Assembly (NCBI GenBank): GCA_028291265.1
Contig: JAQGIK010000076.1
Coordinates: forward strand, 1 to 64,000
Length of the DNA stretch: 64,000 bases
Direction: 5' to 3'
From: Caulobacter sp.
GTDB lineage: Bacteria; Pseudomonadota; Alphaproteobacteria; Caulobacterales; Caulobacteraceae
The notes below the pieces were generated by a model. It did no database searches and had not been told where the DNA came from. It saw only the letters and a program-made list of their open reading frames with translations. Below are positions 1-64,000 of the stretch, piece after piece. Position numbers and translations under genes: made by a program. Each line of letters begins with the position of its first letter. Position 1 is the stretch's first letter.

Positions 1-2105
1 ATTTCGGCGTGCTGGCCAGGCCGGCCGCCCCGATCAAACGCGTCACCGTCGTCGAGCCCCCGCGCACGGGGGCCAAGACCGTCACCGCCTATGCGCCCAA
101 TGTGCCGCTGCCGGCCGTGGCCATCACCTGGCTCGGCCCGAAGGCGTCGGACAAGGACGCCGCCGCCGTCAAGGTGCTCGACGCCATTCTGTCGGGCGGC
201 AAGTCCTCGCGGCTCTACAACAGCCTGGTCTATGAGCAGCAGATCGCCCAGGAGGCCTTCTCAACCGCCGAACTCAACGCCCAGCCCGGCCTGTTCTACG
301 TCGGCGCCGTCATGGCCAGCGGCAAGACCCTGGACGAGGGCCAGAAGGCCCTGCTGGCCGAGGTCGCCCGCCTGCGCGACGCCCCGCCGACCGCCGCCGA
401 ACTGGCCGAGGCCAAGAGCGAGATGATCGCCGGGGCCGTGCGCCAGCGTGAGACCATCGACGGCAAGGGCTTCGTGCTCGGCTCGGCCCTGGTCCTCGAG
501 GGCGACGCCGCCAAGGCCAACAGCGGCATCGACGAGCTGAACGCCGTCACCGCCGCCGACGTGCAGCGGGTGGCCCAGAAGTATCTCGACCCCAAGCGCA
601 TGGTCGTCGTCCGCTACATGGACGAAGGCCAGCGCCCGGCCGGCGAGAAGGACGCCGTGACCAAGCCCGTCACCGTGACCAGCCAGCCTTTCAAGGGCGA
701 GCGCATCGCCCTGCGCGACGCGGCCCAGCGCGAAAAGGCCCCGGCCCTCGGCGAGCCGATCGCCCCGGTCCTGCCGACGCCGGTCGAAAAGACCCTGGCC
801 AACGGCCTGCGGGTCATCGTCGCCCGCTCCAGCAACCTGCCGCTGGTCACCGCCGACCTCACCGTCCGGGCCGGCTCGATCTTCGATCCCGACGGCCAGG
901 CGGGCCTGGCCAGCATGGCCGCCGACCTGATGACCGAAGGGGCCGGCGGCAAGAGCGCCGTCGACATCGCCGCCCAGACCGAGGCCCTCGGGGCCGAGCT
1001 GTCGACCGGGGCCGGCCGCGAGTTCACCTCGGTGACCCTGAGCAGCCTGACCAGCAACCTGGACGCCTCCATCGACCTGATGGCCGACGTCGCCCTGCGC
1101 CCGGCCTTCGACCAGGAAGAACTGGACCGCTCGCGCGACCAGGCCATCGACGGCTTCCAGGTGGCGCTGACCGAGCCCGGCTCGGTAGCCGGCTACGTCT
1201 CCTCGCCCGCCGTCTGGAGCGGCACCCCGTTCGCCGACGTCACCACCCCGACCACCCTCAAGGCCCTCAAGCGCGACGACCTGGCCGCCTTCCACGACCG
1301 CTGGTTCCGGCCCGACAACGCCGTGCTGGTGATCACGGGCGACATCACGCCAGAGGCCGGCTTCGCCCTGGCCGAACGGGCCTTCGGGGCCTGGAAGGCG
1401 CCGGCGACGCCGCTGGCGGTCGCCCCGGCGGTGTCGGGCCAGTCGAAGCCCCGCATCGTCATCGTCGACATGCCCGGCGCCGGCCAGGCCAGCGTCATCG
1501 TCGCCAAGCGGGCCATCACCCGCGACGATCCCCGCTACTACGCCGGCCTGGTGGCCAACAATGTGCTGGGCGGCGGCTACTCCTCCCGCCTCAACCAGGA
1601 GATCCGGCTGAAGCGCGGCCTGGCCTACGGGGCCGGCTCCAGCCTGTCTGTGCGCAAGGGCAGCGGCGGCTTCTCGGCCTCGACCTCGACCAAGAACGAG
1701 ACGGCCGGCGAGGTGCTCGTCCTGCTGCGCGGCGAGATGACCCGGCTCGGGGAAGTCCCGCCAACGCCTGAGGAGATGGCCGCCCGCAAGTCGGTGTTGA
1801 TCGGCGGTTTCGGCCGCGAACTGGCCACCGCCGGCGGCCTGGCCGACACCCTGGGCTCGCTGGCCGCCTACGGCATCGACCTGAACGAGGTGTCGCTGTT
1901 CACCGCCAAGATCGAGGCGGTGACGCCGGACCAGGTGCGCGAGTTCGCCACCCAGGTGATGAAGCCCGGCGACGCCAGCGTCATCGTCGTCGGCGACGGC
2001 AAGCTGTTCGGCAAGAGCCTGAAGGAGGCCCTGCCGGACGCCGAGGTCATCCCCATCGGCGAACTCGACCTCGACAGCCCGACCCTGCGCAAGGCCAGGA
2101 AATGA
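1..2105 (+). CDS. M16 family zinc peptidase, C-terminal part (5' end outside window)
   Basis: The reading frame is open from base 3, so the window starts inside the gene and about 700 residues are visible. The visible part holds the end of a first M16 (insulinase/pitrilysin) unit and a complete second unit starting near the segment VEKTLANGLRVIVARSSNLP. In the second unit the position of the zinc motif HxxEH reads ADLMTEG, so it is the non-catalytic half. The active HxxEH would lie upstream, outside the window. The GGGYSSRLNQEIR and LAYGAGSS segments are typical of the C-terminal M16 domain. This is the two-domain periplasmic M16 layout of about 950 residues. Its stop overlaps the thiD start by 4 bp (ATGA). 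Confidence 0.9.
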   Translation, partial: FGVLARPAAPIKRVTVVEPPRTGAKTVTAYAPNVPLPAVAITWLGPKASDKDAAAVKVLDAILSGGKSSRLYNSLVYEQQIAQEAFSTAELNAQPGLFYVGAVMASGKTLDEGQKALLAEVARLRDAPPTAAELAEAKSEMIAGAVRQRETIDGKGFVLGSALVLEGDAAKANSGIDELNAVTAADVQRVAQKYLDPKRMVVVRYMDEGQRPAGEKDAVTKPVTVTSQPFKGERIALRDAAQREKAPALGEPIAPVLPTPVEKTLANGLRVIVARSSNLPLVTADLTVRAGSIFDPDGQAGLASMAADLMTEGAGGKSAVDIAAQTEALGAELSTGAGREFTSVTLSSLTSNLDASIDLMADVALRPAFDQEELDRSRDQAIDGFQVALTEPGSVAGYVSSPAVWSGTPFADVTTPTTLKALKRDDLAAFHDRWFRPDNAVLVITGDITPEAGFALAERAFGAWKAPATPLAVAPAVSGQSKPRIVIVDMPGAGQASVIVAKRAITRDDPRYYAGLVANNVLGGGYSSRLNQEIRLKRGLAYGAGSSLSVRKGSGGFSASTSTKNETAGEVLVLLRGEMTRLGEVPPTPEEMAARKSVLIGGFGRELATAGGLADTLGSLAAYGIDLNEVSLFTAKIEAVTPDQVREFATQVMKPGDASVIVVGDGKLFGKSLKEALPDAEVIPIGELDLDSPTLRKARK

Positions 2106-2899
2106 GCATTGGCCGTGTGCTGATCATCGCCGGCTCCGACAGCGGCGGCGGGGCCGGCCTGCAGGCCGACATCAAGGCGGTGACCATGCTGGGGGCCTAC
2201 GCCGCCACCGCGGTCACCGCCATCACCGTGCAGAACACGCTCGGCGTCAGCGCCGTCCACCCCGTGCCGCTGGAGATCATCGAGGCCCAGGGCCGCGCCG
2301 TGCTCGACGACATCGGGGCCGACGCCATCAAGACCGGCATGCTGGGCGACGCGTCCACCGTCGCCGTCGCCGCCCGGCTGATCGACAGCGCCCCAGGCGT
2401 GCCCGTGGTCGTCGACCCAGTGATGATCGCCAAGGGCGGCGCCAGCCTGCTCGACCCGCGGGCCATCGCGGCGGTGCGGTCCGAACTGGTCCCGCGCGCC
2501 ACCCTGCTGACCCCCAACGCCCCCGAGGCCGAAGCCCTGACCGGCCTGCCCGCCACCAGCACCGACGACCTGCGCCGCTGCGGCCATGCCCTGCTGCGCA
2601 TGGGGGCCAGGGCCGTGCTGATGAAGGGCGGCCATGTGCCCGGCGACCGGTTGATCGACCTCCTCATCACCGCCGACGGCGAAAGCGCCTTCGAGGACGC
2701 CCGCATCGACACCGTCCACACCCACGGCACCGGCTGCACGCTTGCCAGCGCCTGCGCGGCGGGCCTGGCCCAGGGCCTCGACCTGACCACCGCCGTCGCC
2801 CGGGCCTGGAACTACGTCCACCGGGCCATCGAGGCGGCCCCGGGCCTGGGAAAAGGGCACGGACCGCTGGACCACGCCTGGATGCTGCGCGACCGCTAA
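2102..2899 (+). CDS. thiD: Hydroxymethylpyrimidine/phosphomethylpyrimidine kinase
   Basis: The 265-residue protein matches ThiD in length and motifs. The N-terminal IIAGSDSGGGAGLQADIK segment binds the pyrimidine substrate, and the C-terminal HGTGCTLASA segment (about residues 207-216) is the ribokinase-fold anion hole and catalytic region. The enzyme phosphorylates HMP and HMP-P in cytoplasmic thiamine biosynthesis. The ATG overlaps the TGA of the M16 gene (ATGA), so translation is probably coupled. No TPP riboswitch is visible, and there is no space for one. Confidence 0.95.
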   Translation: MSIGRVLIIAGSDSGGGAGLQADIKAVTMLGAYAATAVTAITVQNTLGVSAVHPVPLEIIEAQGRAVLDDIGADAIKTGMLGDASTVAVAARLIDSAPGVPVVVDPVMIAKGGASLLDPRAIAAVRSELVPRATLLTPNAPEAEALTGLPATSTDDLRRCGHALLRMGARAVLMKGGHVPGDRLIDLLITADGESAFEDARIDTVHTHGTGCTLASACAAGLAQGLDLTTAVARAWNYVHRAIEAAPGLGKGHGPLDHAWMLRDR

Positions 2900-2982
2900 G
2901 CATCTGACGGGGCGCGACAACTTGCGCAATGACAGATCGCCCGCCGCATGATTCCCTTCGCCCCAAGTCGGGGAGTTGATCC

Positions 2983-3438
2983 ATGCGTCTCATCATCGCC
3001 ATGGCGTTGGCGGCTGTCGCCTTGCCTACCGTTGCGTCCGCCGAAACCTGGCTGCCGATCGCCAAGGGCGCGGCCCATGTCTCCTACGCCGACCCGGACG
3101 CCCTGACCGGCGACGACAGCGAGGTCGTGGTCCGCGAGATGAAGGTCTACGACCCGCCGATCGTCGCCGACGGCCAGACCATCGCCGCCCGCATCGTCAA
3201 CTACCGGTTCCGCTGCGACTCCACCCGCTTCAAGATCCTCGACGTCGAGAACGTCGACGAGACCGGCAAGAGCCTGGGGGTCAGCGCCATCGACGAGGCC
3301 TGGCGCGAGCCGGTCGCTGCCGGCACCGTCGGCGAGAAGCTGGCCGCCTTCGGCTGCGGCCAGATGGCCATGGACCCCAACGGCGCAGTGACCCGCTCGG
3401 CCGCCATCCGCGACGGCCGCTGGATGCTCTCCCAATAG
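2983..3438 (+). CDS. Small secreted protein of unknown function
   Basis: The 151-residue protein has a clear signal peptide (MRLIIAMALAAVALPTVASA, then mature ETWLP). The mature part has two cysteines, in FRCDSTRF and FGCGQM, that could form a disulfide. The pattern (secreted, WLPIAKG start, Tyr-Asp-rich strands) resembles surface-adhesin-E-like periplasmic proteins of Proteobacteria, but I cannot name the family securely. It stands alone between thiD and a nucleotidyltransferase-like gene. Confidence 0.75.
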   Translation: MRLIIAMALAAVALPTVASAETWLPIAKGAAHVSYADPDALTGDDSEVVVREMKVYDPPIVADGQTIAARIVNYRFRCDSTRFKILDVENVDETGKSLGVSAIDEAWREPVAAGTVGEKLAAFGCGQMAMDPNGAVTRSAAIRDGRWMLSQ

Positions 3439-3478
3439 ACTTGAGGGCAGCAGGCGCCGAATCGGCCACATTGGCCGC

Positions 3479-4045
3479 ATGCTGAACGCCAGACTCGAAG
3501 AGATCGTCCGCGCCGCCCCGACCCTGATGACGGCCCTGCGCCATGCCCGGGACCTCGACCTCCCCGACTGGCTGATCGTCTCCGGCGCCGTCTACCAGCG
3601 GGTCTGGAACCACCTGACCGGCCGCGACCCCGACTACGGGGTGCGCGACTACGACCTGGCCTACTGGGACGCCGACACCAGCTACGACGCCGAGGACGTC
3701 TTCATCAAACAGGCCGCCGCCCTGTTCCCCCCGCCGCTCGACGAACTGGTCGAGGTCCGCAACCAGGCCCGGGTCCACCTTTGGTTCGAGGACCATTTCG
3801 GCGAACCCTACGAGCCCCTGGCCAACAGCGCCGAGGCCCTGGCCCGCTTCGTCGCCCCGGCCTTCGGCGTCGGCGTGCGGCTGGAGAAGGACGACGCCCT
3901 GACCATCGAAGCGCCGTTCGGCCTCGAGGACCTGTTCGCCATGACCCTGCGGCCCAACCCCTATCGGCAGTTGGCCAAGGGCTGGGAGAAGACCACTGCC
4001 TCGGCCCGCGCACGCTGGCCGGAAGTGAAGATCGTCCAGCCCTGA
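3479..4045 (+). CDS. Nucleotidyltransferase-like protein (DUF925/NTP_transf_6 type)
   Basis: The 188-residue protein has the start WLIVSGAVYQRVWNHL followed by VRDYDLAYWD. This is the layout of the nucleotidyltransferase-like DUF925 family: a G-S/A motif and then an Asp-x-Asp-like strand. FGLEDLFAMTLRPNP near the C-terminus is also typical. The substrate is unknown. It starts 40 bp after the secreted-protein gene. Confidence 0.8.
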   Translation: MLNARLEEIVRAAPTLMTALRHARDLDLPDWLIVSGAVYQRVWNHLTGRDPDYGVRDYDLAYWDADTSYDAEDVFIKQAAALFPPPLDELVEVRNQARVHLWFEDHFGEPYEPLANSAEALARFVAPAFGVGVRLEKDDALTIEAPFGLEDLFAMTLRPNPYRQLAKGWEKTTASARARWPEVKIVQP

Positions 4046-4115
4046 GGAAATCTCGGTTGTCGCCGCCGCCCCGGGCGGGCAAGGCGGTGGCTCACAGACC
4101 TAAAGGACTCCTGCC

Positions 4116-4928
4116 GTGCGCCAGTGGACCGTCGACGCCTTCGCCGCCGCCCCCTTCAAGGGCAACCCCGCCTGCGTCGTCGCGCCGTTCGACGTCTGGC
4201 CGGCCGACGCCTGGATGCAGACCCTGGCCGCCGAGAACAACCAGGCCGAAACCGCCTACCTGCTGAAGACCGCCGATCCGGCCCGCTTCGACCTGCGCTG
4301 GTTCACGCCGGCGCTGGAGGTGCCGCTGTGCGGCCACGCTACGCTCGCCGCCGCCCATGTGCTGTTCGCCGAACTGGGCCTGGACACAGCCGAGGTCGCC
4401 TTCGAGACCAAATCGGGCGTACTGACGGTGACGCGCGAGGAAGGCCTGTACGCAATGGACTTCCCGGCCAATCCGCCAAGGCGGACGACGGCGCCGGCCG
4501 GGCTCGCCGAAGCGCTCGGCGTCGAACCCACCGAGGTCTGGGCCGCCTCCTACCTCGTGGCCATTCTGGACAGCGAAGCGGCGGTCCGCGCCCTCAACCC
4601 CGACATCGCGGCGATCAAGACGATCGTCGGCGAAGCCACCGGCGAGCGCGGCAACATCAGCGTCGCCGCCCTGGCCGACGAGGGCGCGCCCTACGACGTC
4701 GTCAGCCGCTTCTTCGCCCCCGGCTCCGGCATCCCCGAGGACCCGGCCACCGGCTCGGCCCACTGTATCCTGGCGCCGCTGTTCGCCGACAGGCTGGGCC
4801 GCGCCCGCAATCGCTTCCACCAAGCCTATCCGGGCCGGGGCGGCGACCTCGACTGCGAGGTCAGGGGCGACCGCGTCATCCTGCGCGGGCAGGCGGTGAC
4901 GGTCGTCGAGAGCCGGCTGCGGCTCTGA
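4116..4928 (+). CDS. PhzF family epimerase/isomerase-like protein
   Basis: The 270-residue protein has a GTG start with AAAGGAC upstream. It shows PhzF hallmarks: the opening [17 protein letters not shown], the catalytic Glu in [29 protein letters not shown], and the second-half signature [10 protein letters not shown]. The two diaminopimelate-epimerase-fold halves are complete. There are no other phenazine genes, so it is one of the common PhzF-like proteins of unknown substrate rather than an antibiotic enzyme. It is followed by a 12-bp perfect stem-loop. Confidence 0.92.
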
Positions 4929-4937
4929 AAAACGTGG

Positions 4938-4968
4938 AGCGCCCCCGCCGGGGACGGGCGGGGGCGCT
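4938..4968. terminator. GC-rich stem-loop between convergent genes
   Basis: AGCGCCCCCGCC (4938-4949) pairs perfectly with GGCGGGGGCGCT (4957-4968) around a 7-nt loop. It lies just after the PhzF stop and before the stop of the minus-strand gene at 5020. No T-run follows on the plus strand, so it may act as a bidirectional or partly Rho-assisted terminator. Confidence 0.6.
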
Positions 4969-5019
4969 GACGGGGCGCGCACGGAGGGGACGACGGCGAG
5001 CCCCGGGTCTCGTCAGAGA

Positions 5020-5373
5020 CTAGTGACGGCGATGGTCGTCGCGGCGGTGATCGCCACGGTCGTCGCGGTCGTTGGCCTGCCAGCGGATCTTGACGCTGAG
5101 CCGGGAGAAGCGACGGTCGAGATCGACGCGTTCCCAGGCCTGCAGGCCGCCGGTGGCCCGGTAGCGGGCTTCGAGGCGGGCGATGCCGCGGAATTCCTGG
5201 CGCAGGCTGCTGGCCTCGCGGCGGGTGATCTGGCCGCTGCGGACGCCCTGGTCGATCCGGCGGTCAAGCTGGGCCTGGCGCTGGTTGATGTTCTGCCAGG
5301 GGGCGGCGAGAACGGGGGCGGCGGTGGCGGCCAGGGCCGAAGCGGCCACGATGGCGATCACAAGCTTTTTCAT
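5020..5373 (-). CDS. Small secreted basic protein
   Basis: The 117-residue protein has a signal peptide (MKKLVIAIVAASALAATAAPVLA). The mature part is helical and very basic: RQAQLDRRIDQGVRSGQIT, then REASSLRQEF, ending in a His/Arg/Asp-rich tail (DDRGDHRRDDHRRH) that could bind metal. Related short periplasmic proteins are common in alphaproteobacteria, but their function is unknown to me. Confidence 0.8.
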   Translation of the reverse strand: MKKLVIAIVAASALAATAAPVLAAPWQNINQRQAQLDRRIDQGVRSGQITRREASSLRQEFRGIARLEARYRATGGLQAWERVDLDRRFSRLSVKIRWQANDRDDRGDHRRDDHRRH

Positions 5374-5478
5374 CGTGTTGTCCTTCCTGATGACGCCGCC
5401 TTGCGTGACGACGTTGAAGGCAGATGAACACCTCGCACCTGAAATGGTTCTGAGCGGCTCGTTGTCTGCCGTTCAGGT

Positions 5479-7374
<1,896 letters not shown>

Positions 7375-7496
7375 TTGCCCGAAGTCTTGCCCCTGTTCCG
7401 GAGCCTTATCGCGCAATCTTCCTAACGCTTCGCTTCCATGGGGATATTCGCGTCCAGGGTGCGACAATGTTAACCATCGATTCACCTTGGACGAGT

Positions 7497-7536
7497 TTAA
7501 GATTTGGTTTACTATCCTTACTGACCGGTTAACCGG
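7497..7536. promoter_or_regulatory. Candidate CtrA-type box and palindrome in a divergent intergenic region
   Basis: TTAA-N7-TTTA (7497-7511) differs by one base from the CtrA full-site consensus TTAA-N7-TTAA known from Caulobacter. A perfect 12-bp palindrome, CCGGTTAACCGG, follows at 7525-7536, 21 bp before the GTG at 7558. A GATTC (GANTC, the CcrM methylation site) lies about 15 bp upstream. The region serves the divergent hybrid kinase and the small gene. Confidence 0.35.
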
Positions 7537-7557
7537 GGTTTTCAGGAGGGTGTTAAA

Positions 7558-7899
7558 GTGGACAAGGCATTTGTGGCTCAACGCGTGGCCACCAAGCTGT
7601 TCTCGACCGAGAAGGCCGTCGATGCGGCCATGGTCGAAGCGGCTGAACTGCTGGCCGGCATGGTTGAAGCCCGTGCCCAGCTGAAGGTTTCGGCGATCAC
7701 CGGCGACGCGGCGCAAGCCAAGCTGGTCGAAGCCATCTCCGCCCTCGGCGCCGCCCGCTCGGCGGTCGTGGAAATGCACCGCGAACTGGCTGAAGTGAAG
7801 CTGCGCGTCGGCATCCGCACCAAGCTGATCGGCGTCGAAGACAAGCCGGACGAAGAGCCCAAGGGCAAGCCGAAGGGCTTCCTGCAGGAAGTCGGCTAG
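7558..7899 (+). CDS. Conserved small helical protein, unknown function
   Basis: The 113-residue protein starts at GTG with a strong AGGAGGG Shine-Dalgarno 9 bp upstream. It is Ala/Glu-rich and almost fully helical (MVEAAELLAGMVEARAQLK, LVEAISALGAARSAVVEMH), with a charged Lys/Pro tail. There is no signal peptide or catalytic motif. A strong intrinsic terminator follows, so it is a monocistronic unit. Confidence 0.8.
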   Translation: MDKAFVAQRVATKLFSTEKAVDAAMVEAAELLAGMVEARAQLKVSAITGDAAQAKLVEAISALGAARSAVVEMHRELAEVKLRVGIRTKLIGVEDKPDEEPKGKPKGFLQEVG

Positions 7900-7926
7900 C
7901 CGCTTCACAGCGACGATAGTTCGGAA

Positions 7927-7963
7927 ACGCGTCGGGCCCTCCGCCCGGCGCGTTTTCTTTTGG
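7927..7963 (+). terminator. Rho-independent terminator
   Basis: The arms AACGCGTCGGGC (7927-7938) and GCCCGGCGCGTT (7944-7955) pair with a single G-T wobble. TTTTCTTTT follows. It lies 28 bp after the stop at 7899. Confidence 0.88.
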
Positions 7964-8076
7964 GCTTTCTTCGGCTGCCGCTTCTGTGTCGGGAAGGCGA
8001 CTTTCGACGAGCGAATGGTAAGGTTGCGATAGTTTAACTGGTTTCCTGCACTAAGGCTTTCTACAGCCGAGCCCAC

Positions 8077-8547
8077 ATGCCCAATTCCGTACTTTCCCTG
8101 ATCGTCTATGTCGTCGTCCTCGGCGTCGTGCTCTTTTCCATCTGGAAGGGCGACACGGCCGTGCGGCTGGCCGGATGCTTCGTGGCGGCGGGCGTGCTGT
8201 ACAGCTTCGGCGTCAAGCTCGTGCCGCATGAGTTCCGCACCCTGGTCATGCTGACCGGCGACTTCCTGCTGGCCATGGGCTTCCTGGCCCTGGCCGTGCG
8301 CTACGCCAGCCTGTGGCTGGGCGGGGCCATGCTGTTCCAGGCCGTGCAGTTCATGCTCCACGCCTGGTACATGCTGGGCGAGAAGAAGGCCGACGTGTTT
8401 CACGCCGTGGTCAACAACCTCGACACCGTCGGCATCCTGGTCTGCCTGCTGATCGGGACCATCACCGCCTGGCGCCGCCGCACCGCGGCCCAGAGGTCGG
8501 CCATGGCGGCCGAGGCGATCCGGGCCGAACCGGCGGCGACCGCCTAG
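8077..8547 (+). CDS. Small integral membrane protein, unknown function
   Basis: The 156-residue protein has about four hydrophobic helices (near residues 5-20, 28-45, 55-90 and 115-132), followed by a basic cytoplasmic tail rich in Arg and Ala. There are no recognisable catalytic residues. Its stop overlaps the stop of the convergent EamA gene by 3-4 bp. Confidence 0.75.
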   Translation: MPNSVLSLIVYVVVLGVVLFSIWKGDTAVRLAGCFVAAGVLYSFGVKLVPHEFRTLVMLTGDFLLAMGFLALAVRYASLWLGGAMLFQAVQFMLHAWYMLGEKKADVFHAVVNNLDTVGILVCLLIGTITAWRRRTAAQRSAMAAEAIRAEPAATA

Positions 8548-9473
8548 ACGCCCTCTTTCGGCAGCGCCTTCTTCCAGGTCGTCAGGCCGACTCCCAGCAG
8601 GATCAGGCCGAGCGCCGCGAAGGCGCTCCAGCCCGGCCGCTCGGCCATCAGCACCACGCCCAGGGCCGTGGCCCAGAGGGGCGCCAGGTAGATGGACATG
8701 CTCATGAACACCGGCCCGCGCCGCTGGACCAGCCAGACGTAGCCGACGCTGCCGAGCGCGGTGGAGAAGACGCCGAGGCCGGTGACCGCGAGCAGGGCCT
8801 TCAGCGGCGGCACGGGGGGCAGGGGCGTCGTCGCCACGGCCCCGACGACGGCGAAGCCGAGGCCGGTCAGCACCATCAACAGGGCGCCGGCCGTGGAGCT
8901 GATGACCGGCGCCTTGCGGGCGATGATGTTGGAGATGCCGTACATCAGGCCCCCGAGGATGGCCGCGCCGAGCGCCAGCCCCTCGACCGCCCCGCCGGCC
9001 ACGGCCCGCGGCCAGACCAGCACCACCAGGCCGACGAAGCCCAGCGCCACGCCAAGGCCGCGACGCAGGCTGAGCCGCTCTTCGGCCAGCAGCACATGGG
9101 CCAGGGCGGCGGTGAACAGCGGCGAGGAGCCGTTGCAGATGGCGTTGACGGCGCTCGGCAGGCCCTGGGCCGCGAAGGCGAAGAAGAAGAACGGCAGGGC
9201 CATGCCGATCAGCCCGACCGCCGCATACCAGCCCCAGGCCGGGTGCGGCCGGGGCCGTAGGGGCGGCAGCCGCTCGCCCCGAGCCGCGCAGATCGCCGCC
9301 AGGACGACGGTCGCCACGCCCATGCGCAACACCGTGTTCCAGGCCGGCGGGATGTCGTGCACGGCGATCTTCAAGGCCGCGAAGGCCGAGCCCCAGGCGA
9401 CGACCAGGGCGGCCAGCACCAGCCAGTCGATGGCGGGCGCCTGCAGGCGTGACGGGGCGGCGGGGGAGGTCAT
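8544..9473 (-). CDS. EamA/DMT family transporter
   Basis: The 309-residue inner-membrane protein has about ten TM helices in two EamA repeats, with WGSAFAALKIAV in helix 1 and NAICNGSSPLFTAALAHVLL in the first repeat. The family exports amino acids, purines or other metabolites. The substrate is not predictable. The start at 9473 has GGTGATAG/GGGGCGG-type purine-rich sequence nearby but no ideal Shine-Dalgarno. Confidence 0.88.
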   Translation of the reverse strand: MTSPAAPSRLQAPAIDWLVLAALVVAWGSAFAALKIAVHDIPPAWNTVLRMGVATVVLAAICAARGERLPPLRPRPHPAWGWYAAVGLIGMALPFFFFAFAAQGLPSAVNAICNGSSPLFTAALAHVLLAEERLSLRRGLGVALGFVGLVVLVWPRAVAGGAVEGLALGAAILGGLMYGISNIIARKAPVISSTAGALLMVLTGLGFAVVGAVATTPLPPVPPLKALLAVTGLGVFSTALGSVGYVWLVQRRGPVFMSMSIYLAPLWATALGVVLMAERPGWSAFAALGLILLGVGLTTWKKALPKEGV

Positions 9474-9549
9474 GGGGCGGGGTGATAGGGGGCGTCGCGG
9501 CGCCTGTCGTCTCAATCCCTGTTTCGGATCGTGAGGGGCGGGTCTCAAC

Positions 9550-9660
9550 GCGCCTCAAGAAAATCTCTTCTTGTGCGCTGCGGCAAACTCCTGTCTTTGA
9601 ACCGCGGGCCAGGCCTCCCCAACGAGGCCCAGTCCATCTGTAAGGATGGGAGACATCGCA
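9550..9660 (+). promoter_or_regulatory. Structured leader of serC (candidate serC RNA motif)
   Basis: Three hairpins sit directly before the serC ATG. The first is CAAGAA/TTCTTG (9556-9561 with 9568-9573), extended by GCGC pairs. The second is GGCCTC/GAGGCC (9612-9617 with 9624-9629). The third is CCATC/GATGG (9634-9638 with 9645-9649), which overlaps the ribosome-binding sequence. The serC RNA motif is a known alphaproteobacterial leader found only upstream of serC. The match here rests on position and structure, not on a covariance search. Confidence 0.55.
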
Positions 9661-10836
9661 ATGACCAATACCCTGGCCACGCCAGAGGTGCGCCCCGCGC
9701 GCCCCGAATTTTCGTCCGGCCCCTGCGCCAAGCGCCCCGGATGGACCCCCGAAAACCTCAAGGACGCCGTGCTTGGCCGCTCGCACCGGGGCAAGCCCGG
9801 CAAGGCGGCGCTCAAGGCGGCGATCGACCGGACCCGCGAAATCCTCGAGGTTCCGGAAGGCTACCTGATCGGCATCGTCCCCGGTTCCGACACCGGCGCC
9901 GTCGAGATGGCCCTGTGGTCGCTGCTGGGCCCGCGCCCGGTGCAGCTGCTGGCCTTCGAAAGCTTCGGCAAGGACTGGGTGACCGACGTCACCAAGCAGC
10001 TGAAGCTGCCCGACGTCGAGGTGCTCGACGCCCCCTACGGCCTGCTGCCGGACCTGACCAGGGTGCGGCCCGACGCCGACCTGGTGTTCACCTGGAACGG
10101 CACCACCTCCGGCGTCCGCGTGCCGAACGGCGACTTCATCGCCGCAGACCGCACTGGCCTGACCATCTGCGACGCCACCAGTGCGGCATTTGCGCAAAAG
10201 CTCGACTGGGCGAAGCTCGATGTCGTCACCTTCAGCTGGCAGAAGGCGCTTGGCGGGGAGGCCGCCCATGGCGTCCTGATCCTGTCGCCCCGGGCGGTCG
10301 AGCGGCTGGAGAGCCACACCCCGGCCTGGCCGATGCCCAAGCTGTTCCGCATGACCAAGGGCGGCAAGATCAACGCCGAGATCTTCGAGGGCGCGACGAT
10401 CAACACCCCCTCCATGCTCTGCGTCGAGGACTACCTGGACGCCCTGGCCTGGTCGAAGGACGTCGGGGGCCTCAAGGGTCTGAACGCCCGGGCCGACGCC
10501 AACTTCGCGGCCATCGCCGCCTGGGTGGCCAGGACGCCCTGGGTCGACTTCCTGGCCGTCGATCCGGCCACCCGTTCCAACACATCCGTCTGCCTGAAGG
10601 TCGTCGATCCCCGCATCGCCGCCCTGCCGGCCGAGGCCCAGGCCGACTTCGCCAAGAAGCTGGCCACGGTGCTGGAGAAGGAGAAGGCGGCCTACGACAT
10701 CGGCGGCTATCGCGATGCGCCGCCTGGCCTTCGCATCTGGTGCGGCTGCACCATCGACACCGCCGACATCGAAGCGCTGACCCCCTGGCTGGACTGGGCC
10801 TTCGCCTCCGTCTCCGCCGACCTCGCCTCGGCCTGA
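9661..10836 (+). CDS. serC: Phosphoserine aminotransferase
   Basis: The 391-residue PLP enzyme converts 3-phosphohydroxypyruvate and glutamate to phosphoserine. It opens with [15 protein letters not shown] and has [15 protein letters not shown]. The Schiff-base lysine is in [15 protein letters not shown] (about Lys195). This is the class V aminotransferase type found in alphaproteobacteria. It forms an operon with serA 39 bp downstream. Confidence 0.96.
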
Positions 10837-10875
10837 ACCGCTTTTCCGTTTCAATACGCACACGAGGAGGCACGA

Positions 10876-12450
10876 ATGCCCCGCGTTCTGATTGCCGATA
10901 AACTGTCGCCCGCCGCCGTCGAGATCTTCGCCAAACGCGGGGTCCAGGCCGATGTGAAAACCGGCCTCTCGAAGGAGGAACTGCTGAAGATCATCGGCGA
11001 TTACGACGGCCTCGCTGTCCGCAGCGCCACCAAGGCCGACAAGGATGTGCTGGCCGCCGCCGTCAACATGAAGGTCATCGGCCGGGCCGGCATCGGCGTC
11101 GACAATGTCGACATTCCGGCCGCCACGGCCAAAGGCATCGTGGTGATGAACACCCCGTTCGGCAACTCGATCACCACCGCCGAGCACGCCATCGCCATGA
11201 TGTTCGCCCTGGCCCGCGAACTGCCCGCCGCCGACGCCTCCACCCAGGCCGGCAAGTGGGAGAAGAACCGCTTCATGGGCGTGGAGCTCTACAACAAGAC
11301 CCTCGGCCTGATCGGCTGCGGCAACATCGGCGGGCTGGTCGCCGAACGGGCCCTGGGCCTGAAGATGAAGGTCGTCGCCTACGACCCCTTCCTGTCGCCG
11401 GAACGGGCCGTCGAGCTGGGCGTCGAGAAGGTCGAGCTCGACGAGCTCATCGAGCGGGCCGAGTTCATCACCCTGCACACCCCGCTGACCGACAAGACCC
11501 GCAACATCCTGTCGGCCGAAGCCCTGGCCCGCACCCGCAAGGGCGTGCGCATCATCAACTGCGCCCGCGGCGGGCTGGTCGACGAGGCGGCCCTGCGCGC
11601 CGGCCTCGACAGCGGCCACATCGGCGGGGCGGCCTTCGACGTCTTCGTCACCGAGCCGGCCACCGACAACGCCCTGTTCGGGGCCCCCAACTTCATCGCC
11701 ACCCCGCACCTGGGGGCCAGCACCGCCGAGGCCCAGGAGAACGTCGCCCTGCAGGTGGCCGAGCAGATCAGCGACTACCTGCTGACCGGGGCCATCACCA
11801 ATGCCCTGAACAGCCCCTCGATCACCGCCGAGGAGGCCCCCAAGCTGAAGCCCTTCGTGGCCTTGGCCGAGAAGCTGGGCCTGTTCGCCGGCCAGATGAT
11901 GGATCCGGGCCTGAAGACCGTCGAGGTCGCCTACATCGGCGTCGTCGCCGGCCTGAACGTCAAGCCGATGACGGCGGCGGCCTTGGCCGGGGTGCTGCGG
12001 CCGATGCTGGCCGAGATCAACATGGTCAGCGCCCCCGCCATCGCCAAGGAACGCGGCGTGACGGTCTCGGAGAACCGCCAGGAACTGAGCCCCGTCTATG
12101 ACAGCCTGATCCGCATCACCATCACCACCGACGAAGGCGAGAAGTCCTTCGCCGGGGCGGTGATCGGCGGCGTGCCGCGTATCGTCGAGGTCAAGGGCAT
12201 GGAACTGGACGCCCCGTTCGGCGACGCCATGCTCTACGTCAACAACCTCGACAAGCCGGGCTTCATCGGGGCCCTGGGCGGCATGCTGGGCGAGGCGGCG
12301 GTCAACATCGCGACCTTCAACCTCGGGCGTGTCGGAGCGGGGGACGATGCGATTGCCCTGGTCGGCGTCGACCAGGCCCCGGACGCCGAGCTGCTGGGGC
12401 GGATTCAGGCATTGCCGCATGTGAAGGAAGTGCGGGCGCTGGTGTTCTGA
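10876..12450 (+). CDS. serA: D-3-phosphoglycerate dehydrogenase
   Basis: The 524-residue protein has the long SerA layout. The Rossmann motif GLIGCGNIGG is near 145-154. Catalytic Arg is in NCARGGLVDE, Glu in FVTEPA and His in ATPHLGAST. An intervening domain and a C-terminal ACT domain (ending LPHVKEVRALVF) follow. The enzyme makes the first step of serine synthesis from 3-phosphoglycerate. AGGAGG lies 7 bp before the ATG. Confidence 0.97.
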   Translation: MPRVLIADKLSPAAVEIFAKRGVQADVKTGLSKEELLKIIGDYDGLAVRSATKADKDVLAAAVNMKVIGRAGIGVDNVDIPAATAKGIVVMNTPFGNSITTAEHAIAMMFALARELPAADASTQAGKWEKNRFMGVELYNKTLGLIGCGNIGGLVAERALGLKMKVVAYDPFLSPERAVELGVEKVELDELIERAEFITLHTPLTDKTRNILSAEALARTRKGVRIINCARGGLVDEAALRAGLDSGHIGGAAFDVFVTEPATDNALFGAPNFIATPHLGASTAEAQENVALQVAEQISDYLLTGAITNALNSPSITAEEAPKLKPFVALAEKLGLFAGQMMDPGLKTVEVAYIGVVAGLNVKPMTAAALAGVLRPMLAEINMVSAPAIAKERGVTVSENRQELSPVYDSLIRITITTDEGEKSFAGAVIGGVPRIVEVKGMELDAPFGDAMLYVNNLDKPGFIGALGGMLGEAAVNIATFNLGRVGAGDDAIALVGVDQAPDAELLGRIQALPHVKEVRALVF

Positions 12451-12533
12451 GGGGCCGTGCGCGAGGCGGGGGAAGATGGTCCCGTCTTGCGCAGGCCTCT
12501 TGAACGATTTCAACGGGTTAACCCCGCGCCGAT

Positions 12534-12616
12534 TTGAAGTTTGTTTGAAGCGGGTTTGAAGTCGGGACGAGGCGGCCTTGAAGTCGGATTGAAGCGACTT
12601 TGACGTTGGATGAAGC
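12534..12616 (+). repeat. 11-bp tandem repeat array with TTGAAG core
   Basis: TTGAAG occurs at 12534, 12545, 12556, 12578 and 12589, and TTGACG at 12600. All are spaced by exactly 11 bp or 22 bp, with one decayed unit at 12567 and a trailing ATGAAG at 12610. Preceding it at 12514-12526 is the near-palindrome CGGGTTAACCCCG. The array lies in the 480-bp gap between serA and the permease gene. Confidence 0.75.
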
Positions 12617-12690
12617 GGCATGTCGGGGCTCCGCCGCTTATCGAAGCGGCGAGACCATTGTACCGCAGCGGGGCACGCAAGGGCGGCTTG

Positions 12691-12863
12691 CGCTCTCCGC
12701 CTCCGCGAGGGGGCGGAGGACGGTTCGGAGCGTCAGCGACGGACCAGGAGGCGGGGCGCCGGCGGTTGGTGATTAGCCTTCCACCGACGGCGGAAACCCC
12801 CTCGGTTTGGCTCGCTTGCAGCGCTCGCCAAAGGACGGTTCCCCCGCCAAGCGGGGGAGAGCG
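12691..12863. repeat. Extragenic palindromic repeat element (REP/BIME-like)
   Basis: Two GC-rich hairpin ends face each other: CGCTCTCCGCCTCCGCGAGG at the left, and a right end whose reverse complement begins CGCTCTCCCCCGCTTGGCGG. The element has no coding sign and fills the space before the permease gene. It has the look of a dispersed intergenic element, but copy number cannot be judged from this window. Confidence 0.55.
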
Positions 12864-12930
12864 ATGAGTCGGCAGCCTGCTTGACGGTTTGATGAGGCGC
12901 GGCCCAACTTCCCCCATCGGGGAGCCAAAC

Positions 12931-14304
12931 ATGATCAGCCGTTTCTTTCGCCTGGCCGAGAACGGGACCAGCGTCCGTACAGAACTCCTGGCCGGCGTCA
13001 CCACCTTCCTGACCATGGCCTACATCATCCTGGTCAACCCCGGCATCCTCAGCCAGGCCGGCATGCCGGCGGCGGCCGTGGTCGTCGCCACCTGCCTGGC
13101 CGCCGGCATCGGCAGCATCCTGATGGGGCTGATCGCCAACTATCCCATCGCGCTCGCGCCCGGCATGGGGCTGAACGCCTACTTCACCTACACGGTGGTG
13201 CTGGGCATGGGCCTGCCCTGGCAGACGGCGCTGGGGGCCGTGTTCATCTCCGGGGCGGCCTTCCTGATCATGACCCTGGCCGGGCTGCGGCAGCTGATCA
13301 TCGGGGCCATTCCCCGGCCGCTGTTCGCCTCCATCGCCGCCGGCATCGGCCTGTTCATCGCCTTCATCGGCCTGAAGAACGCCGGCATCGTCGTCGCCAA
13401 CCCGGCCACCACCGTGGCGCTGGGCGACCTGACCGCGCCGTCCGCCCTGGTCGCCCTGCTCGGCCTCGCCGTCATCGCCCTCTTACAGGTCTGGGGCGTG
13501 CGGGCCGCCATCCTGATCGGCATTGTCACAGCCAGCGTGGTCGGCTGGCTGGTCGGGCTGGTGGTCTTCAAGTTCGAGCCCATCGACCCGGCCGCCCTGA
13601 CCGCCACCATGTTCAAGGCCGACATCCCGGCCGCCCTCGGCCTCGGGGCCGGCGGCAAGGGGCTGAGCCTGGGGCTCGTCGAGATCCTGTTCGTCTTCCT
13701 GTTCGTCGACCTGTTCGACAACCTCGGCACCCTGGTCGCCGTCTCCAAGCGGGCCGGCCTGGTCCAGCCCGACGGCTCCATCCCGCGGCTGAACCGCATC
13801 TTCGTCGCCGACAGCCTGGCGACCATGGTCGGCGCCGCGGCCGGCACCAGCACCACGGTCAGCTACATCGAGAGCGCCGCCGGGGTCTCGGCCGGCGGCC
13901 GCACCGGCCTGACCGCCGTGGTCACCGGCCTGCTGTTCCTGCTGGCCATCGCCTTCGCCCCCTTCGCCAGCGCCATTCCGGCGGCGGCGACGGCCCCGGC
14001 CCTGATCCTGGTCGGAGCCCTGATGATGGCCCCGCTGGCCGAGTCCGACTGGACCGACCCGCAGGTCGCCATCCCCGCCTTCCTGACCCTGATCATGATC
14101 CCCCTGACCTTCTCCATCGCCAACGGCCTGGCCATGGGCATCATCGGCTTCGCGGTGCTGAAGATCGTCCGCCCGCGTCCGGCCGTTCAGCCGGTCGAGG
14201 GCTTCCTCGGCCGCCGGGTGCTGGGGGTCAGCTTCGGCGACCTCTTCCTCTACGCTCTGGCCGCCCTGTGCGTGGCGCGGTTCGTCTGGCTGGGCGGGGA
14301 ATAG
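12931..14304 (+). CDS. NCS2-superfamily purine (adenine/guanine/hypoxanthine) permease
   Basis: The 457-residue inner-membrane protein has about 12-14 TM segments. It opens with ELLAGVTTFLTMAYIILVNP and has ALAPGMGLNAYFTYTVV, the signatures of the AzgA/PbuG branch of purine:H+ symporters. LFDNLGTLVAVSKRAGL and the SYIESAAGVSAGGRTG segment are also conserved. The ATG at 12931 has GGGGAG 6 bp upstream, so I prefer it to the start 42 bp further up. Confidence 0.93.
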   Translation: MISRFFRLAENGTSVRTELLAGVTTFLTMAYIILVNPGILSQAGMPAAAVVVATCLAAGIGSILMGLIANYPIALAPGMGLNAYFTYTVVLGMGLPWQTALGAVFISGAAFLIMTLAGLRQLIIGAIPRPLFASIAAGIGLFIAFIGLKNAGIVVANPATTVALGDLTAPSALVALLGLAVIALLQVWGVRAAILIGIVTASVVGWLVGLVVFKFEPIDPAALTATMFKADIPAALGLGAGGKGLSLGLVEILFVFLFVDLFDNLGTLVAVSKRAGLVQPDGSIPRLNRIFVADSLATMVGAAAGTSTTVSYIESAAGVSAGGRTGLTAVVTGLLFLLAIAFAPFASAIPAAATAPALILVGALMMAPLAESDWTDPQVAIPAFLTLIMIPLTFSIANGLAMGIIGFAVLKIVRPRPAVQPVEGFLGRRVLGVSFGDLFLYALAALCVARFVWLGGE

Positions 14305-14354
14305 GCGTTTGCGCCACCCCGGCCTTTCGGCTACAGAACCGCTCCCTGATCAAG

Positions 14355-14431
<77 letters not shown>

Positions 14432-14480
14432 GGGATTTCAACGACTTAGGGTCACGCCACTGAGCCCGCCACCTGGGCAT

Positions 14481-14499
14481 GTCACCACCTTGTCACCAC
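14481..14499 (+). repeat. Left-end GTCACCAC motifs (candidate integrase arm sites)
   Basis: GTCACCAC occurs at 14481 and 14492, exactly 11 bp apart, 50 bp inside attL. The same octamer in the same spacing occurs three times inside the right end (53445, 53456, 53467). Integrases with an N-terminal arm-binding domain use such repeats. Confidence 0.55.
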
Positions 14500-14597
14500 G
14501 GCAACCCAAACCTATCACAACACCGAGAGCTGATACGGGCGACGGCTTTTTCCATCGCACGGTTGATGGTCGGGTCTTTGGTACGCCGTTTCCACCC

Positions 14598-15296
14598 TTG
14601 ACGCCGGATGAGTGGGCCCAGTTGGAGGCTTGTTTGGGGGCCAGCATTCCGGAGTACAACCGCGCCGTCATGAGCGGGGCTTTTCAGTCCGCTCACGAGG
14701 AGAATGCGGCCCGTGGCGAGAGGCCCCGGACAAGTACGGTCGTCAGGCGCATGAGGCAGGTTGAGGCCGCCGCGATCAAACTGCTGGAAGCACTGGACTA
14801 CACTGGCGGCGACGAGATCGCCGAAACAGCAGACGAACTTCTGGATGAGCCGCCGGAACATCCAATGCCCCGCCCAAAGGCCGATGCCTATGTCTGGCGG
14901 CAGATGGTGAATGCCGCGCGCCTTGGTGACCCGGTAACCAGAGGTACGGCGTGGGGTATCGAAGACCCCGAGCGCTTTCTGCATGATCTCTGGCTTTGGG
15001 GTCATACCGCTCGGCAGATCAGAACGCGCTGGAAAGACCCCGGCGGCCAGCCAGCCGCCGTTGATCAGTTCGTCATACGCGTCGTTCGCGAAGAGCTGAC
15101 AGATGCCGGCATCGGGTTTCGCTACAAATCAGAGCCGGAGTTGAGTGGGCCCGCCTGGCAATTCATCCAGCACCTGAGGAGACTGAGACCGACTTTGCTT
15201 ACGGGGTCATCCGAATCTCTGGACCGTTACATCCGGCGATCCCGGATCGAAGGACAGCGCCGCCGGACCACGCCACGGCTTACGCCAAAGGAATGA
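14598..15296 (+). CDS. Hypothetical island protein
   Basis: The frame is open through the tRNA, but protein-like sequence appears only from about 14540. The start is uncertain: TTG 14598 (used here) or ATG 14670 giving 208 residues. The product is soluble and rich in Arg, Glu and Trp (WGIEDPERFLHDLWLWGHTA, then RQIRTRWKD), without a motif I recognise. It is the first gene inside attL, a place often taken by element-maintenance genes. Confidence 0.5.
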   Translation: MTPDEWAQLEACLGASIPEYNRAVMSGAFQSAHEENAARGERPRTSTVVRRMRQVEAAAIKLLEALDYTGGDEIAETADELLDEPPEHPMPRPKADAYVWRQMVNAARLGDPVTRGTAWGIEDPERFLHDLWLWGHTARQIRTRWKDPGGQPAAVDQFVIRVVREELTDAGIGFRYKSEPELSGPAWQFIQHLRRLRPTLLTGSSESLDRYIRRSRIEGQRRRTTPRLTPKE

Positions 15297-15330
15297 ACTC
15301 CACGCGAAACTGAGGGGTTCGTTCCTTTTT

Positions 15331-15370
15331 CTTCGTTCGAGCAATGCGCCAGCATGGGCCTCGAACGAAG
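15331..15370. promoter_or_regulatory. Inverted repeat upstream of the AlpA-like gene
   Basis: CTTCGTTCGAG (15331-15341) and CTCGAACGAAG (15360-15370) are perfect 11-bp inverted arms separated by 18 bp. The right arm ends at the Shine-Dalgarno of the downstream regulator gene, so a protein bound here could block its expression. Autoregulation is an inference. Confidence 0.5.
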
Positions 15371-15380
15371 GAATCGACTG

Positions 15381-15584
15381 TTGCCCGAAGTCCAGATCAA
15401 CCAGCGCCTGTCCGTCGAAGCCGCCGCCGCCTACGTCGGCTTGTCGGCCTCGACACTGAACAAGCTGCGGGTGTTCGGCGGCGGCCCCGCCTTCCTCAAG
15501 CTCGGCCGCCGCGTCGTCTACGACGTGCGCGATCTCGACCAGTGGCTCTCCGACCGCCGTCGGCAATCGACCTCGGAGGCCTGA
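15381..15584 (+). CDS. AlpA/excisionase-like helix-turn-helix protein
   Basis: The 67-residue protein has INQRLSVEAAAAYVGLSAST followed by LNKLRVFGGGPAFLKLGRRV and YDVRDLDQWLSDR. This is the short MerR-like winged helix of AlpA and excisionase proteins. The TTG at 15381 has AAGGA 8 bp upstream. The alternative ATG at 15354 has no Shine-Dalgarno and lies inside the inverted repeat. Such proteins control excision or integrase expression in islands, and its place near attL supports this. Confidence 0.8.
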   Translation: MPEVQINQRLSVEAAAAYVGLSASTLNKLRVFGGGPAFLKLGRRVVYDVRDLDQWLSDRRRQSTSEA

Positions 15585-15922
15585 CGACAGAAGCGCTAGC
15601 TGCAGGCCCTCGACGCTCCGGGATCGGAGCCCCTGGCGAGTTCGCGGCGTTCCCGCGTTCGGATGTGCCACCTGGTCGGCCAAACTCATTAAGCCCAGTG
15701 ATGGCCGGCAGCTGACCGGCCGGGCGTGTTGGCGGTCATTGTGTGGCTGCCAAACAGGAACTCACCGGTTCCTGGCGCGTCGCCGTCATGATGTCGCAGT
15801 GGAGGGGAAACGGGAGACCGCATGACCTGCCCGCTTCCGAGAGGAAGTCCTCCAGCACAACGAACCAATGCCTATACCGGTAACCTCGGAAAGCTTGGTC
15901 GCTGCGCCCGGCAGGGCGCAGC
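15585..15922. other. 338-bp stretch without a supported gene
   Basis: I find no reading frame with protein-like composition and a good start. It contains two short GC-rich dyads around 15710 (GGCCGGCAGCTGACCGGCC). It may be remnant DNA. Confidence 0.4.
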
Positions 15923-16363
15923 GTGCCCCGGCCTACCCGTGTTCCTGGAAAGCCTGGCCTTAGAACGAAGAAGCTCAAGCGAAGGTTCGAAAGGACCGAG
16001 AGCGAAGCGAGCGGCACTGAGGTAGAAGTGACCGAGACACCGAGAAGCGAGAAGCCACTTCGCCGCCGCAAGCAGCGAATGATCGACATGGCTCCAGGCC
16101 GGCCGGCCTATGAGGCCGATCTTCAGCGGTTGATCGCGCCGCTGCTCCAGAGAGGCATACCGGTCAAAGTCCGCATGCATCCCTTCCGGGCGACGTGTGG
16201 CGCATGCACGAGGCGGGGCACGCCTTGCCGCTCATTCGCGCTGAAGAACGGCCGCTGCAGACTCCACGGGGGCCTGTCGACCGGCCCAAAGTCCCAGGAA
16301 GGGTGGGAGAGAACCCGAGCAGGCTACGACGTCTGGAGAGCGCGCCAACGTGACAAAGCGTGA
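15923..16363 (+). CDS. Small HGG-motif (HGGxSTGPKS) protein
   Basis: The C-terminal half reads CGACTRRGTPCRSFALKNGR, CRLHGGLSTGPKSQEGWE. This is the Cys-rich HGGxSTGPKT motif found in small proteins of alphaproteobacterial prophages and islands, probably a metal-binding knuckle (C-x2-C, C, C-x2-H). The start is uncertain: GTG 15923 gives 146 residues with a basic, charged N-terminus, and ATG 16079 gives 94 residues and keeps the whole motif region. The function is unknown. Confidence 0.65.
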   Translation: MPRPTRVPGKPGLRTKKLKRRFERTESEASGTEVEVTETPRSEKPLRRRKQRMIDMAPGRPAYEADLQRLIAPLLQRGIPVKVRMHPFRATCGACTRRGTPCRSFALKNGRCRLHGGLSTGPKSQEGWERTRAGYDVWRARQRDKA

Positions 16364-16513
16364 GAAAACCCGCCCTGCTCGTGGGCGCACGTCTTGGGGT
16401 CAGGCAAATCACCCCCGGGCTTTGCGGTGATCAGGCCAGCCTTGGTTGCGACCAGTGGAGAAGTGACCCAGTCCCTGAGAAAACCTGACCCTGGCGTCGC
16501 ACGCCGGCGCACG

Positions 16514-17150
16514 TCATGGAGTCAGACAAGTGTCATCCCTCGCCGCCACTCTTTCCTCGGTCCTGCGAGCGAAGGCCGCGTCGCCGCCCGACCAATAGCC
16601 TCCGACAGCCACTGTGAGCAGCAGGAGGGCCATAAGTCCCAACCGCAGGCCTACTCGGTCCGGTTCTGGACGAGCAGCCTCCATGACCGGGAAATCTGGG
16701 CCGTATGATACGGCGCTGGCGGAGGCAGACGCAGAGGCGGATTTCTGCATTTCGGCCTCCCCGGCCTCATAGGCTTTCTGCTGGGAGGCAAGGATATCGT
16801 CCCTGATCTTTTTAGCCCGCGCGTCCTCCTTCGAGGGGCTGGATGGTATCGGAGCCTGAGGGCGCTCGGCACCGGAGCCGGCCCGCAGCAGCGCGGCCAT
16901 CTCGTTGCTGTTCGCCGGAGGCTTGAGCGGGGCCGGCGGGTTCGTGGCGAAGTCCAGGGGAGTGCGGCCGAACTTGGTCTTGGCGTCCAGCTTCGCGCCA
17001 TGGGTCATTAGTAGGCGCGCCAGCTCGATATCCCATCCAGGGCCGCGTCGTGCAAGGGCGTCCGCTGTGCCGGACCGCAATGCCGGTTCACATCGGCCCC
17101 GGCCTTCAGCAGCGCTCTGGCGGACTCCAGATGCTGGTTGTCGCAACTCC
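16514..17150 (-). pseudogene. Ankyrin-repeat membrane protein, frameshifted and 5'-truncated
   Basis: Ankyrin sequence is split between two minus-strand frames. The upstream piece reads SARALLKAGADVNRHCGPAQ, RTPLHDAALDG. The downstream piece reads DIELARLLMTHGAKLDAKTK, FGRTPLDFAT. One missing base near 17030 separates them. The downstream frame continues through a charged linker to a C-terminal TM helix (LRLGLMALLLLTVAVGGYW). The 5' end is cut off where the XRE gene begins on the other strand. Original function unknown. Confidence 0.6.
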
Positions 17151-17154
17151 CTCT

Positions 17155-17550
17155 ATGGATTTGGCGCAGATTATGGGAGCGAATGTTCGCCGCGAGCGCC
17201 GCCGGCTTGGCCTGTCCCAAGAACAGTTGGCGTTGGATGCCGACATGAAGCGCAGCTATCTGAGCGACCTTGAGAGGGGCCAGCGGAACCCCTCCGTGCG
17301 GGCCCTGGGTCGGCTTGCCGAGGCCTTCGGCGTGTCGCCAGCCGGTTGGTCACGCACGCCGAACAGACAGGCTGACCAAGGCGACCGCTACATGCGCAGG
17401 ACGACAGCCATCGTCAGGCGCGAAATGCAGGTCGGCCGCCCATGCTCGTCCTTGATCTCGATTCTCAAGTCTTGGCTCGTCTGGCCACGATGGGGCTGCC
17501 TCGCCGGCCCCTTGACTAAGCCGCCACCTGCGTCGTGCCCCGCGCCTTGA
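17155..17550 (+). CDS. XRE-family helix-turn-helix regulator
   Basis: The product has one Cro/C1-type HTH near residues 5-65: VRRERRRLGLSQEQLALDAD, MKRSYLSDLERGQRNPSVRA. The ATG at 17155 starts just before the domain. After about residue 70 the sequence loses protein-like character (WLVWPRWGCLAGPLTKPPP), so the 3' part may be a frameshifted tail and the working protein shorter. It overlaps the broken ankyrin gene on the other strand. Confidence 0.6.
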   Translation: MDLAQIMGANVRRERRRLGLSQEQLALDADMKRSYLSDLERGQRNPSVRALGRLAEAFGVSPAGWSRTPNRQADQGDRYMRRTTAIVRREMQVGRPCSSLISILKSWLVWPRWGCLAGPLTKPPPASCPAP

Positions 17551-17708
17551 GCTGCGGGATCGGTCCGATGCGGCGCTCGCCAGCCTTGGCCTTCGCTGCG
17601 GCCTTGCGGTGTAGGCTTACGGACCAGAATTCAGTCCGAGGTGAGGTATCGAGCAGCTGGGCTGGCCAGGCAGTTTAATGCCCGACGCGACCTTCCAACG
17701 GTCGCCGG

Positions 17709-18037
17709 CGTCCCTCCAGAACCCGGATCACGTCGCCATCACGATCCACAATTATCGCTGGCGGCTCGGGTTGGCCGAGGGGGAGGCAAAATGATGCCTA
17801 CGAACGCCGGCTTGCCGTGATGCCGGACATTTCCGTCCCGACCATCACCCTCGAAGGCGAGGCCAACGGTGCGCCCCACCCGCCGTCCGAGGCCAATGCG
17901 CGAAAGTTTACTGGGCTCTGCGTTCATCGGCTGCTTCGGGGCGGTGTCGGCCATAACCCGCCTCAGGAGGCGTCTGGCGCCTTTGCGCAAGCTTTAATTG
18001 ACGTTGGCCGCGTCGGGACCGCGCCGGGGCTTCGGTA
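17709..18037 (+). pseudogene. alpha/beta hydrolase 3' fragment, frameshifted
   Basis: ASLQNPDHVAITIHNYRWRL, GLAEGEAK ends in a stop at 17792. The sequence then resumes in another frame as DAYERRLAVMPDISVPTITL, EGEANGAPHP and GGVGHNPPQEASGAFAQALI. This is the C-terminal end (with the catalytic His in GVGHN) of haloalkane-dehalogenase/epoxide-hydrolase-like alpha/beta hydrolases. The N-terminal nucleophile elbow is missing, so the gene is a remnant. Confidence 0.6.
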
Positions 18038-18195
18038 ACTGGCGAAGTCTGTTTCGCGCCATAAGCCGACATTGACACCGCTCCGGAAACGAGACCTTCA
18101 GGAATCGAGCTTGACCTAAGGCCCACGCTGCGGGAATTGGCTCAAGTTTGCCTTGCAACTTCACGGCGAACTTTCGCTGAGGGCCTGAGTGGAAG

Positions 18196-18591
18196 ATGGC
18201 GGCGGACTTAAGCGAGTCAGAATGGCGAGCGGTTCTCGATGAACTGCGGGAGCGGGTCGCGGCCCTCGGGTTCGGTGATTGGGATCACCATGCTGCCCTC
18301 TACGTCGAGGAAATGCCGCCGTCTAAAGCTGCCATAGCCTATCTGCGGGAGTTCATCGGAAAGCAGAACAGAGCGACGACCCGAAGTCTCGCTGAGCTTA
18401 AAGAGAGACTTTCTGAACGGCTGCAAGGCCCTGAAGGGGAGCGTATCACCTCCGTGAACCTCATCGACAATCGCTTTGAGCGAGAGCGAGAAATCGAACT
18501 CTTCGGCGACGTGATCCCCACCGACGCGTTTGTCACAGAACTCTCCAGCATCCTCAACTTCCTCGAAGCGGGGGATGAGGGGCCACTGTGA
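18196..18591 (+). CDS. Hypothetical protein, first gene of a nuclease-linked pair
   Basis: The 131-residue soluble protein is acidic and probably helical (SEWRAVLDELRERVAALGFG, then LAELKERLSERL). It ends in TDAFVTELSSILNFLEA. I know no family for it. Its stop overlaps the ATG of the PD-(D/E)XK-like gene (TGATG), so the two are probably translated together, as in an enzyme-plus-partner or antitoxin-like arrangement. Confidence 0.6.
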   Translation: MAADLSESEWRAVLDELRERVAALGFGDWDHHAALYVEEMPPSKAAIAYLREFIGKQNRATTRSLAELKERLSERLQGPEGERITSVNLIDNRFEREREIELFGDVIPTDAFVTELSSILNFLEAGDEGPL

Positions 18592-19295
18592 TGAGCGGCA
18601 CCGTCAGCCCGGCTGCGACAACCGCGCGCGCGGCCATTAAGAGAGCCTTTTCTGCGCGACTGGTCCTCTCGTCAGCAGCCGCTGGCGGCCTGATCGGTCA
18701 ATCGACGGGCCAGGACAAGCTTTACGAACTGAAGGCTCTGCTGGAGACGATGGATCGCCTTCCCGGCAGGGTGTGGAAAAGCTTTCATCTGATCGGGGCC
18801 AGTTCTCCGCGCTTTCGGTACAAGGGCGGTAAAATCATTCGGCACCAGTGGCCGCACATTCAGATGCGCATCGCGGGGCAGCCTTATGCCGAGCTCTGGA
18901 ACAATATCGAATTCGCGAGCCTCAGCGCCATCGACGAGGGGCGGCAGCCTGGCTATCCGACATATGCCGACACGCACGAACTCGACATCATCGTGACTAA
19001 GATCGGTCAGCCGGACGGCTACCCGCGGTACGACGAACTCAAATTCGGGGTCGAAGTGAAGGATCGCCCGTACAACAAGGAACTGCTCAAGGCGTTACTC
19101 GGAGTACGCCGGGAAATGGCCTACGTGTTCTCGGGGCATGGCCCCGCTGGAGTTTGCCCGTTCGCCTGGTGGCCGATGCATGGCCCAGGCGCCGTGCCCG
19201 ATTCTGCGCTTGTCGCATTCGCGTCGGGCGGGGACATCACCAAGTATGACGGGCCGGAAGCTCGGTTTGGCCTGAAGATGGTCCACCTTCCCTAG
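18591..19295 (+). CDS. PD-(D/E)XK nuclease-like protein
   Basis: The 234-residue protein has THELDIIVTKIGQPDGYPRY, DELKFGVEVKDRPYNKELLK, ALLGVRREMAYV. The Asp of ELDIIV and the Glu-x-Lys of VEVKDR have the order and strand context of a PD-(D/E)XK nuclease core. A GTG and an ATG are adjacent at the start. The ATG (18591) gives the TGATG overlap with the upstream gene. A restriction or defence role is inferred from the motif and the island setting only. Confidence 0.6.
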   Translation: MSGTVSPAATTARAAIKRAFSARLVLSSAAAGGLIGQSTGQDKLYELKALLETMDRLPGRVWKSFHLIGASSPRFRYKGGKIIRHQWPHIQMRIAGQPYAELWNNIEFASLSAIDEGRQPGYPTYADTHELDIIVTKIGQPDGYPRYDELKFGVEVKDRPYNKELLKALLGVRREMAYVFSGHGPAGVCPFAWWPMHGPGAVPDSALVAFASGGDITKYDGPEARFGLKMVHLP

Positions 19296-19404
19296 AGGTG
19301 AGGGCTCATGATCTGAAGGTGGACCGGTGAGGGCCAGGAGCGGACATTGGGACCCTCGCCGCAACCGGCCCCTTGGCTGGTAGCGCCTTGGCAGCGGTGA
19401 GTTC

Positions 19405-20097
19405 TCAGCCTCCGCGCACCTGCGCGAACTCGAAAACGACAGTCGAAACGCGGCACCGCTCTGCCTGAGCCCGCAGCCTCACCTCGCGCGGTCCGTGGCA
19501 GACGAACCGTAGGCCTGCGGCCTCGGCGACCTCCTGTAAGGCGAATCGCTTCTCGTCGAACTTTCGGACACAGGTCTCAAGCCGCGCCCGCGCGCTGTTT
19601 TGGATTACCACTCCCAAAAGCCCATAGCGGACCGAGCCCTCATATGCAGAACCGGCAAACTCGATAAAGCTCATGAGTCGCTCAGCGTCCCTCCGCAGCC
19701 CCTCGGCTGCCGACGAGCGCTTGATCTCAATGATCGCACGCGGCGTGATGTCGGCGTTCCAGAGGACCAGGTCTGCTCTGCGGCTCTGCCGCTCAAGTAG
19801 CGCTTTGTGTCGCGTGGAGGGCCGGCCAGGCCGCTTACGCCTGCCGCTCCATTCCAAGAGCGCCCCAAAGTGTTGCTCTAGCGTGATCGCCGTTTTTGCG
19901 TTCGCCTTTTGCGACGCGCGCCACAGAGTTTGCGCGCAGTATGTTGTGAGGACTGGTTCGACGCCCCAGTCAGCCAGTGACTCGCCATCCGACCAACTCT
20001 CAAAGTCGGAAACGGCTTTGCCCATGCCCTGATGCAGAGCTTCGATGACGAGCGGCCGCCGCAACCGTCCTTTGGTCCCAATTGTCCCTTTTTTCAT
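19405..20097 (-). CDS. PD-(D/E)XK nuclease-like protein
   Basis: The 230-residue protein has ERQSRRADLVLWNADITPRA, IIEIKRSSAAEGLRRDAERL. The Asp of ADLVLW followed by Glu-x-Lys in IIEIK is a classical PD-(D/E)XK pattern. The start ATG at 20097 has GGGAGGAG 7 bp upstream. An ATG at 20112 in the same frame is less well placed. The N-terminal half (about 95 residues) is helical and may recognise a partner or DNA. It is transcribed toward the nuclease-like pair at 18196-19295. Confidence 0.6.
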   Translation of the reverse strand: MKKGTIGTKGRLRRPLVIEALHQGMGKAVSDFESWSDGESLADWGVEPVLTTYCAQTLWRASQKANAKTAITLEQHFGALLEWSGRRKRPGRPSTRHKALLERQSRRADLVLWNADITPRAIIEIKRSSAAEGLRRDAERLMSFIEFAGSAYEGSVRYGLLGVVIQNSARARLETCVRKFDEKRFALQEVAEAAGLRFVCHGPREVRLRAQAERCRVSTVVFEFAQVRGG

Positions 20098-20411
20098 CGC
20101 GCTCCTCCCCATGCCCTTTTCTCATCGTGATGTTCGCACGCGACTGCATGACCCTCCAGCGGGCCGCCATGCGCCACGAACGGACATTGACCCATCTCCT
20201 GGACCCATCTCCTGAAAGCAGACGCTCACTAGCCGGCGGGTGGCGAGACCCTGGCCTTGCGGACGTTCATTCAGGTTCGGCCGGGCCGCACGACCTCGCG
20301 TCTTCCTTCAAGAATGTCTCTCGCGTCCGCTCCAGGAGGTTGAACACGACCTCGGACGGCTTGGTTGGCGAACCGGATGTTGTATCCGTACGCGGCCCAA
20401 GCTCGCGGCGA
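20098..20411. other. 314-bp stretch without a supported gene
   Basis: It contains a direct 12-bp doublet, ACCCATCTCCTG at about 20198-20221, inside a degenerate GGACATTGACCC...GAAAGCAGACG sequence. Similar sequence is seen in other noncoding parts of the island. It probably separates the nuclease-like gene from the queE 3' end. Confidence 0.4.
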
Positions 20412-21074
20412 CTACCTTACGCCGATGTACTTGTGTGTCTGGACACTGAGCCGCCACTTGGGGTGCGTGAGGCAATAGTCGATGGCCGCCGCCGTATTGG
20501 CCGCGTGGTCCGGGCCGTCCATGGGCTGCAGCCAGAACCGTTCGAAATCGAGGTGCTCAAACCGGTCCGGCATGGCCTTGGCCTGGGGGAAGACCAGCTT
20601 TAGCTCCTGACCAGCGGTCTGGACCACGGCGGCGTCCGCCTTAGGGCTGATGCAGATCCAATCGACACCATCAGGCGCGGCCAGGGTTCCGTTGGACTCG
20701 ATGGCAATCTCGAAGCTGCGGGCGTGCAGGGCGTCGATCAAGGCTTCGTCGATCTGCAGCAACGGCTCGCCGCCAGTGCAGACGACCAAGCGCGGGTCCC
20801 CTTCCCGCCCCCGCCACATCGAGACGACATGCTGGGCCAGGGCCTCGCCGCTCGCAAACTTGCCGCCGCCGTCGCCGTCGGTCCCCACGAAGTCGGTGTC
20901 GCAGAAGGTGCAAACGGCCGCGGCACGGTCCCGCTGCAACCCGTTCCACAGATTGCAGCCGGCGAAGCGCAAGAAGACAGCCGGACGCCCGGCCTGACCG
21001 CCCTCGCCCTGGACGGTCAGAAACACCTCCTTGGCGGAGTAGGTTCTGACAGATTTGGGTCTGGCGCCGGACAA
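20412..21074 (-). CDS. queE: 7-carboxy-7-deazaguanine synthase
   Basis: The 220-residue radical SAM enzyme converts carboxytetrahydropterin to 7-carboxy-7-deazaguanine, the second-last step to preQ0. EVFLTVQGEG opens the protein. The cluster cysteines are C40, C55 and C58 (C-x14-C-x2-C), the expanded spacing known from Burkholderia-type QueE. VVCTGGEPLLQ and ESNGTL follow. It is divergent from the dpdC-B-A operon and completes the island's preQ0 supply with queD and queC. Confidence 0.95.
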   Translation of the reverse strand: MSGARPKSVRTYSAKEVFLTVQGEGGQAGRPAVFLRFAGCNLWNGLQRDRAAAVCTFCDTDFVGTDGDGGGKFASGEALAQHVVSMWRGREGDPRLVVCTGGEPLLQIDEALIDALHARSFEIAIESNGTLAAPDGVDWICISPKADAAVVQTAGQELKLVFPQAKAMPDRFEHLDFERFWLQPMDGPDHAANTAAAIDYCLTHPKWRLSVQTHKYIGVR

Positions 21075-21257
21075 AGCACCCCTCCACGAATCGATGCGTC
21101 AGACCCTAATCTCAAACGAGGTCGTTGCCGCGAGTCAGCGAAAACTTATCGACAGTTTTTGATAGCAATCGCCAACTTCACGTGAGAAACTGCGGTATGT
21201 CACGAGTTCATTTGCGCAAAAACTGTAATCCTCTGTCACCTCTAAAGGTCGCCAACC
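21075..21257. promoter_or_regulatory. Divergent intergenic region queE / dpdC
   Basis: This 183-bp region is richer in A+T than its surroundings (for example GAAAACTTATCGACAGTTTT near 21140) and lies between two outward-facing operons. It therefore must hold the promoters of queE and of dpdC-B-A-B-queD-queC. No operator could be assigned by eye. Confidence 0.5.
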
Positions 21258-22166
21258 GTGCCTCTTGTCATTGTCATGTGCAGCAAGCGCAAACGCGCTC
21301 CTGCTGACCCGACACTTTCGGCGAAGGACCTTGATAGCGGAAATGCGCAGCAAGTCGCCGCAGTCTGGAGCGAGCGCCTTCAGCAGGCAGCCACGACGAC
21401 CAAGGCCGGAAATCTTTACGCTGGCCGCGGTTTCGCGGAAGCAAGTCGGGCCGCTGCACATCTCGACGCGCGGCTCAGCATCGTGTCTGCAGGGCTAGGG
21501 CTCGTTGATGCGACGACGGAAGTCCCTTCCTATAGTCTGACGACCTCCGCTCAAGACCCAGACAACGTCCTCAAAAAGACCGGTGGCGCTTCGGCTGAGT
21601 GGTGGAACGCCGTTCAGGCCGCAACCCCCTACGCCAGCAAGGCGGCGACCGACGAGACCGGCTTGATCCTGGCGGGTCTGTCCTCAGGTTACCTTGCGAT
21701 GGTCGCGAACGAGTGGTCTCGATGGCCGACGGAGCGGCTGGGCCGTTTGCGTCTGTTCAGTAAGGAACGTCCTTCGGGCTCGGCGGCCGCTCTACTTCCC
21801 GCATGGATGCCCTACGATGACAGGCTCGACGCAGCCGGCGCTGACTGCGCGGGGACTCAAGGTGACTTTGCGCAACGCGCGCTACGTCATTTCGCAATCA
21901 CTTTGGGCGGCTCTCAATCAACAACAGCCGACGCCGCGGCCGTCAGACGCGCGCTCAACGGCTTGTCCGCACGAACGAGGCCCGACCGGACCCGACTAAG
22001 CGACGACGCCGTCATCGATCTGATCCGTGAAAATTGGGACGTCATCGGCGGACGATCGGGGGCCATGCTTCGGCATCTGCGCAGGACCTTGGGCTTCGCT
22101 TGCGAACAGGGCCGGTTCAAGGGGTTGTTTCACGCAGCCGCTCAGCAGCGATCGAAGGCCGCTTGA
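21258..22166 (+). CDS. dpdC: DpdC candidate: YaaA/DUF328-like protein
   Basis: The 302-residue protein opens with PLVIVMCSKRK. It then has NLYAGRGFAEASR and LSIVSAGLGLVD followed by PSYSLT. This order (CSxxK, LYxGxxF, SAxxGL, P-Y) is that of the YaaA/DUF328/DUF6884 superfamily. Known dpd systems use DpdC to convert preQ0 in DNA to the amido form (ADG), and I recall that it belongs to this fold. The C-terminal 100 residues are basic. The GTG start has AAAGG upstream. The gene overlaps the first dpdB by 1 bp (TGATG). The assignment rests on fold and neighbourhood. Confidence 0.6.
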   Translation: MPLVIVMCSKRKRAPADPTLSAKDLDSGNAQQVAAVWSERLQQAATTTKAGNLYAGRGFAEASRAAAHLDARLSIVSAGLGLVDATTEVPSYSLTTSAQDPDNVLKKTGGASAEWWNAVQAATPYASKAATDETGLILAGLSSGYLAMVANEWSRWPTERLGRLRLFSKERPSGSAAALLPAWMPYDDRLDAAGADCAGTQGDFAQRALRHFAITLGGSQSTTADAAAVRRALNGLSARTRPDRTRLSDDAVIDLIRENWDVIGGRSGAMLRHLRRTLGFACEQGRFKGLFHAAAQQRSKAA

Positions 22167-23266
22167 TGACGCTCAGCAAAGTCACCGTCCGCGCGCTTCG
22201 AACCCGCCAAGGCGCTGAGACGGAAGTCTACGCCTTCTTCCTGCCTGGCCACCAAATCGCGCAGATCGCGGACATCAGCCGACTGCGCCGAGGCGAAGGC
22301 AATCTGGAAGGTTTTCAGCGTCGAGAGATCAAGGCTCACGTCGCCGAGATCGCGAATTTTCTGAGCCAGGGACCGGTTCTGTTTCCGAACGCGATCATCC
22401 TGGCTCTTTCCCCGCAGGTTAAGTTCAAATCGGCGCGCGGTCCCTCTGGGGAAGACGAACTGGTTCGTAGCGGGGAACTGACGATACCGGTCCGCCCCGA
22501 AGGCCAGCGCGCGGCTTGGATCGTCGACGGGCAGCAGCGCTCTCTCGCCCTGGCCAAGTCCGAGCAAACAAGCCAACCGGTGCCAATTGTCGCCTTCGTC
22601 TCCGACGACGTGACGTCTCAGCGCGAGCAGTTCATCCTGGTCAACAAGGCCAAGCCCTTGCCGCCGCGCCTGATCGACGAATTGCTGCCGGTGATGTCGG
22701 TCACCCTGCCTCGATCACTCAAGGCGCGCCAGTTGCCGAGCGCGCTTTGCACGCTGCTCAATGAGGACCCCGCGTCTCCCTTCTACGGTCTCATCAAGCG
22801 CGAGTCTCAGCAGGGCAACACCGACGCTGTCATCACCGACACCGCACTGACCAATGCGATCACTGCCAATCTGCGCGCCGGCGGCGCACTGGGCGCCTAT
22901 GACGCCGAGACGGGACGGGAGGCGGCCTATCAGGCGCTCGTGACCTATTGGAGCGCGGTGCGCGAGGCCTTCCCTGACGCCTGGAGCAAGTCGTCGGCGA
23001 CAAGTCGCCTGATGCACTCGGCCGGCATCCGCTCCATGAGCGCCCTGATGGATCCCGTCTGGACCAGGGCGGACGCCGCGGCCGATCCCGCCTCGGAGGT
23101 CCGGGCGGCGATGAACCGCATCGCTCCACATTGTCGTTGGAGCGACGGGGTCTGGGAGGAACTCAACTGGGCTTGGGACGATGTGCAGGCCACAACACGT
23201 CACATCAAAGGTTTGAGCGAACATCTTCTCAAACTGGATCGCGAACTGTCCAGGCCTGCACGATGA
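22166..23266 (+). CDS. dpdB: DpdB, first copy (DGQHR-domain protein)
   Basis: The 366-residue protein has GFQRREIKAHVAEIANFL, LFPNAIILAL, WIVDGQQRSLAL (DGQQR at 121-125), FILVNKAKPLPPRLIDELLP and SRLMHSAGI. These are hallmarks of the DGQHR/DndB-like family, which in dpd systems works with DpdA to place preQ0 in DNA. The start overlaps the dpdC stop (TGATG), and its stop overlaps the dpdA ATG (ATGA). Confidence 0.85.
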   Translation: MTLSKVTVRALRTRQGAETEVYAFFLPGHQIAQIADISRLRRGEGNLEGFQRREIKAHVAEIANFLSQGPVLFPNAIILALSPQVKFKSARGPSGEDELVRSGELTIPVRPEGQRAAWIVDGQQRSLALAKSEQTSQPVPIVAFVSDDVTSQREQFILVNKAKPLPPRLIDELLPVMSVTLPRSLKARQLPSALCTLLNEDPASPFYGLIKRESQQGNTDAVITDTALTNAITANLRAGGALGAYDAETGREAAYQALVTYWSAVREAFPDAWSKSSATSRLMHSAGIRSMSALMDPVWTRADAAADPASEVRAAMNRIAPHCRWSDGVWEELNWAWDDVQATTRHIKGLSEHLLKLDRELSRPAR

Positions 23267-24549
23267 AGTTTATCTTTGCTGACAGCCTGGACTTCGTTGA
23301 CCCCGGCTACGACTTCACCAACGACCGCAATGCGCCGGGCCGCAAGCCTTATTGGGATGACGCCTATCCCCACGAGATCCTCGGCTACGCGCCCTACCAC
23401 GGCATGCTCGTGTCTCGCGGGATCGTAGGCGACGGCCCCGTCAAGGGGAAATACACCGAAGCCCAGGCCATGCGGTTTCGACGCGTCGGCGCACGCGAGT
23501 TCCTGCGCCTGAACACGCCCGCCTTCGCCAATCTAGCGCTGTTCGGCGACTGCGGCGCCTTCACCTACGTCGCCGAGGAAGTCCCGCCCTACACCCCGGC
23601 GGATACGGCTGAGTTTTACGACGATTGCGGCTTCACCCATGGCTGCTCGGTCGACCACATCATCTTCGACTTCGACGAAACCGTCGTCGGGATGGAGGGA
23701 GGCAGCGCAGAAGCCCATCGCCGCTTCGACATCACGCTCGAGAACGCCGCGGCCTTCCGCGAGGAAACACGTCAGGCCCACCACTTTACCCCGATGGGTG
23801 TCATCCAGGGCTGGTCTCCCGGCAGCATGGCGGACGCCGCCCGGCGCTTGGTCGCCATGGGCTACGACTACCTCGCCATCGGGGGCATGGTCCCGCTGAA
23901 GGCCGAGCAGATCAAACGCTGCCTGTCGGCCATCCGTGACGCCGTGCCGGCCTCGACCCGGCTCCACATCCTCGGCTTCGCCAAGGCCAATGAGATCCAT
24001 GAGTTCGCCCCGTTCAACGTGACGAGCATCGACACGACCTCGCCCCTGCTGCGGGCGTTCAAGGACGACAAGCAGAACTACTGGCTCGGCGACGGCCCCA
24101 ACCTGACCTACTACACCGCGATCCGGGTTCCCCAGGCGATCGAGAACCCGCGCCTCCAGCGGCACGTGCGCCAAGGCGACTTCAAGGCCGAGCGCCTCAC
24201 TCAACTGGAGACCCGCGCCCTGGCCGCGCTGCGCGCCTACGATCACGACGATCAGGATCTGGAAGGCGTGCTGGAGACCGTGCTCGAATACAACGCGATC
24301 CTCGCCACCGGCCAAGCCTATGAGCACGTCCGCAACAATCCCACGATGGACAAGCTTCGCGGCCGCTACCGGGCGACGCTCGCTGACAAGCCGTGGCGCA
24401 AATGCGGTTGCCGCATCTGCCGGGACGTGGGCATCGAAGTCATGATCTTTCGCGCCAGCAACCGCAACAAGCGTCGGGGCATCCACAATCTCGCGGCCTT
24501 CAAGACCGTGGTGGACGCCCTCTCCGTCAATCAAGTCGAGGCTGCATGA
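23263..24549 (+). CDS. dpdA: DpdA, TGT-like DNA-guanine transglycosylase
   Basis: The 428-residue protein replaces G in DNA by preQ0. Asp96 in FGDCGAF aligns with the TGT Asp of DSGGFQ, and DFDE at 136-139 is a second acidic cluster. FTPMGVIQGWSPGSMADAAR and YDYLAIGGMVP match the TIM-barrel strands. The zinc ligands are C381, C383, C386 and H408 (C-x-C-x2-C-x21-H). Unlike tRNA TGTs it starts with KFIFADSLDFVDPGYDF, which is typical of DpdA. It sits between two dpdB genes with ATGA overlaps on both sides. Confidence 0.93.
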   Translation: MKFIFADSLDFVDPGYDFTNDRNAPGRKPYWDDAYPHEILGYAPYHGMLVSRGIVGDGPVKGKYTEAQAMRFRRVGAREFLRLNTPAFANLALFGDCGAFTYVAEEVPPYTPADTAEFYDDCGFTHGCSVDHIIFDFDETVVGMEGGSAEAHRRFDITLENAAAFREETRQAHHFTPMGVIQGWSPGSMADAARRLVAMGYDYLAIGGMVPLKAEQIKRCLSAIRDAVPASTRLHILGFAKANEIHEFAPFNVTSIDTTSPLLRAFKDDKQNYWLGDGPNLTYYTAIRVPQAIENPRLQRHVRQGDFKAERLTQLETRALAALRAYDHDDQDLEGVLETVLEYNAILATGQAYEHVRNNPTMDKLRGRYRATLADKPWRKCGCRICRDVGIEVMIFRASNRNKRRGIHNLAAFKTVVDALSVNQVEAA

Positions 24550-25628
24550 CCATCCTGACCTTCCTGGCCGCGCGGGCGCGCCAGAGCGCCGAACACGACG
24601 TGTTGACCTTCGCCGCGACCGCTGGCCAGGTGCTGCAGTTCGCCGAGATCGACCGGGTCGGCCGCGACGAGGCTGGCGCCCTCAGCGGGTTCCAGCGCCC
24701 CCAGATCGCCGGCCATATCCGGGAGATTCGGGACTATCTGGAAACCGAAACCGCCATCCTGCCGAACGCGATCGTGGTGGCCTTCATCGAGGGCGTGACG
24801 CTCGAGGACCTCGGCGACGGCATCTGCCGCGTGACGATCGACCTGACGCACGGACCCAAGGGTCTGGTGGTCGACGGCCAGCAGCGGCTGACCGCGCTCA
24901 GTCTGTCCTCGCGGCAGGACTTCCAGCTGTTCGTGTCCTTGATGATCTGCCGCGACGAGGCCGAACTCCGCCGGCAGTTCGTGCTCGTCAACAACACACG
25001 CCCCCTGCCCAAGTCGCTGATCTACGAACTTCTCCCCTCGGTGGACGGTCTGCCGGACCGGATGCAGAGCCGCGCGCTCGCCGCAGACCTCACGGCCCGG
25101 CTGAACTTCAACCAGGCCTCCTCGCTGAAGGGGCAGATCTACCAGCACACCAACCCCTCCGGCGTCATCAAGGACACCGCGATCCAGAAGGTGCTGATGA
25201 ACTCCCTGAGCGACGGTGTGATGCGTCTGCTCGTCACTGAGACCAACGGGTCGAAGAAATGCTTCGACCTGATCAGCGAGTTCTTCAAGGCCGTGCAGAC
25301 CATCTTCCCCGAGGACTGGTGGGGACACAAACCCGCCTCGTCGCGCCTCGTCCACGGTGCCGGCATCCAGGCGATGGGCTTTGTCATGGAGACCCTGGCC
25401 ACCCTCGACAACGCACGGACCTGGAGCGAGTTCGCCAACGGTCTGGCAGCGCTTGAGGGCCGCACTGCCTGGACCTCGGGGTCATGGGACTTCGGCAACG
25501 GCGACGTTCGCCACTGGAGGGCGGTTAATGTCACCAGCAGCGACGTGGCACTCCTGACAAAGCACGTCGAGGGCATCGTCCGTCGTGACCTGCGCGCCCG
25601 CCGCGCCAGCGCCGTCGCCGCCGCCTAA
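24546..25628 (+). CDS. dpdB: DpdB paralogue, second copy (DGQHR-domain protein)
   Basis: The 360-residue protein shares with the first copy GFQR, PNAI, VVDGQQRLTALS (DGQQR at 110-114), FVLVNNTRPLPKSLIYELLP and SRLVHGAGI. The rest has diverged strongly, so this is an old paralogue and not a recent duplicate. Its start overlaps the dpdA stop (ATGA). A heteromeric DpdB assembly or separate roles for the two copies are possible. Confidence 0.82.
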   Translation: MTILTFLAARARQSAEHDVLTFAATAGQVLQFAEIDRVGRDEAGALSGFQRPQIAGHIREIRDYLETETAILPNAIVVAFIEGVTLEDLGDGICRVTIDLTHGPKGLVVDGQQRLTALSLSSRQDFQLFVSLMICRDEAELRRQFVLVNNTRPLPKSLIYELLPSVDGLPDRMQSRALAADLTARLNFNQASSLKGQIYQHTNPSGVIKDTAIQKVLMNSLSDGVMRLLVTETNGSKKCFDLISEFFKAVQTIFPEDWWGHKPASSRLVHGAGIQAMGFVMETLATLDNARTWSEFANGLAALEGRTAWTSGSWDFGNGDVRHWRAVNVTSSDVALLTKHVEGIVRRDLRARRASAVAAA

Positions 25629-25682
25629 ACGCAGATGAACCTGCTCCAGCACCCCGACTCATGATTTTCTGGGCGTGACGCC

Positions 25683-26054
25683 ATGTATGAACTGACCAAA
25701 CAATTCCGGTTCGACGCCGCCCATACCCTCGAGCGTGAGATCGAGGCCGAGGGCAGCCGTCGCATCCACGGTCATTCCTACAGGGCCGAGGTCACGCTGC
25801 GCGGACGGCCGGATCCTCTAACCGGGATGATCATCGACACCGGTCTGCTGGCTCGCAAGCTCGAGCAGGCGCGCGACGCCCTGGATCACCGGTTCCTCGA
25901 CGAGATCAATGAACTGGGTCCGGGCACGCTCGAAAACCTCTGCGCCTACATCTGGCGTAAGCTCGAGGACGACGTCGCCAACCTGTACAGCGTGGCTGTC
26001 CTGCGAGATTCAACAGAAGAACGCGTCACTTATTTCGGCGAAGCCGCCGCGTGA
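25683..26054 (+). CDS. queD: 6-carboxytetrahydropterin synthase homologue with Cys-to-Ser change
   Basis: The 123-residue protein has the QueD zinc triad H14 (FDAAH), H29 and H31 (IHGHSY), plus the downstream LDHRFLDE. QueD makes carboxytetrahydropterin from dihydroneopterin triphosphate. The catalytic Cys that stands four residues before HGH in QueD (Cys27 in E. coli) is Ser25 here. The protein is otherwise normal in length, so this is a real substitution and not a truncation. It starts 54 bp after the second dpdB and overlaps queC (GTGA). Confidence 0.9.
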
Positions 26055-26794
26055 GCGGCGCGCTCGTCCTCTTCTCCGGCGGCCAGGATTCGGCGACCTG
26101 CCTCGCCTGGGCGCTGGACCGGTTCGACCACGTCGAGACGGTCGGCTTCGACTATGGCCAGCGTCACCGCGTGGAACTGGACGCGCGGACCGTCGTCCTC
26201 GATCGCATTCGATCCATGAACGACTGGGGGGATCGCCTGGGCGAGGATCGCATCCTCGATCTCGGCGTGCTCGGCAAGATCAGCGATACGGCTCTCACCA
26301 GCGACATGGCTCTCGCCACGGCCGCTTCCGGACTGCCGAACACCTGCGTCCCGGGTCGAAACCTCCTCTTCCTGACCTTCGCCGCGACGATCGCCTATCG
26401 ACGTGGACTCAAGCACATCGTCACCGGCGTCTGTGAGACGGACTACTCCGGATACCCCGACTGCCGTGACGACACGATCAAGGCGCTCCAGGTCGCTCTC
26501 AACCTCGGAATGAAGACCCGACTGGTCCTCGAGACGCCGCTCATGTGGGTCGACAAGGCCCAGACCTGGGCGCTGGCTGAAGATCTCGGCGGGCATGGTC
26601 TAACTGAACTGATCCGCACCGAAACTCTGACCTGCTATCAGGGCGACACCGAAACCCGCAATGAGTGGGGCCGTGGCTGCGGAGAATGTCCGGCGTGCGA
26701 CCTGCGGCGTACGGGCTTCGAACGCTGGAAACAGCTCGGGAAAGCCGCCTCCCAGGCCTCACTTTCCGGTTGCAATCCAATACCATCCGAGTGA
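26051..26794 (+). CDS. queC: 7-cyano-7-deazaguanine (preQ0) synthase
   Basis: The 247-residue ATP-dependent enzyme converts carboxydeazaguanine and ammonia to preQ0, the base DpdA inserts. [18 protein letters not shown] holds the PP-loop SGGQDS (9-14). [11 protein letters not shown] follows. The zinc site is C195 plus C210-x2-C213-x2-C216. The GTG start overlaps the queD stop by 4 bp. No queF is present, as expected when preQ0 itself is the substrate. Confidence 0.95.
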
Positions 26795-26919
26795 GCGTGC
26801 CCCCGTGGATTGGGGGAATTTATGAGTCCGGATCAACCGGGCCGGCCGAAGACGATCAGGCTGGCTAACGCGACCATAAGCCCAGTTCGGTCACCGATTC
26901 CGCGGCAGGGCCAAACCCG

Positions 26920-29900
26920 GTGTTTGTGATTGCAGTGTCAGGCGACGCACGATCGTGGGGTGTCGGCAAGCTACTCAACCAAAACGGGGCGGACTGCACC
27001 GTTGAGTACTTCGACACGCCCATGGCTGAACCCATCCTCCGCGAATGTCTCGCGACGGATCTGCGCTCGGTATCGCTCCCCGCCCAGACCAGGGTCTTTG
27101 TCTACAACTCCATGATCTCCGCCTGGGAGATTGGTCGCATCCTCGACGACCATGGCGACACTCAACTGATCAAGTTTCCCAAAGGGGCGACTCGTCACCT
27201 CAGGGTCTCGGAGGTCTTCGCGCGCTGGGATCGTCCCATCAGCGATCCTACGGGATTTCTCGCGGCCGAGATCACCGAGACGCCACGCTTCGCAACGGGT
27301 CGGGCGCCGTTCGTGCGGTCACTGCTCAAGCAACGCGCGGCCGCGCTGGGCATGTCGGCCCTGCCCTCTTCAGCAATCGAACTGGAGGCTCATCAGGTCG
27401 AGGTGGTGCGGAAGGTTCTGCAGGACCCGATACAGCGCTATCTGCTCGCGGATGAAGTCGGGCTCGGCAAGACGATCGAAGCCGGGGTCCTCATTCGCCA
27501 GTGTGTCCTGGATGACAGCAATCACGCGAGAGTCCTGATTCTCGTGCCTGAAGGTCTCGTCTCACAGTGGCGTACGGAACTTAGCACCAAGTTCTTTCTG
27601 GGCGGCCGACTGGATGAGACCGTCTTCGTCGAACCCTTCTCAGCCACCAGTCGCATCCGGGCCTTGGCTCCTTCGGCGACCATGCTGGTCGTAGACGAGG
27701 CCCACCATATAGCCTTTGACCAGGATGGCGCCGGCTCCGGCCTTTACGAGGACCTTGTCGCCGCCGCTCCGTCGATTGACCGCATCCTGCTGCTGTCGGC
27801 CACACCCGCTTTGCACAATGAGCGCGGCTTCCTGCGGATGCTTCACCTGCTCGATCCGACGGGTTACCCCCTCGATGGCGAGACCGAGTTCCGCAAGCGG
27901 GTCTCGGAACGGCAGGCGTTGGCCGAGATCGTTGCATCCCTGACGCCGGATAACGCCCTCTATCTGGACGACTCTCTCGACGAACTCGCGATCATGTTCC
28001 CGGACGACCTGCGTTTACTGGACGAGGCTGGCCGCCTGAGGCAAATCATTGTTGGAATGCCGCCGGAAGACGATCCCGATCTCGTCTCGGCCGTTGCGGT
28101 CGTCCGCGACCATCTGAGCGAAGTCTACAGACTTCATCGCCGGATTTTGCGGCACCGCCGACGTAACGTTGTGGGCCTGACCCCCGACAGATCCGGGGCG
28201 GAGGTCGTCTCCTACCGCTCGCCCGCCACGCTTGCGGCCGCGACTGCCGCTGACGAGTGGCGCTTCGCCGAACTGACCGATGGAAATCAGGCGGGGCCAA
28301 CCGACGCGAGCCTGGCGTGCTCGGCCTTCCTCATGGAACGACGGGCCAGCTATGCGGTGTCCGCACTGGCCAGACCCGCTTCGCCTGCATCCGTCGCGGC
28401 GCCGGAACCGTTTTTGACCGCGCTGCGGACGACCGAGGAGCCTGAGCGTTCAGGGGATCGGATCGACGCCCTGGCGGACGCAGTCCATTCCCGCCTCGCG
28501 CCGCGCGTTCAGTTCATCGTCTTTTGCTCCGACCCGGTCACGGCGGATGAGATCGCCAGGCGTCTTACCTCACGCCTCGGGCAGATCGTTGATCGACACG
28601 ACCCGGCAGGCACAGCCTGGCAAGCCTTTGGAGACAATACGTCGCGAGCAGTTCTGGTTTGTGATTATCGGGCGGAGGAAGGTCTAAACCTGCAAGGCGG
28701 CGAAAAGGTCATCGTCCACTATGATCTGCCCTGGAACCCCAATAGAGTTGAGCAGCGCCTTGGACGGGCGGATCGATACGGATCCGGGCAGTCCGTCAGA
28801 TCACTGGTCATCTGCTGCGAGGATGATCCGATTGAAGTCGCATGGACACGCTACCTGAGCGACGCTCTGCTGGTGTTCGATCGGTCGATCGCAAGCCTCC
28901 AGTACTTCCTGGAAGAGACATCCAAGGCGCTGCCGGTGCTTCTGCTCACCGAGGGCGCCGAAGGCATCATCGACTTGATGGTGAGGGATCAGGGGGACGA
29001 CGGCCTGATCGCCACCGAGATCAAAAACATCAATCAGCAGGATGCTCTCGACGCATTGGGCGACCCGCCCACCGAGACGATGGATGTCTTGTCGGATCTC
29101 GACGATGAGTGGCGTGAAATCGAGGCCGATCTGGGTGGCTGGATTCAGACCACCTTGATGTTCGGGCGATCCAACGAGCCGCCCGGGGTGGCCGGTCAGA
29201 CTCCCGGTGCGCCGTTCCGGTATCGGTACATGACGGGCGCACAACACACTCTGCTTCCTCTTGAGGAGTTCCATCAACGGTGTGAAGCGGCCCTCGATCT
29301 GGACCTGAAAGTGACCCGGTCGCGCGACCTCTGGACGGTCCCGTATACTTGCCGGCGCCCGACAGCCTTGTCCCGTCAAGGGCGGGCTGTGCAAGCGCGC
29401 CTGCTGCGTTACGGCGACCCGCTTCTGACAGGCCTTCGCGAGCTTGCCCAACGGGACGAGCGCGGTCGATCGACTGCGTTCTGGCGACATCTGCCGGCAA
29501 GTCGGGCGGCGCAAACGGACGTATATTTCCGGTTCGACTTCATCATCGAAGCCGAAGTGGGTCCCGCGTTCCAGATTCTGGACCTTGCGGGATGCCTGAC
29601 GCCCTCGGCCGTGTCGTCGCTCAGTCGGCGTGGAGATATGGCGCTCGCTCCCGGCTTCCACACAGTCTGGCTCGACAGCGACCGCCGGACGGTCACCGAC
29701 CCGACGCTTCTCGAAATGCTGGAGGAGCCCTACCGGGTCGAGACCAGCGACCAGGGAGAGCGCGACTTTAATCTGAACCCGAAACGCTGGCAGGCGCTCA
29801 GGGCGCTGCGCATACCTCAACTGGATCAGTGGGGCGATTTGTGCGGCGAAGCCCGGTACGCCGCGGAAGCCCATCTCCGTGGACTCCAGGCTCTGAACGA

Positions 29901-30144
29901 AGACCTTGAGACGGCGGCGCGTCGGGCTGAAACTCTCGATGCCGGCCGACTGGGCCTCCTCAGGGCGAGAGCCGCCCGGTTTGACGCTGGCGCTACAGCC
30001 GATGAGCGCGACCTGCATCTCGAACAAGCCCTGTCGGACCAGTTGATCGCCGGGATCCGCGAACCGAAAGTGTCGCTCGACGCGGTTTGCGCGTGTTTCG
30101 TCAGTTCGGATCTCGCCGTCGCAAATGTCCTGGCGCGAGCATGA
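26920..30144 (+). CDS. dpdE: DpdE, SNF2/Rad54-like SF2 helicase
   Basis: The 1074-residue protein has a unique N-terminal domain of about 150 residues, then a helicase core. Motif I is LLADEVGLGKTIEAGVL (about 177-193), motif II VVDEAHHIAF (about 255), and motif VI QRLGRADRYGSGQ (about 610). The C-terminal 450 residues are charged and helical. It is the first gene of the putative restriction arm and is separated from queC by 125 bp that probably contain a promoter. The GTG start is preceded only by a weak Shine-Dalgarno. It overlaps dpdF by 4 bp. Confidence 0.85.
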   Translation: MFVIAVSGDARSWGVGKLLNQNGADCTVEYFDTPMAEPILRECLATDLRSVSLPAQTRVFVYNSMISAWEIGRILDDHGDTQLIKFPKGATRHLRVSEVFARWDRPISDPTGFLAAEITETPRFATGRAPFVRSLLKQRAAALGMSALPSSAIELEAHQVEVVRKVLQDPIQRYLLADEVGLGKTIEAGVLIRQCVLDDSNHARVLILVPEGLVSQWRTELSTKFFLGGRLDETVFVEPFSATSRIRALAPSATMLVVDEAHHIAFDQDGAGSGLYEDLVAAAPSIDRILLLSATPALHNERGFLRMLHLLDPTGYPLDGETEFRKRVSERQALAEIVASLTPDNALYLDDSLDELAIMFPDDLRLLDEAGRLRQIIVGMPPEDDPDLVSAVAVVRDHLSEVYRLHRRILRHRRRNVVGLTPDRSGAEVVSYRSPATLAAATAADEWRFAELTDGNQAGPTDASLACSAFLMERRASYAVSALARPASPASVAAPEPFLTALRTTEEPERSGDRIDALADAVHSRLAPRVQFIVFCSDPVTADEIARRLTSRLGQIVDRHDPAGTAWQAFGDNTSRAVLVCDYRAEEGLNLQGGEKVIVHYDLPWNPNRVEQRLGRADRYGSGQSVRSLVICCEDDPIEVAWTRYLSDALLVFDRSIASLQYFLEETSKALPVLLLTEGAEGIIDLMVRDQGDDGLIATEIKNINQQDALDALGDPPTETMDVLSDLDDEWREIEADLGGWIQTTLMFGRSNEPPGVAGQTPGAPFRYRYMTGAQHTLLPLEEFHQRCEAALDLDLKVTRSRDLWTVPYTCRRPTALSRQGRAVQARLLRYGDPLLTGLRELAQRDERGRSTAFWRHLPASRAAQTDVYFRFDFIIEAEVGPAFQILDLAGCLTPSAVSSLSRRGDMALAPGFHTVWLDSDRRTVTDPTLLEMLEEPYRVETSDQGERDFNLNPKRWQALRALRIPQLDQWGDLCGEARYAAEAHLRGLQALNEDLETAARRAETLDAGRLGLLRARAARFDAGATADERDLHLEQALSDQLIAGIREPKVSLDAVCACFVSSDLAVANVLARA

Positions 30145-32720
30145 CGGGCCGCAAGCTTGATTACAGCGGTCTCTACGTCGTGCTGGAGGGCTGGCCTGAC
30201 GCCGTCTTGCCGGAAAGCGGTTCGGACGGGCTCTATGAACGCGTTCGGCAGATCCTCGCCAAGGCGAAAGCCGACGGGATCGGACATGCAATCCCCGATC
30301 TGGCGCCGCTCCTGAAACACATTCTGCGACGGCAATCACTCCGAAGCACCGGGCCGGCGCAGTTTCGGGTGCCCATCTCACCGCCCTGGCCTTCCGCGGC
30401 ACGCTGGGGGAGCTTTGGAATCACGTCCCACAGTGGGCAAACAACCCATCTTCTGATCGAAGCCCTGCCTTGGCGACCATCGTGGTTCGGCGACGTCGAT
30501 ACGCCGGTCTTCGACGATGTGTTCGCAGAGCAGATCATTCGCAAGGATTGGTCGAGGCCGATCGATCCCTTCCTTCGGGAGGCCAGCGGTTTCTCGAACT
30601 ACGTTTCGCCGGGCCAGCGGGAAGCGGTCCGAAGCGCTTTCCTGGTTCCTGAGGGCGAGACCCTGATCGTTTGCCTGCCCACCGGATCTGGAAAGAGCCT
30701 GGTCGCGCAGGCCCCGGTCCTCGCAAGAGGCTATGAGGGGGGGCTCAGCCTGTGTGTCGTCCCAACGACCGCACTCGCCCTCGATCAAGCGCGACAGACA
30801 GAAAGGATGATGGCTCCACGGAGCCCCCGTGGAGAGCGGCGCTATCTCGCCTGGCACAAGGGCCTGTCCGCCGATGACAAGGCCGAGATCAAGTCGGCCA
30901 TTCGCGAAGGGCGACAAGGGATCCTGTACTGCTCGCCCGAAGCGATGACCGGAGCCCTGCTCCCTTCGCTCTACGCTGCGGCGCGCGCGGGTTTGATCGA
31001 TTACCTGATCATCGACGAAGCCCATCTGCTCAGCCAGTGGGGAGATGGCTTCCGACCCGCCTTCCAGCTGGTGGCCGGGGTCCGCAGAGGCCTGCTCCGG
31101 GAGTGCCCCGGCGCCAAGTTCCGGACGATACTGATGTCCGCGACGCTCACGACCGAGACGGTGGAAACCATTGACGCCCTGTTCGGCCCGCCGGACACGA
31201 TCCAGATGGTGGCCTCCATCCATATCCGGCCGGAGCCTCAGTACTGGATCCAGCGCGAGGACGACGAGGTCCTGAAACGCGCGAAAGTCCTTGAGGCGGT
31301 GAGGCATGCTCCCCGACCGGCGATTGTCTACGTCACCAAGCGGGACGATGCCCGCGACTGGCATCGGCGGCTTCACGCTGAAGGGTTTCGCAGACTGGAG
31401 ATGTTCCACGGAGAGACGCGCGACGCCGATCGCGAGCGCATCATCGAGCAATGGGCTCAGAACGAGATCGATATCATCGTGGCGACTTCCGCCTTCGGCG
31501 TCGGCATCGACAAGAGCGACGTGAGAACCGTCATCCACGCTGCGGTGCCAGAGACCGTTGATCGCTTCTACCAGGAGGTTGGGCGCGGCGGCCGTGACGG
31601 CGCTCCGAGCGGCTCCCTGCTGATATACTCCCGGCAGGATCTCGGCGTCGCCGAGCGGATTGGTCAGCCATCCCTGATCAGCGAAGAACTGGCCTTCGAA
31701 CGGTGGGAGGCCATGGTCCGGAACTCGACGGCGCTCGACCAGGTCGGAATGAGATTGCAGCTAAACCTGGCGACCGTGCCGCCGCGGTTGCGCCAACAGA
31801 CGGACTACAATGAAGCCTGGAACATGCGCACCCTCATCCTGATGGCGCGCTCGGGCATGCTGGAACTGGACGCAACGTCACCGGACCTTCTTCCTCGCGA
31901 GGGAGCCGAAGATGAGGCCGCCTTCGAAAGTCGGGCGGAAGCGTTCTGGGCCGACTACTACATGCGCGCCATCGTCGATATGAACGAAGCGGGGTACCGG
32001 GACGAAGCCGTATTTCGTGGTCGGATCCAGACTGAACGCGCGCGCTCCTTCATGGCGGCGGATGAGAATGCGCGGCTTGTTGGAGCCTTGGTCGAAGGCC
32101 AAAGTGAAGTCGGCACCCTTCTGCAACGACTGTATCAGAGTTATGCGCCCGGCCGTGCGGTCGTCGTTTCACAGGCCTGCGGCGGCTGTCCGGTGCATCG
32201 GCGCGACCGTTCCCAACAGGTCGATTATCCGGAACCGGCGGTCTTTGGCATCGGCCGGATCGCGGCTCAGGACCTAAGCGTGTGGCGTCATTCGTTTCCG
32301 CATCTTGCCCTCGGCCGACCGATCTTTCTCGTTCTCGCGGACGGGACGGACATGCGGGCGATAGCCTCGGTCGTTCAGGACGCCGTTTCGCTCTTCAATA
32401 TCCGCGAGATCGGGCTGTCGTCTTCGACGCGCGACGCCCTGCCGGAGCTCCAGCAGATTCACAAACGCGCTCCAGACCGGATTTTGCTGGTGCAGGATCT
32501 TGAGGAGGAGGCGCGTTTTCCGACGCGCTACCCCGTTGGGCGGATCAGCATCGTGGATGGCGCAACGATGCCACCGCACCTGCTAGAGCTGGAAAGACCT
32601 CTCCACCTGATCATCGCCCCAGCCTCGACACATGATCCGTGGCATCCCCATCGCCGTCTCGGTGACGTGGGCGACAACAGCCTCACAATCGAACAATTCC
32701 GGGCAGGCTCAAGACTATGA
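30141..32720 (+). CDS. dpdF: DpdF, RecQ-like DNA helicase
   Basis: The 859-residue protein has an N-terminal domain of about 150 residues, then a RecQ-type core: CLPTGSGKSLVAQAPVL (about 177), LIIDEAHLLSQWGDGFRPAF (DEAH near 290), ATSAFGVGIDKSDVRTVIHA and the motif VI sequence YQEVGRGGRDGAPSG (near 480). A C-terminal CGGCPVHRR cluster near 680 may bind zinc. ATGA links it to dpdE and ATGA to dpdG. Confidence 0.86.
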   Translation: MTGRKLDYSGLYVVLEGWPDAVLPESGSDGLYERVRQILAKAKADGIGHAIPDLAPLLKHILRRQSLRSTGPAQFRVPISPPWPSAARWGSFGITSHSGQTTHLLIEALPWRPSWFGDVDTPVFDDVFAEQIIRKDWSRPIDPFLREASGFSNYVSPGQREAVRSAFLVPEGETLIVCLPTGSGKSLVAQAPVLARGYEGGLSLCVVPTTALALDQARQTERMMAPRSPRGERRYLAWHKGLSADDKAEIKSAIREGRQGILYCSPEAMTGALLPSLYAAARAGLIDYLIIDEAHLLSQWGDGFRPAFQLVAGVRRGLLRECPGAKFRTILMSATLTTETVETIDALFGPPDTIQMVASIHIRPEPQYWIQREDDEVLKRAKVLEAVRHAPRPAIVYVTKRDDARDWHRRLHAEGFRRLEMFHGETRDADRERIIEQWAQNEIDIIVATSAFGVGIDKSDVRTVIHAAVPETVDRFYQEVGRGGRDGAPSGSLLIYSRQDLGVAERIGQPSLISEELAFERWEAMVRNSTALDQVGMRLQLNLATVPPRLRQQTDYNEAWNMRTLILMARSGMLELDATSPDLLPREGAEDEAAFESRAEAFWADYYMRAIVDMNEAGYRDEAVFRGRIQTERARSFMAADENARLVGALVEGQSEVGTLLQRLYQSYAPGRAVVVSQACGGCPVHRRDRSQQVDYPEPAVFGIGRIAAQDLSVWRHSFPHLALGRPIFLVLADGTDMRAIASVVQDAVSLFNIREIGLSSSTRDALPELQQIHKRAPDRILLVQDLEEEARFPTRYPVGRISIVDGATMPPHLLELERPLHLIIAPASTHDPWHPHRRLGDVGDNSLTIEQFRAGSRL

Positions 32721-33619
32721 GCGTTCTGAACCAAGCCAGCGATGGCCAATACAACGTCCTGATAACGCTCGTCCGAGCGCTCATCCGGTTCGGCCCTCGA
32801 GAGCGATCTGAGTTGTTGGCGCTCTGCGGCACAGGCATCTCGGGGTTCGACACCACCCGGATCAACCCGACCTACGTGAGGTGGACCGAACTCGGTTTGA
32901 TTGAAGCGCCAGACGGTCTGACTGTGATCAGCGAACCCTATCGGTCCAGGCTGGGAAAAGACGCCGACAAGGCGGAAGCCCTGCTGAGACCGATCGTTCG
33001 GGAGATCCTCCTGAGCGACGCCAACAATCAGCGGTTCTGGGAATCCGAGGCGAACAAGAGCGCCGATCTTTCTCGCGGCTTGTCGTGGCTGCTCGCGCAG
33101 GACGTCTACTCAATCGACACCTCAAGTCACGCAAAGATCGAGGACCTGGAGAAGTCGCAGGTGAATGACCAATCCAAGCGGATGATGCAGAACGACACCC
33201 GCTGGATCGGCCTCAGAACCTGGGCTGTCTTCCTGGGGTTTGGTCGAGGTGAAAACTTCGTCGTCGATCCGACGGTCGCTCTAAGGGACAACCTCCTGAC
33301 CATCCTGCCAGGTAACGATGCGATACCGGCTCAAGAATTCCTGGCCAGAACTGCAAACGTCCTCCCGGTGCTTGACCAGGGCGCGTACCGCTTGAAAATC
33401 GAAGAGGTCCTCAAGGATTCAGCCTGGTCGCCTCTCGAGGACCAACGCGTTTCGACATCCTTGTCACGAGCGATCCAGCGTCTTGTTCAGACCAGGGAAC
33501 TCGCCCTGGAGCAGAAGGCGGACGCCGAATCCGGCCTCCAGCTCACCGGTTTGAACGGTCGAGCATGGCGATCCTTCTCCCACATCCGCCGGCCCGCCAA
33601 CAAACAGGGAGCACGCTGA
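32717..33619 (+). CDS. dpdG: DpdG, winged-helix-like protein
   Basis: The 300-residue protein has an N-terminal segment YNVLITLVRALIRFGPRERS followed by VRWTELGLIEAPDGL, which reads like a winged-helix DNA-binding domain. There is no catalytic motif. The order E-F-G-H and the length fit DpdG of described dpd systems, and the name rests on that context. It overlaps dpdH by 1 bp (TGATG). Confidence 0.68.
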   Translation: MSVLNQASDGQYNVLITLVRALIRFGPRERSELLALCGTGISGFDTTRINPTYVRWTELGLIEAPDGLTVISEPYRSRLGKDADKAEALLRPIVREILLSDANNQRFWESEANKSADLSRGLSWLLAQDVYSIDTSSHAKIEDLEKSQVNDQSKRMMQNDTRWIGLRTWAVFLGFGRGENFVVDPTVALRDNLLTILPGNDAIPAQEFLARTANVLPVLDQGAYRLKIEEVLKDSAWSPLEDQRVSTSLSRAIQRLVQTRELALEQKADAESGLQLTGLNGRAWRSFSHIRRPANKQGAR

Positions 33620-36600
33620 TGCTCGCCAACTACTGGCCTGTCGCGACCCAGGTGAACGCCTGTATCAAGAACGAGGCCGAGACCGCGGACGTCGCAGTCC
33701 TGCTCGCGGTCCATCAGCCCTCGCCGCTTACCACCCGGGATGTCGGCTCGGACCATTTGGAAGTCGTCACAGAGCAGGACCTCCTCAATGCTTTTCTGAC
33801 GGATGACGTGCCCGGCGGGGCCTTGCTGGTTCCAATCACGGGAGCATCGGGGGCGGGAAAGTCCCACATGATCCGATGGCTGGATGCGCAACTCCAGCGC
33901 TCGGCCAAGAGCGATCGCCTCCACATCATCAGGATCCCGAAGAGCGCCAGCCTGCGCACTGTCGTTGAGAAAATCCTCGAGCCTCTCAAGGATAATCCGG
34001 CCTACGACAAAGCCCGCAAGGAGCTGACGAGAGCGGTCGCCGCGGTGAACCTCGACGAAGCGGTTCTGACCTTCCGCGCCCATCTCGAGTTTGCCCTCAA
34101 GGAGATCGGCGCGAGGCTACAGGCAGAGTATATCGAGAACCCGGAACGGGCCGATCTCCGGCCGAAGATCGGGCACGCGAGAGACCTGCCGAAGCTGTTC
34201 GGCGACGCCGCGCTGGCCGATCATTTCGCCACCAACGTTCTTTCGCGCATCGTCCAGCGCGCTCTGCAGGGGCGTGCTGAAGACAACAGCGAAGAAGACG
34301 ACCGGAAGAGCCGGTTCGTGCCAGAAGATCTCGCGCTCCCCGCTAACGTCGAACTCGGCCAGGCCGCCCAAGCGGTCAAGAGCTATTACCAACGGAACCT
34401 GGACACCACTGACGCGGCGAAAATTCGAGTTGCGATCGATCTCCTCAACGACGCGATCGATCCCGCGATCGGAAATGTTTTCCACCTGCAGCAGTCGACA
34501 GGAGGAATGACCTTCCAGGACATCATCCTGGCCGTTCGCCAAACGCTTCTCGAGGAAGGCAAGGATCTGGTCCTCCTCGTGGAGGATTTCGCCGCCCTGT
34601 CGGGCATCCAGGACGTGCTGCTGAAGGTCTGCATCCAGGAGGGTGAGTACGAGGGCAAGAAGATTCGCGCGACCATGCGAACCGCCATCGCGCTCACCGA
34701 CGGCATCCTGTCTTTCCGCGACACGATGTTCACCCGGGCAAGGAAGGAATGGGTCGTTGGCGGGCGTGAGATGACCGACGCCCAGATCAAGGAAGCCACG
34801 ATCGACCTGGTCGGGGCCTATCTCAACGCTGCCCGATACGGTGAGAGCGAACTCCGAAGGGTGTTCAGGGAGGGAGCCGGCGGGGCGTCGAACGACTGGT
34901 TGGGCGTCTGGCGAGACGGCGCCGATACTGACGCGGACCAGGCTGCGCTGAAAGCCTTTGGCTTTTCAAACACGGGCGCGCCGCTGTTCCCGTTCAACAG
35001 GCTGGCCATAGCGACCATGGCTGACCTGCACCTGGTTCGGAACAAGTCTCTGGTCTTCAATCCTCGCAAGATCATCAACGAGATTTTGCGCAACACCCTC
35101 CTTTTGCGCCGACTGTTTGAGTCCAACGCCTTCCCTTCGGCCGACCAGAAGGGGTTCAATCCCAACACCTGGCTTGCCGGCTGGATCGCCCAGACCAACC
35201 AGACCGAGGCCACTCGCAAACGACTACAGGCTTTCCTGCCGGTCTGGGGCGGAAACCCTGTCGACGAATCAGCCTTGTCACACCTGCCGCCAAAACTGTT
35301 CGAGGCGTTCAGTCTGCCGACACCGGGGCAACTCGCCAGTATTTCCTACGTCGAGATCACCGGCCCTCCTCCTGGGCCGGACGAGGAGACTGACAAAAGT
35401 CAGGACACCGGCCCGGCCGACGCTCACGCCTCGCCGGGAACTGACGCCTTCACGACCGAGTGGTCAGCGACCCTCGAGGCATGGGTCGGCGGTGAGGAAC
35501 TGGGTCAGAGCGATGCACGGGCAATCCGTAACGCTTTGCTTCCGATGATTGAGAGGGCAATGGAATGGCCACGACTCAGAGTGCGGAAGCGCCCTCTTTC
35601 AGCGACATCGATCTTCATCGCTGACGCACGCGGCAATCCGGCGCCACGCCGGGCGCTGATTGTATGCGACTCCTCAACTGATGAAGACGGCCGCATCCGC
35701 GCTGGCTTCCTAGGCGCACTTCGGCACCATGAGAATGGCAAGGCCTGGGACTATCCCGGCGCTGACGATGACTACGTTTCAGCGATGGCGATCATCGATG
35801 ATCTCGCGCGACAGGCCGAACTGATCGCGTTGCAGGACACGGTGGTGCAAGTACGGATATTGGCCCAGGGTCTATTGACACAAGCGCGCATCGCCGGCCT
35901 GTCTCCGCCCCTCAAGCTCGGAAATGTGAACGGCACCCTCGCCGGTCTGTTCGAACCTCTTCCGCCTCGGGGGGAGCAGGGCCTCGATGACGACTGGGAG
36001 GCCCTGCGTGAAGTGGCCTGGGGAACCATGGGTGGTGGGGCCGCTCGTGAAGGGCTTCAGACCCAGCTGCTCGGTCTCATGTCGGCTTTCCAAGGCAATA
36101 GCGGCAACACTCCTTTTGGCCTGGATAGTGTCAGGCTTCTGGACAGCCTTGCAGCCTCGGAGACGCCCGACCCGACCGCTGATCCTCTGGATAAGGATAC
36201 CCTGAACTACCTCCGGCAACTGGGCGACAGCCGCGTCTGGGCGGCACTCCAACCTCTGATCAAGACGCTCAGGCAGTTCCGGTCAGATTTGTCACCCTAT
36301 GTCGAGGGCGGGTTCGATAAGGCCGCCTTCGTAGAAGACCTCAAGGTGTTGAGCGGGCTGCTCGTAAGCACCGGGACTTGGCCCGACGGACCAGACTTCA
36401 ACATGAAGGCCTTTGAGAACAAGGTGAAAGTCTTCGATCGCACCCCGATCCTCGACCTCGTCGAAAAAGCGACAGTCGTCGACGAAGCCAAGCCGGAACA
36501 GTTGGCGAAGGTCTTGAACGCACTCGGATCGCTGGATCTGTCGAACATCGACGGCATCCGATCCTTCCTGTCTTCAGCGGAAGCGATCGTCAGCGCTGCT

Positions 36601-36729
36601 CAGATCAAGGTCGACAACAAATACGCGGCGAGTGATCAAGCCAACCCTGATCGGATCGCTGACGAGATCGACGAACTGCTGGGCGGGATCATCGGCGCTC
36701 CAAGCGCTTCGTCAGGAGAAGCGGCGTGA
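33619..36729 (+). CDS. dpdH: DpdH, large P-loop ATPase
   Basis: The 1036-residue protein has a Walker A GASGAGKSHMIRW near residue 75 and a Walker B-like LVLLVEDFAAL near 317, in an AAA/STAND-like arrangement. A long alpha-helical C-terminal region follows, with an acidic linker (EETDKSQDTGPADAHASPG) near 590. The ATG at 33619 with GGAG upstream is chosen because it gives TGATG with dpdG. The frame is open 54 bp further up. It is probably the energy-using core of the restriction module. GTGA links it to dpdI. Confidence 0.78.
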   Translation: MLANYWPVATQVNACIKNEAETADVAVLLAVHQPSPLTTRDVGSDHLEVVTEQDLLNAFLTDDVPGGALLVPITGASGAGKSHMIRWLDAQLQRSAKSDRLHIIRIPKSASLRTVVEKILEPLKDNPAYDKARKELTRAVAAVNLDEAVLTFRAHLEFALKEIGARLQAEYIENPERADLRPKIGHARDLPKLFGDAALADHFATNVLSRIVQRALQGRAEDNSEEDDRKSRFVPEDLALPANVELGQAAQAVKSYYQRNLDTTDAAKIRVAIDLLNDAIDPAIGNVFHLQQSTGGMTFQDIILAVRQTLLEEGKDLVLLVEDFAALSGIQDVLLKVCIQEGEYEGKKIRATMRTAIALTDGILSFRDTMFTRARKEWVVGGREMTDAQIKEATIDLVGAYLNAARYGESELRRVFREGAGGASNDWLGVWRDGADTDADQAALKAFGFSNTGAPLFPFNRLAIATMADLHLVRNKSLVFNPRKIINEILRNTLLLRRLFESNAFPSADQKGFNPNTWLAGWIAQTNQTEATRKRLQAFLPVWGGNPVDESALSHLPPKLFEAFSLPTPGQLASISYVEITGPPPGPDEETDKSQDTGPADAHASPGTDAFTTEWSATLEAWVGGEELGQSDARAIRNALLPMIERAMEWPRLRVRKRPLSATSIFIADARGNPAPRRALIVCDSSTDEDGRIRAGFLGALRHHENGKAWDYPGADDDYVSAMAIIDDLARQAELIALQDTVVQVRILAQGLLTQARIAGLSPPLKLGNVNGTLAGLFEPLPPRGEQGLDDDWEALREVAWGTMGGGAAREGLQTQLLGLMSAFQGNSGNTPFGLDSVRLLDSLAASETPDPTADPLDKDTLNYLRQLGDSRVWAALQPLIKTLRQFRSDLSPYVEGGFDKAAFVEDLKVLSGLLVSTGTWPDGPDFNMKAFENKVKVFDRTPILDLVEKATVVDEAKPEQLAKVLNALGSLDLSNIDGIRSFLSSAEAIVSAAQIKVDNKYAASDQANPDRIADEIDELLGGIIGAPSASSGEAA

Positions 36730-37451
36730 GCTCACACCTGCCATCCCGGGTCTCGGCGCTCCGCGAAAAACTTGGGCGCCTGGAGGCCATCTCATCCAAG
36801 GCCGCGGAAGCGAGCGAACTGTCCGGCCTCCGAACGGACCTCACCGATCCTGTCCAGAAGCTGACTGCCCTGACCAACAGACAATCGCTCTTCAACGAAC
36901 ACGGCGTGAAGACAACCGCGCCCGAGAGCCTGGAAAAACTTCGCCAGAAAGCGCACGCGGTGCGGGAGCGGTTCCGCGCCGTTCGAACGTCGGCGACGCT
37001 CAAAAAAGGGCAGTCCTGGAAAGTCCTCCTCGCCGAAACCTCGACGGCGACCAGCGATGTAGAAAAGGCGCTGACGACGTCCTGGCGCGACTACCGGTCG
37101 ACCCTGTTCGCTGGTGACCCACCCACCAAGGTCGCCGGCACACTCGCGGGCACGAAGGAAAACCTGCAAGCGCTGGAAGCCTACAAGGTCACCTATGAAG
37201 CCTTCAGCCGACTATTCCTGCTCGTCCCCTCGGACCCCTCGGTCGTACAGAAGGCCAAAAGTCTCGCTGCAGAGCTGGTGCTGATCGGAAAGCGCTTCGA
37301 CTTCGACGTCATCCCCGAAGTTCGGGCCTTCCTTGCCGCTGTACAGGCCGGGGGCGCGCCTCTGGGTCTCCTGACCCCGAAAGTCATGGATTGGCTGAAA
37401 GAAGGGGGCGGAATGGACAGTTACCGCGTCCGCGCCTCGGACGGCCAATGA
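36726..37451 (+). CDS. dpdI: DpdI, helical accessory protein
   Basis: The 241-residue protein is all helical with coiled-coil-like heptads (REKLGRLEAISSKAAEASEL, SLEKLRQKAHAVRERF). It has no catalytic motif, signal peptide or TM segment. It overlaps both neighbours by 4 bp. The name comes from its position between the ATPase and the DEVH helicase genes. A scaffold role for DpdH or DpdJ is plausible. Confidence 0.62.
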   Translation: MSSHLPSRVSALREKLGRLEAISSKAAEASELSGLRTDLTDPVQKLTALTNRQSLFNEHGVKTTAPESLEKLRQKAHAVRERFRAVRTSATLKKGQSWKVLLAETSTATSDVEKALTTSWRDYRSTLFAGDPPTKVAGTLAGTKENLQALEAYKVTYEAFSRLFLLVPSDPSVVQKAKSLAAELVLIGKRFDFDVIPEVRAFLAAVQAGGAPLGLLTPKVMDWLKEGGGMDSYRVRASDGQ

Positions 37452-40400
37452 CCGCAAACGACACTCTCCTCTTCGCCGTCCTGGACCAGATCGAACAGCA
37501 GGAAGCCCGTCTGTTGTCGTGGGGCCTGGTCGACTCCTTCATTCCCCGCACGGAGTTGGAAACTATCATCGGCGAGGAGTTGGACGGCCTCGCAGGCGCT
37601 CCCGGTCTGGGGCTGATGAACGTCGCTTCGGTGCTCAGCGCACTGATCCAGCAAGCGCTCATTTTCGATGTCGGTGATGATGTCGGAGAACGCTTCCGGT
37701 CACGGATGTCGGAAGGCGTCCGGCTGATGTTCCGCCTTCGCCAACTGTTCCCCAAACATGACGGGCCGATCGGTTGGCAGGGCGCCCCTACCCTCGTCGC
37801 TGATTTTCGCTTCCTCTGGCGACGTCGCCGATATCCGAAGCGGCTCATCGAACCCGCCGCGGGCATCGCGGAGATCGGGACAGCCACAGCCGACGTCGAC
37901 ACCCGGGAAGCCATTTCCGAGCTCGTCAGCAGCTACGGTCCGGAATTCAAGCTGGCCAGATTCCAGATCAACGCCGCCAAACGGATACTGGGGGGATTTG
38001 ATCAGCCTTGGTCTCAGGCGACCCTGGTCAGCGCCGGGACCGGCAGCGGAAAAACGCTCGCCTTCTATCTGCCGGCCCTCGCTCGGGTGGCTTTCCACAT
38101 CGAACATGACGAACCCGGCGCGCGCTGGGTGAAGGTTCTGGCACTCTACCCCAGGAACGAGCTTCTGAAGGATCAATTCGCGGAAGTTTACAGCCAGGCA
38201 CGGGCCTTGGACGGCACTCTCGTCGCCAGGGGGCGGCGCAAGATCCTGATCGGAACACTCTTCGGTCCGACGCCGCATTCGAACAAGTCCGTAGCCACCG
38301 GCCACAGCAAATGGCCTTCGCACAGCGACGGTCACATCTGCGAATACATCCGCTGTCCAACCGACAACTGCCACGGCGACATGGTCTGGCGGCACGCGGA
38401 TCGCGAGAATAACATCGAGAGCCTGCGGTGCGATCTCTGCGGCCATCACATCGGCAGCGACGAGATCGTTCTGACGCGAAAGAGGCTGGAGACTGAAAGC
38501 CCCGACATCCTGTTTACAACGACAGAGATGCTCAATCAGCGGCTTGCTGACTCGCAACTCCATCATTTGTTCGGATTGGGGGCTCGGGCGCAGAGAGCCG
38601 TCGAGATGATGCTCCTCGACGAGGTGCACACCTACTCCGGACGCTCGGGAGCCCAAGTCGCCTACCTCCTGCGCCGCTGGCGGAAGATGTTGCGCAAGCC
38701 TGTCACCTTTGTCGGGTTGTCCGCGACCCTGAGAGATGGTCCCCGCTTTTTCGCACGTCTGGCCGGCCTCAACGAACAGGCCGCCGTCGAGATAGCACCG
38801 GCGGCCAGCGACATGATCGAAGAGGGCGCCGAGTATATGCTCGCGCTTAGAGGTGACCCGGTGTCACGGACCGCCTTGCTCTCGACGACCATCCAGTCGG
38901 CCATGTTGGCGTCCCGCATGCTGGACTCTCCGCGCCATCAAAAGAGCGACAGGGTCTTCGGCGAACGCGTCTTCCTGTTCACTGACGACCTCGATGTGAC
39001 CAACCGGATGTATTTCGCCATGCTCGACGCCGAGGGCAGAAACGCATTCGGGCGCCACGATATGAATCGGCACCCCAGAGGCGGTCTCTCGATCCTGCGC
39101 CGTCCGATGCCGAACCTGCAGCGCAAGCTGCACGGACAGGATTGGCAAGTTCCAATGGAGATTGGACACGAACTGAACGGTGCTGACCGAAAGGCCGTCG
39201 GACGCGTCATGTCTCTGGATCCCGGCGTCGGAAAGAACCTGGACATCGTTGTTGCCACAGCCACCCTTGAAGTGGGCTTCAACGATCCGCTCGTCGGCGC
39301 GGTCATCCAGCACAAGGCTCCTCGCGACGTCGCACAATTCCTCCAGCGGAAGGGCCGCGCCGGCCGATCTCGCCGAATGCGGCCCTGGACCATCGTTGTT
39401 CTGTCAGACTATGGGCGCGATCGGATCGCCTATCAGGCCTACGATCAACTCTTCGACCCCGAACTGTCCGTTCGAAGTCTTCCTGTCGGCAATCGATATG
39501 TCCGACGCATCCAGTCCGTCTTCGCCACCATGGATTATCTGAGTGAGCGGCTGGAGCAGGCGCCCGCCGGCAGCGTCTGGCGCGATCTCGCAGAGCCTTC
39601 GGAGTGGCAGAACAATCGGGTCCGGCAGGCGAAGCTGGCCCGCGCGATCACCCGAATTCTGTCGGAGCAGGCGGAGCGCGAGCGATACGCGGCCTACCTC
39701 GGCAAGGCGCTTCAGCTTGAGGAGGAGGAGATCTCGCTGCTGCTGTGGGACCAACCTCGACCCCTGTTGTCCGAGGTGTTGCCAACTGCACTGAGGCGGC
39801 TGGAAACACACTGGCGCCAGCAAGGCCCCCTGCCGGAAGCAATCGTAAAGAACTCCCCTCTTCCAGAGTTTGCGCCGGCCAATCTTTTCAGCGACCTGAA
39901 TCTTCCGGAAGTTTCGATCGCTCTGCCGCAGGTCCATGGCGAGGACGTCGATCCCCGGGTCATGCCGATCCTTCAGGCGATGAGGGATTTTGCGCCTGGC
40001 CGAGTCTCCCGGCGGTACGCGCTGCAGCACGGCGGCGAGCGTCATTGGATTTGCCCGCCGCTGGATCAAAACCTCTTCCAGGTCGTCGACGTCGACTCAA
40101 TCATGGACGCCGACCTCGCCGGACATTGGGCGATGTCGTCAGGCTCAGGCGTGTTCCGCCTGCCGGTGTTTCGCCCGATCGAAATCACGACCCAACAGAC
40201 GCCCGCGACCGTGCTCGACACGTCGCAGGCGCGACTCAGTTGGCGTACCCAGATCGTCGCTCGTTCCGAAGGCCTGCGGCTCGATTTGCCGCGTAACGAT
40301 CCATGGTCCGGCCTCGTGAGGGAGGTCAGGTTCTTCACCCATCAGAACCAGGCGCCGGTCGTGGTCCGCCGCTTCGCGATCTCGAGTGATGCGGACATTC

Positions 40401-42004
40401 GCTACCGCAACGGGACTTCCGTCAGGAAGACCTTCACCTTCGCCTGGGGCGAGACGCAACAGGCCGCCATAGGATTCGACGTCGTCGCTGATGCCTTCTG
40501 TGTCCAAGTCAACTTTCCGGATGCGCTTTGGTCCTCGCTCGGCGGTGAGGAAAGTGGCCTGTACCGGGCGATCAGAACGGCTCGCTTCCACCATCAGGCG
40601 CGTCAAGGTCCCTATTTGGCGAGCGTCGACAATGTCTTCGCGCGGGAATGGCTTGCACACCTCCTGATTTCAGCGCTCTCCAACGAGGCCGTGCTGAAGG
40701 GAATTTCGCTGTCCGAGGCCGCGGACAATCTGGCTGCTGATCGGGCCGACCTATCTCTGGAAGCGACACTGACACTTCTCTTCCAGTCCCCGACGGTCGA
40801 TGACGCGGACGCCCAAAGCAACACCCAGGACAAGCTGCGGGCGGACCTGGAGGCCTATCTGCATGACCCTTCAGTGGTCAGCGATCTTCATAGCCTCGGC
40901 GCAATTCTCTGGACCCCGGTCGACGCCGCCTGGGAGCCTTGGTTGCGCGAACGTTTCACTGCGACGATCGCCGCGGCGGCCATCAGCGCAATCTCCAACC
41001 TCTGCCCGGAGATCGACTCAGATGGTCTGGTTGTCGACCTCGACGCGGGGCCACGTGAAGCCGACGACGTCTTTGTCAGCGTGGGCGGAAACACCGGTCA
41101 GGTGTGGATCAGCGAATTGTCGCCCGGCGGCAACGGGCTGATCGAGGAAGTCCTGAAGCAGTACGCCGAGGATCCGCGGCGGTTCTTCAGCCAGATGACG
41201 GCGGCCCTGCGCGATAACGACTTCTTGCTCAGCGATTTCCAGCTCACCCGCCTTCTGGGAGAAGTTGTCGCTGACCCCGCGGGAGACCTTGCGCTGGCGA
41301 CGGCGCATTACCGCGCGGGATACGGCGCTGCGGAATCCTATGCGCGCTTCGCAGAGTTGCGCGGCGCGTTGGCAAGCGAGGGATACGTCACCTTCCATGC
41401 CTTCACCGTCGCGCTCGCCAATCGCATCCTTCGGCCGGGCTCGAGTCCGGTCAGTGACGCCTTCCTCCTCAACGCCCTGACCAGGTGGTCCTCGGAAGAA
41501 GCGCGTCTGGGCGTCGAGCTCGACGCCCGGATAATCGCCTACAGGCTGGCCAATATGCCCGAGATCGATGCCGCCTTGATGGACGCCGGCATTGAAACGC
41601 CCGCATCGGGCGCCGAGCAGTGGCGTTTCGGCGTGATCTACAGTCTGCTCTGGCCCAGGGGCGGCCATATTCGCCGATCGGGACTTGAGAACTATTCCCC
41701 CTTCGGTGACCTCGCATCGGCTGAGCCATTGCTGGTGAAGCGACACCTCAGCGACGGGCTAGACGCGATCGACATCAGGGAAGACGACTGGCAGCCGCGT
41801 TGCCTTGCGCGCCTCGCCGAACTGGGCGCAGTGACGCTTGTGTGTCCGATGACCGAGGCCCCGCGCCTCGCCGACGCCTTCAGTTTCCTGGCCACGAACC
41901 CCGTCCCTTCCGATTACCTCTCTGTCTACGCACGGGTGCAAGCTGTGCGCCGAGTAGAAGATGTTTTCGCGGTGGAGATCGACATCGCGGAGGCGGTCCA
42001 ATGA
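37448..42004 (+). CDS. dpdJ: DpdJ, large DEVH helicase with zinc-binding insertion
   Basis: The 1518-residue protein has a SF2 core with SAGTGSGKTLAFYLPAL (about 197), LLDEVHTYSGRSGAQ (DEVH near 390) and FLQRKGRAGRSRRMRPW (motif VI near 635). Between motifs I and II four cysteines lie in two pairs (CPTDNC and CDLC near 305-335), a probable zinc knuckle. LHR/YprA-like helicases share this general layout. About 850 residues follow the helicase core without a motif I know. It overlaps dpdI and dpdK by 4 bp each. Confidence 0.82.
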   Translation: MTANDTLLFAVLDQIEQQEARLLSWGLVDSFIPRTELETIIGEELDGLAGAPGLGLMNVASVLSALIQQALIFDVGDDVGERFRSRMSEGVRLMFRLRQLFPKHDGPIGWQGAPTLVADFRFLWRRRRYPKRLIEPAAGIAEIGTATADVDTREAISELVSSYGPEFKLARFQINAAKRILGGFDQPWSQATLVSAGTGSGKTLAFYLPALARVAFHIEHDEPGARWVKVLALYPRNELLKDQFAEVYSQARALDGTLVARGRRKILIGTLFGPTPHSNKSVATGHSKWPSHSDGHICEYIRCPTDNCHGDMVWRHADRENNIESLRCDLCGHHIGSDEIVLTRKRLETESPDILFTTTEMLNQRLADSQLHHLFGLGARAQRAVEMMLLDEVHTYSGRSGAQVAYLLRRWRKMLRKPVTFVGLSATLRDGPRFFARLAGLNEQAAVEIAPAASDMIEEGAEYMLALRGDPVSRTALLSTTIQSAMLASRMLDSPRHQKSDRVFGERVFLFTDDLDVTNRMYFAMLDAEGRNAFGRHDMNRHPRGGLSILRRPMPNLQRKLHGQDWQVPMEIGHELNGADRKAVGRVMSLDPGVGKNLDIVVATATLEVGFNDPLVGAVIQHKAPRDVAQFLQRKGRAGRSRRMRPWTIVVLSDYGRDRIAYQAYDQLFDPELSVRSLPVGNRYVRRIQSVFATMDYLSERLEQAPAGSVWRDLAEPSEWQNNRVRQAKLARAITRILSEQAERERYAAYLGKALQLEEEEISLLLWDQPRPLLSEVLPTALRRLETHWRQQGPLPEAIVKNSPLPEFAPANLFSDLNLPEVSIALPQVHGEDVDPRVMPILQAMRDFAPGRVSRRYALQHGGERHWICPPLDQNLFQVVDVDSIMDADLAGHWAMSSGSGVFRLPVFRPIEITTQQTPATVLDTSQARLSWRTQIVARSEGLRLDLPRNDPWSGLVREVRFFTHQNQAPVVVRRFAISSDADIRYRNGTSVRKTFTFAWGETQQAAIGFDVVADAFCVQVNFPDALWSSLGGEESGLYRAIRTARFHHQARQGPYLASVDNVFAREWLAHLLISALSNEAVLKGISLSEAADNLAADRADLSLEATLTLLFQSPTVDDADAQSNTQDKLRADLEAYLHDPSVVSDLHSLGAILWTPVDAAWEPWLRERFTATIAAAAISAISNLCPEIDSDGLVVDLDAGPREADDVFVSVGGNTGQVWISELSPGGNGLIEEVLKQYAEDPRRFFSQMTAALRDNDFLLSDFQLTRLLGEVVADPAGDLALATAHYRAGYGAAESYARFAELRGALASEGYVTFHAFTVALANRILRPGSSPVSDAFLLNALTRWSSEEARLGVELDARIIAYRLANMPEIDAALMDAGIETPASGAEQWRFGVIYSLLWPRGGHIRRSGLENYSPFGDLASAEPLLVKRHLSDGLDAIDIREDDWQPRCLARLAELGAVTLVCPMTEAPRLADAFSFLATNPVPSDYLSVYARVQAVRRVEDVFAVEIDIAEAVQ

Positions 42005-42540
42005 CGTTTGAAAGCCGACGGATCTTCAAGAGCAAGGCGACCAGTCAGAACCTCGTACGTGAACTGCTCCAGATGATGCTGCTTGGTGAAATCGTTTCAC
42101 CCGGCGGCCAGCGGGCCTGGCTTGTCAGCCCCTGGATCAGCAACGTCGTTCTGTTCGATAATCGTGCGAGCGGCTTCTCATCGATCAACCCCGACTGGGG
42201 CAGCCGAGAGATCCGGCTGATTGAGGTCGCGCTGCACCTCATAGCCCGTGGCACCAAATTGGGAATCGCCACCAACTTCGACGATCACAACACCCCCTTC
42301 CTCGACGCCATCCAGACCGGCGCCGAAGAGGCCGGCGTCGCCGACAAGCTCCTGGTGGTTCAGAGAGCCAATCTGCATGTGAAGGGCATATTGCTGAAGC
42401 GCGGCCTCCTGACGGGATCGATGAACCTGACGTACCGCGGTCTGGAGCTGAACGACGAGACCGTTGTCTACGACACAGCGACACGCGTGATCGCCCAAGC
42501 GAGGGTGAACTTCGAGTCCTACGCAAAGGCTGACGCATGA
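42001..42540 (+). CDS. dpdK: DpdK, phospholipase D-like protein
   Basis: The 179-residue protein carries one HKD half-site: NLHVKGILLKRGLLTGSMNL (His126, Lys128, then GSMN). A single-motif PLD protein usually works as a dimer, as in nuclease-type PLD enzymes, which makes it a candidate DNA-cleaving component. AWLVSPWISNVVLFDNR at the N-terminus is typical of the fold. It overlaps dpdJ and dpdD by 4 bp. Confidence 0.8.
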   Translation: MTFESRRIFKSKATSQNLVRELLQMMLLGEIVSPGGQRAWLVSPWISNVVLFDNRASGFSSINPDWGSREIRLIEVALHLIARGTKLGIATNFDDHNTPFLDAIQTGAEEAGVADKLLVVQRANLHVKGILLKRGLLTGSMNLTYRGLELNDETVVYDTATRVIAQARVNFESYAKADA

Positions 42541-44831
42541 TCAGTCTTCTGCCGGCATCCGAACTGGCGTGGGTGAAGTCCTACTTCAGTCCGCCCAACG
42601 ATCTTCACTGGCAAGCGCTCGAAGATGGCTCGGCAAGCACGGAACAAATAGACGCGGTCGCGCCGTGGCTGAGCCGATTGGCATCGCCACTCTCGGACAC
42701 TCCGATGGTCCTGCCCTTCTATCGGGGAAATTCGATCACCGGTTGGTACGCGACGGCGGTGACGGATGACGGCGAACAAGGCTTGAGATCCATGCTTCGC
42801 GCCTGGTTTGGATCGTCCTATCTGACCGTTTTCGACAATGCCGCCCTGACCAACCCAAGCGCCACCCCGCTAAGAGAGCGCTTCGGTGGAGAGGTCATCT
42901 CGTTCACGGGGCCGGAGATCAACCAGATCACTGCCCGTCTGGCGCTCCTGGCCAGGCTCGAAGCCCAGCGGCCGCCTCTCCGCCGGACAGAGCCCCGCCC
43001 CGTTGGCCGGATCCGCGCTGATCTAGAACACGCATTGGCTGCTCGCGACGAAACGCACGCTCTCTCGCTGATCGCTGAACTGCGCGCCACCGGGCGATTG
43101 AATGAGGAGAATCTTCAGTTCCTCGACATCCGGCTCAAGGCCGGCCTCGGCAAATGGCAGGAGATTGCGCTCGACCATTGGACGATCCGAAACCTTTCTG
43201 ACCTTCCGCTGCCGCCTCAGACCCTGTCCGACCTGATTGAAGCCCTCTATCGCGTCCACCTCGACGGGCTGGACACGGCCGAGCCCGATGCGGTTCTCCA
43301 AGCCTTCAACGAGCACATCTACGCGCCGTACCCACGGCTCTTCGCATCGCGCCATGGCGTTCGATCACCGCGTGTCGTTAAAGCCTTCATCCTCGCCGAG
43401 GCGCTGCAGGCCACACCGAGCACCGTCGTTCTGGGGCAGCTGAACGCTCTGTTGCCGACCAGCGAGATCGGCTGGGCGGAGCCGTTTACCGAGGCTGGGA
43501 CGCAACCCGCAGACAGCACCAAGGACCCACTCCCCGAAGACCGGGACGCAGTTGAACCCGTCGAGCCTGCCTCCTCGGTCAAAGAACCTATCGACGAAGC
43601 AGAGGCTGCCTACGAGGATGGTCAGATCGACCGCGCCTTCGAGCTCGACCTTTATCAGCCGCTCAGTCGAAAATCATTGATGAGGCTCCTGGCGTGCGCC
43701 CAGTTCATCGGAACAGATGATGCGCGCACCAGATTGCTGGCTGCCTTCGACAGTCAGACTGACACACATGGAAACCTGACTGAATCGCAGATTCAACGAG
43801 TCGAACTGCTCAGGCCAAAGTCTGCGCCGCAGTCCGATCCAGACGCGACAGCTAACGCATCGGGGTGGCTTGATTGGGCCCGCCGGCTAGCGGCAGCGCA
43901 AGGCATCGAAAACGCCGTGTCAGATGCGCTGGATAACCGCTCCACCTGGGAGACGGCCACGCTGAGGGGCAGCGCTGCCCAGTGCGGTGAGTTCGCCGAT
44001 CTGATCGGCAATCTGAGCGGACCCGCCGCAGACATCGCCCGCCAATCGCTGCCTTTGCTCGTGTCGGCATTCTTTCCGGACGACGAACCGCCAACTGTCG
44101 CCCTGAAGCCTGTCGCCAACGTCGTCCTGCTGCTCATCGCCATGGATACGACGGTGAGCCGGGCGGACCTCGAAACTCTGAGCGCCGTCGTTGCCGTCCT
44201 GATCGACCTCGGCCTGAGTTCGCCAGAGTATCTGACGATGATCGCCGACCTCGAAGACATTCAGTCACGCGCGGCGTCATTGACGAACCTGGCCTGGTCG
44301 CTGGACATGTGCGAGTTGCTTGCGATCTCACCGACGCCGTCTGAGGACGCACGCTCCGCCAGGCTCCGGTTCTTCCTCGCTGTGGTGGGCCAGAGCCAGG
44401 CGTTCGCACACCGCCTTGCCGCGGCTGACTTCCTCCCCATCGAGTTCTTGGCGCGTGACTTCGGCGTCGACCCTCGGTCAATCTTGGCCTTGCGGCCTGA
44501 ACCGCAGCAGGATGCCGACGCTGAAAGCGTCGATCTGGCCGGTAAGCTGGTGGGCATCTACACGCTCAGCCAGGCCGCAGGCGCGAGAGCCAAGGCCGTT
44601 CTCGAAGCCCTGTTCCCCGGATGCCGCATCGAGGTGAACTCTGACAAAGTGAGCACTTCAAGCCTGACCACGCTCGCCCGCACGTCCGACATTTTTGTCT
44701 TCGCCTGGCGGAGTAGTAGTCATCAGGCCTTCTATTGCGTCAAGGACGCCTTGAACGGACGAGACCCCACCTATGCCGCAGGCAAAGGCACGGCGAGCAT
44801 CATCAACGCCGTCCGCGAAGCAGCAGCCTAG
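42537..44831 (+). CDS. dpdD: DpdD candidate
   Basis: The 764-residue soluble protein has an acidic low-complexity linker (EDRDAVEPVEPASSVKEPID) near 345. Its well-conserved-looking C-terminal end reads DIFVFAWRSSSHQAFYCVKD. No catalytic motif is visible. Length and membership of the operon fit DpdD of described systems, and no other gene here can take that role. It is the last gene of the overlapping run, 66-80 bp before a small unknown gene. Confidence 0.62.
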   Translation: MISLLPASELAWVKSYFSPPNDLHWQALEDGSASTEQIDAVAPWLSRLASPLSDTPMVLPFYRGNSITGWYATAVTDDGEQGLRSMLRAWFGSSYLTVFDNAALTNPSATPLRERFGGEVISFTGPEINQITARLALLARLEAQRPPLRRTEPRPVGRIRADLEHALAARDETHALSLIAELRATGRLNEENLQFLDIRLKAGLGKWQEIALDHWTIRNLSDLPLPPQTLSDLIEALYRVHLDGLDTAEPDAVLQAFNEHIYAPYPRLFASRHGVRSPRVVKAFILAEALQATPSTVVLGQLNALLPTSEIGWAEPFTEAGTQPADSTKDPLPEDRDAVEPVEPASSVKEPIDEAEAAYEDGQIDRAFELDLYQPLSRKSLMRLLACAQFIGTDDARTRLLAAFDSQTDTHGNLTESQIQRVELLRPKSAPQSDPDATANASGWLDWARRLAAAQGIENAVSDALDNRSTWETATLRGSAAQCGEFADLIGNLSGPAADIARQSLPLLVSAFFPDDEPPTVALKPVANVVLLLIAMDTTVSRADLETLSAVVAVLIDLGLSSPEYLTMIADLEDIQSRAASLTNLAWSLDMCELLAISPTPSEDARSARLRFFLAVVGQSQAFAHRLAAADFLPIEFLARDFGVDPRSILALRPEPQQDADAESVDLAGKLVGIYTLSQAAGARAKAVLEALFPGCRIEVNSDKVSTSSLTTLARTSDIFVFAWRSSSHQAFYCVKDALNGRDPTYAAGKGTASIINAVREAAA

Positions 44832-44911
44832 GGTATTCAATCCCTGCTGCCGCGTTTCACTCCGCCCATCAGCGGCAGGCGGATTGGGCCGCAAATATGA
44901 GAGACCTTCAA

Positions 44912-45238
44912 ATGGCCAAACCGACAGGGCAACGCGGCTCCTGGTTTGCGAACTGGAAAGGCGAAAGCCTTCCGTGTGTGCACGAATGCTGGTGCAAGCC
45001 CGGCAAGGGCACCCTCACCTATCTTGACCCACATGTGGGCGACGATCCCAAATGGGGGCCGTTCATCGCGGCGATCCGGTCGAGCGAGAAGATGATCCTG
45101 ACAAAGGACGAACTGCGAGCAGACGGCCAACCTGTTCGCCGGACCGCCTATATCGCCAGCTATCGCGTCCAGAACGTCCAGATCGAGGGCTCCAATCTGT
45201 CCTTCGAATTCGTCCAACGCCTCGAAAGCTTTACCTGA
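44912..45238 (+). CDS. Hypothetical small protein downstream of dpdD
   Basis: The 108-residue protein has GSWFANWKGESLPCVHECWC in its first third and a strand-rich second part (YIASYRVQNVQIEGSNLSFE). The Cys/His set C-V-H-E-C-W-C could bind a metal. It may start at ATG 44897 or 44912. The latter is used because GAGAG lies at a suitable distance. It follows dpdD after a short gap in the same direction and may belong to the operon. No family recognised. Confidence 0.6.
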   Translation: MAKPTGQRGSWFANWKGESLPCVHECWCKPGKGTLTYLDPHVGDDPKWGPFIAAIRSSEKMILTKDELRADGQPVRRTAYIASYRVQNVQIEGSNLSFEFVQRLESFT

Positions 45239-45279
45239 GCGCGCTGTTCTGCTGGACGTTCAACCGTCACTCGACGCCT

Positions 45280-45733
45280 TCCTCAGACACGCTGCCGATC
45301 ATCGGCCGGGCGTCGATCATCGACGGCGACACAATCAAGATCCATGGCTAGCGTATCCGGCTCTGGGGCATCAAAGCCCCCCGAGGGTCGGCAGACCTGC
45401 ACTCGAGCCGGTCAGACCTTTCGATGCGGACAAGACGCAGCTTCCGCGCTGTCCCACTGGATCGGTGAGGTCACGGTGGAATGTCGTCCGAAGGGGCCAC
45501 CGCACAACGCACGGCGAAGCTTCGCCCAACGCTGCAGATCGGACGTTCTGAATGTCTGCCAAGAGTCCGCTCCGGACGCACCGGATTTAGATTTCGGCGC
45601 GCTAGGCTTCCCGCCCTACTCCAGACCTTCCGAACGTCCGTTAGAGTCAGAAGCGAACATTCTAACAGCCATTCTCAACGAGGGTCGGTTTGGCGCGTTG
45701 CAGACTTGCCTCGCCGCCGCCGGCAGCCGTTGA
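45280..45733 (+). pseudogene. Staphylococcal-nuclease-like (SNase) gene, broken
   Basis: GRASIIDGDTIKIHG, a TAG stop at 45349, RIRLWGIKAP in the same frame, then in the next frame EGRQTCTRAGQTFRCGQDAA, SALSHWIGEVTVECRPKG. Together these are the first half of an SNase-like thermonuclease domain (DGDTI, RIRLWGIxAPE). One C-to-T change (CAG to TAG) and one extra C in the run of six C at about 45377 explain both lesions. The N-terminal signal region and the C-terminal part are degenerate. Confidence 0.7.
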
Positions 45734-46113
45734 CCGTTCAACGGCAATGAATGTTCCGCTTGTTACCGCCCCCTCCCAGGCCGCGCACGAACGCCAATGT
45801 TCGTGAAACCTCTGGTCGGAGGATGCTCCTGCGATTTGTGCGGTGAAAGCGGCATGGCAGCCGCCGACTATCGTGCGACCTTCCCCAAACGTCCACCTCA
45901 TTGCACTGAGCCGCCATTGTCGGAAAATGCAGAGTCGAACCTTTGGGAGTCCAAGCGCTAATGCAAACTGCCATTGCCAATATGAGGGCGCGCACAAACC
46001 CACACGCGGACCGCGACAAGTTTGTTTTTTCGCGCCAATCTATCCACGCGTGAACGGCGAAGAATGATCGCCGGCACCCCATCGACAATCCAGACGCTCG
46101 AAGGATCACTTAC
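45734..46113. other. 380-bp stretch without a supported gene
   Basis: Only short, composition-poor frames are present. It contains the start of the AT-richer segment and, near 46093, the AAGGA that serves the TTG start at 46114. Confidence 0.4.
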
Positions 46114-47067
46114 TTGTCGACGACATCCACTACCGTGCCGTCGCCCATCAGGCGAATTCTCGCACCATTCCTGAGGCATGCAAAATCGTGGACACTTCAC
46201 TATCCTGTCTACTTGAACACGTTCTGCTTGGCCCACCATTTGGCCGCATGCTTCGCAGAGAAGGGAGTTGGGGCGGACGATATTCGCCAGCACTTTGTGC
46301 GAAACGATTGGTGGCACGGTCGACCAAGATTCAATTACAAAACCGACATTGAAATATTTGTCGGAGTTGAAGAAACCATTGACGATTTAAAGAAATCTGG
46401 GCACCAGATTGGTGGCATTCAGATGATTGAGTTTACATCATATAATGTTGCTCACGTATTTCAACGACTAGATGGTAACGGCAATCCTCGACCCAACTCC
46501 AACGGCTTGCCGCCGATTATCGTTACCGACGTATACACGACTGCAAAACTGTTTCGCGAATCCATATGCGATGGCAGCTTAAGTGCCCCGGGCATTTTAA
46601 CATCGGCAGATGCCGAAAGTGCAGTAATCAGGAATTCATGGGATCGAGAGATCGGCGATTTCTTTGCTGAGAACCCGAAGATATATCTATTTGGTGCGCC
46701 GATGACGCACATACTCTTGGAAAACTCTAAGAATTTTTGCTCAGCCCCCAAATATGAAAAACAAGATATAGCAATGAAAAGCATCAAAACGTACTATGTC
46801 ATGCGCTGCAATAGTCCAATTCGAGATGGTATGGTTATTTCCTTGGGTAAAGCAATCAAGGAGTATTATGATTACTTATATAGTCACACAGATGCGGTAG
46901 ACCCGTCCCTCCCGGATCGGTATGCGAGGATCGCCCTAACTTCGGGAGAGGCAAATCCATTTCCGGAAATCTATCAGTTCGAGAGAAGCGCCGGCCCACG
47001 GCCGTTGACTCAAACGGCCAGTCTTGTGGACCGCTACAGGGACATCCTCGCCAGGCACCACGCCTGA
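46114..47067 (+). CDS. Hypothetical protein, AT-rich acquired gene
   Basis: The 317-residue soluble protein has no motif I can name. Notable segments are DWWHGRPRFNYKTDIEIFVG, IYLFGAPMTHILLE and MKSIKTYYVMRCNSPIRDGM. The TTG start has AAGGA 8-9 bp upstream. Its base composition is clearly poorer in GC than the island average, with many AT-rich codons (ATA, TTA, AAT) that neighbours avoid. This points to a separate acquisition. It lies 35 bp before the DUF2971 gene in the same direction, and the two may form one unit. Confidence 0.65.
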   Translation: MSTTSTTVPSPIRRILAPFLRHAKSWTLHYPVYLNTFCLAHHLAACFAEKGVGADDIRQHFVRNDWWHGRPRFNYKTDIEIFVGVEETIDDLKKSGHQIGGIQMIEFTSYNVAHVFQRLDGNGNPRPNSNGLPPIIVTDVYTTAKLFRESICDGSLSAPGILTSADAESAVIRNSWDREIGDFFAENPKIYLFGAPMTHILLENSKNFCSAPKYEKQDIAMKSIKTYYVMRCNSPIRDGMVISLGKAIKEYYDYLYSHTDAVDPSLPDRYARIALTSGEANPFPEIYQFERSAGPRPLTQTASLVDRYRDILARHHA

Positions 47068-47102
47068 GCCGGCTCGGCGGGAAGCCCTACAGGAACTAAA
47101 TC

Positions 47103-48152
47103 ATGGCAACCGCGCTCGACAAACGGCTGACGGATCTTCGACACCGCGTCACGCAGCTTATGAACTACCAGAAGGTGTCATCGCCGGGCACCGCTGCCGT
47201 GATCTCCCACTTCACTCCGTGGGAGGGGTGCCATGGAATGCTGCAAGACGTGCGAAATCGTCGTGGCCGGGGATTTGCCTCCGGGCTCCGACTTTGGGCT
47301 GGCGACTCAAACTGTCTAAACGATCCCCTTGAGGGTCGGGAACTGCTTCGGTTTGCGGAAGCAGTCGTTGAACCCTCAAGATTGGCCTTGGATCTTCAGC
47401 CGCACTACGTTTCCGGCCGTTGGCCACGCTATCCAATCGGCGACGCGCCTCCCGACGCCGGCGACAGTGAGGATACTCCAAGTCTGCCCGTGGACGAATG
47501 GGAAAAGCTGTCACGCGTCCTGGCAACTCTTTACAGGCTTCCACCGCTACAGATCGCGGGGAGCACTGAACCGCTGACTGTAGCCTCAAAAGTGCACTTG
47601 GTTTCGTTTTGTCGGGAAAGAGATCGCCTCGACCTTTGGCGCACTTATGGAGAAAAAGGGACCGGCGTTTGTATGGCGATGCCGCTGTCGAGAGCCTTGG
47701 CTTCAGTTACGGAAACGGGCTGGGGATTCTACTATGTGGCCTATGACGAGCGTAGCAAGGCGCGAGCATGGGCGCTACTGATAAACCCTCTCTATTCCAT
47801 CTTCGAACTCATTCTGCAAGAAACTGACAATTCGAAGAGGGGGGCCATTATCGACCGAACTCTCAATGAGATTCGCCCGGCCTTGTTTTTGTTCAAGCAC
47901 GAACAGTATAGGAGTGAGCGGGAGATCAGGCTACTATATACGGGAAATCGTCCGCCTGAAATTGTACTGGATGGAGCGAAAGCCGTAGTCAAAACTCAAG
48001 CGTTCTTTTTAGGTGGGACCGGGTGCTCTGTCATTTTGGGCCCGACCATGAAAGATAGGAGTTTTCGCGCAGCAGTCCTAAACGTTGAACTCAGCAAGGC
48101 CTTCGGTGCCAACGCACCAATCGTGCAGCTTTCCAGGGCACCCTATCAATAG
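47103..48152 (+). CDS. DUF2971 family protein
   Basis: The 349-residue protein shows the DUF2971 pattern: GDSNCLNDPLEGRELLRFAE near the N-terminus, SFCRERDRLDLWRTYGEKGT, GVCMAMP in the middle, and FLFKHEQYRSEREIRLLYTG near the C-terminus. DUF2971 proteins are frequent in islands and are suspected to be toxins or defence effectors, but no activity is established to my knowledge. AGGA precedes the ATG. It is paired with the AT-rich gene upstream. Confidence 0.8.
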   Translation: MATALDKRLTDLRHRVTQLMNYQKVSSPGTAAVISHFTPWEGCHGMLQDVRNRRGRGFASGLRLWAGDSNCLNDPLEGRELLRFAEAVVEPSRLALDLQPHYVSGRWPRYPIGDAPPDAGDSEDTPSLPVDEWEKLSRVLATLYRLPPLQIAGSTEPLTVASKVHLVSFCRERDRLDLWRTYGEKGTGVCMAMPLSRALASVTETGWGFYYVAYDERSKARAWALLINPLYSIFELILQETDNSKRGAIIDRTLNEIRPALFLFKHEQYRSEREIRLLYTGNRPPEIVLDGAKAVVKTQAFFLGGTGCSVILGPTMKDRSFRAAVLNVELSKAFGANAPIVQLSRAPYQ

Positions 48153-48192
48153 TTCAAACCTGAGCCCAAGCCACGCGCTCCGGCCACAGCCG

Positions 48193-49245
48193 TTAGTCTA
48201 CGTCCGAGAACAACGGCAAGGGCGTTGGCGTCTTGATAACACCCATTCGGACTAGATATCGATTTACGCTTGTGCCGATCCGCGTAGCGGAGAACGGCGC
48301 GTCCGTGACGACGAATGTCGACTTAGCTTGGGCAACAGACTGCGGTAGGTACTCCTGACTTAGAGCCGCTTTGTATTCGGCCAAGGTGTACCGCGTCGAT
48401 GCGTTCTTATTCAGGTAGGCGAGGCTGACGGCCGAATTCGTATCTATGTCGCGGTAGACGTAGTCGACGCTGTCGAACCACATTCGGATCACGTTTTCGA
48501 CGTCCTTCCGGCGGCTGTCATAGACGCTCTTCTTCACGATGAAGCCGGTAATGTCGGCAAATCCCAGATCCTCCATATTGAACACGAGGCGGCCACCTCT
48601 CCGGCCAGCCTCAGTCAGTTGGGTAAGTCCGGCTTCAGCGATATCCAAGTCGCCATTTTCTGCCGCTAGAAAGCCTTGGTCCAGCGGGGTGTCGATGATC
48701 CTGAGCTTCGTCGGATCCATCCCCTGGCGCGTCGCGAGGTCGTGGAGCATCATTTCGTAGACAGACGCCTTCTGCGCGCCAAGGCGTCCGGAAAGCACCT
48801 GGCGAACTGCCGGCGAACCAGGTTGTGAAATCGCCTCGCGGTCAAGCCGCGGCATGTTCGGATCGAAGGTGACGAAGGCACCGCCCTTGAAAGCATAGAG
48901 CGGGAAGATGAAAAGCACTGGATCGGATGACCCATCATTCAGCTTCTCGTACTTCGTAAGGTACTCGGTGTAGCTGGCGAACCCGATGTCTGCGGCCCTA
49001 CCTGCAGACGCGACGGCAGGAGAAATATCCTCCCAACCCATCGTGATTAGCTCGATGTCCGTGCCATATTTCTTCTCGAGGCCGAGAGGCTCAGCGTTCA
49101 CGATCATCGCAAGGTCCTGGTAGGGAGCCATAGCGATCCGGAGGGGAGAGTGTGCCGGTTCAGCTGCGCGGTTGAGCCAAAACAGCGTTGCCGCGACAAT
49201 CGCGAGGAGACCCAATCCGAAGGTCCAAGTCAGACCATGACGCAT
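48193..49245 (-). CDS. ABC transporter substrate-binding protein (NMT1/TauA/SsuA type)
   Basis: The 350-residue protein has an N-terminal hydrophobic segment (GLGLLAIVAATLFWLNRAA) that is a signal or membrane anchor. PLRIAMAPYQDLAMIVNAEP, LGLEKKYGTDIELITM and AADIGFASYTEYL are the opening of the nitrate/taurine/sulfonate/HMP-like binding fold. It is the last gene of a rSAM-ATPase-permease-SBP operon and starts directly at the permease stop. The ligand is unknown. Confidence 0.85.
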   Translation of the reverse strand: MRHGLTWTFGLGLLAIVAATLFWLNRAAEPAHSPLRIAMAPYQDLAMIVNAEPLGLEKKYGTDIELITMGWEDISPAVASAGRAADIGFASYTEYLTKYEKLNDGSSDPVLFIFPLYAFKGGAFVTFDPNMPRLDREAISQPGSPAVRQVLSGRLGAQKASVYEMMLHDLATRQGMDPTKLRIIDTPLDQGFLAAENGDLDIAEAGLTQLTEAGRRGGRLVFNMEDLGFADITGFIVKKSVYDSRRKDVENVIRMWFDSVDYVYRDIDTNSAVSLAYLNKNASTRYTLAEYKAALSQEYLPQSVAQAKSTFVVTDAPFSATRIGTSVNRYLVRMGVIKTPTPLPLFSDVD

Positions 49246-49986
49246 CTACGTTCTCCAAGTCACCAAGCGGCCCCACAGCCATTGCAGCGCCAGATCAAGG
49301 ACCGTGGCGATGAGCCCGAGCGCAAGCGCCGCCAAGAATATCACATTCAGCGAGAAGGTCGCTCTGGACGTCTGCATCAAATAGCCGAGGCCTGTTTGCG
49401 CACCCAACATCTCAGAGACGACGATCATTCCCAAAGCGAGGGAAATCCCGAAACGAAGAGTGGGGAGAAGATCCTCCAGGACCCGTGGGAGCCAGTAGGC
49501 GAAGATGCGCGTATTCCTCCGAAGCCCGAGATTGTGAAATAGAAGCTGGTCGACGGCTCGCGGTTGCTCCAGACGATCAGCACAGGCCACAAGCACATTG
49601 AGTCCGAGTCCTAGAACAACCAGCAGATATCGGCCCACTTCTGAGAACCCGAACCAAAGCAGAAAGAACGGGACGATAGCCACTGCGGGCACGGCGCGCA
49701 CCGCGTGAACCAGCGGCAGAGACCAGGACAGAATGCGAAGTTTGAATAGCAGGAGTGCTAAGCTGATGCCAACCACAACGCCCAGACAGGAGCCGATCAC
49801 TGTCCGGGAAAAGGTTGCCAGAATATGGCTGGCCCAAGCGGGGCCAATATCCGTGACAGCTTGAGCTATGGACTGAAGGCCCGGAAGATAGCGATCCGGC
49901 ACGTTGCAGAAGTGCTTGATGCCCAACCAGAGCCCAAGCCCAAGCAACGTTCCCACGACTCCGCGAAGAAACCCTAACAGGCTCAT
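49246..49986 (-). CDS. ABC transporter permease (TauC/SsuC type)
   Basis: The 246-residue inner-membrane protein has about six TM helices and the BPD_transp_1 features AVRAVPAVAIVPFFLLWFGF and the EAA-like loop RRNTRIFAYWLPRVLEDLLP. These fit the sulfonate/nitrate/taurine permease family. Its ATG overlaps the stop of the ATPase by 4 bp. Confidence 0.88.
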   Translation of the reverse strand: MSLLGFLRGVVGTLLGLGLWLGIKHFCNVPDRYLPGLQSIAQAVTDIGPAWASHILATFSRTVIGSCLGVVVGISLALLLFKLRILSWSLPLVHAVRAVPAVAIVPFFLLWFGFSEVGRYLLVVLGLGLNVLVACADRLEQPRAVDQLLFHNLGLRRNTRIFAYWLPRVLEDLLPTLRFGISLALGMIVVSEMLGAQTGLGYLMQTSRATFSLNVIFLAALALGLIATVLDLALQWLWGRLVTWRT

Positions 49987-50591
49987 GGCACGCTGCTCAA
50001 CTGGGAGTACGGCGGGTCGCCTTCGAATTCGTACACCTCAGCGCCGGTCAAGGCTCGGCCGTCCTCGTAGTGACTTGTCATCACGATCTGTGATGAACAT
50101 AGGTCCGCGTTGCCCATGAACGCTAAAAAGCGCTCCCGTCGAACGCGGTCGAGATAGTTGAGGGGTTCGTCCAGCAGGAGCAGCGGCCGTTGCGACACAA
50201 GGGCACGAACAAGCTCCACGGACCGGCGTTGGCCAAATGACATCTCAATTGCGCGGTGATGGACGAAGGGCTCGATCAGAGGGAAGAGATCGCTTTCGGT
50301 GACCCTGACCCAGAGACTCTTCGCGAACAGCTCAATGTTCTCCTGGCCCGTAAGCCATGGGACGAGCCCGTCGTCCTGAAGAACCGTGAAATCCGGATGC
50401 GGCCTGAGAATCTTATCGCGCGTACGAACCGGCAAGAGGCCCGAAATGATCTTCAGCAGAGTCGTCTTACCGCATCCCGATGGGCCTCGGATCAGCACAC
50501 GACTTGCAGAAGTCTGGAACGAAAAATCCTGGAACAGGGCGACGTTTCGAAAGCCGAAGGTCAGTTCCTGAATTCTGATTTCGCTTCCCAC
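49983..50591 (-). CDS. ABC transporter ATP-binding protein (short)
   Basis: The 202-residue protein has Walker A GPSGCGKTT (about 36-44), Q-loop LQDDGLVPW, a signature EMSFGQRRSVELVRAL (FGQ in place of GGQ), Walker B LLLLDEPLNYLD and switch His in MTSHYEDG. It is shorter than the usual 250 residues of this family, having lost the C-terminal tail and part of the helical domain. The GTG start lies 19 bp after the radical SAM gene. Confidence 0.87.
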   Translation of the reverse strand: MGSEIRIQELTFGFRNVALFQDFSFQTSASRVLIRGPSGCGKTTLLKIISGLLPVRTRDKILRPHPDFTVLQDDGLVPWLTGQENIELFAKSLWVRVTESDLFPLIEPFVHHRAIEMSFGQRRSVELVRALVSQRPLLLLDEPLNYLDRVRRERFLAFMGNADLCSSQIVMTSHYEDGRALTGAEVYEFEGDPPYSQLSSVP

Positions 50592-50610
50592 GTGCGTCAG
50601 GAGAGCCAGG

Positions 50611-51555
50611 TCAGTGAACGCAGCTTGATCGGGCCGAATTCAACATTTCTTCAAAGATGCCATCGAGGGGGGTCCCATCCAGAATCCGACCCCGCACTGC
50701 ATAGTCCCGCGTGTTCACGGCCTCGAAGGGGGACAGCACCAACCCGTCGTAGGTTACGCGAATGAGACCTCGGTCGATGGGATCGTCATCCACGAATATG
50801 AATCGATCACCAAACAGCTCCTCGCCCCGCTGGATAATCCCTTCAATGTCCGGAAACTGGCGAGTGTACAGAGAATCCAATGCCACGATCACATCTGGCA
50901 ACTGCGCGAAGGGAGCCAAGGCATTCAGGAATTCGGTGGGTTCGATAGCGGCAGCCCCTTGGACGCCGCTTGAGCGGGTTGTCTGGTAAGGGGAAAAGAT
51001 AGTCATTGACCCGCCCAACAGCGACTGTGCCTCCAGCATGTCGTCGATGGTGCCAATTGTCTGACGGGAGACCGTCTGTAAGAGCCGCAGCTCAGCCAGG
51101 CCTGCCTCGTGCAGAGCAGAGATCGCAGCTCGCAATTTCGACCACGACCCTTGGCGGTAGGCCTCATATGTGTGCGGACCGCCATCCAGGCTCACATCGA
51201 TCCAAGCGAACGCCCGGACAATTTCCGCAGGCAGCAAGCGGGCATTGAGCCCGTTGGTGATCATGCTTACGACTTTGCCACGCGAGACCGCTCCTCGAGC
51301 AATTTCGCCCACCATGGCGATGCTTTGACGATTAGCGAGAGGCTCTTTGCCTACAATGCAAACCCTCTCGCAGCCGCTGGCCAGCACGGAGTCCAGCGTG
51401 CTTTGGGAAAGCAGCCCCTTTCGTCCCTCGTACTGCAGATAGCAGTGGGGACAAGCCAGGTTGCAATCATTGTTCATTGTCAGGGTAACGGTGCCAAGCG
51501 TCGTACGCCGCGCTTCGGCCGCCAGGATCGCGCTGCCCGCCATGGCTCCAGCCAT
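50611..51555 (-). CDS. Radical SAM protein linked to an ABC transporter
   Basis: The 314-residue protein has the radical SAM CxxxCxxC in NNDCNLACPHCYLQYEGRKG (near residues 33-40). It also has IDVSLDGGPHTYEAYRQGSW, a SPASM/PqqE/MoaA-like core sequence. No C-terminal cluster-binding domain is seen, so only one Fe-S site is certain. ATG 51555 has GGAG 9 bp upstream. ATG 51543 is the alternative. As first gene of the operon it may make or modify the ligand that the transporter imports, but this is an inference. Confidence 0.82.
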   Translation of the reverse strand: MAGAMAGSAILAAEARRTTLGTVTLTMNNDCNLACPHCYLQYEGRKGLLSQSTLDSVLASGCERVCIVGKEPLANRQSIAMVGEIARGAVSRGKVVSMITNGLNARLLPAEIVRAFAWIDVSLDGGPHTYEAYRQGSWSKLRAAISALHEAGLAELRLLQTVSRQTIGTIDDMLEAQSLLGGSMTIFSPYQTTRSSGVQGAAAIEPTEFLNALAPFAQLPDVIVALDSLYTRQFPDIEGIIQRGEELFGDRFIFVDDDPIDRGLIRVTYDGLVLSPFEAVNTRDYAVRGRILDGTPLDGIFEEMLNSARSSCVH

Positions 51556-52135
51556 AAGTTTGGTCTCCGCGCTTCCGCCCCGACATCAACGCGAATGCTA
51601 ACACCAATCGCATGATCTTCGGTAGCCAGTACAAGAGCCACGCTAGCGTTTTCCCCTGAACAGCGCCTGAATGACCCTCCAGCTGGCCGGCCCATCGCTC
51701 CCCCCTCTGAATCGAACCCTTGGTCCCCCAACAAGGGGTTCCCCAGCCGACAACAACCTCACATCAGACGACCGCCGGTCATAATTCAGAGTTGTCGAGC
51801 CAGGTCGACTGTCGACCACCTCAAGTCCTAAGTGAAACCGGCACGCGCTCACGGACAACGGAGCTGGCCCTTACAAGGTCACCCCTGCGAGATTTCGCCG
51901 GCTGAGACCTGCTGACCTTAACTCAACGGCTAGGCTCCACCCTCAAACTTCATCGGTCCGAAGCTCGCCGACGACCCAAGTCGCTTGAGCCGGTGAATCG
52001 AGGCATCGACCGCCATAGACCTGAAAGCGAATCGTCCGAACGTCCGCAATGAGTTAAGAGCAGACGTCGGTGGTACGGTGCACGTTCGCCGAAATCAGAG
52101 CCAGTGTTCCGCCTTCTCTCCGTGGCCGCTTACGA
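51556..52135. other. 580-bp stretch without a supported gene
   Basis: No convincing frame is present. It must hold the promoter of the minus-strand radical SAM operon. An imperfect dyad, ACGTCCGC (52040-52047) with GCAGACGT (52060-52067), is part of a sequence also seen near 45630. A TGACCCTCCAGC segment near 51672 resembles one near 20149. Confidence 0.4.
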
Positions 52136-53422
52136 TCAGCCTCCCGCCATCGCTAGACTGATTGCCGATGCCGTTTTCGAAGCCGCGAGCTTGACCGGAC
52201 TGTCCGCCAGGTGGGCGTATTGCTGCGTCGTCTTCACGTCGCGGTGGCCCAAGATGGCCGCGATCAGTGGCAGAGACAGACCCGTCGCGACACCGAAGCT
52301 TGCGTAGGTGTGACGCAGGTCATGCAGACGGACACCGTCCAGACCGGCCGCCTTGCGCACCTGCTCCCAGATTCGCGGCGTGCCGATGTAATGGGTGTGG
52401 GAGCCTACCTGCGACGGAAACACGAAGTCGGCCCGCGCCGTGCGGGTCAAGGCTTGCAAGCAGGCCAGCGCCGGCGGGCCGAGCGGAACAACGCGCGCGC
52501 CAGTCTTGGAGTCGGCCAGTCGCAGACACGCATGATCAAGGTCAACCTCCGACCACCTCAACCCCTCTATTTCGGATTTCCGGGCGCCCGTGAAGGCCAG
52601 GAGCCGGATCACAGTGACACCGTAGGCATTCGCCCCGGATCGCTCAGCATGAGACAGAGCATTCGCCAGACGGCCCAGCTCAGCGGCGGAGAGGTAGCGC
52701 TGGGACTGCCCGTCCTTGAAACGCTCGACCCCGCGCACCGGATTGTCCGCACGCATCTTTTGCCGCTGTGCGAACGTGAAGATCGCTCCCAAGAGTCCAA
52801 CGGTCCGGGTCGATGTTCCTTTGCCGCCACGCGCGGCGGGATCGGTTCTTCGCCGACGGTCTCCGACCGGCGTATTCGCTGACGCTTTGCGGCTCGGCTT
52901 GATCATCGCAGCGGTCTTTCCGGAGGCCACGTCCGAAAGGAACCGCGATACGTCCGCGGAGCTGACCGATGAAACGAGCCGGCGACCAAGCAAAGGTTTG
53001 ATGTGCGCTCGTATGCGGCACCGGTCAGAGGCCAACGTCGAGGCCTTCTTCGTCGCGACGCCCTGTTCAAGGTAGAGGTCGCACAGCTCGGCAATAGAGA
53101 CCTCCGACCTCGCGGAATGCCGGCCAGCTTGAGGATCTTCTCCGAGCCTTACCCGGCTCAATACCCTCGCCGCTTCTTGGCGCGCCTGATCAGGCGTCAC
53201 CTCACCATGGCGGGCAATCGTGAACTCTCGGCGTGGCGCATTGCGGCCTTGGCCGGCCCGATACCAGGCGAAGTAGGTCTTTGCGCCGCCAGGCAAGACC
53301 TTGAGACCAAAGCCTTTGAGATCGGCGTCCCACAGCCGATAGGCGTTTGCGGCGGGGAGGGCCGCATCCACCGTCCGCTTGCCCAGCTTCACTGTTCTCG
53401 GATGATCCGCTGTCGTGCTCAC
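52136..53422 (-). CDS. Tyrosine recombinase (P4-type island integrase)
   Basis: The 428-residue protein has an N-terminal DUF4102 arm-binding domain (LGKRTVDAALPAANAYRLWD, KGFGLKVLPGGAKTYFAWY), a core-binding domain, and a catalytic domain with Arg in FTGARKSEIEGLRW, H-x-x-R in LHDLRHTYAS, HRD in LGHRDVKTT and the nucleophile Tyr in TQQYAHL. GTG 53422 with GAGGAG upstream is preferred to the GTG at 53452, which lies inside the GTCACCAC array. It is next to attR and reads inward. All catalytic residues are present, so it should be active. Confidence 0.94.
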   Translation of the reverse strand: MSTTADHPRTVKLGKRTVDAALPAANAYRLWDADLKGFGLKVLPGGAKTYFAWYRAGQGRNAPRREFTIARHGEVTPDQARQEAARVLSRVRLGEDPQAGRHSARSEVSIAELCDLYLEQGVATKKASTLASDRCRIRAHIKPLLGRRLVSSVSSADVSRFLSDVASGKTAAMIKPSRKASANTPVGDRRRRTDPAARGGKGTSTRTVGLLGAIFTFAQRQKMRADNPVRGVERFKDGQSQRYLSAAELGRLANALSHAERSGANAYGVTVIRLLAFTGARKSEIEGLRWSEVDLDHACLRLADSKTGARVVPLGPPALACLQALTRTARADFVFPSQVGSHTHYIGTPRIWEQVRKAAGLDGVRLHDLRHTYASFGVATGLSLPLIAAILGHRDVKTTQQYAHLADSPVKLAASKTASAISLAMAGG

Positions 53423-53441
53423 GCTCAACTCCTCTTGATTG

Positions 53442-53474
53442 CCAGTCACCACCCAGTCACCACCCAGTCACCAC
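53442..53474 (+). repeat. Three tandem CCAGTCACCAC units (candidate integrase arm sites)
   Basis: Three perfect 11-bp copies are placed end to end, 115 bp inside attR and directly upstream of the integrase gene. The GTCACCAC core is shared with the two motifs inside attL at 14481 and 14492. Confidence 0.65.
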
Positions 53475-53589
53475 CGTGACGGAAAGCAAGTGCGACTTGA
53501 GGAAACGCGGCGCAAGAGTCTTGTAGCGTTTTCATAGACTTAGGAACGTTGCGGCATTCCCGGGAAACAGCAGGAAATAACCAAATTTC

Positions 53590-53637
53590 GCCCTCCGAAG
53601 GCAGAGGTCACACGTTCGAATCGTGTCGGGTGCGCCA
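53590..53637 (+). repeat. attR: 48-bp duplicate of the tRNA-Arg 3' part
   Basis: The sequence is identical to 14384-14431. It lacks the tRNA 5' part, so it is not a tRNA gene. It ends 17 bp before the stop of the MFS gene, which marks the chromosome side of the junction. Confidence 0.93.
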
Positions 53638-53654
53638 AGGCCCCTTCTGAACAT

Positions 53655-55037
53655 TCAGCCTGACGTCGCCGCCTCCAGCCGGGCCACCGACTCGCGCATA
53701 TGCTTCATGCCGATCCAGGCCGAGAGAAGGGCGATGGGGGTCAGGATGGCCAGGGTCAGGGAGATGGCGGCGCCCAGCTTGTTGGGGTCGTGGAAGACGT
53801 TCTCGGTCAGGAAGGCGATCAGGGTCGGGCCGAGGCCGTTGCCGATCAGGGCCAGGACCAGCAGGTAGACCGCCGCCATGCGGCCGCGCAGGGCCTGGGG
53901 CGAGATGGCCTGGATGGCCGCCGCCGCATAGCCGACGAAGGAGAAGCAGCAGAGCTTCAGCCAGGTCATGCAGGCCAGGAAGGCGAAGGGGTCGGGCAGC
54001 AGGAAGCCAACGATGCCGACCGGCGCGCCGGCGATCAGGGCCCAGAAGAAGACCCGCAGGTGGGCGTCCTTGCGGCCGCCGCTGAACAGCTTGTCGGCGA
54101 TCATGCCGCCGCCGACGGTGCCGAGGCCGACGCTGAGGATGTTGAGGATGCCGACCGCGGGGCCGGCCTTGCCGGCTCCCCAGCCGAAGGCCCGCTCCAT
54201 ATGGGCCGGCAGCCAGACCAGGGTGCCGTACACGGCCATCGAGAACAGGGCGAAGCTGAAGGTGAAGGCGGCCAGGGTCTTCCAGTTCGACCGGAGGAAG
54301 GGCAGCAGTTTGACGTCGCGGCCGGCGGTGTGGCCGTGCAGCCGGGCCGGTTCCTTGAACAGGAAGACCGACAGGGCCAGCACCAGGCCCGGCAGGCCGA
54401 GCAGGACGAAGGCGGCCTGCCAGGGCTGCATCGTGCCGAACACGGGCAGGGTGATGGTCGGGTGTTTCGACAGGGCTTCGACGACGATGCCGCCCAGGGC
54501 GATGGAGCCGCCGGTGCCGAGCACGGCGCCGCCGGTGTAGATCGACAGGGCCGTGGCCAGCCGGTGCTTGGGGAACTTGTCGGCGATGATGCTGTGGGCG
54601 CTGGGGCCGAGCGTGGCCTCGCCGGCCCCGAGCGCGATGCGGGCCAGGAGCAGCTGGGGATAGGTGTTGGCCAGGCCGCTGGCGATGGTCGCCAGGGACC
54701 AGAGGGTGACGCCGATCCACAGGGTCAGCTGGCGCGAAAAACGGTCGACGATCCAGCCGATGGGGATGCCGCAGACGGCGTAGAACAGGGCGAAGGCGAA
54801 GCCGAGCAGCAGGCTCATCTGGACATCGCCGATGCCGAGGTCGGCCTTCACCGGCTTGACCAGCAGGGAGAGCAGGCCCCGGTCGAGCGAGTTCAGGATG
54901 TAGAGCAGCATCAGCACCCCGAGCGCCACCCAGGCGCCGAGGGTGGTGCGTTTGACCAGGGTCTGCAGGCCGTGGTCGGGATCGGTGGGCTCAGCCCCAT
55001 TCGCGTTTTGGGCGGCGGCGTCGGCGACGGTGCTCAC
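53655..55037 (-). CDS. MFS transporter, spinster-like
   Basis: The 460-residue inner-membrane protein has 12 TM helices. LNSLDRGLLSLLVKPVKADL in TM1-loop, GIPIGWIVDRFSRQ in loop 2-3 and ARIALGAGEATLGPSAHSII are typical of the spinster/ACS-like MFS group, which often carries organic acids or lipids. GTGA overlap with the MerR gene makes it the last gene of a four-gene operon. The acid handled by the neighbouring CoA ligase is a possible substrate. Confidence 0.87.
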   Translation of the reverse strand: MSTVADAAAQNANGAEPTDPDHGLQTLVKRTTLGAWVALGVLMLLYILNSLDRGLLSLLVKPVKADLGIGDVQMSLLLGFAFALFYAVCGIPIGWIVDRFSRQLTLWIGVTLWSLATIASGLANTYPQLLLARIALGAGEATLGPSAHSIIADKFPKHRLATALSIYTGGAVLGTGGSIALGGIVVEALSKHPTITLPVFGTMQPWQAAFVLLGLPGLVLALSVFLFKEPARLHGHTAGRDVKLLPFLRSNWKTLAAFTFSFALFSMAVYGTLVWLPAHMERAFGWGAGKAGPAVGILNILSVGLGTVGGGMIADKLFSGGRKDAHLRVFFWALIAGAPVGIVGFLLPDPFAFLACMTWLKLCCFSFVGYAAAAIQAISPQALRGRMAAVYLLVLALIGNGLGPTLIAFLTENVFHDPNKLGAAISLTLAILTPIALLSAWIGMKHMRESVARLEAATSG

Positions 55038-55444
55038 AGGGCGACCAGCTGCGGGCGTTGCGGTTGCAGGCTGAAGCCGAGGGCCCGGGCGCTGGCCTCG
55101 ACGGCTTCGAGCTGGGCTTCGAGTTCGGCGAGGCGGGCGCGGTAGAGTTCCTGCGTCCGGACGGCAAGCTGGGCCTCGCCGTCGCGGTCGGCGATCGACA
55201 GCAGCTGGCGGATGTCGGCGATCTGCAGGCCGGCCTGGCGGGCATGGGCGATGTAGGTCAGGCGCTCGAGGGCGGCCTGGTCGTAGCGGCGCTGGCCGCG
55301 GCCGTCGCGGCCGCTGCGGATCAGGCCCTTGTCCTCGTAGAAGCGGATGGCGCGGTTGGTCATGCCGGTGCGGCGGCGCACCTCGCCGATGGCGACGGGG
55401 CGGTCGGGGGCTTTCAGGCTGCGAAGCATGGACGGTATCTCCAT
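55034..55444 (-). CDS. MerR-family regulator
   Basis: The 136-residue protein has an N-terminal MerR HTH: VAIGEVRRRTGMTNRAIRFY, EDKGLIRSGRDGRGQRRYDQ, then a long dimerisation helix (LYRARLAELEAQLEAVEASA). The metal-binding cysteines of metal-sensing MerR proteins are missing, so it may sense an organic compound. The ATG at 55444 makes a TGATG overlap with the upstream monooxygenase gene, so I prefer it to 55429. Confidence 0.88.
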   Translation of the reverse strand: MEIPSMLRSLKAPDRPVAIGEVRRRTGMTNRAIRFYEDKGLIRSGRDGRGQRRYDQAALERLTYIAHARQAGLQIADIRQLLSIADRDGEAQLAVRTQELYRARLAELEAQLEAVEASARALGFSLQPQRPQLVAL

Positions 55445-56442
55445 CAGACGGGGACGCGGTTGTGAAGCAGGCGGCGCGAGGCTTGCGCGCGCCAGTCGGG
55501 GTGCAGGCGGGCGGCGGCGAATTCGGCGCAGAGGCGGTCGACGACCTGGGCGACGCTCGGAACGTCGTCGATCAGGCCGGTGGAATGGCCGCCGCTCCAC
55601 AGGTCTTTCCAGGGTTTGACGTCGTCGGGCAGGATCGCGCCCTGGCGGACGGCCAGCTTCGGCGGCAGGTTGGCCGGGTCGAGGCCGTGCTGGATCAGGG
55701 AGCCCTTCAGCCAGTGGGCGGGGATGCCGCTGAAGCTGTCGGACTGGATGACGTCTTCCATGCGGGCCGCAGCCAGCATTTCCTTCTGCCCTTCCGGCGC
55801 GCCGGATTCGCGGGTGGCGATGAAGCGGGTGCCGAGGCAGGCCATGTCGGCCCCCAGGGCCAGGGCGGCGGCGACGCCGGCGCCGTCGGCGATGCCGCCG
55901 GCGGCCAGGATCAGGCCGCCGAACCGGCGGCGCACGGCCGGGATGAAGGCGAACGGCGACAGGTGGCCGGTGTGGCCGCCGGCCCCGGCGCAGACCAGCA
56001 GCAGGCCGTCGACGCCGGCGGCGATGGCCTTCTCGGCGAAGCGCAGGGTGGTGGCGTCGTGGATGACCAGGCCGCCCCAGCCGTGGGCGCGTTTGACCGT
56101 CTCGGCCGGGTCGCCGAGGCTGGTGACCAGCAGGGGGACGCGGGCCTTTTCGCAGAGGGCGAGTTTGGCCTGGGCCAGTTCGGGCTCGCGGCCGCTGGTG
56201 ATCAGGTTGACGGCGTGGGGGGCGAAGGGTTCGCCCCGGTCGCGGCTCTCGCGCTCGGCGACGGCGATGGCGTCCAGCCAGTGGCCGAATTCCTCGACGG
56301 TGCGCGGATTGCCGGCCTGCCAGGCGGCGACGACGCCGGCCCGGCAGCAGGCGATGGCCAGTTCCAGGCTGGAGACGATGAACATCGGCGCGGCCATGAC
56401 CGGCAGCCGGACATCGGCGAAGAGGTCGCGGGGCGCGGTCAC
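55444..56442 (-). CDS. Nitronate monooxygenase/2-nitropropane dioxygenase family flavoprotein
   Basis: The 332-residue TIM-barrel FMN protein opens with VRLPVMAAPMFIVSSLELAI. CAGAGGHTGHLSPFAFIPAV holds the conserved His-containing GGHTG, and LILAAGGIADGAGVAAALAL, GADMACLGTRFIATRES is the FMN phosphate site. Many family members act on nitronates, and others are enoyl reductases. It overlaps the crotonase gene upstream (GTGA). Confidence 0.88.
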   Translation of the reverse strand: MTAPRDLFADVRLPVMAAPMFIVSSLELAIACCRAGVVAAWQAGNPRTVEEFGHWLDAIAVAERESRDRGEPFAPHAVNLITSGREPELAQAKLALCEKARVPLLVTSLGDPAETVKRAHGWGGLVIHDATTLRFAEKAIAAGVDGLLLVCAGAGGHTGHLSPFAFIPAVRRRFGGLILAAGGIADGAGVAAALALGADMACLGTRFIATRESGAPEGQKEMLAAARMEDVIQSDSFSGIPAHWLKGSLIQHGLDPANLPPKLAVRQGAILPDDVKPWKDLWSGGHSTGLIDDVPSVAQVVDRLCAEFAAARLHPDWRAQASRRLLHNRVPV

Positions 56443-57203
56443 GAGGCCCTCGCGGCGGGACCGGAGGCGGCCACCCGCGTCGCGCGGTCGCCGAGCTTGA
56501 GGTCGGCGGTGGCTTCGAACTTGAGGCCGTCGTCGAGGGTCGTGGTCTGGGCCTTGCGGTAGAGGGTCTTGTAGGCGGCGACGGCGTCGGCGCTGCTCGG
56601 CAGAATGGCGTCGATGAGGGCGGCGACGCGGACGTCCAGCCGGTCGGCCGGCACGGCGTCGAGGATCAGGCCAAGCTGGACCGCCTCGGACGCCGGGACG
56701 CGGCGGGCCGTGAAGGACATCTCCCTGGCCCGCTGCTGGCCGATGCGGCGGGGCAGGCGCTGGCTGAGCCCCCAGCCCGAGCGCATGCCCAGTTTGGCGT
56801 GGGTGTCGCAGAAGACCGCGTCGTCGGCGGCGAGGATGAAGTCGCAGGCCAGGGCCAGTTCCAGGCCGCCGGTGAAGCAGTGGCCGGTGACCCTGGCGAT
56901 GACCGGCTGGGGCATGGTCTCGAGCAGCACGCAGAGGCGGCGGGCGTTGTCGGAGAAGGCCTTGCGGACCTCGGGGGTGTAGTCGGGCGCGGTGACGGCC
57001 TTGAGGTCGACGCCGGCCGAGAAAGACTTGCCCTCGCCCTCGATGACCAGCGCCCGGGCGTCCGAGGCGGCCACCGCCTCGGCAACGCGGAGGGCCTCGG
57101 CGATCAGGGTCGGCGACAGGGCGTTGAGGACGTGCGGGCGCGCCAGGGTGAGGACGGCGACCGCGCCCTCCCGTCGGAACCGGACCTGTGTGAGATCGTC
57201 CAT
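56439..57203 (-). CDS. Enoyl-CoA hydratase/isomerase (crotonase) family protein
   Basis: The 254-residue protein has the crotonase layout: LARPHVLNALSPTLIAEAL, EGKSFSAGVDLKAV (oxyanion hole) and HCFTGGLELALACDFILAAD. The first catalytic Glu (GGLEL) is present. The second, normally before the LG(x)xPG segment, is replaced (CDTHAKLGMRSGWGLSQRLP). It may therefore be a lyase, isomerase or hydrolase rather than a classical hydratase. It is the first gene of the operon with NMO-MerR-MFS. Confidence 0.87.
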   Translation of the reverse strand: MDDLTQVRFRREGAVAVLTLARPHVLNALSPTLIAEALRVAEAVAASDARALVIEGEGKSFSAGVDLKAVTAPDYTPEVRKAFSDNARRLCVLLETMPQPVIARVTGHCFTGGLELALACDFILAADDAVFCDTHAKLGMRSGWGLSQRLPRRIGQQRAREMSFTARRVPASEAVQLGLILDAVPADRLDVRVAALIDAILPSSADAVAAYKTLYRKAQTTTLDDGLKFEATADLKLGDRATRVAASGPAARAS

Positions 57204-57258
57204 TCCCTGCGTGCTCCCGCCCGATCTGATGTCCGGCTGCGGATCAACGTAGATTAAT

Positions 57259-57272
57259 TATATAACTATATA
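57259..57272. promoter_or_regulatory. AT-rich near-palindrome TATATAACTATATA
   Basis: TATATA arms flank AC at 57259-57272, in a 25-bp A+T stretch that stands out in this GC-rich DNA. It lies 55 bp upstream of the crotonase ATG (minus strand) and shares the ten bases TATATAACTA with 61637-61646. It is a candidate promoter or operator. Confidence 0.4.
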
Positions 57273-57292
57273 AAGCGAAATCTCACCTACGG

Positions 57293-59152
57293 TCAGGCGA
57301 CGATGACGCCGCTGTCCGGCTGGGCGGCGTAGAGGCGGGCGACCTGGTCGGCGCGGGTTTTCAGAACGCCGCGCTGGTTGATGTAGCCCTTGTCGGCGAT
57401 TTCCTCGCCCTGCGGCGGGACATCCAGCAGCAACAGGCGGGCGACGCGACGCGATGACCCGCCGGCCCTGGCGTTGTGGCCCGCCAGACGGTCCTTGAGC
57501 CAGGCCGCCACCGACGGCGCGGCGCAGAGGTCGGCCAGCGGCGCGTCCTTGGCCAGGCCGGACATTTCGGCGGCGTCGGCGCGGCGGGGCCAGGCCATGA
57601 CGCAGATGTCGTCGCGGTTCTCGCCGGCGATGACGCAGTCCTCGATCAGCGGCGACAGGTTTTCGATCAGTTCGAGCCGCAGGGTGCCGACCGAGACCCA
57701 GGTGCCGGTCGCCAGCTTGAAGTTCTCGGTCACCCGGCCGTCGAAGAACAGGCCCTTCACCGGGTCGGCGGGATCCACGAAGCGGGCGGCGTCGCCTGTG
57801 CAGTAGAAGCCTTCCTCGTCGAACGACTTGGCGGTGGCCTCGGGGTTCTTGAAGTAGCCGGGAGTGATGGTGTCGCCCTTGGCGCGGACCTCGAGCTTGT
57901 CGCCGACCGGGGCCAGCTTGACGGTGATGCCCGGGAACGGCAGGCCGATGGGGCCGGTGTAGTCGAGCGGCTCGGAGACGATGGTGACGCCTTGGGTCTC
58001 GGTCGAGCCGTACTTGGTGATGATCGGGATGCGCTGGCCGGTCGAGGCGACCGACAGGGCCTGCAGCCGGTCGAACAGGTCCTGCGACAGGCCGGCGGTC
58101 GAGTAGTTGAGGTAGCGCAGGCGCGAGAAGAAATGGTCGCGCAGGGCCGGCTCGGCCTCCATGGCGGCGACCATGTAGCTGTAGAAGATCGGACTGGAGC
58201 CGAACTCGCGGGGCTGGATTTCGCGCAGGTTGCGCAGGGTCTCGTCGAACTGGCCGGCGACCGGCTTGCCCTCGTCGATATAGAGGCAGGCGCCGTCGTT
58301 GATGACGTCGCCGAAGACGATGTTGCTGGAGCCGACGTGGCTCCAGGGCATCCAGTTGAGATAGGCCTCCGGCTCGTTGACCTCCGGGGCGATGTAGAGG
58401 GCGTCGTGCTGGGCGATGATGGCGGTCAGCATGCGCTGGGTCTGGATGACGCCCTTCGGGGCGCCCGTGGAGCCGGAGGTGAAGATGACCTTGGCGAAGG
58501 TGTCGGGGGTGATCCGGTCGATCGAGGCGTCGACGTCGGCGGTCGCCCCGGTCTTCAGGAGGTCGGACAGCGGCGTGGTGTGCAGGGCGGGAGCGGGCGA
58601 GCCGGTCACCACGGTGACGCCGTCGAGCGGCAGCGAGGCCAGCGCCGCCTCGAACTGGGCGCCGTTCTCGACATAGATCAGCCGGGGCCGGCAGAGGTCG
58701 AAGACGTGGCGCAGCTTCGAGAAGCTCTTGTCGAGCAGCGAGTAGCCCGGTGAGATCGGCGCGTAGGGGGCGCGGGCCATCTGGGCGGCCATCATGACCA
58801 GGGCATGGTCGAGGGAGGGCCCGGAGAGGACCATCACCCCGGCGTCGGGCCCGAGGCCGAGGTCGAGGAAGGCCTGGGCCAGGCGGCGCGAGCCGTCCAG
58901 CGCCGTGGCGTAGGTCATCCGGCGCCAGTCGCCCCAGCCGCCGGCCGGCAGGGCCTGGCGCTTGGCGACGAAGGCGCGGTCGGCGTATTCCGCGGCCCGG
59001 GCCTGGAAGAGGTGCGGGATCGACCGCCAGGCGGTCGGCATCTCGTAGGCCTGCTCGATGATGAAGCTGCCGTCGGGACGGCGCTCGCATCTGATTTTCG
59101 GCTTGCGGATCGGAAGCGGGCGGTAACCGGGTCGGGCGTGGTCGAGGGCCAT
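57293..59152 (-). CDS. Feruloyl-CoA synthase-like acyl-CoA ligase
   Basis: The 619-residue AMP-forming ligase has VIFTSGSTGAPKGVI (P-loop-like A3 motif), TKYGSTETQG, YCTGDAARFVDP and the feruloyl-CoA-synthase-type end with IADKGYINQRGVL. It activates a carboxylic acid with ATP and CoA in the cytoplasm. The substrate is probably an aromatic or phenylpropanoid acid, judging by family and by the neighbouring crotonases and TonB receptor. It is 89 bp upstream of the crotonase operon and 79 bp downstream of the receptor gene. Confidence 0.83.
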   Translation of the reverse strand: MALDHARPGYRPLPIRKPKIRCERRPDGSFIIEQAYEMPTAWRSIPHLFQARAAEYADRAFVAKRQALPAGGWGDWRRMTYATALDGSRRLAQAFLDLGLGPDAGVMVLSGPSLDHALVMMAAQMARAPYAPISPGYSLLDKSFSKLRHVFDLCRPRLIYVENGAQFEAALASLPLDGVTVVTGSPAPALHTTPLSDLLKTGATADVDASIDRITPDTFAKVIFTSGSTGAPKGVIQTQRMLTAIIAQHDALYIAPEVNEPEAYLNWMPWSHVGSSNIVFGDVINDGACLYIDEGKPVAGQFDETLRNLREIQPREFGSSPIFYSYMVAAMEAEPALRDHFFSRLRYLNYSTAGLSQDLFDRLQALSVASTGQRIPIITKYGSTETQGVTIVSEPLDYTGPIGLPFPGITVKLAPVGDKLEVRAKGDTITPGYFKNPEATAKSFDEEGFYCTGDAARFVDPADPVKGLFFDGRVTENFKLATGTWVSVGTLRLELIENLSPLIEDCVIAGENRDDICVMAWPRRADAAEMSGLAKDAPLADLCAAPSVAAWLKDRLAGHNARAGGSSRRVARLLLLDVPPQGEEIADKGYINQRGVLKTRADQVARLYAAQPDSGVIVA

Positions 59153-59172
59153 GAGGAAATAGAACCCGTCCG

Positions 59173-59210
59173 CTGGAAAAGAAACCGGCGCGGCGTCACG
59201 TCGCCGCGCC
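59173..59210 (-). terminator. Terminator after the TonB receptor gene
   Basis: GGCGCGGCG (59187-59195) and CGCCGCGCC (59202-59210) form a perfect 9-bp stem. On the minus strand it is followed by GGTTTCTTTTCC. It lies just after the stop at 59232 and before the ligase gene. Confidence 0.75.
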
Positions 59211-59231
59211 GAGAGGGGGAGGTTAGTTAAG

Positions 59232-61478
59232 CTACCACTTGTAGGTCAGTTCGACGCCGACGGTGCGCGGCTTGGCCAGCACCTGGGTCTCGGCCGTGGT
59301 CGAGATGACCTTGGTCAGGCTGTACTCTTCGTCGGAGAGGTTCTCGCCCCAGACCGAGATGGCGAACCTGTCGCCCGGCAGGTTCCAGGTGAGGTCGGCG
59401 TTGTAGGTCCAGACGCCCGGCTCTTCGAAGTAGTTGAGCGTGTCCCAGTAGGACTTGCCCTTGTAGTAGGCGTTGCCGGTCAGGACGAGGTCGCCCGCGC
59501 CGCCGAGCACGAAGGTGTAGTCGGCCCCGAGGTTGAAGGTCAGGAACGGCGTGCGGATGATGTCGTTGCCCGACACGTCGCAGAAGGCCGAGCGGTTGCC
59601 GCCGACGCGCGGACCGGTCCCGTCGATGCAGGGGGTGGCGGCGGGCGGGTTGACCGTGGTCTGCGGGATGCTGACCAGGGCGGCGTCGAAGTCCTTGTAC
59701 TCGCCGTGCAGCCAGGCGGCCCCGAGGCGGAAGTTGAGGTTGTCGCCGGCCTTGATGAAGGCCTCGCCCTCGACGCCGTAGATGGTGGCGCCGCCGGCGT
59801 TCTGCAGCAGGGACGACAGGGTGATGGGGTCCCGGACGTTCGACTGCAGGCCGTCGTAGTCGGTGTAGAAGGTGGCGATGTTCAGGCGCAGCCAGTGGGT
59901 CGGATCCGACTTCAGGCCAAGTTCGTACTGGGTGACCTGCTCGGGATCGACCGGAACCGAGGCGGCGACGGTGGTGGCGCTGGCGTTGAAGACGCCCGAT
60001 TTGAACGCCTTGCCGGCCTTGAAATAGAGGTTGTAACGGTCGCTCGGCTGGTACTGGACGACCAGGGTCGGGCTCCAGTCCTCAAAGGTCTTCTGGCCGT
60101 GCAGGTAGGTGAAGGTGGTCACCCCGACCTTGGAGGTGAAGTCCTTGTTCTCGCGGCTGTAGCGGCCGCCCAGCGTGATCTTCCACTGCTCGCCGAGCTC
60201 TATCGTGCCCTGGGCGTAAACGGCCATGGCGTTGGATTCGATGTTCGGACGGGTGCGGCTGAGGGTCTGGGGGCCGACCACGCCGGCGATGGACACCGTC
60301 CGCGAGGAGGTCGTGCTGTAGGGGCTCATGCCGGAGATGTCGTGGAAGTACATCGCCCCGATGATCCAGCTGAAGGGGCCGTCGCCGTTCGAGGTGGCGT
60401 AGCTTTCCAGGTACTGGTTGGCCGAGACCTGGTGGTACTTCAGGGTGGCGATTTCCAGCGGCGTGCCGTCGCTGTCGGCCTTGATGCGCAGCTTGTTGTT
60501 GGCCATGCCGGCCACCGTCGTCCAGGTGAACGGCTCCAGGTCGACCCTGGCGGTCAGGCTGGCGCTGAAGATGCGCAGCTTGTTGTAGGGCCGGTAGGAC
60601 AGGGCCGACTTGTAGTCGCGGGTCTCGACATAGTTGCCCGCCACCCGCTTGCCGATGGTGTTGCCGTTGGGCAGGCGGTAGGCCTCGCCGGTGGTGTCGT
60701 CGAAGTTGCTGTAGCCGATCGAGCCGATCAGGCTGAAGTCGTCGGTCGGGGTCCAGGCCACCTTGCTGCGGGCCGAGAAACCGTTCGAGTTGCCGTAGGT
60801 GTCGTGGCGGCGGTCATCCTCGATGTAGCCGTCGTCCTGGCGGCCGAAGAGGGCGAGGTCGGCGGCCAGCTTGTCGCTGCCGCCGGCGATGTAGAGCTTG
60901 CCGACCACCTCGTTGAAGCTGCCGTAGGAGATGCCGGCCTTGCCCTCGAAGCCTTCGCCCGGGGTCTTGGTGATGACGTTGATGGCCCCGCCGGTGGCGT
61001 TGCGGCCGAGCAGCGCGCCCTGCGGGCCTTTGACGACCTCGATGCGCTGGATGTTGTTGAACTGCATGTCGGCGGCGCCGATGAAGGACTGGTAGACGCC
61101 GTCGATGTAGATCGGCACGACGCTCTCGTCGCCGGCCCCGACGCCGCGCACGCCGATGCCGCGAATGGTCGGCTGCGGCGAGAACACCGACTGGGTGAAG
61201 TTGAGGCCGGGGGTGATCTGGCCCAGTTCCTTGGAGCCGTCGATGCCCAGCTTCTCCAGCTGGTTCTCGGTGAAGGCGTTCACGGCGGCCGGGACGTCCT
61301 GCAGCTTTTCCTCGCGCCGCTGGGTAGTGATGATGACCTCCTCGACGGCGGTGCCCTCATCGGCGGGCGGCGGAGCCGTCTGGGCCATGGCCATGGCCGG
61401 CAGCACCAGCGCGCAGGCGGTGGTGGCCATCAGGATCAGGGTCCGTTGCGAACGGACGGGGCTCTTGCGCTGGATCAT
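59232..61478 (-). CDS. TonB-dependent receptor
   Basis: The 748-residue outer-membrane protein has a signal peptide (ends PAMAMA), the TonB-box-like EEVIITTQRREEKLQDVPAA, a plug domain with VPIYIDGVYQSF and VVKGPQGALLGRNATGGAIN, and a beta-barrel ending in aromatic VGVELTYKW. This is the IroN/sphingomonad-type receptor common for aromatic or terpenoid uptake. With the divergent LysR and the CoA ligase it points to import of a catabolic substrate rather than iron. Confidence 0.92.
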   Translation of the reverse strand: MIQRKSPVRSQRTLILMATTACALVLPAMAMAQTAPPPADEGTAVEEVIITTQRREEKLQDVPAAVNAFTENQLEKLGIDGSKELGQITPGLNFTQSVFSPQPTIRGIGVRGVGAGDESVVPIYIDGVYQSFIGAADMQFNNIQRIEVVKGPQGALLGRNATGGAINVITKTPGEGFEGKAGISYGSFNEVVGKLYIAGGSDKLAADLALFGRQDDGYIEDDRRHDTYGNSNGFSARSKVAWTPTDDFSLIGSIGYSNFDDTTGEAYRLPNGNTIGKRVAGNYVETRDYKSALSYRPYNKLRIFSASLTARVDLEPFTWTTVAGMANNKLRIKADSDGTPLEIATLKYHQVSANQYLESYATSNGDGPFSWIIGAMYFHDISGMSPYSTTSSRTVSIAGVVGPQTLSRTRPNIESNAMAVYAQGTIELGEQWKITLGGRYSRENKDFTSKVGVTTFTYLHGQKTFEDWSPTLVVQYQPSDRYNLYFKAGKAFKSGVFNASATTVAASVPVDPEQVTQYELGLKSDPTHWLRLNIATFYTDYDGLQSNVRDPITLSSLLQNAGGATIYGVEGEAFIKAGDNLNFRLGAAWLHGEYKDFDAALVSIPQTTVNPPAATPCIDGTGPRVGGNRSAFCDVSGNDIIRTPFLTFNLGADYTFVLGGAGDLVLTGNAYYKGKSYWDTLNYFEEPGVWTYNADLTWNLPGDRFAISVWGENLSDEEYSLTKVISTTAETQVLAKPRTVGVELTYKW

Positions 61479-61636
61479 CGTCTTCCCTCCCTAGGACAGG
61501 GCCCTGGCCAACTCCAGGCCGCAAGGAGGGTTCGGGCAAAGAGCCCGTTTTCACTTCCCTGGCGGTTTCCCTGGAGGGCTGGCGCCCTTCTCGTTGATTT
61601 TTGCAGGTTGGCGCAAGGCCGTCGGCTTTGCAAATA

Positions 61637-61683
61637 TATATAACTAATAAAACCATTTCTGAATCCGATACATGAAGCGTATC
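61637..61683. promoter_or_regulatory. Divergent control region with LysR-type box
   Basis: GATAC (61667-61671) and GTATC (61679-61683) are an inverted repeat with a 7-nt spacer, the ATAC-N7-GTAT (T-N11-A) form of LysR operators. It lies 42 bp before the LysR start. The A+T segment TATATAACTA at 61637-61646 is next to it and probably belongs to the promoters of the receptor gene and the regulator gene. Confidence 0.65.
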
Positions 61684-61724
61684 AATAGGCCTTGGCAATG
61701 CTGCAACCTGTGGAAGGTCTGCAA

Positions 61725-62666
61725 ATGGTGTTCGACCCAAGGCTGGCCCTGACCTTCGCGGCGGTGGCCGAGGACCTCAATTTCACCCGCGCGGCGGAGC
61801 GGCTTGGCGTCGCCCAGCCCTGGGTCTCCGAACAGATCCGGCGCCTGGAAGAGCGGCTCAAGCGCCGGCTGCTGGTGCGCACCTCGCGGCGGACGGAGCT
61901 GACCGCCGACGGCCTGGCCTTCCTGCCTTACGCCCAGGCCATGGCCCGGGCCAACGAGGCGGCCCAGCGCTGGGCCGGCGAACTCCGGGCCGGCCGGCAG
62001 GAGTCGCTGCGCATCGGGGCGGTGGACTTCGTCACCGAGTATCCCGAGCGGACCGAGCTGATCGACCGCTTCATGCATGCCCGGCCGCAGGTCGACCTGC
62101 AGATCCACAACGGCACCGCCGAGGAGGTGCTGCGCCGCCTGCTGGCCGGAGACTTCGACGCCGTTCTGGCCTTCGACACCTCGATCGGCGACGACCCGGC
62201 CTTCCGGGTGGGGACCCGGGTCTGCCGCCGCTACGCCGCCCTGATGGCGCCGCGCGAGGATCCGATCGCGGCGTTGTCGGTCGCGCCCTTGAGCGCCGTC
62301 GACCGGCACGTGGTGGTCACCTCGCCCGGCCGTTCCGACCCCGTCGCCCTGCGCGCCACCTACGGCGCCCTGACCGCCAACGGCGCGGAGTTGTTCCCTG
62401 CCCCCGAACCGAACCGTCGGACCATCGAGAACCTGGCGCGGGCCAGGCGTTGGTGTTGTCTGAAATGGACGGTGGAGCCCGAGCCCCGGCAGGAGGTCGG
62501 CGACATGGTCTGCGTGCCGATCGAGGGCAATCCGCTGACCCTGCAGCTGGCGGTGCTGCGGGCGGCCCAGGCGCCGCGCAACTCGCTGGTCGACCAGCTG
62601 GTGAAGATCGGCGCCGGCCTCTACGCCGAGAGCATGGAGCCGGGGTTGAAGTCGCCGTTGGGGTGA
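61725..62666 (+). CDS. LysR-family regulator
   Basis: The 313-residue protein has the N-terminal winged helix LALTFAAVAEDLNFTRAAER, LGVAQPWVSEQIRRLEERLK, then a periplasmic-binding-like effector domain from about residue 90. ATG 61725 with GGAAGG 7 bp upstream is chosen. ATG 61698 and TTG 61692 are possible but lack a Shine-Dalgarno. It is divergent from the TonB receptor gene and probably controls it and itself through the ATAC-N7-GTAT box. Confidence 0.92.
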   Translation: MVFDPRLALTFAAVAEDLNFTRAAERLGVAQPWVSEQIRRLEERLKRRLLVRTSRRTELTADGLAFLPYAQAMARANEAAQRWAGELRAGRQESLRIGAVDFVTEYPERTELIDRFMHARPQVDLQIHNGTAEEVLRRLLAGDFDAVLAFDTSIGDDPAFRVGTRVCRRYAALMAPREDPIAALSVAPLSAVDRHVVVTSPGRSDPVALRATYGALTANGAELFPAPEPNRRTIENLARARRWCCLKWTVEPEPRQEVGDMVCVPIEGNPLTLQLAVLRAAQAPRNSLVDQLVKIGAGLYAESMEPGLKSPLG

Positions 62667-62669
62667 GGG

Positions 62670-63443
62670 CTAAACCTTGTCCGCCATCGCCGCCCGGGCC
62701 GCCTTGTTGACGCGGTACAGTTCGACGAAAGCTTCGGTCTCGCGCGCCAGATAGGCGTTGGCCTCGCCCTCCACGACGTTGGCGTAGATCAATTCCTTGG
62801 TCTTCTTCAGCGTAAACGCCGGGAAGCCCGCCAGCTTTTCGGCCAGGGCCACGGCGTCGTCGACCAGGGTGGCGTCGTCGAACACCCGGGTAATCAGGCC
62901 TATGCGCAGCGCCTCGTCGGCGTCGACCTTGCCGGCCGTCAGGCAGAGGTCCATCGCCCGGCCGAGGCCGATCAGCTGGGGCAGCAGGGCGGTGGCCCCG
63001 ATCTCCGGCATCAGGCCCAGCGAGGTGAACGGGAAGGCGTAGGTCGAGCTCTTCGATCCGACCCGGATGTCGGCGGCCAGGATCTGGGTGATCCCGGCCC
63101 CGATGGCCGCGCCATTGATCGCGCAGATCACCGGCTTGGATTGCTGAATCAGATGGATCCAGCTGTCGTCCGGGGCCATCGACAGGGTCGCCACGTTCGG
63201 ACGAAGGCCCGTCACCCGGTCCTTCTCCTCGGGCGGCGCCTTGAAGTCGACGCCGGAGCAGAACACCGGCCCATCGTTGGTGATGACGATGGCGCCGACG
63301 CTGTCCTCGGCGTTGGCCGCCCCGATGGCCGCGACGATCTCGCGGTACATCGGCACGTTCCAGGCGTTGCGCCGCTCCTGGCGATCGTAGGTGATCAGCG
63401 CGACCTTGCCGCGCTGCTCGTAACGGATCGTCTGGAAATCCAA
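62670..63443 (-). CDS. Enoyl-CoA hydratase/isomerase (crotonase) family protein
   Basis: The 257-residue protein has DRQERRNAWNVPMYREIVAA, GPVFCSGVDFKAP (oxyanion hole) and INGAAIGAGITQILAADIRV. The first catalytic Glu position reads Ile/Thr (GAGIT) while the second region has FTSLGLMPEIGATALLPQLI, so it resembles isomerase-type crotonases with a single acid. It lies convergent to lysR (4-bp gap) and next to a dehydratase-like gene with which it shares direction. Confidence 0.88.
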   Translation of the reverse strand: MDFQTIRYEQRGKVALITYDRQERRNAWNVPMYREIVAAIGAANAEDSVGAIVITNDGPVFCSGVDFKAPPEEKDRVTGLRPNVATLSMAPDDSWIHLIQQSKPVICAINGAAIGAGITQILAADIRVGSKSSTYAFPFTSLGLMPEIGATALLPQLIGLGRAMDLCLTAGKVDADEALRIGLITRVFDDATLVDDAVALAEKLAGFPAFTLKKTKELIYANVVEGEANAYLARETEAFVELYRVNKAARAAMADKV

Positions 63444-63447
63444 GACC

Positions 63448-64000
63448 CTACTCCGGCCTGGCGAGGACGGAGACCTCGTGGGCGTACATGGCGTCGATGT
63501 CTTCCTCGGCCGGCTTCGGCAGCACGACGGCGGCGTCGCGGGTCGGCAGCAGGACCACGGCGTTGCCCGGCGAAACGATGGTGCCGTGCTGGTTCTCGAC
63601 CCAGATGTCGAGGTGCACTTCGTTGCGCCCCTCGACCTGCTTCTTGGCCACGACCTTGCCCTTCATCCAGTAGGTGTCGCCGGTGTAGACGAACTTGCGG
63701 TGCTGGCAGCTCATCTTCCACAGCCAGCCGTCGTCGCCCATCCAGTTGGTGACGATGTTGGTCAGGAAGGTCTCGCGCAGGCCGCCGTAATCGTAAGGCA
63801 GCGGGATGCCGAGGTTGTTGGCCCAGGCCTTGTCCCAGTGCAGGCGCTGCACGGTGTCGGGCACGTTGAGGTCGTTGGGGGTGTACATCCCCGGGACCTT
63901 CTTGCGGATCTTGTAGCTGAGGCGGAAGGCGCCGGGAGGGGTCAGCTGCATGCCCCAGCCGATGTGCCAGATGACCAGGTCGGACGTGCGCATCGGGCCG
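63448..64000 (-). CDS. MaoC-like/acyl dehydratase-type protein (5' end outside window)
   Basis: The frame is open to the window edge, and at least 184 residues are visible. MRTSDLVIWHIGWGMQLTPP and DYGGLRETFLTNIVTNWMGD, DGWLWKMSCQHRKFVYTGDT, YWMKGKVVAKK read as the hot-dog fold of FAS1-like or MaoC-like dehydratases acting on acyl-CoA. The first in-frame ATG is 63993, but the sequence before it also fits, so the gene probably continues. It ends 4 bp before the crotonase gene start. Confidence 0.65.
   Translation of the reverse strand, partial: GPMRTSDLVIWHIGWGMQLTPPGAFRLSYKIRKKVPGMYTPNDLNVPDTVQRLHWDKAWANNLGIPLPYDYGGLRETFLTNIVTNWMGDDGWLWKMSCQHRKFVYTGDTYWMKGKVVAKKQVEGRNEVHLDIWVENQHGTIVSPGNAVVLLPTRDAAVVLPKPAEEDIDAMYAHEVSVLARPE

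Follow-up and report, generated by a model that had tools for sequence, protein, structure and literature searches.

A complete predicted Dpd-type 7-deazaguanine DNA modification and restriction system on an integrated element of Caulobacter sp., and its relation to other alphaproteobacterial Dpd islands

The window, the whole stretch of 64,000 nucleotides of Caulobacter sp. DNA analysed here, carries between positions 20412 and 44831 the genes queE, dpdC, two copies of dpdB, dpdA, queD and queC, and the run dpdE-F-G-H-I-J-K-D, all on the forward strand except queE, which is divergent from the dpd genes. Matches to NCBIfam, Pfam and PADLOC locate every one of these genes where a preliminary description, made from the sequence alone, had named it. 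Its impression that the genes are intact also holds: the open frame is uninterrupted in all 15 island proteins, stops were absent in 10 of the 15 on an additional read-through for stops and motifs, and the catalytic motifs are present in DpdE, F, H, J and K. In the profile search 12 of the 15 proteins reach the curated NCBIfam cut-off, and the NCBIfam and PADLOC scores together rule out chance or mis-annotation. Adjacent genes overlap by a few bases from dpdC to dpdB2, from queD to queC and from dpdE to dpdD, an operon-like arrangement. A promoter and terminator scan gave nothing exceeding chance, and the stretch 20300-27000, scanned for sigma-70-type sites only, showed no promoter-like site.

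The genes lie within what the preliminary description called a tRNA-integrated island, a view backed by a tRNA-Arg (CCG) gene (14355-14431, forward strand, ARAGORN) as the insertion site, a pair of direct repeats and an integrase. The left, attL-like repeat of 51 nt (14384-14434, forward) overlaps the 3' portion of this tRNA gene, and the right, attR-like repeat (53590-53640, forward) is 98% identical to it; the tyrosine integrase (52136-53452, reverse strand) has the Pfam domains Arm-DNA-bind_3 and Phage_integrase. The G+C content is 0.61-0.65 in the dpd genes vs 0.66-0.73 in the flanks. An empty site was not found in the relatives searched: the tRNA gene and left flank are present in 19 relatives' loci, with the right flank absent within 1.5 kb, and also absent from longer stretches of three relatives.

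The genes for preQ0 synthesis are covered by island QueE and QueC (NCBIfam), island QueD (Pfam) and FolE, which is encoded elsewhere in the host genome. QueE, a 7-carboxy-7-deazaguanine synthase of the Cx14CxxC type (20412-21074, reverse), scores 344 bits with TIGR04508 (cut-off 240), and QueC, the preQ0 synthase (26051-26794, forward), 202 bits with TIGR00364 (cut-off 150). QueD is of an island type (25683-26054, forward): it scores 101 bits with Pfam PTPS (cut-off 22.4) and 73.3 bits with NCBIfam QueD, under the cut-off of 89.25, and is 35% identical to the host QueD and 82-89% identical to the island QueD of relatives. The queuosine pathway likewise uses QueC, QueD and QueE, and these could in principle be ordinary tRNA-modification genes that happen to adjoin unrelated helicases. 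We reject this reading, whose probability is negligible, because a normal Tgt (493 bits) and a second queC, queD and queE are found elsewhere in the host genome, which sets the island apart from the tRNA pathway (the two QueE proteins are 69% identical), and because the transglycosylase of the island is DpdA and its helicases are Dpd equivalogs by NCBIfam.

DpdA, the predicted DNA-guanine transglycosylase (23263-24549, forward), scores 557 bits with NCBIfam DpdA (cut-off 200), and its residues 1-412 align to PDB 7ui4 with an E-value of 6.7e-98. The motifs GDCGAFT, SIDTTSPL, CxCxxC and H are found at positions 23545, 24025, 24403 and 24478, and the active-site and zinc motifs are common to the window protein and the solved DpdA, in agreement with its earlier assignment as a TGT-like DpdA with a zinc site; the Asp that we take to be catalytic is among these motifs. 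On either side of dpdA lies a dpdB gene, and both products are, as described earlier, DGQQR proteins: DpdB1 (22166-23266, forward; 422 bits) and DpdB2 (24546-25628, forward; 385 bits) each exceed the NCBIfam DpdB cut-off of 300, with 22166 as the likely start of the former, a small correction. DpdB2 has no match among PDB sequences at an E-value of 0.001. In the DpdB tree the only Enterobacter sequence, assigned to B2 by hand, lies on a long branch, and the side to which this sequence belongs is unsure.

DpdC (21258-22166, forward), which is predicted to convert dPreQ0 to dADG, had been proposed as a candidate and is identified as DpdC by PADLOC, whose model PDLC02815 scores 290 bits and covers residues 3-298. 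It is the least conserved synthesis protein at the locus, with 33-65% identity to alphaproteobacterial copies and 19% aligned with the Enterobacter one; none of the NCBIfam Dpd models match it, and Pfam DUF6884 scores 25.6, under its cut-off of 30. In the available parts of the literature the family is assigned to DUF328 (PMC12839542) or to DUF6884 (PMC11888242). A search of PDB sequences gave nothing useful (best E-value 0.66), the predicted fold (mean pLDDT 79) has no PDB match at an E-value of 0.001 or below, and the best structural match of the model is YaaA 5caj, with an E-value of 0.06 and a TM-score of 0.25-0.28. This divergence and the missing NCBIfam match would fit a final base that is dPreQ0 or another preQ0 derivative instead of dADG. 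We regard such an outcome as unlikely, since the PADLOC DpdC model spans the protein almost end to end, and the LYxGR, SAGLGL, PYDDRLD and ACEQxRF blocks are kept in most or all of the ten alphaproteobacterial DpdC rows of the alignment.

The preliminary description had made its reading depend on the proteins E to K being members of the Dpd families, which they and DpdD are by NCBIfam: seven of the eight restriction proteins score at or above the cut-off, the exception being DpdI (36726-37451; 112.6 bits against 150, E-value 2.8e-32), whose identity also rests on gene position and on 46% identity to the DpdI of genome G217. The three SF2 helicases, P-loop ATPase and PLD protein listed earlier are recovered with their motifs as DpdE, F and J, DpdH and DpdK, respectively. 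All eight genes are on the forward strand. DpdE is an SNF2-type helicase (26920-30144; 952 bits, cut-off 500), DpdF a RecQ-like helicase (30141-32720; 902 bits, cut-off 550) and DpdJ a large SF2 helicase (37448-42004; 1818 bits, cut-off 800); DpdG (32717-33619; 294 bits, cut-off 80) precedes the ATPase DpdH (33619-36729; 765 bits, cut-off 450), with 30141 and 33619 as likely starts of DpdF and DpdH after small corrections. DpdK, a candidate phospholipase-D-type nuclease with an HxK...GSxN motif (42001-42540; 194 bits, cut-off 100), is followed by DpdD (42537-44831; 511 bits, cut-off 300), for which the search of PDB sequences gave only a pair of short matches, both to designed repeat proteins (best E-value 5.8e-6 over 50 residues). 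A DISARM system was considered and rejected, as DpdE scores 145.7 bits on DrmD, for which the cut-off is 610.

Taken together, the sequence evidence indicates, with a probability that we put at about 0.93, that an integrated element carries a full Dpd modification-restriction system, with both modification and restriction as predicted activities. The chemistry is carried over by analogy from work on other Dpd systems, and the functions of the parts are taken from the available portions of PMC12839542, PMC11888242 and PMC12707154. A pterin precursor would be supplied by the host FolE and turned into preQ0 by QueD, QueE and QueC; DpdA, together with the ATP-using DpdB pair, the two members of which may act jointly, would then exchange guanine in DNA for preQ0, and DpdC would convert the nitrile to the amide, yielding dADG. 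We infer that dPreQ0 or dADG is present in the host DNA, as the preliminary description had also supposed. Unmarked DNA would be restricted by DpdD to DpdK, with the helicases E, F and J, the ATPase H, the PLD nuclease K, and D, G and I presumably dividing the task. Alternatively, the locus might mark DNA without defending it, either by modification without restriction or with D-K serving, for example, repair or silencing. A Sinorhizobium island in which the synthesis genes are kept and no effector was found in the stretch examined is compatible with this, but we consider it quite improbable for the window: DpdE, F, H, J and K retain their catalytic motifs, the maintained overlaps of adjacent genes suggest selection, and, in the available text of published Dpd work, eight genes moved to a naive host reduced transformation.

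The host of the predicted modification-restriction system is a member of the Caulobacteraceae, the family that also includes Brevundimonas diminuta 3F5N and Caulobacter sp. S6, and not an enterobacterium. Enterobacter cloacae pPOL9A shares dpdA, dpdB, a dpdC-like gene and dpdE-F-G-H-(I)-J-K-D with the window, but has one DpdB instead of two, lacks queC, queD and queE in the stretch examined and carries the effector operon on the opposite strand, and its proteins found by BLAST are only 26-43% identical. Agrobacterium vitis pUnnamed2 shares the synthesis set with the window, there as dpdC-dpdB-dpdA-dpdB-queE-queD-queC, and the effector order E-F-G-H-I-J-K-D (with I unnamed), an order also common to the window and G217. 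Its modules, however, face each other across a region that holds an HNH gene, a third gene of DGQHR type and insertion sequences, and a VUT-family gene is present in addition. The available text of PMC12458937 describes BRIGADE as predicted 7-deazaguanine genes accompanied by a helicase of the YprA family and a nuclease of PLD or PD-(D/E)xK type, confined to halophilic archaea and in most cases encoding two YprA helicases. The window likewise has 7-deazaguanine genes, a YprA-family helicase and a candidate PLD nuclease, but unlike BRIGADE it holds the standard bacterial set, and with only one DpdJ and a Caulobacteraceae host we do not place it there.

The nearest synthesis modules are those of Brevundimonas, with DpdA 87-89% identical. 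Like the Caulobacter sp. S6 plasmid and the Skermanella and Methylobacterium islands, they share with the window the two-DpdB synthesis module, with DpdA identities up to 89%, and DpdF-, G-, H-, I- and J-like proteins, but DpdE, DpdK and DpdD were not found in the stretches examined in any of these four groups. Instead, these carry a RecB-like nuclease and a 2,100-residue DpdJ with an added helicase domain of SF1 type, and effectors like those of the window recur next to more distant synthesis modules. In locus L028 the RecB-like protein is encoded at 38471-40759 and has an IDIKATR motif, whose lysine would be needed for cutting. In a DpdA tree of 13 rows (L006 and L009, whose contigs stop before any effector gene, were excluded, L131, the A. 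vitis locus, to L133 are absent, and two of the 10 inner branches are starred), a single clade of the window and G217 was rejected with p-AU = 4.8e-7, a p-value that is not blind, the clade having been named after the identities were seen. This rejection indicates that the marking and attack halves have probably been swapped as cassettes. In a class-wide survey DpdA exceeds the cut-off in one of 385 genomes, that of the window; at an E-value of 0.001 or below there are 77, the other 76 being short, below the cut-off and most likely ordinary Tgt. DpdK exceeds the cut-off in one of the 385 genomes, with 24 at an E-value of 0.001 or below, and the RecB-like alignment matched none of them, a set without a positive control.

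We give about even odds to a broader reading, in which alphaproteobacterial Dpd immunity is modular, its marking cassette and its attack cassette being exchangeable. In the former, DpdB1 and DpdB2 would form an obligate pair, and the latter would exist in two mutually exclusive versions. One version, that of the window, would comprise DpdE, the PLD nuclease DpdK and DpdD; in the other, the nuclease would be RecB-like, with a motif of four cysteines, and DpdJ would be joined to a further helicase. Both would read the same missing mark, with the nuclease arm replaceable around a shared F/G/H/I/J reader-motor core. The locus itself is a fresh member of an already known system, which extends Dpd to one more host, and the comparison with relatives outweighs it in importance. 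That the nuclease arm is exchanged in nature while the helicase and ATPase core is conserved points to the likely mark-readers and cutters, and the window and Brevundimonas, whose marking genes are almost alike but whose attackers differ, are suited to tests of cassette exchange.

The 24.4-kb stretch at 20412-44831 of the window holds fifteen open frames, with queE on the minus strand, followed on the plus strand by dpdC, dpdB1, dpdA, dpdB2, queD, queC, dpdE, dpdF, dpdG, dpdH, dpdI, dpdJ, dpdK and dpdD (B1 and B2 are our own labels for the first and second dpdB copies). Neighbouring genes overlap by a few bases inside dpdC-dpdB2, queD-queC and dpdE-dpdD, with intergenic gaps at dpdB2/queD and queC/dpdE. 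Twelve of the 15 proteins pass curated NCBIfam cut-offs (equivalog or subfamily models), and QueD and DpdI match NCBIfam models below cut-off. The dpdC candidate, which receives no NCBIfam name, matches the PADLOC DpdC model end to end (290 bits) and can be called DpdC. DpdA residues 1-412 align with the solved DpdA 7ui4 (E 6.7e-98), and GDCGAFT, SIDTTSPL and the CxCxxC...H zinc set are present; both DpdB copies carry DGQQR; Walker A, DExH and motif VI-like sequences are retained in DpdE, DpdF and DpdJ, a P-loop in DpdH and HxK...GSxN in DpdK. The preliminary description, which had claimed a full gene set with a TGT-like, zinc-site DpdA, DGQQR proteins, three SF2 helicases, a P-loop ATPase and a PLD protein, is thus borne out, and the proteins of the dpdE-dpdD run do match Dpd families, DpdI below its NCBIfam cut-off. 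At gene level, we read the window as holding a complete standard Dpd system with a probability of about 0.93, its activity being predicted.

The unit containing these genes, 39 kb of reduced G+C, lies between a tRNA-Arg(CCG) gene (14355-14431) and a 51-nt repeat of the tRNA 3′ part (53590-53640) adjoined by an integrase. These features support the earlier view of a tRNA-integrated island, with putative boundaries. Among genus relatives the left flank is conserved together with the tRNA (84.8-91.9% identity in the three nearest), but the window's right flank did not turn up within 1.5 kb of the tRNA in the loci of 19 relatives, nor in longer stretches from genomes G047 (40 kb), G182 (40 kb in two pieces) and G263 (6 kb), with about 38 kb beyond the tRNA covered in each of G047 and G182; the integration site therefore looks variable. 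In relatives the right flank (53641-64000) does not adjoin the tRNA, so the dpd unit may be neighboured by another element or by a rearrangement. Within the repeat-bounded unit, the minus strand at 48193-51555 (low G+C, about 0.57) also encodes the binding protein, permease and ATPase of an ABC transporter alongside a radical SAM gene. Two low-G+C genes lie at 46114-48152, the first matching nothing in NCBIfam, Pfam or PADLOC and the second being a DUF2971 gene that weakly matches PDC-S31, a candidate-defence entry of PADLOC (27.7 bits). Two small genes at 18588-20112 are restriction-endonuclease-type in appearance, the second weakly matching both HSDR_N_2 (17.4 bits against a cut-off of 25) and Tin (15.9 bits).

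The host genome, 94% complete at 4.35 Mb in 198 contigs, carries elsewhere loci for FolE, a normal Tgt and second copies of QueC, QueD and QueE. Island and host copies are 69% identical for QueE but only 35% for QueD, and the island QueE is nearer to the host's own than to the QueE of other islands (58-63%). The window queE (20412-21074) is divergently oriented; in other alphaproteobacterial islands queE is placed after dpdB2, and in the Brevundimonas stretches examined no queE was detected.

A DpdB tree of 27 rows, all with DGQQR, separates first from second copies into two well-supported sides (100/99) with broadly similar branching within each. Both copies occur in all 12 alphaproteobacterial islands of the tree besides the window, and in locus L008, outside the tree. 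The pair is best read from these sequences as an old duplication that has been retained, and the copies could form a joint DpdB1-DpdB2 complex. Extra dpdB copies have been noted earlier, with 801 reported by GATOR-GC in passages of PMC11888242. A third DGQHR-domain gene lies between two Dpd modules of the Agrobacterium vitis plasmid (L131, 25946-26986).

Among seventeen dpdA loci with surroundings, window included, the standard effectors DpdE-F-G-H-I-J-K-D are found in four (window, genome G217, Enterobacter and A. vitis). Ten (L003, L004, L005, L007, L008, L028, L030, G130, G012 and Methylobacterium L133) have another set, with a RecB-like protein and a long DpdJ, only partly within the stretch in L004, L007 and L008, and assigned in L133 from annotation and one tblastn match. 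Three are without assignment: L006 and L009 (contig ends) and L029, with no effector in the stretch. DpdE, DpdK and DpdD were not found in the other-set loci at E 1e-4. The remaining effectors of Caulobacter sp. S6 fall below NCBIfam cut-offs: DpdF 459.5 bits versus 550, DpdG 51.8 versus 80, DpdH 302.9 versus 450, DpdI 30.4 versus 150 and DpdJ 325.7 versus 800, the last having 2,102 residues with AAA_11/AAA_12 helicase domains preceding the DpdJ-like part. PADLOC models closely fit the S6 DpdJ (2,230 bits), DpdF (633) and DpdH (731), so the module is already partly catalogued as Dpd; only its RecB-like part is not.

The RecB-like protein bears four-cysteine and PD-(D/E)XK-like motifs and occupies the place of DpdE/K/D in these islands. 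That of S6 (762 aa; L028 38471-40759; relatives in L007, L030, L031, L033, L035 and L037) matches the RecB-like family TIGR03491 weakly (38.2 bits, cut-off 97.45), with no Pfam match at E 0.1 and no PADLOC match. D139 and K141 of IDxKATR, Q153, Y157 and cysteines 18, 244, 247 and 253 are kept in 7/7 aligned copies, a pattern familiar in RecB/Cas4-type iron-sulphur nucleases. In the family sample the protein occurs in 7/299 genomes: the five DpdA genomes with the other module, G221 (a weak match, 50.6 bits) and G168, whose copy (L103 13226-14794) covers residues 1-522 only. No other dpd gene was found in the 34 kb searched near the G168 copy, which is probably a remnant of a lost island.

DpdA passes the cut-off in 7/299 genomes of this sample, the window's included (9/299 at E ≤ 0.001), two with the standard and five with the other module. 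Of 72,556 plasmid records, 25 have a DpdA match; RecB-like proteins occur in four, all within those 25, and DpdK in six, five of them within the 25 and the exception being Nostoc sp. C057. DpdK and RecB-like proteins occur together in none of the 72,556. The window's synthesis proteins are nearest to those of Brevundimonas loci (DpdA 87-89%, DpdB2 81-89%, QueD 87-89%), which carry the other effector set. G217 and the window are 46-79% identical in their standard effectors, but only 55% in DpdA and 33% in DpdC, and the DpdA of G217 groups with those of L028 and L038, both with effectors of the other set. Constraining the DpdA tree to join the window with G217, a pair picked after the identities were seen, costs 334 log-likelihood units (p-AU 4.8e-7). 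By these pairings, each of the two synthesis groups is seen with either effector type.

A nuclease swap has a precedent in archaeal BRIGADE, whose PLD nuclease is occasionally exchanged for a PD-(D/E)xK nuclease, according to passages of a 2025 preprint (PMC12458937), which also place many uncharacterised Dpd-like classes in the DISARM/Dpd branch of YprA helicases. We found no description of the alphaproteobacterial RecB-like effector module in the main texts of the open-licence literature. These sequence relationships suggest, at about even odds, that marking and attack cassettes are exchangeable in these systems and that attack comes with either of two nuclease arms.
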